In this document: one piece after another, positions 1-64,000 of the stretch
How positions within the stretch are numbered: the stretch's first letter is position 1
Layout: each line of letters opens with the position of its first letter
Source of the DNA: Lunularia cruciata
Taxonomy: Eukaryota > Streptophyta > Marchantiopsida > Lunulariales > Lunulariaceae
Direction of reading: 5' to 3'
DNA length: 64,000 nt
Assembly: GCA_948567375.1 (NCBI GenBank)
Contig: OX419755.1
Span: 47,820,291-47,884,290 of the forward strand
Notes under the pieces: model-generated
Told to the model about the DNA's origin: nothing
The model's database searches: none
What the model saw: the letters and a program-made list of their open reading frames with translations, nothing else
Made by a program: the position numbers and the translations under genes

Positions 1-600
1 TGAAAATAATAAGGCTGACATCTAAAAATCAAAGATTTACACAAAGGTCACAAAAAATCTACACAATACACATTATCTTCCCATTTACTCTCAACATCTA
101 TAGAAACATATAAAAAACACAAAGAGCACATATATTTTCAAAGCCTTATACCACAGTAGCACTTGGTTTCTTGATTTTTCCACAACATAGGGCACCTTGT
201 ACATTTAAAGTGCATTGCTATCTAGAGTTAGAGAGATCTAATAGTCAACTAAGGGGAAATTGTGCCACTTTAGAGTTTATGTATGACTTCCTATATAAGT
301 TATAAGCTTCCTATAACTCATAATATTAATATTAATAGCAAGGTTATATATATATATATGTAAATAAAAGGGTGTTTCAAATCAAGCATTTCCACTACCT
401 ATAAAAGATCCCATAAATTTTTTACTAATAGCATACAAGAGTGTACTCTAAATTTTTATGAGTAAGACCCATAGTAGTAGAATATTTATAGGTTATGAGC
501 TAAGCATGTAACTATTAATTGACCAATGATTTTTAATTATGGTCATTAATTGTAGTTAAAATTTAAATTTGAAAATGGAGAATTTTATTTAGAAGTTTAG
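1..600 (+). mobile_element. Ty3/gypsy 3' end with start of LTR (fragment)
   Basis: Positions 155-330 match, with divergence, positions 47550-47700 and the reverse complement of 35460-35700. The shared blocks are a CACTTGG-TTGAT block, a CATAGGGCA block, and a purine-rich tract followed by TGTGNCACTTTAGAG. The tract AAGGGGAAAT at 251-260 resembles a polypurine tract, and TGTGCC at 261 is then the expected start of the 3' LTR of a plus-oriented element. No long open frame remains. The right edge is not resolved; the LTR may run towards 900. The identity as LTR rests on internal comparison with the two larger elements in this window. Confidence 0.55.
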
Positions 601-680
601 GAAGTAAATGAACTTGAAAGAATAAAGGGGTGTGTGTAGTGGGAGACTAATTTGTCTTGAAATTTCTTTCATATGTTTTT

Positions 681-785
681 ATTTCTTGTGAGAATTGTTC
701 AATTGGGCTAGTGGGTATTCATTTCTTGTGAGAATTGTTCAATTGGGCTAGTATGTTCATTTCTCATGAGAGTTGTTTAATTGAT
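681..785. repeat. Three tandem units of about 40 bp
   Basis: The unit beginning ATTTCTTGTGAGAATTGTTC occurs at 681-720 and 721-758 almost unchanged, and again with substitutions at 759-785. It is a short local duplication with no coding potential. Confidence 0.8.
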
Positions 786-969
786 TTAGAGATGAGGATC
801 TAAAATGTTGCATTGTAGTTCTTGGCAATTACGAGTGAAAAAATAAAGAGATGCATGTGGAAGTAGATTTTTGGTAGAGAGAGCGGAGGTGAACTTGACT
901 TTGATGAATGAGGACTGTGAGCCGGCCTATCTCTTACTCAGGATAAACCTCTGATGGCTATTATGGTAG

Positions 970-1594
970 CGCACCATGGACTAAGAAGGCAAGGAACCTC
1001 AACTCCATCATACTCCTCCAAGGCTAACACTCCAAGACTCAAGATGTTGCTCACTAGGCAACTCAATGAGAGAGTAATAGTTGAAAATGAAAAGATGATG
1101 ACTACTTCCTTACCCCTTGTTTATATACTTGTGAAATAATTATGCAATAAAGTTACTATCTACCATAGTAACCCAAGTTACTAGGCTAAAAGTCAAGTAA
1201 AGTCAAAAAGTATAAAAGAATATTCATCCAGATGTGCATATTCCACTAGTAATGTGATCTTATCTTGACCCAACCACTAAGTCAAGGATTCCTTCACATG
1301 GGCTGTAGAAGAATCCAAAATAAAAAGGCTTGTGGGCCCAAGAGTTCTCAACTCTTTTTTCAAAGCCAACACCTAGGAATAATACCAAGTCAACACACTA
1401 GAATCCAAAATAATGGTGCTCATCTTTTCCACTTCTTTTAAAGTAAGGTCCCCACTATCTTAGATATGACTAACTTTAGCTAATCATCACTAATATAAAA
1501 CCATCCTTTATCTCTATATAAATAATTTCTCTCAAGTATTTGTAATACCAAGCTAAATATCACAATACCACACACATACATAAATGGGTGTTAT
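970..1594 (-). mobile_element. LTR-like repeat unit A
   Basis: This unit of about 625 bp is repeated directly next to itself as unit B (1595-2226). Both begin with AGCACCATGGACTAAGAAGG (one base differs at the left edge of A) and end with AAATGGGTGTTAT. Both carry TCTATATAAATAAT about 80 bp before the right end, which reads on the minus strand as a TATA-like promoter box. Lying beyond the 3' end of the minus-strand gypsy element, the pair is best read as two abutting LTRs. The short open frame at 954-1139 is not convincing as a gene. Confidence 0.6.
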
Positions 1595-2226
1595 AGCACC
1601 ATGGACTAAGAAGGCAAAGAAACTCAACTCCGTCATACTTCTTCAATGCTAACACTCCAAAACTCAAGATATTTCTCCTTAGAGAATTCATTAAGAGAGA
1701 GCTAGTTGCAAATGAAAGGATGATGATTAACTCCTCACTCCTAGTTTATATACTTGAGAAATAGTACACAATAAAGTTACTAATTATTGGAGTAACTCAA
1801 GTTACTAAGTTAAAAGTCAAATAAAGTCAAAAAGCTAAAGGAATATCCATACTAATAGGAATATTCTCCTAAGCATATGGTCTTATCTTGATCCAACCAC
1901 TAAGTCAAAGATTCCTTCACATGGCTATCCTTGGACTATAGAAAAATCCAAAACAAAAAGCTTGTGGGTCTAATAATTCTTAACTCTTTCTTCAAAGCCA
2001 AACCTAGGAATAATACCAAGTCAATACACTAGAATCCAGAACAGTCATGCTTATCTTTTCTACTTCCTCTAAAGTAAGATCCCCTCTATCTTAGTTATGA
2101 CTAAATTTAGCTAATCATGACAAATAAATAATAATACTTTATCTCTATATAAATAATATCTCTCAAATACTTGTAATACCAAACTAAATATCACAATACC
2201 ACACACATGCACAAATGGGTGTTATA
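1595..2226 (-). mobile_element. LTR-like repeat unit B, 3' LTR of gypsy element 1
   Basis: Second direct copy of the unit at 970-1594. It abuts the end of the integrase coding remnant. On the minus strand the boundary reads GGAGGTAAAT followed by ATAACACCC, which fits a polypurine tract next to an LTR start, although the usual terminal TG is not obvious. It carries the same minus-strand TATA-like box at about 2140-2160. No matching 5' LTR was found near the gag end, so the element is incomplete. Confidence 0.6.
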
Positions 2227-3170
2227 TTTACCTCCAAACTAAGTTTTCACTTTGTCCTCAAAGTGAAGTTCTCTCTACCCTCTATGGTACATATTCAACT
2301 TATCATGGTTAATCCTATCAAAGGATCTTCCTCCCAATTCCTTGATATCATAGGTGTAATTGCCCCACACCTTCTTTACTATGAAAGGTCCAAAATACTT
2401 AGGCAAAAACTTCTTTTGCACTCTCTTGAATCGAATGGAATCAAACTACATTACCCAATCACCTTCTTTGAAAGGGTCCACCTTCTTCTTGCCTTACCTC
2501 TTGTCATAAATCTTGTTTTTCCTTTGGGCTTGCTCTACTCAAACCATAGCAATTGCTTTTGCCTCTTCCAATATTATAAGTTAATCCTTCCTTGACTTCT
2601 TGGCATCAATCTCCTTGTACTTTCTTCAATCTCCTATGAATGCTTTGGAAGGTAGGAAGATCAAAGTGAATAGGTAAGGTAGAATCAATACCATATACCA
2701 ATTGAAATGGTGAATATCCGGTGGAACTCTTCATGGTTTTCCTATACTCTCACAAAATAGCATGAATCCTCTTGTCCCACTAATGTTGAGCCCACTCCAT
2801 TTCTGCATCTTTAGCCAAAACCATGCACAAGGTCTGATTGGTTCTCTCTGCCAAACCATTGGAATTTGGCTTATAGGATGTAATTACTCTATGTGTGATA
2901 GAGGAATGTCATAGCATGGCTATAGTAATGCTTCCTATAAACTCTCCTCCTCTATTAGAAACCAGCTCCAAAGCGCACCGTAACCTAGTGATAATGCATT
3001 CATAAAAAAATCTCCCAGCTTCATCTTCATTCTTATCCCTCAATGGTCTAGCCTCAATCCACTTGGTAAGAAAATCAATAATTACCACAATATACCAATT
3101 GTTCCTTGGGGTTCTATTGAGAGGACCTACAAAATCAATTCTCCACTTCTCAAAAAGTACTAGCAATGGA
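2227..3170 (-). pseudogene. Ty3/gypsy integrase remnant (element 1)
   Basis: The minus-strand frame at 3166-2909 holds the integrase core: WRIDFVGPL, then IIDFLTKWIEA, then a SNRGGEFIG block corresponding to the second acidic region. The C-terminal part continues to about 2230, with a GDWV-like segment, then KYFGPF (the GPY/F module), then a YDIKELGG-like stretch. In-frame stops and frame changes separate the blocks, for example in the R*GKKKVDP region. Integrase would insert the element cDNA into host chromosomes; this copy cannot be functional. It is the 3'-most domain of pol, in normal order downstream of RNase H. Confidence 0.85.
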
Positions 3171-3380
3171 ATTTATCTAAGTGGTGGAATGGAGGTAGAC
3201 TTCTTAGAAAAAGCTTGACAAACATGACAAGTTTTGCAATAATCAAGAAAATCCTTGAAAATCCCTCTCTAATAGTAACTTGCATCTAGAATCTTGAAAG
3301 CAATCACCTTTCTAGCAAAGTGCACTCCACATACTAAACCTCCATGAAACTCCTATAGACTCTTCCTTATCCACTGCTCT

Positions 3381-3900
3381 TCAAGGGAGACCATCTACTC
3401 CTTGGTGAAAAAGAATATCCTTCACCATTGTGTAAGGTCTAGATCTTGTTATAATGACTTTCCTCTCCCTAGCATGCATAACTTCTGGATAGTTACCTCT
3501 TGTAACAAGGTCCACAATCTCCTTGTACTCCACTAGAACCTCTTGAGTGACTGAGATTATCATAAGCTCATCATCAGGGTGGGAATCATCCACTTGTTCA
3601 TCTCCATCATGATCATAGGCTCCAGATAACAAATCAAAATTTGCATATTTCTTTAGTGGCCTATCCTCAATGGTGTAGTCATACTCAGACAAGAGTATCA
3701 TCCACCTTGCTAGCCTCCTTTCCACATTAGGTTTGTTGAAGATGTACTTCAAAGGTTTGTGATTTGTGACAATGGTGGCTTTCCATCCAATCAAGTAGTG
3801 TCTAAACTTCTAGAGACAAAAGATCATTGCCAATCCTTCTCTTTCAGTGATAGAGTAGTTCTTTTCTGTTGAAACCATCTACCTACTAGCATAAGCTATT
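3381..3900 (-). pseudogene. Ty3/gypsy RNase H remnant (element 1)
   Basis: The minus-strand frame ending at 3381 contains VTNHKPLKYIF, then RRLARWMILLSEYDYTI, the typical C-terminal half of gypsy RNase H with the conserved D/N-H-x-P-L and R-L-A-R-W segments. It is followed by the acidic linker and the start of the region leading to the integrase zinc-binding module. It joins the RT remnant upstream through a broken segment around 3790-3900. RNase H removes RNA from the RNA:DNA hybrid during reverse transcription. The frame is disrupted and the N-terminal catalytic part is poorly preserved. Confidence 0.85.
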
Positions 3901-4830
3901 GGATGATCATGCCCATCTTGCTCTTATGACTAAGAGTGCATCCTATATCTACATTAGAAGCATCAGTGTAGAGGATGAAAGGCTTACTCCAATCAGGTTT
4001 AGCAAGAATTGGAGCTATAACAAGGGATTGCTTGAGCTCCTCAATAGCTTTGAGAGCCTGCTTGTTTTCCAAAATCACCATGTTATCTACACCCTTCTTC
4101 ATATAGATGGTCAATGCATAAGCCCTGTTGGAAAATGAGAAGATTAACCTCCTATAGTACCCAACTATCTCCAAGCATTGGCGTAACTTTGTCAAGCTTG
4201 AAGGGAATAAAAGATCTGATATTTTCCTCATCTTCTCAAGATCAACTGCTATTCCATCCTTAGAGATAATGTGTCCCAAAACTAGACCTTCTTCACATCC
4301 AAAAATGCACTTCTTTGGCTTGAGTGATGCATTTGCTTCATCCAAGTGTTGCAAGACCTTGATTAGGTGTTCAAAGTACTCTTCTTTGCTCCCATAAATA
4401 AAAAAGTAATCAATGAAGTATCTCACAAATTTCCCAATGAAAGGTTCAAATACCTTGTTCATGAACCGTTGGAATGTTGCTAGAGCATTGCAAAGCCCAA
4501 AAATCATGACCTTGAAAGCTTAAGTTCCCCAAGGTGTTGGTGAATGTGGTTAGCTGGTACAAACTTGATTTGGTTATATCCACTATAACCATCTCCAAAA
4601 CTATACCTCTTAGGACCTGTAGCCTCCTCCAAGATCTCATTAATGAATGGCAATGGGTAGTAGTCCTTCTTGGTAACAATGTTTAGCTTCTTGTAATCCA
4701 CACATATCCAATGCTTGCCATTCTTTTTCTTCACAATCACAATGAAAGACAACCAATTCTGAATTCTCCATGTCAAAGATAAATCCAATCTCCTTGAGCT
4801 TATCAATCTCTTCCTTCATAACCAAAGCTA
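3896..4830 (-). pseudogene. Ty3/gypsy reverse transcriptase remnant (element 1)
   Basis: Domain blocks appear in the right order on the minus strand but in different frames. First comes EEIDKLKEIGFI at the N-terminal end, then NGKHWICVDYKKLN (about 4740), then YSFGDGYSGYNQI (about 4600). FGLCNALATFQRFMNKVF follows (about 4490), then the palm motif, then KPKKCIFG and LGHIIS. The catalytic motif, normally Y/F-x-D-D, reads YFIDYFF, so the second catalytic aspartate is replaced by tyrosine. At least two frame changes also break the protein. The identification is certain from the motif series; activity is excluded. Confidence 0.9.
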
Positions 4831-5244
4831 TTGGTGTGCTAATGCAATGTTCCTTTTCGCGGACTTGTCTTGCATGTGACTCTACCTCAATTTTGTGCTC
4901 CTACAAGGTGACTTCCTTTAGAACCTTGTAATTGAAAGAAAAACACATGGATGAACTTGTAGAAAACCTCCTTAAATCTCACCTTCTCCTCCTTGGTAAC
5001 ATTTGGACCATACTTGAGAGTAGATAACCTCCTTTTTATCTCTTCAGGTGTCAATGGTGATTATCTAGGTCATTCAAAACCTTTGGCTTAGGTGAAAAAT
5101 TCATAGCACACAAGAAATCAGATTTAGATTCATCCTCCTCCATAGAACTCTCCTCCTCCATGCTTGTGTCCACACCTGAAGCTCCTTCTTCTGAATTTGA
5201 TTCCCAATAATCAGAAGATGATGTATTTGGATGTGAAATGTTGG

Positions 5245-5610
5245 TAGTGTTAGTGACTTAAATATGTGACTCTATGGTTTGATGGCCCAATCCTCAAGTA
5301 TCCTTTGTGCCATCTATCTGTTGTGCTTGCTGCTCTCAACCATGGCATTGTAAGAAGCAAATCATAGCTTGAATCTTTCAAGACTTTGAAAGTCATGAGA
5401 TTTTGAACTCCCATTATTGAAACTACAACCTTATCTATCACCCCTATAAGTCAAACTTGTTGCTTGTTTGCCATGCTCACCACAAATATTGAAGGTCTTG
5501 AGGGTATCATACCCAAATTCTTCATCAACCTTTCTGACATGGCATTTAGTATTGATCCTCTATCAACCAATGCATCCTTGATGTTGTGACCATTCACTCT
5601 TACATCAATC
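5245..5610 (-). pseudogene. Ty3/gypsy aspartic protease remnant (element 1)
   Basis: On the minus strand, ALVDRGSILNAMSERL near 5570-5520 corresponds to the retropepsin active-site loop (normally D-T/S-G); here it reads D-R-G. Further on, SYDLLLTMPWLRA at about 5370-5320 corresponds to the YDLILGMPWL block that follows the flap. A stop and frame changes separate the halves. The protease would cut the gag-pol polyprotein. Its position between gag and RT is canonical. Confidence 0.75.
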
Positions 5611-5899
5611 TTGGAGGCATATTCACAAGCCTCCCATGGTGCTGGTTAGGCATCCACCACCCCATTGAAAATAGAGCTTTTGCCTTCTTCTTCCTCTTGC
5701 TCCTTATAGAACTCAAACCACCTCTAAGCTCCTTTCTCAAGGTAAGGTTCAAAGCGATCACTTGACCTACTATGATGTTAGCCTTGTGACTACCAACATC
5801 CCCCAACACATTGTAGTTCCATTGTTGCTTTGCAATCAAGAAGTCCTCCATACTCAAATTCTTCCTTAGAGGTTTTGTTGTTGAGGTGTGAGTGCTCCT

Positions 5900-6760
5900 A
5901 GTAGATATAGGATCCTTACTAGGAGTAAATCCTTGAGAAGAGTGTACATCCTCTACAAAACAAGCTTCTCTCTTGTGCAAAAAGCTCCAAATTAAGACCT
6001 TTAGAGTTTGAGCACTCCTCCTTCTCATACTTGCTCTCAACCACACCTATGGATGCTATCTACTTACTGTTGTTTGGATTAGGAGCCACTTGGGTTTCAC
6101 TACCTCCCTCTTTCCCTCTATTGGCTCCCTCATAATTGCTTCCTCCATGGTAAGTGGAATTTGGGCCTTTGGATGTGGCCTCTTCTTCCACAATCAAAAC
6201 AATTTCTATCACTGAAATTATTGGTTGGTTGGCTTCCTCTATATGGATATTTTCCATAACTCCTAGGTCCTCTCCCTACATTCTGATCCAACTCTCTCTT
6301 CTCCCATAGTTGCATAACATTGATCTTTAGATCTACAAGTTGTTCTGTGATGGTTTGAAGTGGATCTTTTGGTAGGGGTGCAAGAACTGGAGAAACTACT
6401 ACTTGTGGTGCAAACCTTACCACCAAAGTATCAAAAATTCCCCTATACTTTTAGCCTTGAGGAGGATGTATAACCTCCTACACCACCAAATCAATCTCAT
6501 CTCCTTCCAAACTCTTGTCCATACAAATTGCAATCTTTATAGCTTCAACCTTGGAAGAAGGTTTTTCATATCTCACCTTACTTCTAATTTGTGGTCTCAA
6601 CCCTCTCACAAAATTCTTGGTGAGCATGGCCCCTATGCCAATCATAGTAGTTTCCCCATCATCCCTACTCTTCCTCAACACTATGCAAAATCTAGCCTCT
6701 AACTTTTCCACTCTTTCTACATAGATCTCACTTTCTCTCCATCTCCTTGCTTGAGAAAGG
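5900..6760 (-). pseudogene. Ty3/gypsy gag remnant with zinc knuckle (element 1)
   Basis: The minus-strand frame at 6711-6478 contains LTKNFVRGLRPQIRSKVRYE, typical of the retrotransposon gag core. Downstream, at about 6250-6190, lies CFDCGRRGHI, a CCHC zinc knuckle that keeps C-x2-C and H but lacks the last cysteine. A PRSYGKYPYRG-rich linker precedes it. The frame shifts around 6420. Gag would form the particle and bind RNA. The 5' end of the element and a primer binding site were not found beyond 6770, so the element appears cut off there by unrelated sequence. Confidence 0.8.
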
Positions 6761-6769
6761 TAACCTTAC

Positions 6770-7500
6770 TCATCGTTAGCGGATAGTGCTGGCTAACACT
6801 CAAAGTGCTATAGAAAACTTGCTAGATGGCACGAGGCAATATTGGTGTGTTTTGGCATGATGGTTGGTAAGGGTGACACCGGGTGACGTTTTCTTGTAGA
6901 CATTGGGGGTGTTAGGAGCTGCCATGTGTATTTAGACAAGTATCACCTATCCGTGCTAAAAATTACCTGCAGGTCACCATGTGATGGCGCTCCTCTTATG
7001 TAACAATTGGGTGTGCCGGTTGGTGAGCTGGCGTGCTGCATGTTGCCGCTCATGATTTGTATATTTTCTCATCAAATTGGTGTTCTTTCTCATGAAATAC
7101 TCATTTATTGAGTGTAGTTTATATGAATAATTTGTCATGTAGGGGCTATATAAACTCTCCTCTTTGTAGGTAGATTTCACATTTGAGCATTGCATGAAGT
7201 TTTGGGAGCAATTCAGCTTAGTTTTGAGAGCAATTCAACTTAGTGGTTTTTGAAAGAAGAAGGTGAATTTCAAAAAGTTCAGCAATTTGCAGTTTTGAAA
7301 GGGTGTATTGTTTGGGGTCTTGAGTGTTGTTTGATTTTTTGTGCAGAACAATGAGATTTGAGAGTGGTGGAGTGGGGTTTGACAAAGAGATTTGCATTTC
7401 AAGACAAGATTTCACTATTGTGCTTTTGGGACCAGGATTTGAGTCTAAGTAGAAGGGCTTAGGAGAGGGTTGGGAGCTGTTTTTGAGAGTTGAAGTAGTC
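6770..7500. other. Unclassified repeat-like sequence, no gene seen
   Basis: No open frame with recognisable motifs. The stretch holds the duplicated phrase GAGCAATTCARCTTAGT near 7207 and 7230. The composition changes here from gypsy gag to a T/G-rich segment. It may be the leader or LTR of the element that contributes the coding remnants at 7500-9900, but I cannot show terminal repeats. Confidence 0.35.
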
Positions 7501-9910
7501 TTTTTTGAAAGGTGAGAGTACTGCAAAGAGCAAGGAGCCCAAGAGCAAGGAGCCACAAATTCTAACAATCAAATTCCTTCATTCCTCCATTTCAGTCCCT
7601 GCATTTCCTATATTCTCCATGGTAGAAATCTGGGGCTATGAGAAGATTCTTGATGGTGAGGACATAGGAATACTCAAGAAGGAGTTTGGCTTATTGGATT
7701 CCACATGATTCAACACCCTATAAACTTCATCAAATGGTGTTGGATGGACAAACATCAAATATAAATAGCTATAATTGGAATCAAGGAGGTTGATCTTGAT
7801 GTAATTGGCTTCAAAATCACCCTTGGACTGCATTACACCCACATCCCAATGTATTTCTCTTTCTTTCCTTAGTTATTTTATGCATGTTTGATCTAGTTTT
7901 CAAAAGTTCATCTCCATTTCTATGATTTTTTTAACTCAATGTTTAGCGCCTTAATTAATGAACTTGTGTATTTACTTGATGCAAAAGTGAGTTTTACTTG
8001 ATGGATGACTAAATGTACCACTTGTGAACAAATATTCAACAGATTCATGCTGAGACACATGCCTTACCAATATTGAGGTTATTGAGTGATAGTTTTAAGG
8101 AAGGAGTTCCTTCTCCATCTTCATCCTTTGAGAAAGCTCCATCTCTCTCTTTTCCCCCTTCTCCCCTCTCTCCATATATGGAAGGGTAACTCACCCCACT
8201 TCCATCATAGTACCTTCACCCTCTTCTCGTTCTATTGACATCACTTGTGTTTTAGATGTGTTTTAGATGATTGTGTTTGAGTGGCTAAGGAGGGAGAGAG
8301 ACTTTTGGTTGAGCATGAGAGTAGATTAGAGAATGTAGAGGAGCGAGAGAGATTACGACTTGAGCGTGAGAGGTAATTGGAGAGTGTAGAGGAGCATGAG
8401 AGATTAGTGCATGAGTGCAAGAGGCGAGTGGAGACTATAGAGGAGTGAGAGAGATTAGTGCTTGAGCACAAGAGGCGATTGGAGACCATAACGGAGCAAG
8501 AGCGATGAGTGCTTGAGTGCAAGAGTAGATTGGAAAGCTTCAAAGAGCATGGTAGATTGTTAGTAGAGAGAGAGGGACTCCTTTGTGAGCAAGAGGATAC
8601 TCTCATTGCACATGAGGAGAGGTATGAGATGGAGAGAAAGAGCAAAGATTAGTTGACTTGGACTTGGACATCCTAGGTGTTATTGCTATGGCTGAGGGTT
8701 ATAGGATCCAGTTACAAAATCAAGAACAAGAGTTAACATTTGCTATGGAGAGGTGTGAGAGTGCACATGTTCAGATATAGGAGAGTGAGTGTAGTCTAGC
8801 TCAAGTTAGGGCTCGTGTGGCTTATCTTGGACCAAGACTACATACTATTGCTTGCCAGACCCATACTCGCCATGAGATGCAAACCCAGACTGATGCCACC
8901 ATTATGATAAATGCCACCCATGTGTTACTACATAATGTTGTGATTCAAGATACTCAAACTTCTATATCATCAGGCAGTGTGGAGACTTAGGGGACTCAAA
9001 CTGAGTTTAGAGAGAAGATTTGTCTATCAAGAGAGTATATTCCATGTATTCTCTTCCCAAGCTTCATGCAAAAGAAGATAATTGTTGTGGATGTTACTTG
9101 TTTGGCATCATATTGGGTTCATGGAGCATTAGTTTCATGCATGGGAGACCGGGACTACTAGGCATGGCTGGTGCTCTCACACATAGTTAGGGCCTGTGAG
9201 GTGGGTAGCACATCTTGGGTTTTGCCATTTCATTTAGTTTTGTTTGCTACGCTTTGAGGTTATTTTGTGGATAGATCTTACTCCCAATGGAGTAGAGTGG
9301 TTACTTCAGAGCATGTGGTAGTGGTCAGAAATCTTGGAGGGAGTTCACACCGGGTCTCACCTCATGGCATGTTTGTGTTCCATAGATGTCTAGCAAGATG
9401 ATGAATTTAGAAGACCTAGAGTTAGATCATATGAGCATCTCACTTCATTAGGTTTACCCTTATGTGACCTTCTTATCACTCTCTTAATATAAGAAGCATC
9501 CACAAGGTGCTGTCCATCCTACCCACTTTTGTCCCTATAGGGTAGAGAGAACATCATACACTTTCTCATGATGAGTGCTTTGGATAGATTTGTCTATGAT
9601 GATAGGCTTGTTGTTATTTGGGCAAAAGAGGAGTGGAAATCTGGTAGATTGAGTTTTTATAATAGTGACTCATATTCCCTTCTTGCTAATGGTATCAGAC
9701 ACCAACCCTTGGATGAGAGAGAGTGGTCTCTTTGGTCGTCATTGAGTCCATTTCCAATTTAGCATCATGTATACTAGTGTAGACTTGCGGATGCATTACT
9801 AGCACTTTGGCACCATGTTTCATCTCCCTCTTCTTCTTCAACTTCTTCTCCTCTAACATAGTTACATGCTTTAGTGGCTCCACTTTTATACATATCTTAT
9901 GTATCATATT
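7500..9910 (+). pseudogene. Unidentified transposon-associated coding remnant
   Basis: Plus-strand segments read like degraded protein. One starts at 7619 (MVEIWGYEKILDGED), followed by the 17-residue repeat region at 8296-8560. Next is a stretch around 8815-8990 translating to AYLGPRLHTIACQTHTR and onwards, then a frame at 9568-9762 containing RFVYDDRLVVIWAKEEW. Stops interrupt all parts. I do not recognise the family. The setting among retrotransposons and the scattered stops suggest a dead element-encoded protein rather than a host gene. Frames and limits are approximate. Confidence 0.4.
8296..8560 (+). repeat. 51-bp tandem repeat encoding a 17-residue coiled coil
   Basis: Units start at 8296, 8347, 8398, 8449 and 8500, each 51 bp and therefore frame-preserving. 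The translated unit is approximately ERLVLEHKRRLETITEQ, rich in E, R and L with heptad-like spacing, so it would form a long helix. Several units now carry stop codons (TGA or TAA in place of CGA or CAA), showing that the array was coding and then decayed. Confidence 0.75.
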
Positions 9911-10009
9911 CTATCTCATTCTTTTTATCACATTTAAATCTCTTTAAATCTCCTTGTCAAACTCTCAAACATATTTTATTGTGTTATATGTCACTTGTTT
10001 TTATGTTTG

Positions 10010-10250
10010 ATCGGGCATCAATTGGCGCCTATGAGTGCCACTCATAGAAGTCAGGTGCCATTGTGCAGCTCTGAGTAGCATCTTGTGGCACTAGGTGCTT
10101 ATGAGTTATGGTTGATCCACATCTTGGGGCAACAATGGGTGCCATCATGCAATGCTAGAACCCACCTTGCTCCACCAAGCGGCACTGAGCGGCATGTGGC
10201 AATGAGCGGATGAGCGCCGATGAGTGGCAATGGGCGCTGGCAAGCATTGT
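10010..10250. repeat. Low-complexity block of diverged GAGTGGCA/GAGCGGCA-like words
   Basis: About 240 bp are built from repeated short words such as TGAGTGGCA, GAGCGGCA, GGCACTGAG and GGGCGC. The G+C is higher than on either side. No open frame is convincing. It resembles a degenerate minisatellite inside transposon DNA. Confidence 0.4.
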
Positions 10251-10599
10251 CTTTTCAAAAAACTCATTTAACATTTCAGATAACATGGTTTACATTTCAG
10301 AAACCATTACATTTATGGTTTAACATTTTCAAAAAATTCATCTTTATTACACATTTACTTGGGTTACATTGTGACATGCTATTTGCTATCACTAGAGTAT
10401 GATGAATTTGGAGTAGGTTTTCTTTCTTCCAAAGGAGAAGGATGATCTTCATGCAAAAATTGAGTTAGTACTTTCAAATACATGCTTATTTCCTAAGGAG
10501 TTTTTCCTACTTGAAGGAGACTCATTTTGATTTCATGAGTGCACTTTGACTCTAAATTCTTCTCCTTGAACTTGTGTTTGTCTGCCCTAGCTTTCCTTT

Positions 10600-11700
10600 T
10601 ATTTGCACTCAATTTCTTCTCAATTTCTTCTCAATTTCAACTTTTAGCTTCTCTATCTCTAATCTAACGCGTTTAGCTTCCATTTTCATAATTGTTTTCT
10701 CTCTTTTCCTCATGTTGGTGGCTTGTAGTTCAGCTAGTCGTGACTTCTCTTGTGATTCTATAATATTTGCTTTCAACATGGTGATTTTTGCTAGATCATG
10801 AGACAATGATATAATAGTAGACATCCAGGATACTTTACTTGCCAAAGTTCCACCTTTTCTCTCTTTGTGTCACATTCTCCTTCATGGTCCAGGAAAGTGG
10901 CCTCAGACCCATCCCCTATAGTAGAAGTTAGTGGAGGTGGTGTAACAAAAGGTGAGTCCCCTACCAATGCCACATCTGGTGACTCCTCCTTGGGATTTGG
11001 ATTCCATTATTCGTGTATACACTAGGTATATTTTCCACCCCTTGGGTATTTGGGACAAACAGGGGCCACAATTTTGAGAGCACCACCTCTGGGAGAGATG
11101 GGAATTGAAAGCCCTCTTGTGCACCTTTATGGACCTCCTTCAAGCCAAACTTGCTCAAATTGGGATTTAAATCTCCCAAACTTACCATAGTGGGTGGACT
11201 AATGTTTGACATGTTCCCAAACATGGTTTCCATTCTAGCAAAATGCAGGCACATTCCATTCAATTTATCTTTTGTAGTTCTACACCCTTTGTCATATTCC
11301 TTCTCGGTGAGACCTTCGTCTGTAGCCTTGTTCTTCAACTCCCAAGTTTCTTTGTACTATTTCATGTACCTTAACCATTTCTTGTAAAGCTTGTCAGCTG
11401 GCATAGAAGTAGGAAATCCTTGCTCCCCTCATAGAAAAAATGTAGCTATTAAACTAAAAGTTGTGGATTTTTGAATAGGTTTTTTGCAATTCCCACCATG
11501 AATCTATGCAAAATGCTCAGTGTCCGCCAAATAATCCAGTATTTGGCCATAATGGTGCGTCGCCATGCAGAACCTTTCATCGTCTTTTGCTTTGCAAGGC
11601 ACGAAAGAAGCCATCCTCAACAATTCTCCAAATTTCCCTAATGATTGTTCAGGTTGCAAATCTAAACTTGAGTCTATACATGTTGGATCTGCATCCAAAA
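10600..11700 (-). pseudogene. Coiled-coil, transposon-type coding remnant
   Basis: Minus-strand blocks in several frames look like one protein. First comes LGKFGELLRMASFVPCKAKD (11698-11504), then ELKNKATDEGLTEKEYDKGC (11338-10961). The last is a lysine/glutamate-rich helix with SRLAELQATNMRKREK (10845-10609). The order, with a compact N-terminal domain then a polar linker then a basic C-terminal coiled coil, resembles Myb/SANT-like proteins carried by plant DNA transposons. That is inference; no diagnostic tryptophan repeat is seen. Stops and frame changes show it is not intact. Confidence 0.35.
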
Positions 11701-11799
11701 GTGAACCTCCTCCACTACAACAAGGTACTTGATCTCACATTGCTAAATTATCGCTACCCTCTAGGAGTAAAATCTCTCGACCCCCAATAAATTTTTTGG

Positions 11800-14630
11800 T
11801 TGCCGTAGGGCGGCATAGATCATTTTCAATAAATTGTGCTATCCTTTTTCACACTAATCTATGGAAATGAATATCACACCAATGCTAACTACAAAATTGC
11901 CATTTAGTTGACTAACAGAAGGAGCATTTGCAACCGAGATGGTGAATTTGAGTTGAAATTTAGAATAGTCGAGAGCGGCATTTTGGATCCGCCAACAAAT
12001 TTCAAATATCTCACTCCAAAGCACACACACCAAACCACTTGGCTACACTCTCAATAAACCCAGTCACCTCTTCCGACAATCATTCATTATTTAATAGCAT
12101 TCCTAAACATCCGTCACACCTGAATTTTATAAATGAACGGAAATTGGACAGCATACCCCATACCACAATTTACACAGCGTTCATTTATTATTAACATCTT
12201 GTTACATAGTTCATTAAAAATAGTTACAAAGTATGTTATTTACCCCAGAGATATCCGTTATTGTTCAAAGCAGTCACCGAGAGCAAACTGAGAGAATAAA
12301 AAACCCACTAAGAAGAAAACGAAGAAAACGACAAGAGACAGGAAAATAAAGAAGCTGTGATGTCAGAAAAAGGAGGACAGTTGGGAGGGGGCTGTAATCT
12401 CAGAGTACAGTGCAATAGTAAAGTGTGTGTTGGACAGACCACATGGCAGAAGCCTATCTATCCACCATGATTCTCTCTCCCAAACCTGTATGTCTGCTGT
12501 AATCCACACCGGGATGTCCTCTTGACTACACCTCGCGTAAGGATTATGAGTTTTCACGGTATCTTCCCTCTAAGCATGCAGGAGAGATCCTCAAAATTTG
12601 GAGCGATGAATTAAGATCCGAAGAACTCCCTACGAGAACATTAGATAGCGACGCTGTTCCAATCGCTTTTACGTCTGGTGAATCTGGTTAGGAAGATTTT
12701 GTTAGAGAAGTATAGTTTGATGGGGGATTTAGCAAGATAGTTAGTCCTTTTGATTAGCCAAGCTTTTACGGCAGGAAAAAGCTTTAAATAGAGATGGATA
12801 AAGCGAGAAAGATGGAAGCCTTGTTTGAAGCTTGGAACAGAGTGGAGCAGAAAGCTTTGTGTAAAGGGACAAAGGTGGAAGCTTTCCATCAATATTGCAA
12901 GGGAGGGAGTCAGTAAGAAACTTTATGCAAAGTGCTTAAACAATTCCACGATTGAAAGTCTGCATTCGCTTCTCGTCGCAAGAGGAGTTATTCGGCCGTA
13001 ATCTCCACTCCTTGGTAAATCTGCCTCTATATGTGACTGTGAGTTTGTAGTCATGTTTAGAGTCTGTGCTCTGGTGACAATGACAGCGGACGGAATTGTG
13101 TGTTTAGCGAGAATCAGCAGCAGCAGCCTCAGGAAATATGAGATGCCTGACTTCGAGATGAATAGCCCAGCCATGATAGTTGCGCCTCAGGTTGAGCTAC
13201 TCAAGCTGTACTTGCACGCATTTGTTGTGGTCCACACTCAGAACTGATACTGTGTTGCCAATTTGGTTCCATTTTTGTACTTCATCCACCATCGTCTTCA
13301 GCGCTACTGATGAATGTATAAAGCTGCGAGTGAGAGCTCTTACACCTTCAGCGTTTAGGACAATGTAGAGTACCTTACAGGGCCTTCTCGTGCATCGGCT
13401 GAAATAGTCTCAGAAGACTATCTTTTACTCCCATGACATGGGGTGAACTCATAGGGGAACCAAGGGTGCTGTAATGCACCAAGAAGAGGTGTACTGGCAG
13501 TCTGGATCTATCTAATGCTCGTTGTACATCCGATCAAAAACTCTCGCCAAGGGCTTGCATGTCAATCTTCAATCAACTAGGCTTTCATTTGTGCGTATGT
13601 CAACACTCTTTGGCCTAGTTGAGTTCAATACCACTTGATATAAGATAGATGGAAGGTGATAAGGAACACCACTGTTAGTTCAGGAAGCGTCAATAAAAGA
13701 GCCAAATGCACCGCTTCAGTAAGCTTGTAAACACTAATAGGAGGTACTCACTCACAATCTGGCCTATGAATACATGATGTTCACCTCTTGGCAGCTATAG
13801 CTGTCAAAAGTTTCTAGAGAGCTAGACGTGCTTTGAAACTTACGATATGTCATCATCTTCACGTCATCTGCAAATCCATCAGACTATCCTTTCGAGACCT
13901 GGCATTAGAAATTACGTAGCCAAACAGAAGAAACAGTGCTTGGAGATTCTGTAAAAGACTCCTATCGGTTGAGCGTCTCCACTTGTATTACTATCAAAAA
14001 GGGCCTTGGAAACGGAAGAGATGGTCAGGATGCGAACACATCGCAACCATGTCGTTACACTATCTATACACAGTACACAATACTCAGGATCACTCAGGAT
14101 GCTGTGTCTCCATTTCGAGCTGTTTCCTGTAGCATTTGCAGCTCTCTTTCCAGTTTGTAACACATGAGCTGCCGTCCAAAAGGAACCAGCAGATTGTATT
14201 TTAAAACCTGTCACTCACCGTGTACAATTATATCAGATACAGATTGAATTATACACAAGGTCACACCGGCGTTGTCTGCACGGCATGAGAAACTGATCCA
14301 AGCAATGTCGAGCAACTTTTGAGTGACAAAAAAAACACAGTAATTAGAGATCAAAGTCACTTCTTAGCTCGTAGCATATCCTGGATGGATGAAGCAGGAC
14401 ATTATTACGAGAGGAGATTGTGAGAAATATAATCGAAGGCTGTGGATGCAGATAAGATCTGCAATGACTAAGGCAGGAGATTTTCAGATTCATTTAGTAT
14501 CATCGTTACTAACTTGGGATCCTGTGAAGTTGGGTAAGCAATACTGACTAAGACCCTGTGAAGTCAACCCGATCAGGAGTACAAACGTCGTAGCAACTTG
14601 ATTGCAGAAGGAGGTTAAGTAAGTTAGTTG
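11800..14630. other. Intergenic stretch without a convincing gene
   Basis: Both strands hold only short open frames without family motifs. The base composition is more balanced than in the transposon blocks, and no retrotransposon motifs were seen. One minus-strand frame at 12923-13174 is listed separately because it begins with a signal-peptide-like segment. Confidence 0.5.
12923..13174 (-). CDS. Possible small secreted protein (83 aa), uncertain
   Basis: The frame starts MAGLFISKSG and continues with a hydrophobic run, YFLRLLLLILA, then a polar region of about 50 residues without membrane segments. This layout (short N-terminus, hydrophobic core, hydrophilic remainder) matches a signal peptide plus mature peptide. 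I recognise no family, see no cysteine pattern and no clear TATA box upstream. Chance is a serious alternative because the frame is short. Confidence 0.2.
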   Translation of the reverse strand: MAGLFISKSGISYFLRLLLLILAKHTIPSAVIVTRAQTLNMTTNSQSHIEADLPRSGDYGRITPLATRSECRLSIVELFKHFA

Positions 14631-14633
14631 AGC

Positions 14634-14954
14634 ATGTCACTCAAGGAAACAAGGAATTTGGAAGCTTCAGGCTCAGGATCTGGTGCTAGCGCTCACCAGA
14701 TTGACGTTCAGCAAGACGTCGATTGCTGCTCGAGATTTGTCAAGGAAGGAACAAGATATTTGGAAACAAGATAAACCTCTTCCCTGCTGCATGGTACTGC
14801 TAAGCCGGATTTTCATGACAGGGGTTGGGGATTGTGGAAATGGACTGAGGAGAAGGGGAAGTCTTGGTTTCAAGCGGACATGGCAAAGAGGATAGCTCAT
14901 AGTAGGAGAAGACGTGGAAACTTAACTCTTGACATTATAGAGCTTACTCCTTGA
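14634..14954 (+). pseudogene. Possible small gene interrupted by an in-frame TAA
   Basis: From ATG at 14634 the frame runs 46 codons, including IDVQQDVDCCSRFVKEGTRY, to a TAA at 14772. The same frame then stays open for 59 codons to TGA at 14952. That part includes HDRGWGLWKWTEEKGKSWFQ and a basic RRRRGN segment. Both halves have protein-like composition, so a single gene broken by one stop, or a gene with an intron I cannot place, is possible. No family was recognised. The opposite strand is also open here, which weakens the case. Confidence 0.25.
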
Positions 14955-15194
14955 GCATCATTCTCGACCCAATGTTACCTACAAGTACTTGCTCCTTACT
15001 TTCAAGAGACTTACCGAGTAGCTTAGGTCCATCTGTTATCTGGAATTGGTTAACTCGCTATCACTGCCTGACCCTGTCTTGCAACATTTTGGTTTGATTC
15101 AGGTGGCTTAGCAAATTCCTTCCCTCGATTGCGCGCGCCTCGACAGGATATCAAGTAAGAACCGGGGGGCTGTTTATAATGAGACGCATCCCTT

Positions 15195-15240
15195 GGTGCA
15201 GACGTGACTGGTTATGAGGTGCAGACGTGACTGGTTATGA
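15195..15240. repeat. 23-bp direct duplication
   Basis: GGTGCAGACGTGACTGGTTA plus TGA occurs twice back to back, at 15195 and 15218, without mismatch, and is followed by GGTGAC. It lies about 120 bp downstream of the 3' end of the DUF1992 gene. Confidence 0.85.
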
Positions 15241-15363
15241 GGTGACATACCTTCTTGAATCTCTGACGCTACATCGCGGCAGAGATTGATCGCCGCAGAG
15301 TAATCACCATGATGGTGCAACTAGGAGCAAATTAGAAACTAGCAAAATAAGGACTCTCGATCA

Positions 15364-16612
15364 TTAAGCACTGCCTCCATTGAAGTGTAAATTGGTCTGT
15401 ACTCTTGCTTGATTTAGGGAGTTGAGACTGATTGTGTGAACGTCTGGATGCAGTGACAACATATAGAGGACCTCAGCGAAAAGGTGCTGGAGATTAAGCC
15501 CTATGAGAAAGTCGCTCACCTTCTTATTGATCTCTTGCAGCTCTACCTCGAACTTCGGTATTAGGGACTCCCACTGCATGTCGTCAGCCTCCGCCTCAAC
15601 TTCTCCACCAGTACTACTTGTCTCCATCTTTCGCTGCCAAGCCAAGTCTAGTGCCTTCCTCCATCTCCGAATTTTGAACCCTATTTCCTTGTTAAGCTCC
15701 ACCCATTCAGGAGCAAACCCATTTTTTGCTAGAATTCTGTAGGCTAAGTCTTCAGCAGGGTCTGCATGAGGGTTGCTTTCAAATTTCAGGGGCTTCCCTT
15801 TCCCCGGAAGATTTTCGAAATCACCTCTTAACATAGACTGTGCTATTCTTTGCTCTGCTACATTTATGATGTCTGCTTCCAAGCTGCATGTCACATGTTC
15901 TTTAGTAAAAATTTGAGGAAGGCAAACCTGTTTTAGCACGAAAATTCAGAGCATCTCTCTTTTCGGACAAGGTTAATTGGGCCTAATCATAATTCATATC
16001 AGTCCAATGGTGAAACCCTCCCTTTCACCATATTCACCCCGGATGCTCATATTGCTCTTACGAATTGAGATTCTAATTTTACTTATGGGCGGGGGAATTA
16101 CGATTCCTTTGAAGTTTAATTCCCCCCAAAGGAATCGTAATTCCCCCCACCCATATGTACATGAATGCATTTCATACTCGAGGAAGTTCAGGAACTTCCA
16201 GACAAACACAGAAACTGGCAGATAGGGTGGAAAGCATCACCTCCCTGCACCTCTGTACTTATGCTTTCTAAACGAAAGGGCTGATAGACCTCAGCAGCTG
16301 AAGAATATAACAAAAGGGAGGAGAAAACGAATACCGCGATGGATCCGAGCTACGAATTCCACAATCTCCAGAGCGGCGAAGCTCTGGAGGTAGTTGTCGT
16401 TCATAGAGTTTATCGCGGACGGCCAAAATTCTCTCCGGTATGCTCTTCTTCCCGGGGATGCCTCCCCTTTTCTTCGCTCCGTCTTCGGCAGCGACGAGTG
16501 AGATTTCATTCTCCGATACAGTAAAAAGGTGCGTAATTCCCGTTCTCAAGGACGAAGAAGATGTGGAGGGTCTCACAAAGATTTTCATCCATGGCAGCAA
16601 TACACTTTTCAT
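15364..16612 (-). CDS. DUF1992 / DnaJ-homologue subfamily C member 28-like protein
   Basis: Two-exon gene. Exon 1 runs 16612 to about 16329; exon 2 runs 15883-15364 including the stop. The start at 16612 sits in a strong context (GCCGCCATGA) and opens a Ser/Thr/Arg-rich N-terminus that could be an organelle transit peptide. Exon 1 contains ERILAVRDKLYERQLPPELR. Exon 2 contains LEADIINVAEQRIAQSM, then the hallmark FENLPGKGKPL, then NPHADPAEDLAYRILAKNG and APEWVELNKEI, all diagnostic of DUF1992. The acceptor after GACATGCAG is clear. The donor (phase 2, around TATTC-GTTTTC) is my best guess, so some residues near the junction are unsure. No J domain is present. About 268 residues. The family is thought to act in organelle or Golgi-linked chaperone functions; the exact role in plants is not defined by this sequence. 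Confidence 0.85.
16081..16159. repeat. Long imperfect inverted repeat in the DUF1992 gene intron
   Basis: Left arm 16081-16112 (containing GGGGGAATTACGATTCCTTT) pairs with right arm 16126-16159 (containing AAAGGAATCGTAATTCCCCC). The stem is about 32 bp with one or two mismatches and an unpaired centre of roughly 13 bases. It lies wholly in the intron between the two exons. It could be a MITE-like element or fold into a hairpin RNA. No flanking target duplication was recognised. Confidence 0.8.
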
Positions 16613-17769
16613 GGCGGCTCCTCATTGAGTGAGAACCTTCGTTCAGGAAGTAAGAATGTTTAACCGAGCAGTCACCGAACAAGAGATAGCCTGATAACTT
16701 CTTCTGAATTCTATACAGCACAGCTTCCTTAATTGGACGTGGCTCTCACGCAGGCCAAGTGTTCTGTAGGAGAAGTTGAATGATTTCGGAAGGTGGAATG
16801 GGCATAATTAGATTCTCATCAAGAAGCACCGAGTCTTTTGAGAAAAGAGGACAGAGCTAAAGCGGTGCTTTGTTATTAACTTGCGGACAAATGAATGTGT
16901 GTCCCGCTGACCCTCTTTTTAGCTGTAAAGAAGCAGAATTGATGCCTAACTTCAGCAGACGGCATCAGTCATGGGGTAGACTATTCTTTGAAAGGGGACG
17001 AGAAGCTGCAGGAACTACGGTGGGGGTATCACAGCTTCTTTCATCCAGCTAAAATTTTATCTATCGATGTCAAGTACGGTTTATTTTAATTCTTGTTTGA
17101 ATCTTCTCTTCATACAATCCCTGTCGAAAAACCTTCATGTTTCCTAGACTTTGTAAGGACCTTCTGGTGATATGTGGCGTCAGTTGTTCTGAAAAGCTCT
17201 TTATGACGAAAATGGACTTTGGATAACTCATTCAATGCACCCAAACTTCAACTAGGTGACTACCTCGATGAAAAAATACTCGTTAGTGCTGGTAAAAGCA
17301 ACAGGTCGTTAAGGTACATGGATTGATGTGAGAGGATTGTTCTTGTACAAAAATCGAAAGAGCAATTACAGATCCAATTTGCTTGCTGGGCAAGGGCCGA
17401 GCACAAAGTATATCCACTGTGCCTCTCTCCAAATGAGGAAATCCATTCAATGCTGCACGGACAGTCATATTCGATGTGTCTAGAGACCAATCTGCAATTG
17501 CAGCAGGTGATTTATACAAGACTCGTACATATTGTGTAATTGAACACAGAACCCGTTGTAAACAACCCGGTTCCACACCCACGTCGGACCGGACTGACTA
17601 GACACAAGACTCGTACATGTGTAAATGATATAGTTATCTGCAATAGACAACTGTAGAAAGTACTCTCGATAATGCTAGCTTCCGGAACAGTCGCATTTGG
17701 TTGCTTCGCCTTTAGGTCCGAAAGGGCTAGATTGTCATCCACCACATGGGAGAAACGACTGGACAGTGG
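16613..17769. other. Intergenic region between DUF1992 gene and P450
   Basis: About 1.16 kb that would hold the promoter of the DUF1992 gene and the 3' untranslated region of the P450, both transcribed from the minus strand. Short open frames occur on both strands but none shows family motifs. No TATA-like sequence stands out close to 16612. Confidence 0.5.
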
Positions 17770-20700
17770 TCAAATGAATCTTGCTGTTCGAAGCTTGACT
17801 TTCATGGGAAACCCATCCTTAGGTAGGTGTTGAGGCCAGAACTGCACTCCATGAGGTCCAACTCCCTCAAAACTGCAATATTGATCAACAATTAATGAGG
17901 AGAGAAACATGGCTTATTGTGAGTTTTCTGTAGCCTCGAGGGCACTACCTATCGTGAGAACTTATGAGTCCCTAGGAAGACGAAAATCCATAGAAAGATG
18001 AACAATGTCGAGTAATTCCAATGGATAAATCTGGCAATAAAGGAAATCGCGCACCTGTACTTCGAGATGACACGGTGAATGATTATAGGCAAGACGGTGT
18101 TTGCAAATTCCACTCCCAGACACAGGTGTCCCCCAGCACCGAATGGAATGTATGTGTTTGGTTTGGGTGAGTTCTGTCTCAACAGACATGTTAGAGGCAT
18201 ACTTGACGTTTGAGCTCGTTCTGTCGAAAACAATCATGTCAATCGACTAAAGTTCTAAAAAGTCATTCTCAAAACCTATATCATTCTCTCTATAGAAGCA
18301 TTTTGGTACTCTCAATCTGGAAAAGTATTCCTGAAGTTACAAGTACATGACTTCTTTGCACCGTCGATAAAAGAAGCTACAGCTGAATTCGTATTTTACG
18401 AAGTGCAACGGCTTAACTAGGAGTCTATTGTTGAGAATACGTCAGCAGTCCCCTCAAGAGATCAAGAAGGAAGCAAAAGGATAAAACTTCTGTAGTCGGT
18501 CTCATATAAGTCCCAGATGAGGCTTACATCAAATCTGTTCGGGTCAAAAGTATAAGGATCTGGGAAGATGTTTGGATCATGGTGAAATCCATAGTCGACT
18601 GCGACTAGCCAACCCTTTGGAATGTCAAATCCTGTTCAAAACGCGGGTCAGTTTAGGTTGTGCATTCTTGCTGTCAGAACAGTTATTTCTTTCATACAGA
18701 CTTTTCTCAAACTGAAATTCTTTATGCCAAGCTAGGTTCCTTAAACACTTGATATTGTCCTTTGAATCACTTTTCTTAGAAGATGCGAAGAAGTCGTGCA
18801 AACAGGCGCATTGTACGAACAATGCGCCTGTTTGCATGACATGTGTCCTGCCTGTCGAATTTGAATGAATAACTTCTACATCAACTGACTACAAAACGTT
18901 AAGATCTACAAGCATGGATAGCGACACAAACCCATGAAGAACATCTTTATCTTCATCCACTTCCTCTCCTTGGCTGTTTAATACTATATCATGCTCTGTG
19001 AACCACGACCGAATCATCCTAGACGTACATTCTCCGGTGGTTTTAAGATCTTCACCACCTATTCAAGCCTTTCTTCATTCTAGCAGCAATTCGATAAATT
19101 AAAGTTTAGACACAACTTCAAATTATAGATAAATGCAAGTAGAGACAATGAAGCTTTTTCAACCTTACCATCATATTTCACGTCTTCGACGGTTTTCCGA
19201 TAAAGGGCTTTAACGATCGGAACCACTCTCAACGTCTCCTGAATGACCTGTCATAGAATATAAACTCCCGTGACGAACGTAATCATTGGAAGATGAGGGA
19301 AGACATGCTTCTTAAGCCACCTTCTCGATCTTAGTTACTGAATTTAAACTGTAATGGAGACCTCACCTTATGAGTGAATGGTAATTGCTTGAGGTCAGCC
19401 GCGGTCAAAGGTTCCTCAGTGATCTCTTTCTGCCTTGAAAGGGCATCACTTTCCACCTGTGCACGAGAATGGAATTTTGACATCAGAACCAATTTCTCTA
19501 TTGAATCCAAAAGGCTGCAGCATTAGCCAAAATGGTTACAGGAGGAAAGATGCAAGACATCTCTGAAGTGCATACTTGAGTAGCCTGACAGAGATAACGA
19601 TCCATAAATAACTGAGATGGTATTTCTACGAGTAAGAATGCAAACTTTGGCACAGGTCACACCTAAACCTGGAGCATTTCATCTTGACTATATCAAATAG
19701 CACATTTCCAGGTATTCAAGAATCTCTTTACCCACTAAACAACGTTTCGAAAACGTGGCTCACAGGAGAGGCGGATATTAGAACATGAGCAGCTAAAGCA
19801 GATCCTTCCCAGCTTTATCAGATCAGATATGAGAATGAAGACATAACGCAAATCAAAGGTGTGAAGAAACATGCCTTCACTGCTTGAAGCGCATCGGGGT
19901 TGTTATTTAACATTTTAAAGACCCAAACCAAGACTGCAGCTGTGGTGCGGTAGCCCGCATGAATCAGTGTGAGTATTATGGAGCTGACTTCAGCATCATT
20001 CGTCCCTTCCTTTATCATTAGAGTCATGCAATCATTGTATTGAGCTTTTGATGCTCGTAACTCCCCAATCTTCTCTTTCATCAAGGCGTCAAAATCCTGC
20101 TTAGCCTGACCAGAAAACGTTGACGAGACAAAAACAAATATTGTAAAGTTAGAATCTTACCTGGATGGGTCAAGCAGTATTTCGTCTTGGACTATCAAAC
20201 ATTGCTGCTACCTCAGTCACGGGAGGGATTGGTGACGCCTGTTTCAATGATGTATGATGCTTAGCAAAGTTTTGGGTGAACCAAAAATATTCCAAATGTT
20301 TTTGATATATTTTTGGTCTATGGAGGTTGAACCAAAGTTCAAGAGATTGACTTTTTACAATCTATAGACGGTTATTGTTGGTATTCGAGTCTTTATTTTT
20401 ATTTTTATCTTGATTAAGTGATTATACAAGTTGATGTTTTAAATACTTTCAATATTATTTCTTGTCTAGTTGTATTTTGTGTTCTTAGTTAGTTTTTTTT
20501 TATCTTATCTTTTTCCATCCTTTCTAAATCTTGAATCCATTGACGATGTAGTTCAAGCATTATTTTATTTTACACTTGGCCTAAAGACATCAGATTTACA
20601 GGTCAAGATTCATTAATGCAAGGTTTAGAATTCTCAAATGATCCTCACTCCCTCAGATTTCACACAAGAATTTTAGTTCACAATATGAAATTTAGATGTA

Positions 20701-23700
20701 TTGGGTTCTCTCTGTGAATGTATTATTTTCGTAACTCTTTTATCTTAGACACTGTGGTTCAGGCTACAGTCCATACTCTTTTACACTCTTTTTTGGGAAC
20801 ATACAGGGTGATGTATTCTATTCTAACAAGATGCTATTTCGTTAAAAAATTTTATTTGGCACATACTTATTCACCATAGAGATATTCATACTTCATTTTT
20901 GTACCTTTGATAGTATCATACACCTCACTTTTTCCATTCTATTAAACCAATAATTATTAAATGAGCGATATTACTATAGATAACTCTTCCCATAACCATG
21001 GACTCTTGTAATTCCATATTCTAAGAGGCTATTGCATCTACAGTATATTTAAGAGCATGGTCTTTGGTAATTTTTCTATTGGAAAATATGTTCTTATATG
21101 GTTGTTTCTCTTTTTGTTAGCACTTATCACCATAGTAGATTCATATATTTCTAATATCTAGTCATATCTTTGTTTTACTCGTGATCTATAATCAAATTCT
21201 AATTTATATATAGCACTCGTCCCAATTATTTACTATATATCATTAGACTCTAAGAAGATTCAAGCAGATCTAAATGCAAGTATATATAGATCACATTCTT
21301 ACTAACCTCTTCAATGATCGCCTTCACTTCATGAAACTAGATTTTTCTCTTACTGAATTAAAGGCTCTAGAACTGACCTCCATACTTCCACTTTGATTGA
21401 GTATTCTCAATTCACATTTACAAAAAAAACACTAGAATGTTATGTAAAATTCCAACCCTTCCACTATGACACTTTTAACCTCTTTTTTTTTCCCTTTTAC
21501 ACTCTGGGTGCACTTGTATTCCTTTAAATATACTTGGTATCCGAGCTCGGATATCTTAGGTGCTGTAGGGTAGATTTCTCATATAGACTCTATTGGGGCT
21601 TAGCCCCATGTTACTTTTTTTTTCTCTCCCTTGTGCGGCTCGATGGGGGTCTTCCCATCCTTCGTTTTTCCTACGCGGTCGCCTTTCTTTATAAACATAC
21701 TCAAAATGAAGTCACGACGCTGCACCTTGACATGGGTATTGAGGCGGAGATGAATAGATATTACTCACTTTCAAGGCTTTACCATAGGTGGTGAATGGAA
21801 CATTGATTGGGAACTTCGCAGCAAAGCCGGCGTTCATCAGTGTGTGTAGTTGGAAAACTTTATCGTAATCCAACTGCCGATCTTGCTGGCCCCAAAGTAC
21901 GTGGAGCATGCATTTTAGTGTGATCTGCAAAACCCATCGAACATTGAGCTGATTTCACTGATTAGTCCACCTGTCAAACTTCAATGGGGATTTTGAAAAC
22001 GAAAATTTTGGGAACTTTACGTTCTCGTAAAATATTTTACGGGGCACGTAAAGAAAACTGACATCAAAATGAAAGAGTCTATAAACACTTGTTACGGGGT
22101 GGAATCTTTACGGGCATTTCCATTTTGGGTGAGAGTTAACGGGATTGATTGAGTGAGACCTTGTGAGTAATTATATTATTGGTAACGTACGTTGGTCAGA
22201 TCGGGTAAAATGTGCCGCATGTCCAAGAAACGAGTTCGAAATAGTGATACATGTTACCGGGATTTCACAATTTAACTCTGATTAAGTTTACCGGGAGATC
22301 CGGCAACCCCCTCACAAAGCTGCGGGTCATCTGTTTTATACACTATGGGTTTTCAGAAATAACTTTACTAACTTTCCCATAATTTATAAACTGTATTAAT
22401 TTACTAAGTGTGCGAAAAATCGGTTCGGGGCGGTTTAACAAGCAAGTTAGGGTAGATGATGGAGAGATCAGTCTAAGTTTTTTTATTTTTAACAAATTCT
22501 ATAAGAAATAAAAGATACGGAGTTTGCATCAACCCCATAAAAATTAATTAAAATTAATAAATAAATAAAAATTAATTTTAATTATTTGTTAATTTTATTT
22601 TTTACAAAATGATTCTAAGGAAAATCTCAGAAAAGTGTTGGGAGGTGCTTGAAGGTACTAGAGAGTGCATGGTCTTTCATTTCAATGAAATAGGTATTGG
22701 TTAGAGGTGGTTGGCATTGATTTTTCAGATATACTCTGATAGTTCAATTTGACATCCACGTCGATTGTTTGGTCTAACATTTATTTAATTACGGTACACC
22801 GAAACATCTATAAGTAGGAATCTGAATTAAAAAAATGAATATAAATTACACTAATTTCCCCTAGGGTTGAATTATTAGTTCATTGGTGAATTACAAAGTT
22901 CACTAAAAAATAATGAGTCACTGGTGAATTACAAAATACACTAAAAAATAATAGTTCATTGGTGAATTACAAATATTAGTTCATTGTTGAGTTACAAAAA
23001 CTCATTAAAAAATGCTATGAAATTATTATTTATCAATCCAACATCTATCAAAACTATTTTTGAAACCCCTTACTATAATCCTTTTAGATTATAAACCACG
23101 TCCCCTAAGGCAGATCGCATACCCCACTTCCCCACCCCGTAAAGGTATCCCGCATCTCCCATAAAGTTCTTTTACGAGATCTTTCCGGAAGTGAAAAACG
23201 CATTTTTGAAAGATTCGATCCCTACTGAGTCCTAAGATTGAGATCCCCAATCCTGACTGCCCTCCATGTCTGCCTGTGGTCCAAGAGAGCCAATGCGGAG
23301 AATAGTAGATCATGGGTGAAAGTTCAAAGCTTGTCTCCTATTCTCACTCATAAGTCTTCACGACGACACGATAGAATCAATAACATATACACGAAGATCT
23401 GTGCGGGGTCACAAGCGCAGTGCTCCCGGGTACTTGACTTCTATCGAACATACTAGCTTAGTCTCATTTTCAAAATTCCAGTAAAAGCAATACGTACCCT
23501 TTCCATTTCGTGAAGACCATTCAGAATTTCTCCGTCTTTCCAAGTGCCTATGATAGAGTTTGCCAGCGTGTCGAAATCCTGGATGCTTGAGCGAATTCCT
23601 TCACGCCCCAAAGACGATTTGAGTAGATTTCTTGTTCTTGCATTCTTATCTGGGTCCGAGAAACACTTCTCGGCATCTGTTATTCGAGTTATCACTGGGC

Positions 23701-24359
23701 GATAACCGAGCTGAAAAGATTTTTGAGCTTTTATAAGGATGAACCTGGCGGCCTCCGGAGTAGTAGTTACGATTGTATTCTTCCCAAATAGCTTGACTAT
23801 GTACATAGATCCATATCTGCACCCAACAATTGCAGATTTGCCATACCCGACGGCAACAAAGACTTCTGTTAGTTGTCTGTTCAGACTTATTCCAGTAAGG
23901 GGAGAATGAGGTATAAAGTTATGACAGAGAAGATCAATGCTCCATATCTCTTCGTAGTCTTCTAATTCTCCTCATACTTACCGATGAGGATTAACATCCC
24001 AGCTTTCTCTTCTTGTTTTGTTAGAGAAAAGTCTTCTTCCACTTCATCATATAACTTCAGAGATCAACCGCAGCACTGTGAGCCTAATTCCTCTCTCTCC
24101 ACATCACGCGACAACAGCAGCCTACAACGAGAAGGAAATAAGGGAAGGTACCCAACTCAGCTCTTTTCTTCTGCAGAAAGTTGTAAGGATCAAGCCAGAA
24201 TGCCGAAGTTTCTCCAAGATTTGAGTGACTCTTGCTGAAGGTGGGAAGATTTCTCCTTGTGCCCCTGCTGCTCCATAGAAAAATTACTGGAAGCACCAGC
24301 ACTCCGAAGATCAGAACTGCTAGCAAAATCCAGTCAGCCATTCTTGCTAATCCGAACAT
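17770..24359 (-). CDS. Cytochrome P450, CYP85-clan type, nine exons
   Basis: Exons: 24359-24152, 23816-23498, 21924-21769, 20105-19875, 19456-19367, 19247-19169, 18631-18528, 18173-18055, 17872-17770. Junctions 2 to 9 are phase-consistent. It encodes about 469 residues: an N-terminal membrane anchor (WILLAVLIFGVLVLPVIFLW), the I helix (IHAGYRTTAAVLVW), the K-helix ExxR (ETLR), FPDPYTFDPNRF, the heme loop PFGAGGHLCLG with the ligand Cys, and an FPMKV C-terminus. Exon number and motifs match the CYP85 clan (sterol, terpenoid or hormone oxidation at the ER). Histidine in place of Arg in the heme loop also occurs in CYP707-type enzymes. Oddities: the acid of the I-helix acid-alcohol pair is Arg; intron 4 uses a GC donor; exon 1 and exon 2 do not join in frame with the only good donor (G-GTACC at 24152), so a mini-exon, another donor or a 1-base lesion is possible. 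Met7 at 24341 (AGAATGGCT) is the better start. Substrate unknown. Confidence 0.88.
18797..18836. repeat. Perfect 17-bp inverted repeat (hairpin) in P450 intron 6
   Basis: TGCAAACAGGCGCATTG, a 6-base spacer TACGAA, then the exact reverse complement. Outside the perfect stem the flanking GTCG and TGAC extend the pairing past one mismatch. It lies in the intron between the exons ending at 19169 and starting at 18631. The loop is shorter than usual for a plant microRNA precursor. Confidence 0.9.
20240..21768. other. AT-rich insertion filling P450 intron 3
   Basis: P450 introns 4 to 8 are mostly 180-560 bp, but intron 3 is 1663 bp. From about 20240 the composition becomes T-rich and non-coding with no family motifs, and the right end is a copy of the short dispersed element (21529-21695). 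This looks like transposon-derived growth of the intron. Splice sites at both ends remain intact. Confidence 0.55.
21529..21695 (-). mobile_element. Short dispersed element, copy 1 (in P450 intron 3)
   Basis: Contains the family core: TAGACTCTATTGGGGCTTAG at 21577, the palindrome GGGGCTTAGCCCC, CGGCTCGATGGGGGTCTTCC, and the constant end CTACGCGGTCGCC. A longer variable end reaches back through GATATCTTAGGTGC, shared with copies 3 and 4. The strand given uses the GGCGACCGCG-first orientation as plus. Flanking direct repeats are not clear (a weak TTTAAATATACT against TTTATAAACATACT). It starts about 75 bp from the 3' end of exon 3. Confidence 0.8.
22009..23215. mobile_element. Probable DNA-transposon-like insertion in P450 intron 2
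   Basis: Intron 2 is 1573 bp. Its left part (22009-22120) contains GTTCTCGTAAAATATTTTAC followed by GGGG. Its right part (23100-23200), on the opposite strand, contains GATCTCGTAAAAGAACTTTA followed by TGGG and CTTTACGGGG. The two ends are therefore diverged inverted repeats rich in TTTACG words. The centre is AT-rich with a tandem array (22872-23010). No transposase frame is seen. Boundaries and class are inference. Confidence 0.4.
22872..23010. repeat. Tandem AT-rich repeat in P450 intron 2
   Basis: Four diverged units contain AGTTCATTGGTGAATTACAA followed by a CACTAAAAAATAAT-type tail. The units are about 25-40 bp and begin near 22877, 22915, 22952 and 22977. Non-coding. Confidence 0.75.
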
Positions 24360-25016
24360 AATGTCGCCCCATCAACCAAACAATCTGCACTAAATTCAAA
24401 TCCACTTCCCTTTGGTCATAGGTCATCGAATCCGGGAGCAGTAGGGGCCCTCCGCTTACTATTTCCTTTTTTCCAAAACAAGTTATAGGGTCCCGACTTA
24501 AGGGGATCTGTTTGTTTCAAAACTATTTTTAGGGGTCTAAACCTAAGTGCTCCATTCAAGAGTAGTGAGTTTTGGGATTGCAGGCAGTGTTCTTGCGCAT
24601 ATTTTATTTTTTAATAGTGTTTTATCAATCTTAACCTGCACTATTGATACTTTAACTTAGTAAGATAATAATATTAAGATAGTGGAAAGCATTTAAAAAT
24701 CAATTATTCAATACTTAAAATTAAATTAACTATATTTAAAATCTTTTGTTATATATATAAAAAAAAATTTATTCTCGCTTTTATATTGTCAAGGTTGTGA
24801 AGCTCACTTCCTACTCGTTCGTGCTTCCAAAGTGAGAGAGGGAGAGAGCAACAACACAAAGTCCTATAAGCCGAGATTCATGAACTAGCTCCGGCTCCGA
24901 AGTCTCCGCCCATTCATACCCAAATTTAGGATCACCCGGTAAGCAAGCCTTATGAATCGCATTGTGGGTGGGATCCTTTTGATTCGGCTTCATCATAGTG
25001 TTGTGTACTCATGTGG
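24360..25016. promoter_or_regulatory. Upstream region of the P450
   Basis: Sequence 5' of the P450 start on the minus strand. It is AT-rich at 24590-24780 and then more balanced. I cannot point to a specific TATA box or known element, so only the location supports a regulatory role. Confidence 0.25.
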
Positions 25017-25128
25017 CACCAATCATCCAGCTATATATGCTCCCTAAACACATGTTTAATGCTTACTCATACTTTACTCATGTGGGACCGATCATCCAGC
25101 TATATATGCTCCCTCAACACATGTTTAA
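25010..25128. repeat. Two direct units of about 69 bp
   Basis: CTCATGTGG(C/G)ACC followed by ATCATCCAGCTATATATGCT and CCCT(A/C)AACACATGTTTAA occurs at about 25010 and 25079, with few mismatches. The second unit ends just before the left target duplication of the dispersed element copy 2. Confidence 0.85.
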
Positions 25129-25143
25129 GGTCATGCAGAGAAG

Positions 25144-25253
25144 AAAATGAAAAAAGGCGACCGCGTAGGAAAAATGAAGGATGGGAAGACCCCATCAAGC
25201 CGTACAAGGGAGAGAAAAAAGGTAACATGGGGCTAAGCCCCAATAGAGTCTCT
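25144..25253 (+). mobile_element. Short dispersed element, copy 2 (110 bp, with target duplication)
   Basis: Starts AAAATGAAAAAAGGCGACCG and ends CCAATAGAGTCTCT; the middle has GATGGGAAGACCCCATCAAG and the palindrome GGGGCTAAGCCCC. It is bounded by the 11-bp direct repeat ATGCAGAGAAG at 25133-25143 and 25254-25264, which is best explained as a target-site duplication. It lies about 0.8 kb upstream of the P450 start, in inverted orientation to copy 1. Confidence 0.85.
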
Positions 25254-25858
25254 ATGCAGAGAAGTAGCTTGTCACGTATTCCATTTGCTTGTCACATGAA
25301 GATGCGTTCCATGTTCTCTTGTGGGTCGCTATCACTTACTCAATCCGATTGGATTTTATGCCTCTATATTTCTGAAATGCATGTATAGATCATTATCAAA
25401 TTCTCCAAATCACTACTTTTGAGACCTGATACCTCCACTGTTACAGGGTGGAGAAAAAAACTTACAGCAATCCATGAGAGAATGTTATTAGGCAATCAAT
25501 CAAGCACATACTAATGTCTATAGAAAATTCTGCCCATCTAGCTAGATTAGTGTTTGTGGCAAACACGGGTAATGAGGTAGAAGGTGGAAGTCCAATGCTA
25601 AGAATATTTATTAACGGAACACACGGGAAAAGAAATATCAGACTAGGTAAAAAGAAATATATGAGTTCAGAAATGAGATACTAATCCTGGTCCTTTTAAG
25701 CGTATGGTCATGGAGTATATAAAAGTATGGACATCTTATTTTTGTTTGGTAGTATACTCATAAGGGATACATCGCGTATAAGTCATTTGTTTGATTATTT
25801 CTTTCTTGTAAACCAATACCAGGAGCATTTTCATATACTTCTCATATTGATTGCTCCC

Positions 25859-25974
25859 GCAGAACAACATACAAAAAAACCTTTCAATGTGTATAATCTT
25901 TTAATCCATTGGTTGGCAGAACAACATACAAAAAAACCTTTCAATGTGTATAATCTTTTAATCCATTGGTTGGC
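25859..25974. repeat. 57-bp direct duplication
   Basis: GCAGAACAACATACAAAAAA to CCATTGGTTG occurs twice in a row with a period of 57 bp and no visible mismatch. The identity suggests a recent duplication. Confidence 0.9.
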
Positions 25975-26378
25975 GAGAATGTAGATATATTAACAATACT
26001 AATAAATGAACTAGTGTTTTTAGAGATTTTGTACTTATAAATTATGTTATTATAAATTAATTCCAATAAATTAATTTGACATCATAAATTTTTATTAAAT
26101 TATTTTATAATATTCTATATCACTTTAATATAGATAATTGAGACTCAAATTTTAGAGGATATTAAAAAATTACATCAATAAATCAAAATGTAATACTCTG
26201 TATATTCTATCAAAGTAAGGATGTCTCATTTCTATTCTAGATATCATTATTATAATTATAATATTCAAGTTCATAAAACTTAGCATATTTGTTATGTTGA
26301 TCCATATGAATTTAACAAATTTCTAGCATACAGTATATATTTCTGTAGAGTATAATAAGAATAAGAATAGAATAAGAA

Positions 26379-26383
26379 GAAGA

Positions 26384-26416
<33 letters not shown>

Positions 26417-26435
26417 ATTACTATTATTATTATAT
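26379..26435. repeat. ATT microsatellite
   Basis: About 17 ATT units with small interruptions (TAATATTACT in the middle), preceded by AAGAATAAGAATAGAATAAG. Simple sequence repeat, probably length-polymorphic. Confidence 0.9.
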
Positions 26436-28807
26436 CATATTCAAAAATCATTTCATCAATGAATCATCATCATAAATCATTTCATCAATCATTCATAAAT
26501 CCAAAATTAATATGAAGACATATTTCTTTGCATATTATGTTCCTCTTATCATATCAGCATGCTTACTCTAGATCATACCTTAAAAGATTCCTAATTGAAA
26601 ATAATTCATGAAGAAAAACTTCATTTGATTATAAAACCATAAAGAAAATTAATAATATAAATAAATTTTATTTGGAAAATAATAAATATTAACTAAAAAT
26701 GTTAGATGAAAGTTAAGGACTATATCCTTCTCCCATGTACATATATACATTCTAGTATGATAAACCTATTATCAACAAAGAATTTCAAAAGATACTAGGT
26801 TTATCTATGTTAAATACAATCAGTTATTATCTTTTTTTGAATTTCTCATCCATATCATATAACCATCCTCATTATATATGATATTAAATTTTTTAATATC
26901 TTAATTTCAAAAGATAGGCTACATAAAATTTTATTGTGAAATTTTTTTTATGTAAATTTTTTTATTTTGATCTTGAATACATGCTAAAATTTTAACTTAA
27001 TTACTCTTTTAAAGTTTTCTAATTTAATCATCAAAATGGTAAAACTTGTTTATTTTTACATTTAAATGAATTCTCAAATAAATTTATTTAATTTATTAAT
27101 TTTTTTACTATTTTACATAATTTATAGCCAAAATTTATAATTTCAATAGCTAATAGTTATTGTCACTTCAAAAGTAATACTATATACTTATTCTATTTAA
27201 GAAGATGATTAATTAAATTCTAATAATTGGATAATCATAAAATATAAAAATCTACATAAAAGAGATACATTCTAAATTTAGTCAATACTCCTAACTTTCT
27301 AAGTGTATTTTTTTGAGGACATGAGAACTTCCAAGAGAAACATAAGATAAAAAACACAAAACTCCAACACTTGATACTCAAATGCTCCAAAGGAGCACCT
27401 TGTCTTTATTATATAGCAAAGAGGATCCTCTCAAAAGAAGTTTCACCCTTGGATCAGATATATGGATTTGTGATATTTCAGTGAGCTCCACCCTAAGATT
27501 AGTTGCATGAATGAGTGACATATCGATCCTTGTCCTATTTGGTTGGTCAAACAAGTTTGACCAAAGGAAATATTAAGGGAATCTTCTTGTAGGTGAGGTA
27601 TGGGAAAGGTACCATTGGAAAGCTCTCAACAAGACTAACTTTAGAGGTGAAAGGCAAGTCTTTGTTCCTTAATGGGAATGGAATATTTCCATTTTTTAGG
27701 CCAATCCACCCGTTTAGGCCTCCAAAATTAGCTCTAAATTTTTTTAGTGTGTTTTCAACTCCTAGACTATTAGTGAAAGTACTCTTTTTGTGACACCTCT
27801 CTTTGATCTACTAAGTTTGTAATATATAACATCTTTTGAGATATTACCAAGCCAATTTTCAGCTCTAGATAATATGTCTAGCTATTTGTATTACACTAAT
27901 CCACATATCCTGTTATAGGATTCAAAATTACTTAATTTATTGGAAATATTTAAGGAATCATTCATGTTTAAGAAAGTTAATTTTTGACAACTACCATCAT
28001 TCATTATGTAAATTTTTATTCTTTCTTATAATATGTTTAGTCTTATTTCAATGAAGGAGTTAATCTGAATGTGCTCAATTAGTAAAAGGTTAAGTATATA
28101 AGGTTCTATATTTGAAGCAAAATCTCTTTCTAAAAGACAAATATGATGTTATTCAAATTTCTTTACACTTTTAAAAAATAAGATGAATGTGATATTAGAC
28201 ATTGTAGTAATATCAATTAATCAATTTTATCATAGATCTAAGGTGTAATTTCTAGCAATGTGTCTATTAAAGGAGAGTTAGCCTTTACTGGATTAGATGA
28301 GTGCAATGCAATATAGCTTTAAAGATACAATCTTGGAGAAGTAATTGTCCTCAAGTTTTCTCTTACACAATTAACTAAAAGTTTTATATTGATGCACATG
28401 TCATACTTCAAATGATCTTCCATTAAATCATTCTTTAATATTACTCCTTATATATGAATTTGTATCTTGCCCTATTTCTTTCTATAATTACTTGAGGATG
28501 TATTGTAATTGTTGTGTTGGTAGATGAAATAAGTAAGAAAATTCACTTAACTCTTCTTGTTGACATCGTAGTTATCCTTTGATTAACAAGACTCTAATTT
28601 TATAATATGTTTTATCATTATTATCTTTTGAGTGTACTTATATTAGATCAAAAGTTTTGCTTTATGAGTAAGTAATATTCAAGACAAGTGCATCAAATTG
28701 ACGTGATTGTAAGGATTCATCCACATTTAAAATACATTATTTGACTAAATATAACTTAGAAGATATGCTGTACATGAATTTATAAATATGTACTATAATA
28801 ATTAGGA

Positions 28808-28840
28808 AAACACTCTTTATTATTATAATAAAGAGTGTTT
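28808..28840. repeat. Perfect AT-rich palindrome
   Basis: AAACACTCTTTATTA, a three-base centre, then TAATAAAGAGTGTTT. This is a 15-bp stem without mismatch. It could be a cruciform or the scar of an inverted duplication. Confidence 0.85.
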
Positions 28841-30788
28841 ACAACAACTTGAGAAATTACCAAATTCTATCCTTTATTTCTTAATTATAGTCAAAATTTA
28901 TTAATGATTCATAACTTGTTCAATTACATCTTCCAAATTAACTAAATAGTATAATTTAAAATACTCTAACAGAAAATTATTTCTTTTGGATTTTGGTCTT
29001 TTACAAAAATATTGACAAATTTAGAATGTGCATTTATATTTGGAGGTTTACCTCTTAGAGTCGTATGTATTAGGTCCTATTTTTGTAGCATTCGAAAGCT
29101 CTGGTCAAGAAGGTTCTAGAAGATAAAAAGATATTGCAAGAACATCATTATCGAGTAAGTTATTTAAGTTTGAATTAAATTATGTTTTGATACCCTAAAA
29201 CTTGGAATCAGAATCTAGGACTCCAAAATGAGATACAAGTAGTTTAAGAAACGTAATTAGATCACATGGTAATCAAAACTAGTGCTAATTTTACCATCAA
29301 AATTCCTTGATAAGAACTTTCCAATAAAACCAAGTTTGGTTTAAATCATAGAAGGCTTTTAAATTTAAGGTTTTAGTAGTGTATAATTTGGATAGATCAA
29401 AAGAAAAAGAGTTTGAGAGTAGTTTAGAAGTACATATAGAAAGGTGTTTCGAAGGTTAGAAGTATATATGTTTCCAAGGTAAGTTTAGAATCTAAACTTG
29501 TAGTGAATTATTGTCAAAGTTAATCCAAGATATGAAGTAGATTTTAGAATTAATGTTATTGGTTCTTTACTAGCCTTATAATGGAAATAATAAATGTCAA
29601 GAAGATATGTATAAGACTTTAATCTTGTTTTTAGATTTAGTGTCCCGTTGTTCGTTGTCGTAATATTCTGATCGACCCTTAATCCATGAGACACAAACCA
29701 TGAGCTAGACATAGCAAAACTCTATAAAATGGACGAGCGGGTTGATGGGTTAACACTCGTACAAAGACTCTTAACTACTTACTAATGATGCAAAGCTATT
29801 TATCACAACTTAATGAAAAGCACCAAGTAACTTAGGCCAAAAAGGAGAGTTAGTGTTAGGGGAAGTAGATACTCGCACTATGAGTTTATTTAGTATAATG
29901 CAATACATAAAGACTTATATTTTAGGAGGGAAGGGTACTGTCAGATTTCTAGCAAGTGCATTTGGAAAATCATCCAACATAATATTTAATTTCTTAATGA
30001 TGTAATACAATAATCTGATTCTATATGCTGCTTCCTTTCTTATCGAATCTCTGTACGTACACTTGGAGAATCATTCAACCTAGTGTGTTTTATTCATAGA
30101 GGGGTAGCAGCAAAATTATGCCACCTGAGGTTGACTTATTATTTAATGCTCTCCCCTCAGTTTAAAGTACCATGCTCTTCCATCAAAATTGATTCTCTAG
30201 TATGGAAAGAAAGATACAATAAGAAAGGTGTTAGCCTCCGCACTTCAGCTTCTCTAGCTGCTTGATGTATGGTCACTAATCATCTCATTTGAAATTCATT
30301 AATAGGACTTTATATTCCCTCGATGTACTCTAAGTATACAACGAACCATTATATCTTTACTCCTTCCACAAAATGACGTAGGTTTGTTTTAAGAACCATT
30401 CTGACCACCGCTTGAACCTCTTGTCTAACTTTGACCTGCAATATCTTCTTGACTACCCTTATTCTAATTATAAAGCCCGTAAAAATCTCCCATTTCTCCC
30501 ACATTTAGTAAAGCAGGTTACTACCGCCATACATCTTGTTGTCTTTGTGACTTTATTGTTGTAGACTCAGGTTTTGTGATTTGATTTGTGAGACTTGGTT
30601 TTGCCACTACCACATCCATGTTCCGAGCTTGCTGATCCTTTGTGAGTCGTTGTGGGGTACCGCAGTTTGGTGGGTGGGAAAAGCCGTTCTAGTTCTACTA
30701 TGGATCTAGCCACCAAAAAGAAGCCCAAAGAAGAGAAATCTCATGTAATCACAATACTCATGGGAGGAGGGGTGACAGAAGGTTCGTT

Positions 30789-31350
30789 TTACTCTTCAAG
30801 CTTTTGCGAACACACAATCTTCACAAGTCTTCCAATGGGGCACTTGTTGACAGTCGAGTGATGAATCGGAAATGCAAGGGAAGATACGCGGGGAAATGAA
30901 GGAGATTTTATTCCAGCAGTGACAAGAGTTGAACGAGGCACGAACACTTCGGTAATTGCAAGGATCCTCGGATTTGAAGACAAGATGCTGAGCAATGCGG
31001 TTGTCCTGTGCTTGACATCTTGAAAGATGCGTACTTCTCGATCTTCTGTCGTAGAGTTTCGCCGACGAAATGACTCATGGGAGCAACGTCGAGACCTGCG
31101 GAAGCTCTGCCGAGAAAGTGAACCTGAATTCTTCCATCAATGTTGCCACCGATCATCCACTCGTCCGGCATCGTCACCTCCGCACTTCGACACAATACGG
31201 GGTATGAGGTCTCTCGAAAGGTATTTGAGAAAGTCCTCACACCCGCAAAGACACTGAAGGATTAAACTTCTCTTTCGATGAGAATGAGAAGATGGTTTGT
31301 GGATTCCGTAATGGTCATCTAATCTGGAAGGGGCCATTTCGAGCTTCAAA
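30789..31350 (-). pseudogene. Unidentified coding-like relic
   Basis: Minus-strand frame 31240-30908 includes DEWMIGGNIDGRIQVHFLGR and SHFVGETLRQKIEKY. After a frame change near 31025 it seems to continue as SILSSNPRILAITEVFVPRS and LAFPIHHSTVNKCPIGRLVK to a stop at 30789. Composition and continuity suggest one protein of at least 140 residues, broken by a shift or an unseen intron. I do not recognise the family. The GC is higher than the AT-rich DNA to its left, which also fits old genic sequence. Confidence 0.3.
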
Positions 31351-31409
31351 GAGCTTCAAAGAACTTTGGACGCGAAGACATGTCGTGATGAGGCATATAT
31401 GCTAATAGG

Positions 31410-31630
31410 GTTTCCTGAATTCCTTACACCGATAAACGCGACCGCGTGTGAAAACAAGAAGGAGAGGAAGGCCCATCAAGCTCGTACAAGGAAAAGACAA
31501 ACGTACAAGGAAAAGACAAAGGGGGCTTAGCTCCAAATGGGACTTAGCTCCAATAGTATCGGTAAGAGAGTTTGCCTTGCCGCATCTAAGATATCTTAGC
31601 CATGCAAGTTGTTTCCTGAACTCCTTACAC
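31410..31630. repeat. 20-bp target duplication bracketing element copy 3
   Basis: GTTTCCTGAATTCCTTACAC at 31410-31429 and GTTTCCTGAACTCCTTACAC at 31611-31630 match at 19 of 20 bases and bracket the element at 31430-31610. Confidence 0.8.
31430..31610 (+). mobile_element. Short dispersed element, copy 3 (long form, 181 bp)
   Basis: Begins CGATAAACGCGACCGCG, then CCATCAAGCTCGTACAAGG, CTTAGCTCCAATAG, and a long end with CTAAGATATCTTAGCCATGC. It carries two internal duplications: CGTACAAGGAAAAGACAAA occurs twice, as does the CTTAGCTCCAA block. It is bracketed by a 20-bp near-perfect direct repeat, so both ends are defined. This copy shows that the full unit is at least about 180 bp and that copies 2 and 5 are shorter at one end only. 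Confidence 0.85.
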
Positions 31631-32723
31631 AGGCTTGTGCGTGTGACGCTGTAGGCATATTCCAAAGCGTATTCGTTGTACTGAGATCCTGTTTCAGATC
31701 CCCTTGGTCAGCGAAGTAGCTGTGCAAGGTGAAACTTCGACTATACATTATGAACTTTACATATGTGTGTATCGTACTGTATGTTACACGAATCAAGAGA
31801 TACTATGCCGCTAGACCTGGGCATTGTACAACTCATCAGCACCTGAATCTTAGGGATGTACTGTATACTTGCATAATGGATTGTAGTTTTGAATTGCACA
31901 TGGCAGAGCGGAGGGAAGAAGAACTGCGGTGTTGGGAAGACAAAATAGAATGGAGTAATAGCGAGTCGATGATCTGACTTTAAAGTTACAGTGCATTTCC
32001 TACTGTGTATATGTAGGGCATCCGCATGCACCGGTATAAGAAGACTTGCTATGACGGACCACAGGAGCTGAAGAGTAGCGAGGACCGTCAGTCCAATTTC
32101 ATTTCACGAGCGAAACCATGGAAATTCACGGAGACCCAGACTAGACAATTTTCATGTTCGGACTAGATTACATGAGAGCTACGGTCATCCATTACATTCG
32201 AGGAAAACTGCCTAACTCTCGATACATTAGCAAAACTGTCTGCATTCAAATGCAATGACCAAAACTTCTCAAGATACTTAATCGTGGACTGGAAGTTGTA
32301 GATCTAATCAGCAGTTGATTGCCAAGACTGTAGGCTGACAAAGATGACCGAAAATATGACCCATCCCAGAATTCGGTTACTGCGGATGATAAATTTTATG
32401 GATTTAGTCGATGGGATTTGTGGAAACGTTGCCCTCGTTGGAGCGATATATTCAAGTTTTGTTACAGCTCGTAACGGCTCGTCCATGTTATTGAATTTGG
32501 AAGGCCTTGGCGTGGCAATACGCTAATTTGTCCTGTCATAAAAAGGAACCTCGATGGTCCCACCTCGATGATCGTGCTGCAGACAACTCATCTCAAAACT
32601 GAGACTAGGGAATGGACGTGAGAGGATGGAGTGTTTGGTTACTTAGTGCAATTCAGTGTATGAGCAAAGCTTCCTATGATTCTTTACTCGTGAGACCCTG
32701 AAATAGCTACCGCACCAATTGAA
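31631..32723. other. No gene recognised
   Basis: Mixed-composition sequence with only short frames on either strand and no family motif. It may be decayed genic flank belonging to the relic at 30789-31350. Confidence 0.45.
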
Positions 32724-32957
32724 AGGCTAACGAAGGTCTTGCACCCAACGACATGGAGTGTGAGAAAGAACTACAAGCGAGAGATTCGACGCTTGAATCT
32801 TTGACCTATTGCGCTTATTGGGTATACAATTGGGTCTTAAAGGCTAACGAAGGTCTTGCACCCAACGACATGGAGTGTGAGAAAGAACTACAAGCGAGAG
32901 ATTCGACGCTTGAATCTTTGACCTATTGCGCTTATTGGGTATACAATTGGGTCTTAA
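32724..32957 (+). repeat. 117-bp exact direct duplication
   Basis: The block starting AGGCTAACGAAGGTCTTGCA at 32724 is repeated at 32841 with no visible difference. The period of 117 bp is 39 codons, so an open frame runs through both units (LAPNDMECEKELQARDS in each). The frame then runs directly into copy 4 of the dispersed element. I do not regard it as a real protein without further evidence. Confidence 0.9.
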
Positions 32958-33216
32958 ACAAGAGAAAAAGGCGACCACCTAGAACACATGAAGACACATT
33001 TGTTGGTTCGTACAAGGGGGAGACAAAAGAGGTACAAGGGGGAGACAAAAGAGGTAAAACGGGGCCAACCCCAATAGTATCTATATGAGTTATCTGCACT
33101 ACCATACTATACCCAAGCTACCCAAGATACCCAAGCTATGCAAGTAGTAAAGTCTATAAAATACAGGATCATCCTAAGATACCCGAGCTATGCAAATAGT
33201 AAAGTCTATAAAATAA
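32958..33216 (+). mobile_element. Short dispersed element, copy 4 (long form with duplications)
   Basis: Starts AACAAGAGAAAAAGGCGACC and contains GTACAAGGGGGAGACAAAAG duplicated in tandem (about 22-bp period), GGGGCCAACCCC, and CCAATAGTATCTATATGAG. A long end with CCCAAGCTATGCAAGTAG follows. That end is itself repeated: the unit at 33129 recurs at 33181 (52-bp period). Clear flanking target repeats were not found. Confidence 0.75.
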
Positions 33217-33231
33217 GGTAGAATCCAAAGA

Positions 33232-34925
33232 AGCATCACCTAGAGTGATTGCTCTCCTATCGATTGCACCAACCAATGCTCTCTGTATAGCAATAGACAC
33301 ATGCTGGCTAAAGTATGCTACAAAGTATGAGAATGATAATGGTACCCCTTAGCATCTAATATGATAAGCTCTCGCATACTCTCTTACAAATGTGTCAAAC
33401 ATCGTGTCTATAGTTCCATATAACTCCAAGGCTAGAGGCACAAAGAGGTGATCTCATTGCATACTCCTATATTTTGAGACCTTGCATGCTGGTACTCTGC
33501 TTGTCGCCCCTCTAGGAGGATGAGTAATCGCTTCCTCCAAATTGTATCATGCACTGAGTCTATAACCACAACATCCGCCACTATCACTTGATCATCTTGG
33601 ACCAAGTATAAATCTAATAAGTATCGTTTGCAAAGAATATGAACACTCTCTCTAAGCAAGGTATCCACTCTCTTGTGCATAGCAAACACTATATCCTTGA
33701 TGGCATCATGGGTAGTTATCCTCTACCTTCCATAAGGACAACGTGTTACATGGATTGCTATTGCATCTAGTGTAGAACCACACTCACAAGTGAGTAACAA
33801 AGATGTAGACAGGTGTACCAAACCTAGGTGGAACCTCATTGCTATAGAGAAAGTGGTTGGTGCGAGTCAAAATTCCCTAATGTACGATCAAGCTAGGATC
33901 CAAGGGCATGCATCCTTGCTAGAGCAAGAGCGAAGACATGTACTAATGGCCCAAGAATGGACGAGTCAATTAAACAAGAATGTAACATATGTTGACATTG
34001 TCGCTCCATCAATGATGACTACAAACCTCAAGTCTAATTTGACGATAGTGAAGCAAAGGATGGAAGGTCATCTCATGCCTATGAGGATAAACCATCTCTT
34101 GTCTGCCGCAATAATACATGGAGAGAGAAGGATCCCTCTTCCACTTCAATCACATATGTCTCCAAAACTGGCCTATCAACAACCATAAAATGGGACAAAA
34201 GTAGGATGCCAAGGGAGCCCAACTATCCAAAAATGTTGTAGGTGCCATCTCCTCCATAGATAATAGGTCTACCTCTCTGCATAAGGTTGGTAGGGATATC
34301 TATCTATGTGCCAAATCCCCCGTCACACACTCAAATTTCCTTGGTCTGATGTTGTCACCAAAGACTCCCATAATCTTTCCATCAAAAGCTCTCAAACATG
34401 ATATGGAAAGTCAAGAAAGAGGGAACCATGCGGAGAAAGTAAGTTGGTAAACAAGCAATACTAGAGGAGAGTATAGAAAATGCCACCTATGGATCTTCTA
34501 ATAAAGGAAGGGCATCTACATGGAGAATATTCTCTACAAAGGCAACGTCTAAGAAGCATGTGATAAAATCCTTGAATCCTATTGGCACTCCAAGAATGCG
34601 TAGTTCATCTATAGATGTGACACACCCCTCTAGAAGCTCAAGGTAGAGAGGAATACCTAAAGGGGACCATGCTATGAACTTTGACACCTTGACTCTCAAG
34701 CCTACAAGATGTAGCTTGGTAGTCAAGTGATCAAAGGCCTACCTAATATGATCTATGGGGCCTACAATGTATGTATTGTATGCTAAGGAGGGAAATACAC
34801 AACTTTTCATAGCCAAAGTTGTAGATAAAAGAGCTCTAAATTGAGCCATGGCTAACAAAGGTCCCCTTAAAGGATCTCCTTGTCGTGTATCAACAATTGA
34901 CTCCAAGATGGTGATTATTCCTTGT
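33232..34925 (-). pseudogene. LINE (non-LTR) reverse transcriptase, 3' part, dead
   Basis: Minus-strand blocks in order: DTRQGDPLRGPLLAMAQFRA (about 34890), then FPSLAYNTYIVGPIDHI (about 34780), then TTKLHLVGLRVKVSKFIAWS, then ELRILGVPIGFKDF (about 34600-34550). The C-terminal block is VIVADVVVIDSVHDT (33432-33689). This order is that of plant and algal LINE-type RTs. The catalytic motif, normally ADD, reads AYN, so both catalytic aspartates are gone. Many stops and frame changes follow. It starts abruptly at the LTR fragment (34926), so the N-terminal part including the endonuclease is missing. Confidence 0.8.
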
Positions 34926-35048
34926 GACCACCTATAACAATATTGTCGTACGCATATACATCACTACACAACATACATAATTGTCAACATCACATACTAT
35001 AGAAGCACAACTCACACATAAGTCATACATGGACTCTAAAGTGACACA
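34926..35048 (-). mobile_element. Partial second LTR of gypsy element 2
   Basis: Reading on the minus strand from 35048, TGTGTCACTTTAGAGTCC through GTTGTGTAGTGATG matches the first 120 bp of the LTR at 35049-35582. It is cut short where LINE sequence begins. Together the two form another directly adjacent LTR pair. Confidence 0.7.
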
Positions 35049-35582
35049 ATCAAATCAATTTTTTCACACAACTCAATCAGATTAGTACTTGATCTGGCAT
35101 TCAATAATCTACTAACAACTGAGCATTGGTTACAGTCAAGCCACACCCACTTTGGCTAAGAGAATCTAGGTGACGCTTGCCGGTCTCTATCCACCATAGC
35201 CAAGAACTCAAAGGCTCAACATTAAAAAATTGAGCTCTTTGGAGCTGCACTTCAAAAGAATACCCTTAGTCTCTAGCTCTAATGGTCCCGTTGATGGTAC
35301 ACCAACGATGCAAACGGTTAAGTGACAATGGGCCCTACCATGTAGTTAGTACACTCAACACAAAATCTGACCATCAACAAGTAGTCTATGAGTAGCTTCC
35401 AAAATACTCCTAACTATCAACACTAGTACTCTAGAGTTTGAGGAATCTAGGTGCAATGCTACAAATAGCATGATAGTTGTCGTGCACATATATATTGCTA
35501 CACAACATACATCATCGTCAATGTCACACGCTATGGAAACACAACTCACACACAAGTCATACATGGAATCTAAAGTGCCACA
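35049..35582 (-). mobile_element. 3' LTR of gypsy element 2
   Basis: On the minus strand it starts TGTGGCACTTTAGATTCC, directly after the polypurine-like CTAGGGAAGCAAT. It is about 534 bp long, up to where the next LTR copy starts. The 3' part, containing CAGTTGTTAGTAGATTATTG, recurs near 44390-44500, and the 5' part recurs at 47651 and 261 in the opposite orientation. Confidence 0.7.
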
Positions 35583-37130
35583 ATTGCTTCCCTAGTTGGC
35601 GATTATGTCCCTCTAACTCTAGATAGCCATCTACTCTAAGTGTATGGTATACCCTATGGTGAGCAAAAGATCAGGAGGCCAAGTGCTATCAAGCCTCATT
35701 ATTAGTTGTATATATGCAATCTATACCATATAAAGGATGAACTAGCTATAGGTCAAGTACATTTAGGACATAACCACTATCCTTGAGGAACCACCATGAG
35801 GGGAGGAGTCATGCATGCCATATACCATCCTCTCAAATAGCTATCACACACTGACATAATAGTAGTTCCACCAAAAGAGCCGCATAATATACACCACAAG
35901 CCTACATGTACAAGTGCCAAGCTTGTGTCCATAGTACCATTAATGTTTGGGAGATGGCACAGTGCACAATTACACACATGATCCTTCCAAAAAACACCAT
36001 CATGTCCTTCCAACACAAGGATTCCAAATGGAAAAACCTTATGCACTTTCAAGATAGTGCGGCCTATAGAAACATCAAGTGTCATTGGTGTTATCTATTA
36101 TATATAGACATAATTGTTTGGATGAAATTGATGGATTAAAGGTCTATAATCTCATCCTCAAATGATAGCATAGTGTAAGGTATCCGTATGTTGAGCAATA
36201 ACCAAGTTCTCTAAAGCCACAAACATCACTCTCCAAAAGATCTCTGCTTGTTGAGAACATGCTCTCACCTATACATCTAGATCATCCAAGTCCAACATTA
36301 TAATAACATCTCAACAAATGACTGTAAGTAAATTTGGATCTTGTCCATAGAGTAAAAAGTAAGGAGAGAAAGATGCTAAGGAGGCTTTCCGGTTGAACAG
36401 ATAGCTCATGGCCAACCAAGGTAACTAGAGATCCCAATCTCCCAAGTGGCTCTTTGCAAACCACACTTTTGCAATCCTCTCTTCATTATCTAAACCACTC
36501 TCTCTGCAAAACCATCTAACTTAGGGTGATCTTGGAAGGTAGTACAATAATCAATCAAAGCCTTAGCACACAAGACCTGAAACTCTCCTAAGAACTCTGT
36601 ACCTTGATCAATGAAAACATCAGTTGGTGCACCAAAATGACTAAGAACCCAATCCAAGAATGAGTAAGCCGTCCCTTCACTCGACTAATCAAGAAGTGCC
36701 ACCAACTCAATCCACTTGGAGAAGTGCTCCACCATCACCAAAACATACTGATGATGTCTCACAATCAACGACAAAGGTCCAACAAAGTCCAAACTCCAAC
36801 GGTAACCCAATCCTATGTTAGGTAATGGGTGTAATTGTGGCTTAGGAGCATTAAATGATGCTTTAACTCGGTCAAAAACCACACATCTAGCAACAAACTA
36901 TTGTACCTTGATCTTCATATTGCACCACCAATAATGACTATGGAGTAAGCTACATCTAAGCTTTACTCCAAAATGTCCTAGCTCCTCATGAGCATGACAA
37001 ACCAATTGTGGTCTTTGAGATGGAAGTGATACTACTCTCACTCTACCATCCTCCCATACACAAAGAAGGTGTCTGCCCTCCAATTTGAATTGTTTGCCTT
37101 GCTGAAGAACACGGTTTCTCTACTTGGTCC
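35583..37130 (-). pseudogene. Ty3/gypsy integrase remnant (element 2)
   Basis: The minus-strand frame 37083-36898 holds the zinc-binding region, with CHAHEELGHFGVKLRCSLLH and YWWCNMKIKV. The next frame (36882-36685) holds PKPQLHPLP, then RWSLDFVGPL, then VMVEHFSKWIELVALLD, the start of the catalytic core with its first aspartate. Downstream to 35583 the C-terminal part is only traceable in fragments. Stops separate the blocks. The order (zinc finger, core, C-terminus, polypurine tract, LTR) is canonical. Confidence 0.8.
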
Positions 37131-37399
37131 CAATTGTGCCACCCACAAAACCAATGCAAAGATAGTCCATCACTAAGATATCATCATGAATGTCTTGCTA
37201 AATTGTACCACTATCTCCACTCTTTGGATCTATGATCTCAATAACTCCTCTTGTATGCGTTGTTAGAATACCACCAAAGCCTCAAAAAATATACAAAGAA
37301 AGGAAAATGCATACCAACTTGGCACCATCTCCTCATCTGTCTTACCATGCCAACATGCTTTGGTCTAATCCTACTGGTTGGGACATGGGTTTCTACTCA

Positions 37400-38620
37400 A
37401 CCCATCTACATCATGGTTCACCATTCCAGGTCAATGAATAACCATGAAATATACTCTTGTAAAATTAGAGCCCATCGTGCAAGCTTCCTTGAAAGCTTGT
37501 TGGACTCCATCTACCACTCTAGTGGTTGATGATCAATGATGAGAGTAAAGGGATGGATTACCAAATAGGTAACATTAGAAATGTGCTACTGCCCATACTA
37601 TTGCCAAGCATTCTCCTTCATATGAATTATATTTCACCTCCACTGAATTGTTGGAGCAACTAACATAGGCCACCACAAACTCCTTCCCCTCATTGTCATG
37701 CTAGGTGAGCACTACTCCAAGCCCCAAAATACTCCAATCAATGTGAACATGAAATGGTTATCCTTTGATTGATCTCCTCAAAATAAGAGCAGATGTCAAC
37801 CTCTCCTTGAGCTCTGCAAATGCTCTCTCCTACTCAACTCTCCAACACAATTCCTATGTAAGCTTGGTAAGCTTTTTCAAGGCCTTGGCAATGGCACTAA
37901 ATCCTCTAACATAGAGGCTATAAAAGTTTACCAACCCAAGGAATGCTTGCACTCGACTCATATTCATAGGCCATGGAATATGAGTAATAGTCTCGACCTT
38001 GGTCTGCTAAACACCAAGTCCTCCAAGGTAGATAGTGTGACCCAAATACTCAACCTGCTTGTGGAAGAACCTACACTTCGTAGGATGTAATTTGAATCCA
38101 TGAGATCTCAACCTCTCAAACACCTTAAACAAATATCTCTCATGCTTCTCCACAGTAGTGCTATAGACCAAAATGTTATCAATATAGCACTGAGCAAAAT
38201 CCAATCCAACTAGGCCTATCTATGACCTTCTAGAATTCAGAAAGAGCATTCTTTAACCCAAATGGTAAGAACCTCCACTGAGATAACACATCCTTACCGT
38301 GAGGATTGATCACCCAAAATGTTATCTTGGACTTATCTACCTCTTTGATTGGCAACTGATGATATCTTGCTCAAAGATCCAAAGTACTTAAGGCCTTTGC
38401 ATGCCCAATCACATCAAAGACTCCTCCGTTGTATGCATGACACATTGATAAGCCCTAGTCTATTGGTTGATAGGATAGTAATCTCCACACATCCACCTAT
38501 CTATGTAGTTTCCATGCATATCCTTCTTGGTTGACATCACTGTAGCTCATGCATACTCTCCATGTGAAATCTCTACCAAACTAGCCTCAAAAAGTCTCTA
38601 CTACGGCTCTAAATAAGTGC
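37400..38620 (-). pseudogene. Ty3/gypsy reverse transcriptase/RNase H remnant (element 2)
   Basis: The minus-strand frame 38204-38007 has the palm: FAQCYIDNILVYSTTVEKHE, then RLRSHGFKLHPTKCRFF, then VEYLGHTIY. The catalytic pair reads D-N instead of D-D. RNase H-like sequence follows towards 37400. Upstream, segments around 38280-38540 correspond to fingers and palm. The same region, in better order, exists in opposite orientation at 45480-46170, so the two copies can be used to align each other. Confidence 0.8.
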
Positions 38621-40560
38621 TCTCTCCATGTCATTATATTGATAGTGACGTTGGAAAAATGGTGTATTGCTAGTCAACTCAATCCAAATACCAAGTCCTT
38701 TTAGAGCACCTAAATCCTTCATATTGAATGCAAAACAACTTGTGTGCTCCTCAAGAACCTCTAATCACTCTGTCTTTCCTCTCATGTAAGCTTGGGTCCA
38801 AGATTTGGCTCCCAAGTATCCTCTTTAATTGTTGTGGGAGTAGAAGATGTACTGATTGGCTGCTACATTGGGCCCTTGGAAGGAATAATGTCATGTCCCC
38901 AACCACTAGAAGTCCCAACCTCAATGTGAAAAACTACCTCTGAATTGGCTACAAGCTCCATACATCCTCTAGCTGCATCCCAAGTAGACCAAGGGTGTAA
39001 TCCAAGTAGACCATACTCACTTGAATGGATTCCAAGTAGACCACTCTCCTTAGTAGCCACTAGTTGTGTCCCGAGAATACCCTAACCACTCAGTCCATTG
39101 CCTCCAACATGTGCTTGAATTGTCTCGATAGGCACAAAGCTCACAATTGTTTGAGTGGTGATGCCTATCAAGCACATCCTATGTTGCTTTGCCAAGCCAA
39201 GGCTCACAATCCAGGTCAAAGAGTTTAGGTCCATAGCGTGACCTAACACTTGACGCTTGGATGCCTCTTACATTGTTGGAATAGCGGTAATACTGGTGCA
39301 AAAACCCATTGCCTGCTCTATCTCATTGGCATTGGGCTCCACCAATTGTTGTAATTGTGAGTCTTAAGTCAGTCCAAGACCTCCTTCTCAAAAAACATGG
39401 GAGCTTGTGAAACTCATAAATGTAGGAAAAGTGGCCCTGGGCTATCCAACTAGGTTTGCCATTGCCATAGGTGATCTATCAGCCATTACCACCATTTGAG
39501 ATTAATGCCCAACATCCAAGATGTCATCAACAATGATATGATCTAATCATTGAATCCTATCATAAATGAGATGTAGAACCTCTCTAGGTAAGAGGTTTGT
39601 CCACCAAAGACAAAGATGTTGAGCCCATGATCCCATTATGTCTGCATCTAACAACATGAGAGGTCCCATCCAAGAATGGACCTGATGTGTAGTTACCACC
39701 ACTCGGGTGCAAGAATCACCCATCAAAGGGACATTCTCCAAAATGTAAGTTGGAGAAACAAACTGATGAACTTGGAGATGTTGTACAATCTGTAACATCT
39801 CCCAAAACACACCAAAATGTGGATCCTAAAGACCTAGACCTTGGCCAATGCATGTATATCCCTAACATAGCCATCCAAAAATCACCAAATGAATGGGACC
39901 ATGTCTTTCCAAATCCTATGCCCTCAACAAGGAAATATCTATTGGTAGGATCTTCTAATAACCCCTAACTGTTGACATTGGTAATAACTCAAGATACCAA
40001 TAGGCCAAGTATGGCACATGATGTAGAGAGACTTGCCTAATAGTCTTGTCTCTCTTCACATATAAGTAGTACCTTTGTACTTGTATACCCACATATAGTA
40101 TTGTAGCTAGTCAATGCTAATCTCACCAAACAACTCCAATCGACATACTTCCTCTACTGGATACTACCAAGCAATGGGTATGGTATCTAGAGATGTCAAG
40201 GTAATTGACTTTGGAAGCTCATCCTCACATTGGTTGCCTAGTAGTACAAAGGCTCCACTCCAAGCCTATTGCACCAACTGATCTACATTTTGATGTAATG
40301 TCTCCTTTAAACTCCATAATGGAACATCCAAGGTAGATGGAACAATCCCACTCGTACTACAAATCCAATTGATCTCCTATGGTATTGGAGTATCCTCTGC
40401 ATGGGCTTTCCTTTCCAATAAATCACAAAGCCAAGTGACAACACCATTGAAAGCTAAAACTGATACTGCCATGGTCTCAAACTATAGTGAGCCAAGACTA
40501 CCACTACTAAAGTGTATCGGTAGGCAACATACTTGTCCCTCACTTGACTGCCAACCTGGT
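38621..40560 (-). pseudogene. Degraded gypsy element 2 internal sequence between RT and protease
   Basis: No intact domain. A stretch at 38960-39060 (minus) matches the plus-strand stretch at 44530-44610, sharing GTGGTCTACTTG-type words, which places it inside the same family. Short frames on both strands are not meaningful. Confidence 0.45.
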
Positions 40561-40910
40561 CTATAGGAGAGTGTCTCCTCTTGATAGTCAATACTAAAAC
40601 CCATGGGATATAACACTACTCAACTAACACATCATATGACTCAACTACGGTTGCAATGGCATGAGCTCTCACCATAGAGCTATGTATCACATGATTGGGC
40701 TGAATTTAAAGAACAAGTTCTTTGCATATGATGTTTTGGGTAGAACCACCTCCTAGAGATATCTGGATCTAAAATGGACACCTCTCTACATCAATCTTCC
40801 ATAACTCTAGACCAAAAATTGTAGCCTTCCCCAACATAAGGAGCTATGCACTAGAGTCTAGTAAGACCCTCTATAGTGTATAAACCTTCCATGAAGGTCC
40901 CACCAAACCA
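40561..40910 (-). pseudogene. Ty3/gypsy aspartic protease remnant (element 2)
   Basis: On the minus strand, VLLDSSAQLLMLGKATI-like coding (the Q codon is now a stop) around 40880-40820 matches the gypsy protease active-site loop, with D-S-S replacing D-S-G. ESYDVLVE near 40640 matches the SYDVLVG block. The region is broken by stops. Confidence 0.7.
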
Positions 40911-41060
40911 AAAATCCCCCTCTAGTTATCCAATAGGAGAATCCCATGTGTAAATTGCACTCGCTCAAAGGCCGATCTTGCTAGTAACTCCTCCAATCTA
41001 GCCATTGTTGCTTGCCATAAACCACTAGTTGCTGGGTGGATCCCATGCTCCTCAACCAAG

Positions 41061-41741
41061 TCAACCCCCACTATCAACCACCTCTACTCTAGTAGTAGGA
41101 ACCACATCATCCCTATTGTCACAAACCATGGCAGCCAACCAAAACACTAGGGCTAGGTCAACTCCTAAGGTAAACATTTCATTGATTGAGAATAATAGAA
41201 AGCATGTAGTCAACTGAGCCACCTCCAACATCATACAAGACTCAATCTGCGTAGTAGCAGGTGGTTGCCTAGTAGGTAGTCCATCATGCACCCCATCATC
41301 CCCTACCACACTTGCATTAGGATGTCTAGGAGCCATGGATGTTGTCTGTAGTGTCTTAAAGAGTGTAAAAGAATGGGGAAGTCTGACTTGTCTACTAGCC
41401 TCTCCTCTTTGTGGGTCCAACTCCATTGATGCTCCTCTAGGCTCTAGAGCATGTACTACACTCCTAGTCACTACGGCAAATGCATCTACTTGTGCTACTC
41501 TGCACATGAAGTCTAAGATGTCTCTATCACCCGCATATGAGGTGGAAGCCTCCACACCCAAATCTAATCTCCTTTGAGTTATGGCCATGTTAGCCAATCT
41601 TTGTTCCAATTGCTCAGTCCGAGTAGCCATGGTCATATCAAAAGTAAGGGTAGGTACTGCACTCTTACTAGGTGTGGATCCTCTACCACTACCTCTACCA
41701 CCTCGTCCTCCATGACATGGAGCTCCTCTACTACCTGCCAT
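41061..41741 (-). CDS. Open reading frame in gypsy element 2 gag region, Arg/Gly-rich N-terminus
   Basis: At 226 codons this is the longest uninterrupted frame in the window. It begins MAGSRGAPCHGGRGGRGSGR and continues with TRTEQLEQRLANMAITQRRL, a short helical segment. The remainder has no motif I recognise and looks partly out of frame for gag. It lies between the protease remnant and the retrotransposon gag core (42023-42292). It may be the start of a capsid-like protein or a frame that has stayed open by chance. A functional host gene seems unlikely in this setting. Confidence 0.35.
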   Translation of the reverse strand: MAGSRGAPCHGGRGGRGSGRGSTPSKSAVPTLTFDMTMATRTEQLEQRLANMAITQRRLDLGVEASTSYAGDRDILDFMCRVAQVDAFAVVTRSVVHALEPRGASMELDPQRGEASRQVRLPHSFTLFKTLQTTSMAPRHPNASVVGDDGVHDGLPTRQPPATTQIESCMMLEVAQLTTCFLLFSINEMFTLGVDLALVFWLAAMVCDNRDDVVPTTRVEVVDSGG

Positions 41742-41899
41742 AACAGCTCTACCACTTTGTAACTTTGGATGTAGGTCAAAGCATTGGTCACTAGTGTGAC
41801 CAAATCTATGTCAATGCTCACACTATCTCTATGTTGGTTGTGATGCACTAAAGGTATCAAGTCCGCTACCTTGAGTGCACTCTCTCCTATGGTGAGGTC

Positions 41900-43340
41900 C
41901 ACCACAAGTCCACAAGCAACATCACCACTCACTAGCGATTGCTGACCCAAAAATGAAGGTAAGGGTCTAGCTACACTAGGCTCTCCACGCGCTCCATAGG
42001 ATTTGGGCTGTCCACCCTATCCTCAGAAACTAACATGGTGTGGTGCACTTTGCTGCACTCTAGAAGAAGTAACAATTGTGGATGAGGTCTTCCTACCAAA
42101 TCTAGATATCACTACTCTCTCCTCCACCATATTAAGCTCAATATGCTCAGCCAAACCAAAGACTATAGCCAAAGTATGTGAAGTAGCATGTAATAATGTA
42201 GCATCATGTACTCTACATTGCAATTCCATGTCTAGTATCCCATACCAAAATTGGACTGCTTGGGCCTCAATAACTCCTTGAGTAAAATTCATAAATTGTC
42301 TTGTGTGAGTGTATGCCTTGCGTAGGCTCTCTCCAACCTTCCGCTAGATTTCCTACAAGCTCCTCAACTTGTCAATCCGTACTCCTTGATAGTTCCACCT
42401 CAAACACTAGAAGAACTCCACCATAAGGTTAAACCCTAGTACTATACCACCTCTTGTAGTAGTACCTCCACTTGTAGTAGCACTATCTCCAAGAGATCCA
42501 CCAACGCTACTAGAGCTAGAACTCGTGGGTACTGCCAATCTACCCTTAGAAACCAAGCTTGAAGTAATGGAAACATAGTTTGGAGACCAATACTATCTCC
42601 ATAGCTCAATCTTCTCTAAGTGAACTCTCTTGAATTCATGGTAGTTGTCCATTGGCAGACCCTCTAAATGTTGAAGCAATCCTTTCCATGCCATGAAGGG
42701 GTGAGCAAAGTCAAGTTTTGTATTTGTTGTAGATCACACCAATTATCAAACTCCTAAATGAATTTATCCAACTCAATGGTATCCATTGTACTAGAGTAAC
42801 ATATGGGGCTTTGGAGGCCCCATAAATCTTGTCCATGTCCCACAACAATAGTGTAGACACACCAAGTGCACTCTCAACTGAATCAACTCTTGTGTCAAAC
42901 TCCAACTCAAAATCGATCTCCTTCCTCATTGGGACCTAAGATATAGGCTGATAACAAGTGCCACTTTGGGTAAACCCACTATGTATTGTAGTGTTATCTC
43001 CTCTGGAATCCCCAAAGAACTCCACTATGACAAAGTAACCAGAAAATTGTAACCCACAACCGTAAACACCGCAAGTACTCCACCAAGTGCAAACACTACC
43101 AAGTACCAATGCCACCAAGTGTCGACACCACCAAATGCCAACGTACCAACCAAACGTCACCCACTAATGTAACTCTAACTATGACAACTACACTAGAGGA
43201 AAGTGCAACCTATAACCTACCATCAGAACACGTACTCTTATGGTCTACAAGTCATCACTTCTTGCTTAATCAGAGAGAAACATAGGTTTGATTGGTCATC
43301 ACTCCAACCTCACTGTTCAGAGTACATTAGAGCACCAATG
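41900..43340 (-). pseudogene. Ty3/gypsy gag remnant (element 2)
   Basis: The minus-strand frame 42292-42023 contains MNFTQGVIEAQAVQFWYGIL, then HDATLLHATSHTLAIVFGLA and EHIELNM, matching the C-terminal half of the retrotransposon gag domain. Frames at 42929-42711 and 43160-42936 belong to the upstream part. The start of the internal region near 43320-43345 reads on the minus strand TTTAGAGCATTGGTGCTCTA. This resembles the sequence after an initiator-Met tRNA primer binding site, of which only AGAGC remains recognisable. Confidence 0.65.
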
Positions 43341-44390
43341 CTCTAAAGTAAGGACACCTCACACAAAGATGATGCACAAACAAGAAGTAAAGAATGGAGG
43401 GGGTCCAATCACAAGAAATCTAAACAAAACCCCTCCATCTAGTAAGTTGACATTGGACTGACTTTGCTACCATTTGGCATTTGACATAATATGAGTTATC
43501 TACTTCCTAAGCTATCAAGATCACCAAGAATGGGATCAAATTGTCTCTCCTAACCAAAGCTACAGATGTATAGATAATAATAGAATAGTCACTAGGATAA
43601 CAAGTGAGGGTGGATCAATTGATGAGGGTGGATAATTTTGCTAGGTTACTAGTCTAAGAACAAGAGATCTAAGGGTCAAACCCTATTGCATATAATCTAG
43701 CATGGTGGGCAAATTTTGCCAAACAATGACCAAAATCTACTCTAAACTAGCTAGCCTCATGCTAGCAAGCTGGCTTGTTGGCCTTTTTAGGCCTTCGTAA
43801 CCTCTCATAGCCCACAACCCTATGCCTTAAAGGGTCTAAATGCCAAATGAGGCCTTTCTTCTTGCCACTTTGAATTCACTCCAAATCTGGCAAAACTCCT
43901 CCAAATCTGGCCAAAATCTATCATAAACTCTAGCAAAAATCTAATGTAAAATCTGACATAAATCCCTCAAGTTTGATGACTACCAAATCCTTTGCTAACT
44001 CTCCACTTGAGTGAAATTGAAATGATGGGTTTCTCCAAATCACAAATTCACGGTGATGGATCCACAACTCCACCTTCAATTTCACTTTTTGAGCTCAGGT
44101 TGCACCAAATTGGTCTTGCTTTCACCTCTTGAGCTCAAAATCATAACTTCTTAAAAATTGATTCTCTTTGGTCAAAATTTGGCCCAAATTTGGCCAACAC
44201 TTCCGCACACCGTCTACCTCATTGCCAAATTTACATCAATTTGAAGACCTTTTGCACACGATCACTCTCAAGGAAAATTTGGACCATGATCAAGCTACTA
44301 ATGATCAATAAGGCTTGGAGATACCACCAACACCTTTTGTCCCTACACCCAATTTCCTTTTGACCTCACTTCTTTTATATAATTAGTTTG
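43341..44390. other. Leader or 5' LTR zone of element 2, not resolved
   Basis: No coding motif. The zone should hold the 5' LTR of the minus-strand element. However, the only clear LTR match lies further right (44390-44500), where it joins plus-strand internal sequence. I cannot define an LTR here. Confidence 0.3.
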
Positions 44391-44505
44391 TTCAGACAAC
44401 TCGAATCACATTCAATCAGATCAGTACTTGATCTATCACTCAATAATCTACCAGCAACTGTGCATTGATTATACTCAAGCCATACCTACTCTAGCTAAGA
44501 GAATC
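44391..44505 (-). mobile_element. LTR end fragment at an inversion junction
   Basis: Matches 35060-35170 in the same orientation (TCAGATCAGTACTTGATCT, AATCTACCAGCAACTG, GCTAAGAGAATCTAG). The match stops at about 44501, after which plus-oriented internal sequence of the same family begins. This is a junction between two oppositely oriented family members. Confidence 0.6.
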
Positions 44506-44845
44506 TAGATCTTGGGACACAACCAATGGCTACTATTGAGAGTGTTCTACTTGGGGTTCATCTAGGTGAGCGTGGTCTACTTGAGTTACACCCTTGGCTT
44601 ACTTGAGATGTAGCTAGAAGACGTGTGGGGCTTGCAACTAGAGTAGAGGGATTTTTTGCTCTAAGGTTAAGGAATTTAGTGGTTAGAGGCATAACATTAT
44701 TGCTCCCAAGGGCTCAATGTAGTAGCTAGTTAGTGTGTCTTCCATTCCTATATTAGTAACAAAGGATATTGGGGAGCCTAACATTGGATCCAAGCATACA
44801 AGAGGGGAAATATGGAGAGTGTGGAGGTTCTTGAGGAGCTACACA

Positions 44846-44960
44846 AGTTGTTTTACCTTCAATATAAAGGATTTGGATGCTTTGAAAGGACTTGGTATTT
44901 GGATGAGTTGTTTTTCCTTCAATATGAAAGATTTGGATGCTTTGTAAGGACTTGAGTTTT
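44846..44960 (+). repeat. Direct duplication of about 66 bp
   Basis: CCTTCAATATAAAGGATTTG and CCTTCAATATGAAAGATTTG head two adjacent units that end GATGCTTTG(A/T)AAGGACTTG. It lies inside the gypsy fragment. Confidence 0.8.
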
Positions 44961-45043
44961 GGATTGAATTGACTAGTGATACACCAATTTTTTGACATCC
45001 CAAGATATAGCAATATAAAGAGAGCATTGATTCAAAACCGGAG

Positions 45044-45460
45044 TATAGATCTTTTTGAGATTGGTTTGGTAGAGATTTCACATGGAGAGTATGCTTTAAC
45101 TACAATGATGCAAGCCAAGAAGGATATGCATCACAACTACACAAATAGGCAAATGTGTGGATACTACTATCCTAGAACCGGATTGTAGATCTTTTTGAGG
45201 TTGGTTTAGTGGAGATTTCACATGGAGAGTATGTTTTACTACAATGATGCAAGCCAAGAAAGACATGCATGGCAACTACACAAATAGACAAATGTGTGGA
45301 GATTATTATCCTAGAACCAAAATATAGATCTTTTTGAGGTTGGTTTTTTGGAGATTTCACATGGAGCGTATGCTTTAACTACATTGATGCAAGCCAAGAA
45401 GGATATGCATGGCAACTACAAAAATACGCAAATGTATGGAGATAACCATCCTATCAGTTG
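45044..45460 (+). repeat. Reverse-transcriptase segment in three tandem copies
   Basis: Units of about 139 bp start at 45044, 45184 and 45323, each with TAGATCTTTTTGAG, then GATTTCACATGGAG, then ATGCAAGCCAAGAA. The first translates to GLVEISHGEYALTTMMQAKK, the palm-proximal RT region. The period is not a multiple of three, so the array by itself destroys the frame. Confidence 0.85.
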
Positions 45461-47650
45461 ATAAACTAGGGTTGATTGGTATGTTATGCCTCCACAAGAG
45501 GAGATCTTTGATGCAATTGGACATGCAAAGGTCTTTAGTGTTTTGCATCTTCAAACAAAAGATCATCAGTTGCCAATTAGTGAAGAAGAAAAGTCCAAGA
45601 TAGCATTTTAGGTTATTGATCCTCATGAGAATGATGTATTGTATCAATGGAGGTTCTTACTATTTGGGTTAAAGAACACTCCTTCCAAGTTCCAAAGGGT
45701 CATGGACAAGATCCTAGTAGGATTAGATTTTGCTTGGTGTTATATTAATGACATTTTGGTTGTTTTGGTATCGCTATTCCGGAGGAGCATGAGAGACATT
45801 TGTTGGAGTTGTTTGAGAGATTGAGATCTCATGGACTCAAATTACATCTTGAGAAGTGTAGATTCTTCCACAAGTAGATTGAGTATTTGGGTCACACTAT
45901 CTACCCTAGTGGACTTAGTGTTCAAAAAACCAAGGTAGAGGCTATTACATATATTCCTTGGCATAAAAATGTAAGTAGAGTGCAAGCATTCTTTAGGTTG
46001 GTAAAATTTTATTGCCAATATGTTAAAGGGTTTCGTGCCGTTGCCAAAGTCTTGACAAAATTGACCAAGCTTACAAAAGAATGCTATTGGGAAGATGAGC
46101 AAGAGAGAGCTTTTATAGAGCTCGAAGAGAGGCTGACATCTACTCTTATTTATAGGAGACCAATTAGAGGATGACCATTCCAGGTTCATACTGATTGGAT
46201 TACGTTGGGTCTTGGAGCAATGCTTACCTAGTAGGATGATGAGAGGAAGGAGTTTGTGGTGGCCTATGCTAGTTGCTCCAACAATTCAATAGAGGTGAAA
46301 TATAGTTCATATGAGAGAGAGTGCTTGGTATTAATGTGGACAATAGCACATATCTAAAGTTACCATTTGGTAACCCCTTCACTCTCATCATGGATTATCA
46401 ACCACTGAAATGGTTGATGGAGTCCGACAAGCTTTAAGGGAAGCTTGCATAATGAGCTCTATTTTACAAGAGTATGATTTCATGATTATTCATAGACTTA
46501 GAGTGGTGAATTGTGATGCAAATAGGTTGAGTAGAAGCCAATAAGATCAGACCGGAGCACATTGGCATGGTGGGACTAAAACTCTCTCAAGTATCACTCA
46601 AGAGCTCTATACAAAGGTTATAGAATTCTTGGGAGAGCTTCAAGTCTTGTGTGACAAGGCCTTGATTAATCACCGTACTACCTCTCGAGATCACCATGAG
46701 GTAGATGATTTAGCAAGAGAGAGTGGTCTAGATGGTAAAGAGAGGATTTCATAAGTATAGTTTGCAGAGAGGCCACTTGGGAGATTGGGAGTTCCAATTA
46801 TCTTGGTTGGCCATGGACTATTGGTTCAACCGGCAAGCTTCCTTAACATCCTTCTCTCTTTACGTTCTACTCTATGGATGAGATCCAAATTTAGTTCTAG
46901 CCTTTCATTGTGATGCTACTATGGTTTTGGACATGGATGATCCAACCATATGGGTGAGCACATATTCTTAATGGACAGAGACCTTTTTGAGAGTGATGCC
47001 AATGACCTTTGAGAACTTAATGATTGCTCAACATAAGGATACCTTAAGCTATGCTACTATTTAGGAAGAGTTTATAAACACTCAATCAATTGATTTCATT
47101 TGGGTGATTATGTATATCTACATAAGATTACACCAATGTGTAATCTTATGTAAGATTACACTTGATGTGACTACAAGCTGCACTATCTTGAGAGTGCACA
47201 AGATTTTTCACTCTAGAGTCCTCATGTTAGAAGGATGGGATGGTGTTGTTTGGAAGTATTGTGTATGCAATTATGTGCCATGCCACCTCATAAACATTGA
47301 TAGCACTATGCACCCATACTTGGCAATTGTACATGCATGCTTGAAGTGTATGTTATATAGCTCTTTTGGTGGAGTTGCTACCATGTTGGTGTGTGATAGT
47401 TATTCAAGAGGATGGCATATGGCATGTTTGACTCTTCCTTCTCAATGGTTCCTCAAGCACGATGGCTATGTCTTTGATGTAGTTGACTTATAACTAGTTC
47501 ATTTTTTATGCGATATAGATTGTAGACATGTAACTAATGATGGTGCTTGATAGCACTTGGTCTCTTGATCTTTACCCACCATAGGGCATATAACATACTT
47601 GGAGTAGATGACTATTTGGAGTTAGAGGAACCCAACCACCAACTAGGAGG

Positions 47651-48340
47651 CAATTGTGGTACTTTAAAGTTTGTGTATGACTTTTGTATGAGTTGTGCTT
47701 CTATAGTGTATGATGTTTGAAAATAATGTATGTTGTGTAATGATTGATATATATAAAACAATTGTCATGATATCTGTAACACCCAAGCTACTTTACTTAG
47801 ATAATGAAGTGATAATCTTGACTATCAAAGTTATATTAGTAATTACTCATGGACTACTTAGCAATGCCATATTTTGTGTTATGTCTACTATTAGTGATGG
47901 TGGATCCCACTACCATAGGACCCACCATTTGCACAGCCAAATGTGCAATTAATAGCACTATTAGGGCTAGAGATCTAGCTCAAACACGGGGTATACCTTT
48001 GATATGCAACTCCAAAGAGCTCATTTCTCTAATGTTGAGCCTTTGAGCTCTTAAGTATGGTGTACAAAGGTTGATGAGCATCACCCAAAGTCTCTTAGTT
48101 AGAGTAGTTATGGCATGACTATAATCAAGTGCCATTGTTGCCAAACCATTGAGTTAAGGATTGATTTATGATTTGAGTTGAATGTGAATTGATTATTATG
48201 ATACTTTCAAATATATATGTAACTTTTGTATGAGTTGTACTTTTATAGTGTATGATTTTGTGTAAAAATGTATGTGTGCATGACAAAAGACCTCTTCTAT
48301 CACTCAAGTAATTAATACTTTGAAGAGCAAGGTGCATAAG
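47651..48340 (+). mobile_element. 3' LTR of the plus-strand gypsy fragment
   Basis: Begins TGTGGTACTTTAAAGTTTGT after the polypurine-like tract. It matches 261-330 and the reverse complements of 35460-35582 and 34926-35048. The distal part (about 48080-48160, CTTAGTTAGAGTAGTTATGG) matches the distal part of the LTR at 35049-35582. The exact right edge is unclear. Confidence 0.65.
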
Positions 48341-48734
48341 AATAAATAATTGTTATTTCCAAAACTGCAAGTTCTTATGCTATACTAACACTCTTACAAA
48401 AGATGTTTAAGTAATTTATCTACTAAACTATCATCATCAATCTAAGTGAAAGAATAAAAACCAATGTGAATAGATTGATTATATACACTGATAGAAAGAG
48501 TGAAGTTCTTTTAAATCTACAATACATATGCATAATAAAGAAATAAAAGAGTTATTCAATTTTGTTTTCTACATGCATTCTCCGCCCAAACTAAGATAAT
48601 TTATTTTATGCCATGCTATCCCTTTATTTTCCTTCTAACATTCATTTTTCCATTCCAATAATAAATTAAAAATATAGTTAATTGTTTCAAAATATAATGG
48701 AGAATAATAAATTTTAATTCATTAGTCTGTTAGA

Positions 48735-49150
48735 TCTAAATGATCATATTTTCACCCTTGGGATTTCATAAATAAGCCCTCTAAATTTTACGACTCTAAT
48801 TCTTAATTTTACAACTATAATTCTTAAGTTGGGCATTTAGACTCCTTTCTTTACCACTTTCATAAATTAACAATTTGGTATATCATTTCTAAATGAAATG
48901 GAGAATACTACAATTTGGCTATGAGTGTTACATATGAATGATCATGTTTTCACCCATGAATTCATAGATCACTTCTCTTTACACTAGATCCAATAGCAAT
49001 CAATATGGCTAACCATCCTTATGGAGGAAGAGGATAATTATGTAAGAGTAGTGGAGAATGGTAAAATTTCACTCCTTAGAGGGTTACATATGACTGATCA
49101 TATTTTTGCCCATTGAATTTCATACATCACTTCTCTCTACACTAGATACA
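48735..49150. repeat. Three dispersed units with TGATCATRTTTTYRCCC
   Basis: The words GTTACATATGANTGATCAT and TTTTCACCC, then TTCATAGATCACTTCTCT and ACACTAGAT, occur at about 48925 and 49083. A weaker copy lies at about 48740. Units are spaced roughly 155-185 bp apart. Non-coding AT-rich DNA. Confidence 0.6.
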
Positions 49151-49202
49151 ATTTTGATCAATGTGACTAGTTGTCCTTTTAGACAAAGAGTATAATTATC
49201 TA

Positions 49203-49488
49203 TCCCTATAATACTTTCAGGCCATGCTACAATAGTTGGTTTAGGACAGGTAAGCTCATCACATACCGGTTCATTCATTAACAATTCATGTTCTTGGACT
49301 ATAATATTTTCAGGCCATGCTACAATAGTCGGTTTAGGACAAGTAAGCTCATCACATACCGGTTCATTCATTAACAATTCATGTTCTTGGACTATAATAT
49401 TTTCAGGCCATGCTACAATAGTCGGTTTAGGACAAGTAAGCTCATCACATACCGGTTCATTCATTATTGATTCATGTTCTTGGATTAC
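49203..49488 (-). repeat. 93-bp tandem repeat that preserves an open frame
   Basis: CAGGCCATGCTACAATAGTC-type units start at 49218, 49311 and 49404, period 93 bp, nearly identical. On the minus strand the unit translates to a 31-residue repeat with MNEPVCDELTCPKP and TIVAWPENI. The frame is open across all three units (about 49464-49120 with its flank). No upstream gene could be joined to it. It could be a minisatellite or the remains of a repeat protein exon. Confidence 0.85.
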
Positions 49489-49599
49489 ACATACACTTTT
49501 TACTTACATGAATGATTTTGAGTTCTAAAGTTGCATTTGTCTTCAACTTCTTACTTAATAGTTTAAATCTCATTGCATGTGGTTTGAATGATTCTCGTG

Positions 49600-51950
49600 T
49601 ATCTAGTGTATCCTATGCTTTGGACAGCCTTTCGCTCCTCCATTCTTTGGTTGCCTTGACTTATCTATTCTGATCCTCCTTTCTTCAAGTTCACACTCCG
49701 GTGTCAACTACTCCTCTATTCTGTTGCCTACTCCTCCACTTATTTTCAAGATTCTCCATTTCACCCTTAATCGTGGACAAATTGTCCGTCCCTCAAGCCC
49801 TACTCCATGTCCATAGTATGTGCCACCTTTGCATCTTCCTATCAGCCTCTTATTGTTCAAGTTTCCATCCTCCTCAACCACGTCTGACTCTTCTTGTTCT
49901 TGGTCTTTATTCAATCCTCATCTCAATTCTCACATTGACTCCCCATTTACTCACCTTGATAACCATGTTCTATATATAGTTTCTTCTTCTCATTCTATTT
50001 ATTGGTTTACCAATCCCAAGGTCCACATCAGCCTCCTCCGGTCAGCCACTTCTTGTTCATAGCATAGGTTTCATCCTTGTTTCTAGTTCCATGCTTACTC
50101 ACTTCCATCCATGTCAATTTCTTACTTTCTCGTCCCATGCTGACTCACCTCTATCCACATCCATGTCAGACTTATTGTTCATGGTCACTACTCTGCCCAT
50201 GTTTGGCGTTACTCTTTGACTCACCTCGTGGCACATCAAGACAACTCTATTCACCATCTTGAGATTTATAGCTTTACCCATCCCTCTTTTTCCTACACAT
50301 TACCTCTTTTATGCTCCACACATGGGGACCTCTTTGTGTGGAAATACTTCTTTTGGATCCATCTCTGCACTTAACCTTATGCATACTTTCCTTTTCCCTC
50401 CAAGCAGAATAGATTGGCTCACAATAGCTTGGTCTCCAAAAATTACCCTCTTCATCTGATTCAGAAATATATTTGCTCTATCTTACAAAAGAAAAGATAT
50501 CCATGGTTATCATAGGCTTAGTATCTATAGAGATTTAAGAACATATGTTCTTTTTGCCAAGCAGGGAGCTCATGTTTGAGCTCACCAGTAGTTTCTCCTA
50601 TAGGCTTGCATATCATACAATTGTAGAGGAATTTTGCTTGACTTTTGGACTTATATTTATACATTCTACCACGATTTTAATTGACATATGGTTGTATGCC
50701 ATGTGGTCTTTGAGTGTTTCCTTATGGACACATGGCCCGCCTTGTCCATAACTTCATCCAATGCAGATTTTGCCACTTTTCTTTGCTCTTTCTTACAGTG
50801 CTCTATGCCTTTTCATGCTTTTCCTTGCTTCTTTGTTCTTTGTGCTATTCCTTCTTACACCTTGCCTTGTTGCGATATATGTTATATATTGTCCTCTTTC
50901 TCTACGCTCTCGATACTACACTTCGATATGTCTCTGCAACAACACCATCAATAGGCTCTCGCATTGTTCCACTCCTCCATTCTCCAGCTAATTCCTTCCC
51001 TATCTCTCCTTCACTACTATCTCTCCTTCACTCTTTGCCTGACTCATGGTTTAACCTCCTGTGTCCAACCTATGTTTTAATTTTCATTGTTCATGCACTG
51101 CTCATTGGTGTTCAAATACATACTGTTTATATTTCTCACATTCGCTTGCATAGCTTTTATTGATTGATTTCAAGGTATTTACTAGTCCTTTAGATATGTA
51201 TTATTCTCAATATCTTGTTCTCAATTTGTTGCAATTATACCTTTGCTTCATGTTACATTCGAAGCATTCTACTTATGAATTTATTACTATTCTAGCTTGG
51301 TGCATAAAGTACGTCTTCGATACTAATCATTTCATGAGTTCTGGATCATCGGGCTCCCAAAACGGCTTCTGCTCTCATATACCTATATCTCTATAATATT
51401 ATTAGGAATGAAGTGTTAGTCTATCATAACAACTATGGATAGCAACTGTGGAGTGACAACAAACCAAATCTCCAAATATAGTAAAAGTATGTGACAAGAT
51501 CAGCTCTTTATACAAAGAATATAGGGCCATAGATACAATGTTTAGTCCATTTGTCAAGGAATACAAGAGAACATATCATACCACTCTCATAGATCATAAC
51601 ATACTATAGATACCATATATCCATGGCTCTACAAAGAATACTGGCCAATGCAATCTGCAAGAGAACAATCACACTAAATGACACTTCTTCCATTGCTCCA
51701 ATTATTTCTAAACCATGCGACTAACAGAACTCGGATGTTGTGGGTGCTATATAGCAGTTTCGACTCCCCATTACTATTCTTAGCCACAGTTCACTCCTTA
51801 TGATTTCTTGTAGAGCTTGATGGGGTGTCCCAATCCTTCTTGTTATCCTCAGAGGTCAATTTTCTCTCCTCTATTTCACGACTCTAGTTCTTCAAATAGG
51901 TGTTTACTCTTCAAAAATATTCCTCGTCACATATCAGTTGCAACTCTTCT
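49600..51950. other. Pyrimidine-rich stretch, no convincing gene
   Basis: From about 49620 to 51150 the plus strand is rich in C and T (CTCCT, CATCC, TTCTC words), which keeps several frames open on that strand without any family motif. None of the frames (for example 50714-51163) shows domain sequence. From 51160 to 51950 the sequence is ordinary AT-rich DNA. Confidence 0.5.
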
Positions 51951-51952
51951 CT

Positions 51953-52160
51953 CTTTCTCCCTTTTATTTTTATGTATTATCAATAAGATCAACCGTCACA
52001 AAAAGTTGATACAAATTTAGCCACAGTAGCGCTAGTAGCGCTTACGCGGCCAAGCCACAAAAGCCTACGAAATTGCGAAATTGCGAAATTCTTTTATTCT
52101 CCCTTTTACGATGTATTATCAACAAGATCAATTGCAATGGGAAGTTTATACAAATTAGAC
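51953..52160. repeat. Diverged direct repeat of about 65 bp flanking an 80-bp spacer
   Basis: TCTCCCTTTTA, GTATTATCAA(T/C)AAGATCAA and ACAAATTTAG or ACAAATTAG occur at about 51955-52020 and 52098-52160. The spacer holds the small palindromic words AGTAGCGCTAGTAGCGCT and repeated AAATTGCG. Confidence 0.65.
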
Positions 52161-54965
52161 TGAAGTGTGAACCGTGTGTAAAGAACATAATTTTCCAGAG
52201 CCATGAATCTTCCTCTGCCTGTTCCTAGGCATTCAAGGTGGGCGAGTTCTTTCCAGAATTCATATCAAGAGGACAAGGCCACTACCAGCTGGACACCCCA
52301 AGGAGGTAACTCAAGAATAATTAGTCATGTGTAGTCAAAATGCGAGACTGGACTGTCAGGAGCTTCAGTGTGTGTTGGAACAAGGCCTTGCACGTCATCT
52401 TTGAGGAAACTGTGTAGCTAGCTTCCTGAAGTTTCATGAGGACCAGGAGAGGCCAAGCGTAGTGTTTACCTGAGAGGTTCCAGCCCTGAGTTAAACTCGC
52501 TGAACTTTATGCAGGGACGTCATACTGAGATAACAAGTATATGCCTGCTATTATCCGAAACAAGGACACAATCCCGCTCTACTCAAACTGGAATACAAAA
52601 TCAGACAGAGTTCGAGCCAGGATTCTGATCCTGGATGACTAGAAGGTGGGAAACATCATTCTCCGGTTACACAAGGTCCACAACGATGAAGTTTTTGAAA
52701 CAGCTAGAAAGATCTTCTAGATCGGTCTTCGTTTCATCCAGATCTTGCTGCCTCCTGGATTGAATATTGGGGAGGACAAGCTCGTCTCTCAATCTTAACT
52801 GGCTCAAAACAGGTAGAAGCGTACATGTGGAAAACTACGGCGTATCACATCGTGCGATTAGATTGAGAGGCATGCTTGAGCTATCCAAACGTTCTCCGGC
52901 AATCATGGGGAAGACAACCCGTAGAAAAGCCTTATGAAAGCCACCTTCTTCAGTCTAAAAGCATCGGAAATGTACTCAAAACTTTGGAAGACAAAAAGCC
53001 TACAAAATGGCAAGACATAGCTCTGTATGATGAATAATACAAAAATAGCATGTTTTGGGAGTGTTTGATGGTTCAACCGAACACCCCCAGGTCGCTGGAT
53101 ACACTGACAGATTTCCGCACTTCCATGAAAAGGCCTTCTCTGCGACTTTTGCGCTAGAAAACAATTTTCAAGAGCAACTTTCAAGTTCTTTAGCTAGCAT
53201 CCCTCTCATGCCCGAACGGTCAACTATCAGCAGAGTACAAAACTTGCTGAGAGTCTCTAGTTGAAGAAACAAATTGCAGAAACTAAGAATCGTAAACTAC
53301 GCTCTTGGACTTGGAAGAAAGAGGAGGACTTTGCAAACACCTGTCAAGCAGGAGGCGTGGAGTTAAACAGCGTACATGTAATTTTGTTAGTCTTAAGAGG
53401 CAAGAGATTGATGTAACTATTAACAAACAGAACTGAAACCGATTCAGCAAGCAATCTTCAGTAGTGGAAACGGTCGTGCATCCAGCAACCAGGAAAACCG
53501 TACATCCAATTTTCGCACCTATGCACACAAGGATCTATCCTAGCAGGAGTTCCAACATGCGTGCAACCAATTTTATTCTATCATGGAACTACACGTCCTC
53601 CTCGTTCTTGTTAATTAACTTGAGATCTTACTTCTCAAAGAACGCAAGAAAACGCGGCACACTTTCCCACCTGATAAGTATATTAAGAGTTTGAGGTTCA
53701 AGGACACCACATTTAGCTAGCGGTACCTGCATCAAGGATCGGCTGTACAGGATCGGCTGTCAAACAGGATAAAGCTGAATAGCACTTCTAGGGTCGAGAT
53801 TTCTGTAAATTTCAGAACTTTCGACAGTAAAGCTTCCGAATAATTGAGGCTTTTCCAAACGTGGGAAGCTGTTCATAGGTCACTGGGTTATACGGCTTGG
53901 GTGGAAAAGTTGGCTCGAGTGCATCCCTTCTACTCTAAAAGATTAGGGATGACCCTGCACGTTGCGAACATTCGTTCTGTTCTGCAGATTATACTGGTTC
54001 GAAGTAGATATATAGCGATGTTCCACCGGCCCGGCTGAAGTCAAGGCATTAAGGAGAACCTCTACTCTAATTACAAGAAACCTGGCAAAAACTTGAAATC
54101 CAAGTGAAACTTGATCTGACCAGGACTCCGGACAGTCTACCCTTAAACAAAATTGCCAAAACATTTCAGAAACTCCCACGGAGAGACAAAGAAGGAAGCA
54201 CATGAAGCAGGACATTTAGGGTCCAAGCAAGTGAAAATTGCGTGCAGTTCCCTGTACTCGCGAAGGACTGAAAAGCATAAGACATGAGGACCTTGTGAGG
54301 GTGTAGTACTTAAACCAGCTCCGCCTCCAGGTATACCTCTTGGAAAGGGAAGTCAATTCCAATGCGAGGAAAAGCCCTCGGACGAAGCGGGGGTTTTAAG
54401 TGGCATATGACCGGAAGTCCCCATCAGTGGACTTGAAGATTTCATCAAGATCCCAATCCTCCCGCAATCAGGAGTGCCAAGCGAAACGTCAACACCCGCA
54501 CAAGTACGGCCAATGTCAATTTGTCATTGTTTCTCAAGGACCTCTGTCTTTCAACTCCAAGCAAACCCCTTACTGAAGAGATCTCCTCAAAATTCCTGTA
54601 AGAACTGAACTCACCTTCAAAATCGAGAAAATAACATTGCCAAGGTCCTAACCTGAAATGATGCTTTCTTACTTGATATCATTTCTCCAACCTGGAAATG
54701 TTCTTAGGTACATGTGTAAGGAGATAAAGGGCTACCAGTCTTCTTGACTTGGTGGACTTTCTCTATGCGTTCGGTAATATATGTTCAAATTTGAAATATT
54801 TCCAACATCCTACTTACTCCATTTCTTCGACATATTTGAAGCTTCGTTGCTGCGGACGTTCTAAGTGATTCACTGATAAGTGACAGAACCCACACTCAAT
54901 TTACAACTATTTTTACCTCTAAACTGTATCCTTGAAAAACATAGTATAACATGTAAGTTCATTTC
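52161..54965. other. 3' flank of the HVA22-like gene, no gene seen
   Basis: Balanced base composition and no retrotransposon motifs. Several short open frames on both strands lack domains. It may contain the 3' untranslated region of the HVA22-like gene nearest 54965. Confidence 0.45.
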
Positions 54966-57136
54966 TCACCAGACACGGGTGTTTATTGATCGCGGCCGGT
55001 TCTTGGTTGAGTAGCCAGAAGGGCCAACCATCTCATCGGGGAGATACGGCGGAACGCTTGAATCATGGCTGTCCACCACATCATAGTCATCATCTTCTTC
55101 AATGATGACAGGTCGTGATCGCATCAAGCCTGTAGGCCCGGTTGGGCCTGATCCATAATTAGTTGTAAGAGGGGGCTGTGGCGCTCGGGGAGGGCCGGCT
55201 GGTCCTGGTGTGGGACCCATCGAAGGGGGAGGCGGGGGTGGATATACATACCGCTGAATGCAATACAAGCAAAGCAACAGTTAGTAAAATACATGCATCG
55301 ACGAACCTGCAAGGTCGCAAAAGCTTTCTAGCTGGGAGCAAGCTTGACAGGGTTGCTCCACGAGCCCCGTTGGACAGTTTAAGCCCTGAGTTGAGGCTCC
55401 GTGATGATCTCTATGCAACTTCTGTTTTGTCTTTAGAGGGAGAGTGGTGATGTGACGTGCAACACCAAAACTCCAGTGATTTTCTTTCCCTCATCACTAC
55501 AGCGTCATAATTTAGGCTTAGGCTCACAGGGTTGGTATCAGAGGAAGCCTTTGCTGCTTTTGATGTTTCCTCTTTTCTGGCTGATGAAGTCCTCCGCTTT
55601 TGTTTCCATGTCCTGATGAAGAAATTGCCTTTGTGATTAAGGGGAAATGCAAAAGGGAATTCAAGTGAAAAGGAATTCCGTAGGTTCCTTATACTACCAG
55701 GATTTGACCCTTTGCCCTTCAAATGCACGAGTTCGACTCGATATAAATACTTTGAGACAGATTATGGTACAGCATTGAGGCTGGAACGAGAGAGCCAGCG
55801 GATCTAAGGAGCCACAAGTGTTCTGCAGTGAAACTACAGCATATTCAGAACAAGAAGCGCTGAAGAGCAGAAACAAACCTGGGGAGGATGAGCTCTGGGC
55901 GATTGTGAAGCAAGGTATTGCAGAAGTTCAACGAAACGCGATTGGAAGTAAGTTGAACCCCGTTGCCAGTAAAGAAAAGCCACATCCCCTGCCCTTGTTG
56001 TCATTTCATTAAGATTGCGATCGATCTCCGGCTCGTGCTTCGCAACAAAAGGCCTTACAAATGTCGAATAAACATATGTAGTACCCTGATAGTCAGACAA
56101 TATGTCAGCTGAAAAACTATTTGGCATGACCATGAGGCCCAAGACCGGACAGAACCGCGGTGAAAAAGCTCGAGCGTGAAGGATGAGATCATCAACAGCA
56201 GATGGATAAGGAAACTAGCGTTGGATACATTTTGAAGTCTGGCCAAACGTGCAAAGTTGTAGTTATGCAAGTTATAACAATCTTTGAAACCTAATAAACC
56301 AATGTTTGTAGAATGAAGACTGACCTTTGTTCTTGGGTACCAAAGATATATTATGAAGGCGAGCTTCGCCTCACTGTACATGGGAAGCCTGTATGAAGAA
56401 CATATTGTACTTCAGTACTCGGGAAGCTGAGAAAAGCACCTTGAGTGCTCTGAGTGTCTCTTAGTCTTGATGGGTGGTTGGTAGTAACATTAGGACCAGA
56501 CACCTGCTTCACATGCTGACAACAGATATTGTCGCCCTCTAAAGAGCACAGTCATCCCCGGCAGTGCTGGTTGACGATTCGAAGAATTAAAAAATAAAAT
56601 TTGAGAAAAAACATAACCTCTCAAAAGTCTTCTGGGTGGGCGGAACCTCACCAGGATATAAGCGCATCTCCCAATCTCTCCAAGACCGTCACGAGAGCGA
56701 TTATCATCCTAAAGGCAGAGAGTTTGTCACATCAAGCGTATTGACAAACAACGAACTAGTGAAAACATTCACCTTGGAAAGGATTTAACGCCAGATCCAA
56801 CACAATTAAGATACAAATGCACCTTCACGATCACTGACAGATAAGATAGATCATAATAATAAGACAATACTTACCAGTACTGACACCAAAAGCGAAGATG
56901 TTCCATATCTGGCCTGTTTTTCTCCACACTCTTGAAACACTCGTATGCGGGATAAAGGTACCCTAGGACCATTCTGCAGAGGGAAATATCAATATCACTT
57001 CTTCGCAATATCACAATTCAGACGTCTTCAACTCCTTGCGATAGCTGGGAGAAGTCACCTACAGGGCTCGTAATATTCCGAAAACTAATATCGACTTCCG
57101 GATGGCCGGATACTCTTCCGGTTTAACAATAAGAAG
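54966..57136 (-). CDS. HVA22-like protein (TB2/DP1/REEP family)
   Basis: Seven exons, all phase-matched: 57136-57063, 56973-56875, 56708-56652, 56388-56325, 56085-55879, 55596-55528, 55253-54966. Splice sites are GT-AG throughout. Key blocks: RAL-MVLGYLYPAYECFKSVE, then MEHLRFWCQYW, then LERLGDALISW-LPMYSEAKLAF, then IIYLWYPRTK-GTTYVY, then FVRPFVAKHEPEIDRNL. This is the complete TB2/DP1 domain with hydrophobic hairpins. The C-terminal third is low-complexity (RYVYPPPPPPSMGP) with an acidic EEDDDYDVVD patch. About 285 residues are accounted for. The family shapes tubular ER membranes and in plants includes ABA/stress-linked HVA22 proteins. The start codon is not in these exons, so a further 5' exon must exist. 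The acceptor at 55596 (AAAAG) is the least certain junction. Confidence 0.88.
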
Positions 57137-58352
57137 CTGTACGAAGATGTGTAAACGAACATGTTATCTGAACCAGACAATTACGGACATACAGTTGTCT
57201 CGTCTTCAGCGACGAGGTTTTACCCACAAATCTGATCTTCATCTAGTCATGTGAATCGCTTCCCAACTGTGATCTCTGTAGTTAGAGAAACTGGCCTGGC
57301 GTTTGTTTCGTCAGCATATAGCTATTCTGGATAGCATCACCTCTAGGCACTGATGGAATGGATAATCCCGACCAGAAAAACGGGTTTAGTCTGATTTAGT
57401 CTAGTCTAGCACGGATGAACAGGAAATTTGTAGCTCCGGACAGGGAACTCTGTGTTAAAAGCCTCGTGTCACACATCAAACCAGCGGGACACACGTATTG
57501 CCAGGACCCTCTATCAACGTAGAGCTTTCATAAAAGTGGCGGGATTAGATTCATCCTTCCGCATCTCAAAATGCAGGCCGGCCGAGCTTTAACCACATTG
57601 CGATCATAACACACACGCTAGCCAAGCACATGTAATTCTGGAGTAATTCCCTCAACCAAAGGACAATAACCCACTTGTTTGTGGATCTTCGGATTTTGAT
57701 TTGACTACACGCAGAGGTAGGAGATTTATCTAAGCATAGCAATTTATTCTGGCAAAGACACTACCGCGCGAACGCAGAAATATAGTAGACTTGCGATACC
57801 GTCCAGACATGTTCACAACATGTCAAGAACCACGGAAGCCTCAAACAGTGTTTCATAAAATTCTATTCAGGGGATGGTACTCTTCATACACTTCAAAATA
57901 CATCCCACTATGGACGATACCCAATATTCTCCAAGTAAAAAAGGGACGTCCACGCGAAGACTACAGTGTTGTTGCAACGATTGTTCTGATAATCGGTCCT
58001 CGCCAAAATACGCTCTAATCATGTAGGTGTAACCTCGTAAGTCCTGTGACTTGGAAAAATTGAGAAGGGAAATGAAACTCACATGACGCTTCGGGTGATA
58101 AGTGACCCCACCATCTTGATCTTCCGACTTGTTCGTATTACTTTCTACCAAGAAGCTGTATGCTGCATAACCCTGTCAATCAGACCAACCCGATAATATT
58201 CTCCTTTAGTTGTTCAGAGGCCCCCGGCAGATTTCGTCGAATTAAAGAGAAGATTTTCTCCCAAAGGCACAAGCTTCTTGTCACTCCAAGATCACAACCG
58301 TTAACAGAGAACGTTCCTGGTACTTCAGTTCCGCTGACACGCACAACATCCC
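57137..58352 (-). other. 5' part of the HVA22-like gene, start exon unresolved
   Basis: One candidate exon is 58168-58083, between ATTGACAG and GTGAGT. It translates to GYAAYSFLVESNTNKSEDQD and ends PKRH in phase 0, which would join in frame to the exon at 57136. It has no ATG of its own. It may belong to this gene or to another minus-strand gene. Nothing else in the interval shows a recognisable motif. Confidence 0.3.
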
Positions 58353-59071
58353 TTGAAACAACCACTTCGTAAACCCGACGATGCCGTTGTCAGAGTTCAA
58401 ATCATGAGACAAAGCCTCTTCCACAGCAGCCACCAGATGTGCAACAATTTCCAGAGGTCTCAAATTACACTTCATCAGCGAAACGTTTTCTCATTCTCCC
58501 AGATCATTCAGCGCAAATACAACATTCCATCTCATCCAACACGTTCCTGGACTCCTTCCTCCCCCATGACTGTCCTCCAGACCACAATTGCAAAGTCTCA
58601 ATTGGTCCAATCTTCCACCAAACCAAGCTCCACTCAATCACAACAACCTCGTACACAGTGCCGATTTGGACATACAAGCAGCGGCAACAGCCCCGTCCTC
58701 ATCCTCCAAGTCCACACGGCATCTTTCTTTCATCAATTCTTCCATTCCTCACCAATCGGATCAGCTTTGCTTCACGCAATGAAAGTGTCCATCATCCGCA
58801 CTCAAAGCCAATCAAACCACCAGCGCCTGCATCTCAAGTTAAACAGAACCGAAGAAGGGACGTTCGCTACGTCATCGGTCCACTATCTGCTCCACGATCT
58901 ATCGGTCCCATAGTCTTTCAAACTCGACTCAAACTTTACTCACTTCCTTTCCTGAGGAGGAAAGGGCGCGTCCGTTGCAGAACGGGAACTGCCTGTAGAC
59001 GGTCTCCCTCACCGGCACCGGAAAGAACACACCCAAAGTCTTCAATCTTGTCGTTGAGGGCCGTACGTTAG
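58353..59071 (+). other. C-rich region with two long overlapping open frames
   Basis: Two plus-strand frames of 186 codons (58353-58913) and 210 codons (58439-59071) overlap in different phases. The DNA is C-rich and T/A-poor at stop-forming positions (many CAA, CCA, TCC, ATC words), so open frames are expected by composition. Neither translation shows a domain. Both are rich in Ser, Pro, Gln and His. It lies upstream of the HVA22-like gene, so it could be its promoter or 5' untranslated exon. Confidence 0.3.
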
Positions 59072-59299
59072 ATCACTAATCGTCGGCTTGGATGAGAGTG
59101 TCATTTTGGCGCACTTTTATTTACTGACAGTAAATGGTACCATTTCAATCCTGAAGGGACGGCCTACTATCAGTCATCTTCTCACCTCCGCTTTCGTCAG
59201 CGTAGCCTGCAAGGCGTATCCTTTTCCTCCACATCACGCGCTCGACTACGGTATTGTACTAGTGGAACTAAACTGCTTATCCTAATTTGAAAAGTAGAC

Positions 59300-60900
59300 A
59301 TAAAAATAGACATCACATTAGATTACAGTACTTGCATGATTACGATAGAAATTAAAACTAACGTAATCACACGAGCATTATGAATGATCTCGCTAATTTC
59401 TTACTGAGGAGACCAATTCTTGCACGCTTCTGTTAGAGAGTACTCTACAGAGCCTACAGTATTAATTTATAAAGTAATAACATGTACGTGCCAAATAGAC
59501 ATTCTTACCAACTAAAGCAGATCCAACACTCATAAATTGTCATATTTTCACTGTAATGTAGAGACAGGACATGGTCTTCTGTAGCCTATAAACTAGTCAA
59601 ATACACATGAGTACTGGAGTCAAATGGCGTGGAACTTCTCTGCAAACAACTTGCGGCAAGTTGAGATATAAAATATTTCACGAGTCCCTTAGTTATAAAT
59701 AATTCCCACACTCTTTTAAGTTTTTAATTCAAGATCGTTCACCGACTTGTCAAGTGCAATCGGTATGTTGCAGTTCTGGCATAGACACAATTGAACCAGT
59801 CCACGCACGCGTCGGCAGTCAAATTTTGGACTTCTAACTAATCACGAGCATACCATCAAATTGGCGTATAGTAATACACTTTTCATGTAGAAGCTCAACC
59901 GTTAAAGATATACTTATGGACCAACAAGGTCCAGGGGAACGTGGCGTCGAATCTAAACGTATCTTGCCCCCACGTTCTCCGAATCGACGGCATACTGCGC
60001 GGACCGGAAGAATAAGGTATTGTCCATGTGGCATCATTCGACGTAGGAGATAGCAACCGTTGTTCATGACCTAATCTAACGGGAATTTAAGTCCAACATT
60101 GAGACGACTTGAAGCTAGCTACTCGATACGCATAATCCAAGGATCTCGATACCACTCCCATTATACAGTACTGTAGTGTCACTTATGAAAGCGACAAAAG
60201 TTACAATTTCTATTGTTAGTTATTTCCAACATAATATAAGTTTTAGTATAATAGCACCACAAACTTGACTCTAGATTTTCTTTTGTCTCCACTTCTTGTG
60301 TCGTGTGTGCTACGAAATGCATGGTGCTAATTACTTTTGAAAATTATATGTCTGTAAGAACCAACAACTCATGCCAGCAATTTTTGTAGCATACCTTCCG
60401 TTTCGAAAGCTTTTGAACTTCTTGTTCCGATTAGAGAATATAATCCATGCCAGCAATTTATATAGCATACCTTCCGTTTTGAACGCTTTGAACTTCTTGT
60501 TCCGATTAGAGAATATAATTTTTCTATAGTCTTGTTACTGTAATCAGATCTTGTCATACCGATTTAGTGGAACTGTAAGTGGGCCAAAATGAATTTGTGA
60601 CGCGTTTGTACTTAGGGGTAAAGGTCCAGCTAACAAACTGTAGGGAAAATTACAAGAACATACTCTGAATAGGACAGGATCATGTCATTGTCATGAATAG
60701 AAAATTGCAGTTTTTATCTTAATTTGATTGCAATTAATATGGGGTAATTCCCTCGGTAATCTTGTCATCGTTGGTTCATGTCCTCAGGTTCGGACGGTGC
60801 ATTGCAGGAATGTTCTAACGGCCGTCGGTGATTTGCCGTCATCGCTGCTGCAGCGACCATGAGCACGACCCGCGGTGTTCCATGCACAGTACTGCATTGC
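59300..60900. other. Intergenic, no gene seen
   Basis: AT-richer DNA with only short frames. It contains the 76-bp duplication at 60370-60520. No retrotransposon motif or RNA gene was recognised. Confidence 0.5.
60370..60520. repeat. 76-bp direct duplication
   Basis: Units start CATGCCAGCAATTT at 60370 and 60446 and end TTCCGATTAGAGAATATAAT. They differ at only a few positions (for example TTTTGTAGC against ATATAGC). Confidence 0.9.
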
Positions 60901-60904
60901 AGTA

Positions 60905-60920
60905 TTAGGGTTTTAGGGTT
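60905..60920 (+). promoter_or_regulatory. Telo-box-like element upstream of the DUF4602 gene
   Basis: TTAGGGTTTTAGGGTT, which on the other strand reads AACCCTAAAACCCTAA, sits about 300 bp upstream of the ATG at 61223. AAACCCTA telo-boxes are typical of promoters of plant ribosomal-protein and ribosome-biogenesis genes, which fits the product assigned to this gene. The functional role is inference from motif and position. Confidence 0.55.
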
Positions 60921-61222
60921 GTGGATCTCACGATTTTCTCGTACTGTTGTAACGGAGGAAGTATGTGATTTGGATACGGAAGAAATGCTAACTCGAGTGT
61001 TGTGGAAGCGTTTGATTTAGTTGCTACACAGTGATTAGATTTCGTGCTTTTATGCGTTTTGAACCTAGGTTGAGGAGCTGAATTCGGTGTCTGGATCACG
61101 CGGCAGCAATGTCGACGATTTTAAACCGAAGACTCAGTCACGCGGAAGCGAACGACGCTGGGGCAAGCAGGATCAATAGGGACCTAGAAGAATTTTAGCA
61201 CTGACACTACGCAGAAGAGAAG

Positions 61223-63036
61223 ATGGCTGCTCCCGTTTTTGATGGGACAGTGGGAGATCGGCTAGTTAATATGATCGGGAGGAATCCCAGCAGACGGAAG
61301 CTCAAAGGAGGAGACCTTGGCACTGATGACGTCAACGAGCAGAGAGAATTCATCAAGATTCTGAAAGAAGTAGAAGCATTAGGTATGATCTTTCAGTCAG
61401 GAGCGTCTTGTCAATTTGGTGATGTATTTCAATTGCTATTCTTCAACTCACTGTACCGCACGATACACTAAAGACTGATTAAATTTCTCAAATCATCAAG
61501 TATTATGAGTTCGTGAACGGATCCTCTTTGTCTGTCTGAAGTGTCCTAAGAATCGAGTTTATTTTGCTCCCACCACCATCGCCTTGTGTCTATCTGCTTT
61601 CTAAGCAATCACAGCACAGTGTGATGTGCATCACGATCATGAGTTTTTGTCGGTGTCTGTGGCCTCAAAAGGAACCTCTCAGCTGGGCTGGAAGGAGCGA
61701 AAGGACTTGGAACAGAAGAAGCTGGAGTCTCTTGGAGCGAAGGTGAAGATCAAACCCCCGTAGAATTCCTCCAAGCGCTTTGGAATATTATCCTGTTCCG
61801 GGTTTTCTCCACGGTTGGTCTTTTTACTAGAGAATTGGATTACCGTAGTTTGGTTTCCTCGAGGAAATTTTGTTCAGTTGCCACTTTTTGAGAAACATGC
61901 GTACTGGTCTGTGATAAGCTATCTCAGTTATGAGAATAGTCTGTTTGCGGAAACGAGGAATGCACATGCTATGGTCGAAGTTTGGTGGCACAGGCTGGAG
62001 ATATGATTCTTCAATTATAGACTTGCCATTTTCTTTCAGGCAAAAAAAAGTTTTAAAATGCCCATCTCTATGGGATCGAACATCAAGCGGAAACGCGAAA
62101 AACTCGACTCGGATAAACTAGTGGAGGTGATCGCTTTCTTCCATCCAATGCTTATTTTCTCTTGACTAGTTTTCTCGAAGTCTCGTTTATAGTAGTGTCC
62201 AATCTCTTTGTGGCCAGTTTGTAGTTCACTATAGCCGAATTAAGCAGGTTTCCTTCATGGGAGGGAATCTCACCTCCTCTTTCTACGCCATCTCTGACCT
62301 AGGTGCTGTTGTCTAAAACGACCTTGTCAAAATTAAAGCCCCGGGGCCGTTTTTGCCTTAGAGCTGCAACTGTGTCTGCCCGAAGATGCTGCGGTAGGCA
62401 GGCTCATAGTCCTTACTCAAGCCCTCCAGGAGGCAAGGATTTTTTAGACCCTATATACCTTAGGGCAGAACAGTTGGCAGCAACACACGACGTCTCATAG
62501 GTCATAGCGACATGACCAAAGTAAAGGGCGAACGTACAGCCGCACTCGATGTTCTATCTACTTGTGTCCATTAAGCCGTTTCTGGAAATAATGGAAGGGG
62601 ATAGTGAGTTATAATAGTTGATAGCGCCAGTAGTGTTGGTCCTCGTAATACCGTCGCCCCTTTTGTCTGAATTCAAAGCTTGTTAGATGAGCTGTTTCCT
62701 GGTATAGCGCACGTTTTATTAAAGGGGGTGATCCTTTGTGAACAGGATGCTCTTTCCGGTCTTCGGCCAAATAAAAGCGGGAGGAAGGCCCCACGTAGAG
62801 AAAGAGAAACTGGAGAGGACAAAGGTCTGCAAGCCTCGGAGGGAAAGTTTAAAGGAGGTGTTTTATATGTCAAGCCTCTAGTCAAAGCACCAGTCGAGAG
62901 CAAGCGTCGAGGCGGTGATCGTTCTTTAGATAGAGTTTTTGGTGAAGGTAGCGGAAAAAAAGGAGGTGGAAAGAAAGGAAAAAGGAAAGGCAAAGGCAAA
63001 GGTGGGAAGAAAAGTGGAGGTAAGAGAAGACGATAA
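61223..63036 (+). CDS. C1orf131/DUF4602-like nucleolar protein (Faf1-type SSU processome factor)
   Basis: Four exons with matching phases: 61223-61382, 61672-61742, 62040-62126, 62746-63036, giving 202 residues. The start context (AAGATGGCT) is strong. Junction 1 splits a Gly codon, producing REFIKILKEVEALGTSQLGW. Exon 2 continues KERKDLEQKKLESLGAK, the conserved DUF4602 core. Exon 3 is basic (NIKRKREKL). Exon 4 has DKGLQASEGKFKGGVLYVKP, the second family hallmark, and ends in a Lys/Gly-rich tail (KKGGGKKGKRKGKGKGGKK), probably for nucleolar or RNA binding. Related proteins (yeast Faf1, human C1orf131) act in small-subunit pre-rRNA processing. The intron of about 620 bp before exon 4 could hide another exon. 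A telo-box lies upstream. Confidence 0.8.
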
Positions 63037-63876
63037 TCTAACTTTGTAAATTCAACAAATGAGAGTTTAGAGAGTAGAGTGCTGTCCTTGCTCAATGAGC
63101 TACCTTCCTCACACGTCAGGTCGTGAGCCATTTGAGTGCGAATGAGTTTAGGGTTTAGGGTTCAGGGTCCTGTAAGATCAAGGAACCCCCGCTTGCACTT
63201 CCTAAAGAAAGCCTGATATTAAATTCTGAAGTTATTGAATCCTGTTCTCCGATGCTCACCCATTTTTCTGAAGGATATCGGATAGCTCGATCCCACATTT
63301 CTTGGTTACATACATCAGTCCGCTTTCATCAGTTCTGCATCCATGCTGAATTATCAAACCTCCCCTCCTATGTCCAAAAGATCTCGCTAGATTGATTTTA
63401 TTTCCACATCGGTAGACCTACACCGTATGTCCACGCAGCCGAGAACAGGCGTGGATCTATAATGGCACCAAACCTCTGTTGTCTGGTACTGCTAACGGCC
63501 ACTGCACCACAACTTGCAAGCTGGCCGTAACAAAATACCGCACGGCAAGTGACCATGGAGGCTCTGGGATGAGCATTTGTCGTAGGCCTTGCGTATCCAG
63601 TTGCCTCATAATTGGCTAAACTTCCCCCCAAGACGTCAGAGTCATCCATAAACTCAACTTCTCAATCTGCCCTCGAAGACGGATCTGGATCCCAAAACCC
63701 ACTGTTGTAAACAGAGACATGTTCTAGCGAATCTCAACTCCAAAAATCCAGGGAATCCAAGCTCATTGTCTATTCACGGCTAGATTTCATGTGGCTATCG
63801 TTCACTCTATATATTTGTTTCCTTGGGTGGAGCCAGGTGAACATGCTTCAGGAATATTCCTTCTTACTAATGACTG
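63037..63876. other. 3' flank of the DUF4602 gene, no further gene
   Basis: No convincing coding sequence. The open frame on the minus strand at 63398-63649 shows no motif. Contains short telomere-type repeats at 63146-63167. Confidence 0.5.
63146..63167 (+). repeat. Short interstitial telomere-type repeat
   Basis: GTTTAGGGTTTAGGGTTCAG is two TTTAGGG units plus a degenerate third (TTCAGGG). This is the plant-type telomere repeat, here in internal position 110 bp after the stop codon of the DUF4602 gene. Confidence 0.8.
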
Positions 63877-63885
63877 CTTTCAGTT

Positions 63886-63991
63886 TCATAGACTCTATTG
63901 GGGCCTAGCCCAATTTTACCTTTTCTGTCTCTCCCTTTTACGGCTTGATGGGTCTTCCCATCCTTCGTGTTCTCTACGCGGTCGCCTTTTC
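63886..63991 (-). mobile_element. Short dispersed element, copy 5 (106 bp, with target duplication)
   Basis: Reads on the plus strand TCATAGACTCTATTGGGGCC, then CGGCTTGATGGGTCTTCCCA, then CTACGCGGTCGCCTTTTC. It is bounded by CTTTCAGTT at 63877-63885 and 63992-64000. The right copy ends exactly at the window edge, so the duplication may be longer. Same short form as copy 2, at least 30 kb from any other copy. Confidence 0.85.
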
Positions 63992-64000
63992 CTTTCAGTT

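Follow-up and report, generated by a model that had tools for sequence, protein, structure and literature searches.

Short dispersed repeats in Lunularia cruciata are 3′ ends of a LINE of probable R2-like type

Short repeats scattered through a 64,000-nt stretch of Lunularia cruciata DNA (the window) are best explained as 3′-terminal pieces of a LINE that is autonomous, has a single ORF and belongs to the early-branching type with a restriction-like endonuclease (RLE), also called R2-like (probability about 0.9). That the element is a LINE is nearly certain, and its assignment to the RLE type is strongly supported. A preliminary description of the window had treated the repeats as a separate small element family, while allowing that a match within a larger transposon would mean otherwise. 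Such a match is what we find: a LINE of ~3.7 kb with an intact ORF has the repeat core as its 3′ terminus. This also accounts for the lack of pol III boxes and of similarity to tRNA, 7SL or 5S RNA in the repeats.

All five copies reported earlier are present near the positions given for them. A profile of the 3′-terminal 110 nt (E up to 0.01) recovers these and a sixth at 51779-51857, and gives 0 matches in the reversed window. The copies, with their parts, are as follows.

21544..21691, + strand: copy 1, LINE 3′ end, ~139 nt plus T-rich tail; 93.6% identity to the reference copy
25133..25264, - strand: copy 2, LINE 3′ end (25156-25256) with tail (25144-25155) and 11-bp duplication ATGCAGAGAAG (25133-25143 and 25254-25264)
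31410..31630, - strand: copy 3, old LINE 3′ end (31437-31612; 69% to the reference copy) with 20-bp duplication, one mismatch (31410-31429 and 31611-31630)
32971..34942, - strand: copy 4, decayed 5′-truncated LINE copy, ~2 kb
63877..64000, + strand: copy 5, LINE 3′ end (63888-63985) with 9-bp duplication CTTTCAGTT (63877-63885 and 63992-64000)
51520..51860, + strand: copy 6, old LINE 3′ end, absent from the preliminary description

The direct repeats previously reported at copies 2, 3 and 5 are thus confirmed. Copy 1 is flanked by no more than a weak repeat, 10 bp long with a single mismatch, and no convincing flanking repeat was found around copies 4 and 6. The motifs thought to be common to all copies are not so to the letter. 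Copies 3 and 4 have changes both in the palindrome GGGGCTAAGCCCC and in the GGCGACCGCGTAG end, copy 5 has them in the palindrome, and the GATGGGAAGACC block is missing from copy 4; what the copies do have in common is a nearly constant end. Copy 4, whose 3′ end is also found by the profile, does not stop at 33216 as had been proposed. Its similarity to the LINE continues to about 34914-34942 (nucleotide identity 77-80%; tblastn pieces 50-64%) and includes broken pieces of residues 450-1055, covering the reverse transcriptase (RT), knuckle and RLE. Copy 6 likewise includes a broken coding remnant, of residues 960-1046.

Across the 565.8-Mb genome the 14-mer GGCGACCGCGTAGG occurs 2839 times and its reversed control 0 times, so the shared end is more than chance. 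The sequence GCGGTCGCC followed by T-rich sequence closes genomic copies of many lengths and is the 3′ end, as had been suggested, while the other end stops at many points, in keeping with the proposed 5′ truncation. The 101 distinct 3′ ends measured belong to copies as short as 34 nt and as long as 1640 nt or more, the upper value being bounded by the edge of the fetched stretch. Counts of exact 14-mers are 2839 at the 3′ end itself (0 nt) and 1727, 498 and 912 at distances of 127, 1545 and 2851 nt from it (reversed controls 0, 1, 1 and 2); they show no steady fall towards the 5′ end, a point against the LINE reading. Flanking duplications of 9-24 bp accompany 28 of 68 copies, compared with 13 of 1337 mismatched pairings, and the remaining 40 have none at the threshold used. 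They are found in 9 of 30 copies below 85% identity to the reference, 7 of 17 at 85-95% and 12 of 21 above 95%. Three full-length copies have, respectively, a duplication of 14 bp with one mismatch, one of 10 bp and none that fits. Bases around the 28 duplication starts show mild A/T richness only. The preliminary description had predicted many further copies with duplications, made by LINE-type retroposition with target duplications of variable length, and both the thousands of exact 3′ ends and the duplications bear this out.

The full form is ~3.7 kb long (reference length 3704 nt; three long copies are 97-98% alike) and is closed by the same 3′ end as the short copies. It has one intact ORF of 1055 amino acids, in which an N-terminal CCHH finger (CPVC..H..H, starting at residue 18) is followed by an RT (ADD at 503; Pfam RVT_1, 4.7e-15), a CCHC-like knuckle and an RLE. 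An RT in a long ORF, together with the constant 3′ end, 5′ truncation and variable duplications, identifies a LINE, and the order of zinc finger, RT and C-terminal RLE within one ORF is that of the RLE type. The RLE residues D895 and D908 (D-X12-D) and K939-V-S-K-Y (KX2KY) agree with the published RLE-LINE signature of D-X12-D and KX2KY, in which the catalytic lysine is the first residue of KX2KY (PMC5678591). KVSKY is intact in five of seven relatives below 93% identity, including L053 (51%) and L076 (62%), and broken in the other two (L004 and L007). The knuckle at residues 835-851 has its four ligands in the right place with the spacing C-X1-C-X9-H-X3-C, which differs from the CX2-3CX7-8HX4C published for the knuckle that precedes the RLE (PMC5678591).

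All 44 genome matches scored, taken from 26,787 first-look candidates, span residues 1-1055 of the ORF at 98-100%, and 26 of them are without stops. Many near-identical full-length copies are present, and the element is dispersed over all eight large contigs. It has probably been active recently, and it may be active still. When most young copies are compared with L092 the differences fall about equally on the three codon positions, as in dead copies; L078 (79% identity) shows a modest third-position excess against L092 (86, 80, 122).

The best matches of the ORF in the Protein Data Bank are R2 proteins (3.9e-8, 6.6e-7 and 1e-6). Each of these proteins also aligns weakly in a further segment that covers the knuckle-RLE block, where the i-Evalue of 130-170 is not significant alone. 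Compared with two R2 segments, picked because phmmer had aligned them, the block outscores every one of 2000 shuffles in both cases (z 9.6 and 9.0). A single-sequence search with the RLE region alone gives no R2 match, the best hits being unrelated proteins (E 0.84). The element resembles R2 (R2Bm, R2Tg and relatives, the animal single-ORF RLE LINEs) in having a single ORF that joins an N-terminal zinc finger, an RT, a CCHC-like knuckle and an RLE bearing D-X12-D and KX2KY, and in its 3′-constant, 5′-variable copies. The R2 clade proper has a single fixed insertion site, in 28S rRNA genes, whereas the Lunularia element is dispersed: scored copies are spread over all eight large contigs, flanks vary from copy to copy, and Rfam detects no rRNA in the window or in loci L089, L091, L092 and L044. 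The Lunularia element also differs in its land-plant host, in its altered knuckle spacing and in having no Rfam ribozyme in the element loci searched. The host carries LEAFY, in keeping with a land plant; the DNA-binding exon of this gene has its nearest Protein Data Bank match in Physcomitrella (4bhk) but encodes H at a position occupied by D in the moss, which makes a liverwort likely. R2Bm carries an N-terminal Myb motif (PMC5678591).

The short intervals of the preliminary description (106-259 bp), and the 52 lengths below 200 nt among the 101 measured, could be taken to indicate a SINE-like non-autonomous family of ~106-180 bp that borrows a LINE 3′ end. We consider this very unlikely and reject it, because the copies inspected show no shared 5′ head of their own, truncation occurs at many points with unlike flanks just upstream, and copy 4 of the window runs on into LINE coding sequence. 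A SINE should carry a pol III-type head (tRNA, 7SL or 5S) with its own 5′ end; in the window no tRNA is detected and no Rfam family reaches its gathering score, in line with the earlier judgement that this is no standard SINE. Palindromic segments and short direct repeats in the window copies would be compatible with a remnant of a DNA transposon, MITE or Helitron, a reading that is exceedingly improbable and is rejected given the variable duplication length, one widely varying end and the RT encoded by the long form.

A very unlikely alternative is that the element is a usual plant LINE of the L1 or RTE kind, with an APE endonuclease and a C terminus that merely looks like an RLE. Plant LINEs are said to belong to the L1 and RTE clades (PMC11288735), RTEs likewise are without poly(A) (PMC10741241), and the RLE region by itself found no R2 protein. 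Against this, no APE domain, expected N-terminal to the RT, is among the three Pfam hits to the ORF up to E 1. The Lunularia element instead has a single ORF with an N-terminal CCHH finger, both parts of the RLE signature and R2 proteins as its best structural-database matches. With plant L1 and RTE LINEs it has in common dispersal, 5′ truncation and variable duplications.

Utopia elements are RLE LINEs that target U2 snRNA genes (PMC4640811). They too have precise 3′ and variable 5′ boundaries, with 20-bp duplications in reptile families, but the hosts named for them are arthropods, reptiles and oomycetes (PMC4640811). For the Lunularia element, by contrast, Rfam identifies no U2 gene in the window or in L089, L091, L092 and L044. 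Among green plants in the wide sense, RLE-bearing LINEs include Dualen/RandI, which are green-algal LINEs with two endonucleases; the Lunularia ORF differs from these in its lack of an APE domain among the same three Pfam hits.

As an R2-like LINE, the element would be expressed as an RNA that is translated into the single 1055-residue protein. This protein may bind the conserved 3′-terminal ~110 nt of its own RNA, and its RLE probably nicks chromosomal DNA at loosely chosen sites. The RT would then copy the RNA at the nick by target-primed reverse transcription, beginning at the T-rich 3′ end. Copying would often stop early to leave 5′-truncated copies, and second-strand cleavage at a variable offset could generate the 9-24 bp duplications.

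Two 3′ hairpins persist across 51 distinct rows, in 93% and 90% of cells respectively. Their two-sided changes, 5 and 2, barely exceed or merely equal those of the slid controls, which reach 4 and 2, and we therefore make no claim for a 3′ structure. RNAalifold on the 53-row alignment gives three base pairs. Rfam finds nothing at gathering scores in the whole window; L089, L091, L092 and L044 yield no match with E up to 1, and L091:2300-2800 gives one chance-level match (E 3.5).

RLE LINEs are described as generally site-specific (PMC5678591). A 2025 review deals with R2 in animal genomes, and its text has no words beginning 'plant' or 'fungi' (PMC12203849). Our literature search found no RLE LINE in land plants. 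The balance of evidence leans towards land plants, in at least one non-seed lineage, hosting thriving R2-like RLE LINEs without fixed target sites as a very common repeat, which would constitute a new RLE LINE clade and an exception to the L1-or-RTE rule. Since a cutting enzyme of the R2 type is rarely reported in plants, this would widen the known content of their genomes, and a dispersed, recently active land-plant relative would bear on where an ancient LINE group survives and on how it loses target specificity. R2 elements are under study for transgene insertion (PMC12222951), so a natural relative with apparently relaxed targeting and many stop-free ORFs would be a useful comparison.

Short, T-rich LINE 3′ ends without poly(A) may pass for SINEs or stay 'unknown' in annotation. 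Recognisable 3′ ends reach a density of as much as one per 5-11 kb in the stretches examined. This figure comes from 169 kb of flanks, which form a non-random sample and hold 34 matched stretches, some of them parts of one copy, and from the 64-kb window with its 6.

The five short motif-sharing copies described within 21529-63991 (copies 1-5, at 21529-21695, 25144-25253, 31430-31610, 32958-33216 and 63886-63991) are all present in the window, and they are the 3′ ends of an R2-like LINE with a restriction-like endonuclease (RLE). The preliminary description had proposed a small retroposed family that fits no standard SINE; retroposition and the non-SINE character both stand, whereas the repeats are not a small family of their own but the end of this larger LINE. 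A SINE-like family is rejected on the same identification. A profile search of the window with the 3′-terminal 110 nt found a sixth copy at 51779-51857 (copy 6), and the same profile had no matches in the reversed window.

When copies are oriented and compared with their flanks, they share a common end on one side and diverge at many points on the other. Matches to one long copy are as short as about 100 nt and as long as the whole 1.6 kb of the stretch compared. After removal of duplicate loci there are 101 3′ ends, the shortest 34 nt long; the longest values, and several near 500-620, are set by the limit of the fetched stretch and not by the element. Three long copies extend jointly to about 3.7 kb.

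Features of a full-length copy and of the 1055-residue open reading frame (ORF)
G000:C8:38121700-38125600: full-length copy L092 in the host genome, with an unbroken ORF of 1055 aa
N-terminal: CCHH finger, motif CPVCHRRF..H..H
aa 335-569: reverse transcriptase (RVT_1, 4.7e-15), containing QGDPL (470) and ADD (503)
aa 835-851: CCHC-like knuckle
C-terminal to the knuckle: RLE residues D895, D908 and K939-V-S-K-Y

The K939-V-S-K-Y motif fits the KX2KY signature of RLE LINEs, in which the catalytic lysine is the first residue, as set out in an excerpt of PMC5678591. KVSKY is kept in five of the seven relatives below 93% identity that were compared, including the distant L053 and L076, and is not kept in L004 and L007. 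The top Protein Data Bank matches are three R2 proteins (3.9e-8, 6.6e-7 and 1e-6, among six sequences up to E 1), followed by retron-type and group II reverse transcriptases at 0.12-0.34. Every R2 alignment has a second segment across the knuckle-RLE block that is not significant on its own, and this block as sole query retrieved nothing relevant (best E 0.84). Aligned to two R2 segments, it scored above all 2000 shuffles in each case (z 9.6 and 9.0), a result that lends support and is no independent discovery because the segments were chosen from the earlier alignment. From its sequence, the element is predicted to work like an RLE LINE, with the main features of the group but an altered knuckle spacing.

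Among 68 distinct copies with both flanks in the fetched sequence, 28 have a flanking repeat scoring at least 9, whereas mismatched pairings reach this in 13 of 1337 cases; raising the threshold to 12 leaves 15 and 0. The 28 duplications span 9-24 bp. An earlier pass with wider windows gave 31/71 against 7/346, a count that includes three duplicate rows. The share with duplications climbs with identity to the 3704-nt reference copy, from 9/30 below 85% to 7/17 at 85-95% and 12/21 above. The full-length L092 carries the repeat TTTTATACAACAGA with one mismatch and full-length L044/L089 a 10-bp repeat; no fitting flanking repeat was found at full-length L030/L091. In the window, the direct repeats reported at three copies were confirmed (11 bp at copy 2, 20 bp with one mismatch at copy 3 and 9 bp at copy 5), and a search at copies 1, 4 and 6 found no convincing one. 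Flanking sequence varies between copies, and integration looks target-primed and without a fixed site. The single fixed target of the R2 clade is thus lacking, and we do not claim membership in that clade proper.

GGCGACCGCGTAGG occurs 2839 times in the whole genome (1441 + 1398) and its reversed control 0 times. Four 14-mers that lie 0, 127, 1545 and 2851 nt inward of the 3′ end have 2839, 1727, 498 and 912 exact matches (reversed controls 0, 1, 1 and 2), an unsteady fall, so that site conservation also counts and there is no clean truncation gradient. A protein search scored 44 places among 26,787 first-look candidates; all 44 cover aa 1-1055 at 98-100%, and 26 have no stops. The window holds 6 matched stretches in 64 kb, and the flanks of 65 fetched loci, a non-random sample, hold 34 further stretches in 169 kb, some perhaps parts of one copy (reversed controls 0 for both). 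Remoter relatives of the protein at L053, L076, L078 and L088 (tblastn pieces of about 50-77% identity) suggest that this genome also contains RLE-LINE families of greater age.

The genome encodes LEAFY (PF01698, 1.9e-35; PF17538, 2.8e-53; neither found in any of 14 control genomes), and one LINE copy has a fasciclin gene nearby; by these sequence markers the host evidently belongs to the land plants or their near relatives. The Protein Data Bank sequence closest to the LEAFY DNA-binding exon is that of Physcomitrella, with H in the host where the moss has D. The part of PMC11288735 cited here assigns plant LINEs to the L1 and RTE clades. Among the matches listed in the open-licence literature there was no RLE LINE from land plants; a Repbase or subscription entry may exist. 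Lunularia cruciata has a large share of 'unknown' repeats, perhaps liverwort-specific elements, according to an excerpt of PMC9985172.

Copy 4 belongs to a longer remnant:

34942 to 33067, minus strand: broken copy of this type of LINE, pieces of aa 450-1055 at 50-64% identity

A perfect 117-bp tandem duplication (32722-32958, two copies, 100% matches) stops about a dozen bases before its LINE 3′ end; the LINE copy is old and the adjoining duplication looks recent. Within the LINE 3′ region, GTACAAGG-like blocks are tandemly duplicated in copy 3 (19 bp x2.0, 31483-31520) and copy 4 (22 bp x2.5, 33010-33064). The window also contains:

3896-4507, minus strand: LTR-retrotransposon-type reverse transcriptase and RNase H fragment (RT_RNaseH_2, 3.3e-11)
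15364-15939, minus strand: ORF with a DnaJ homologue subfamily C member 28 conserved domain (2.1e-22)
45036-45453: tandem array, 139 bp x3
49206-49484: tandem array, 93 bp x3
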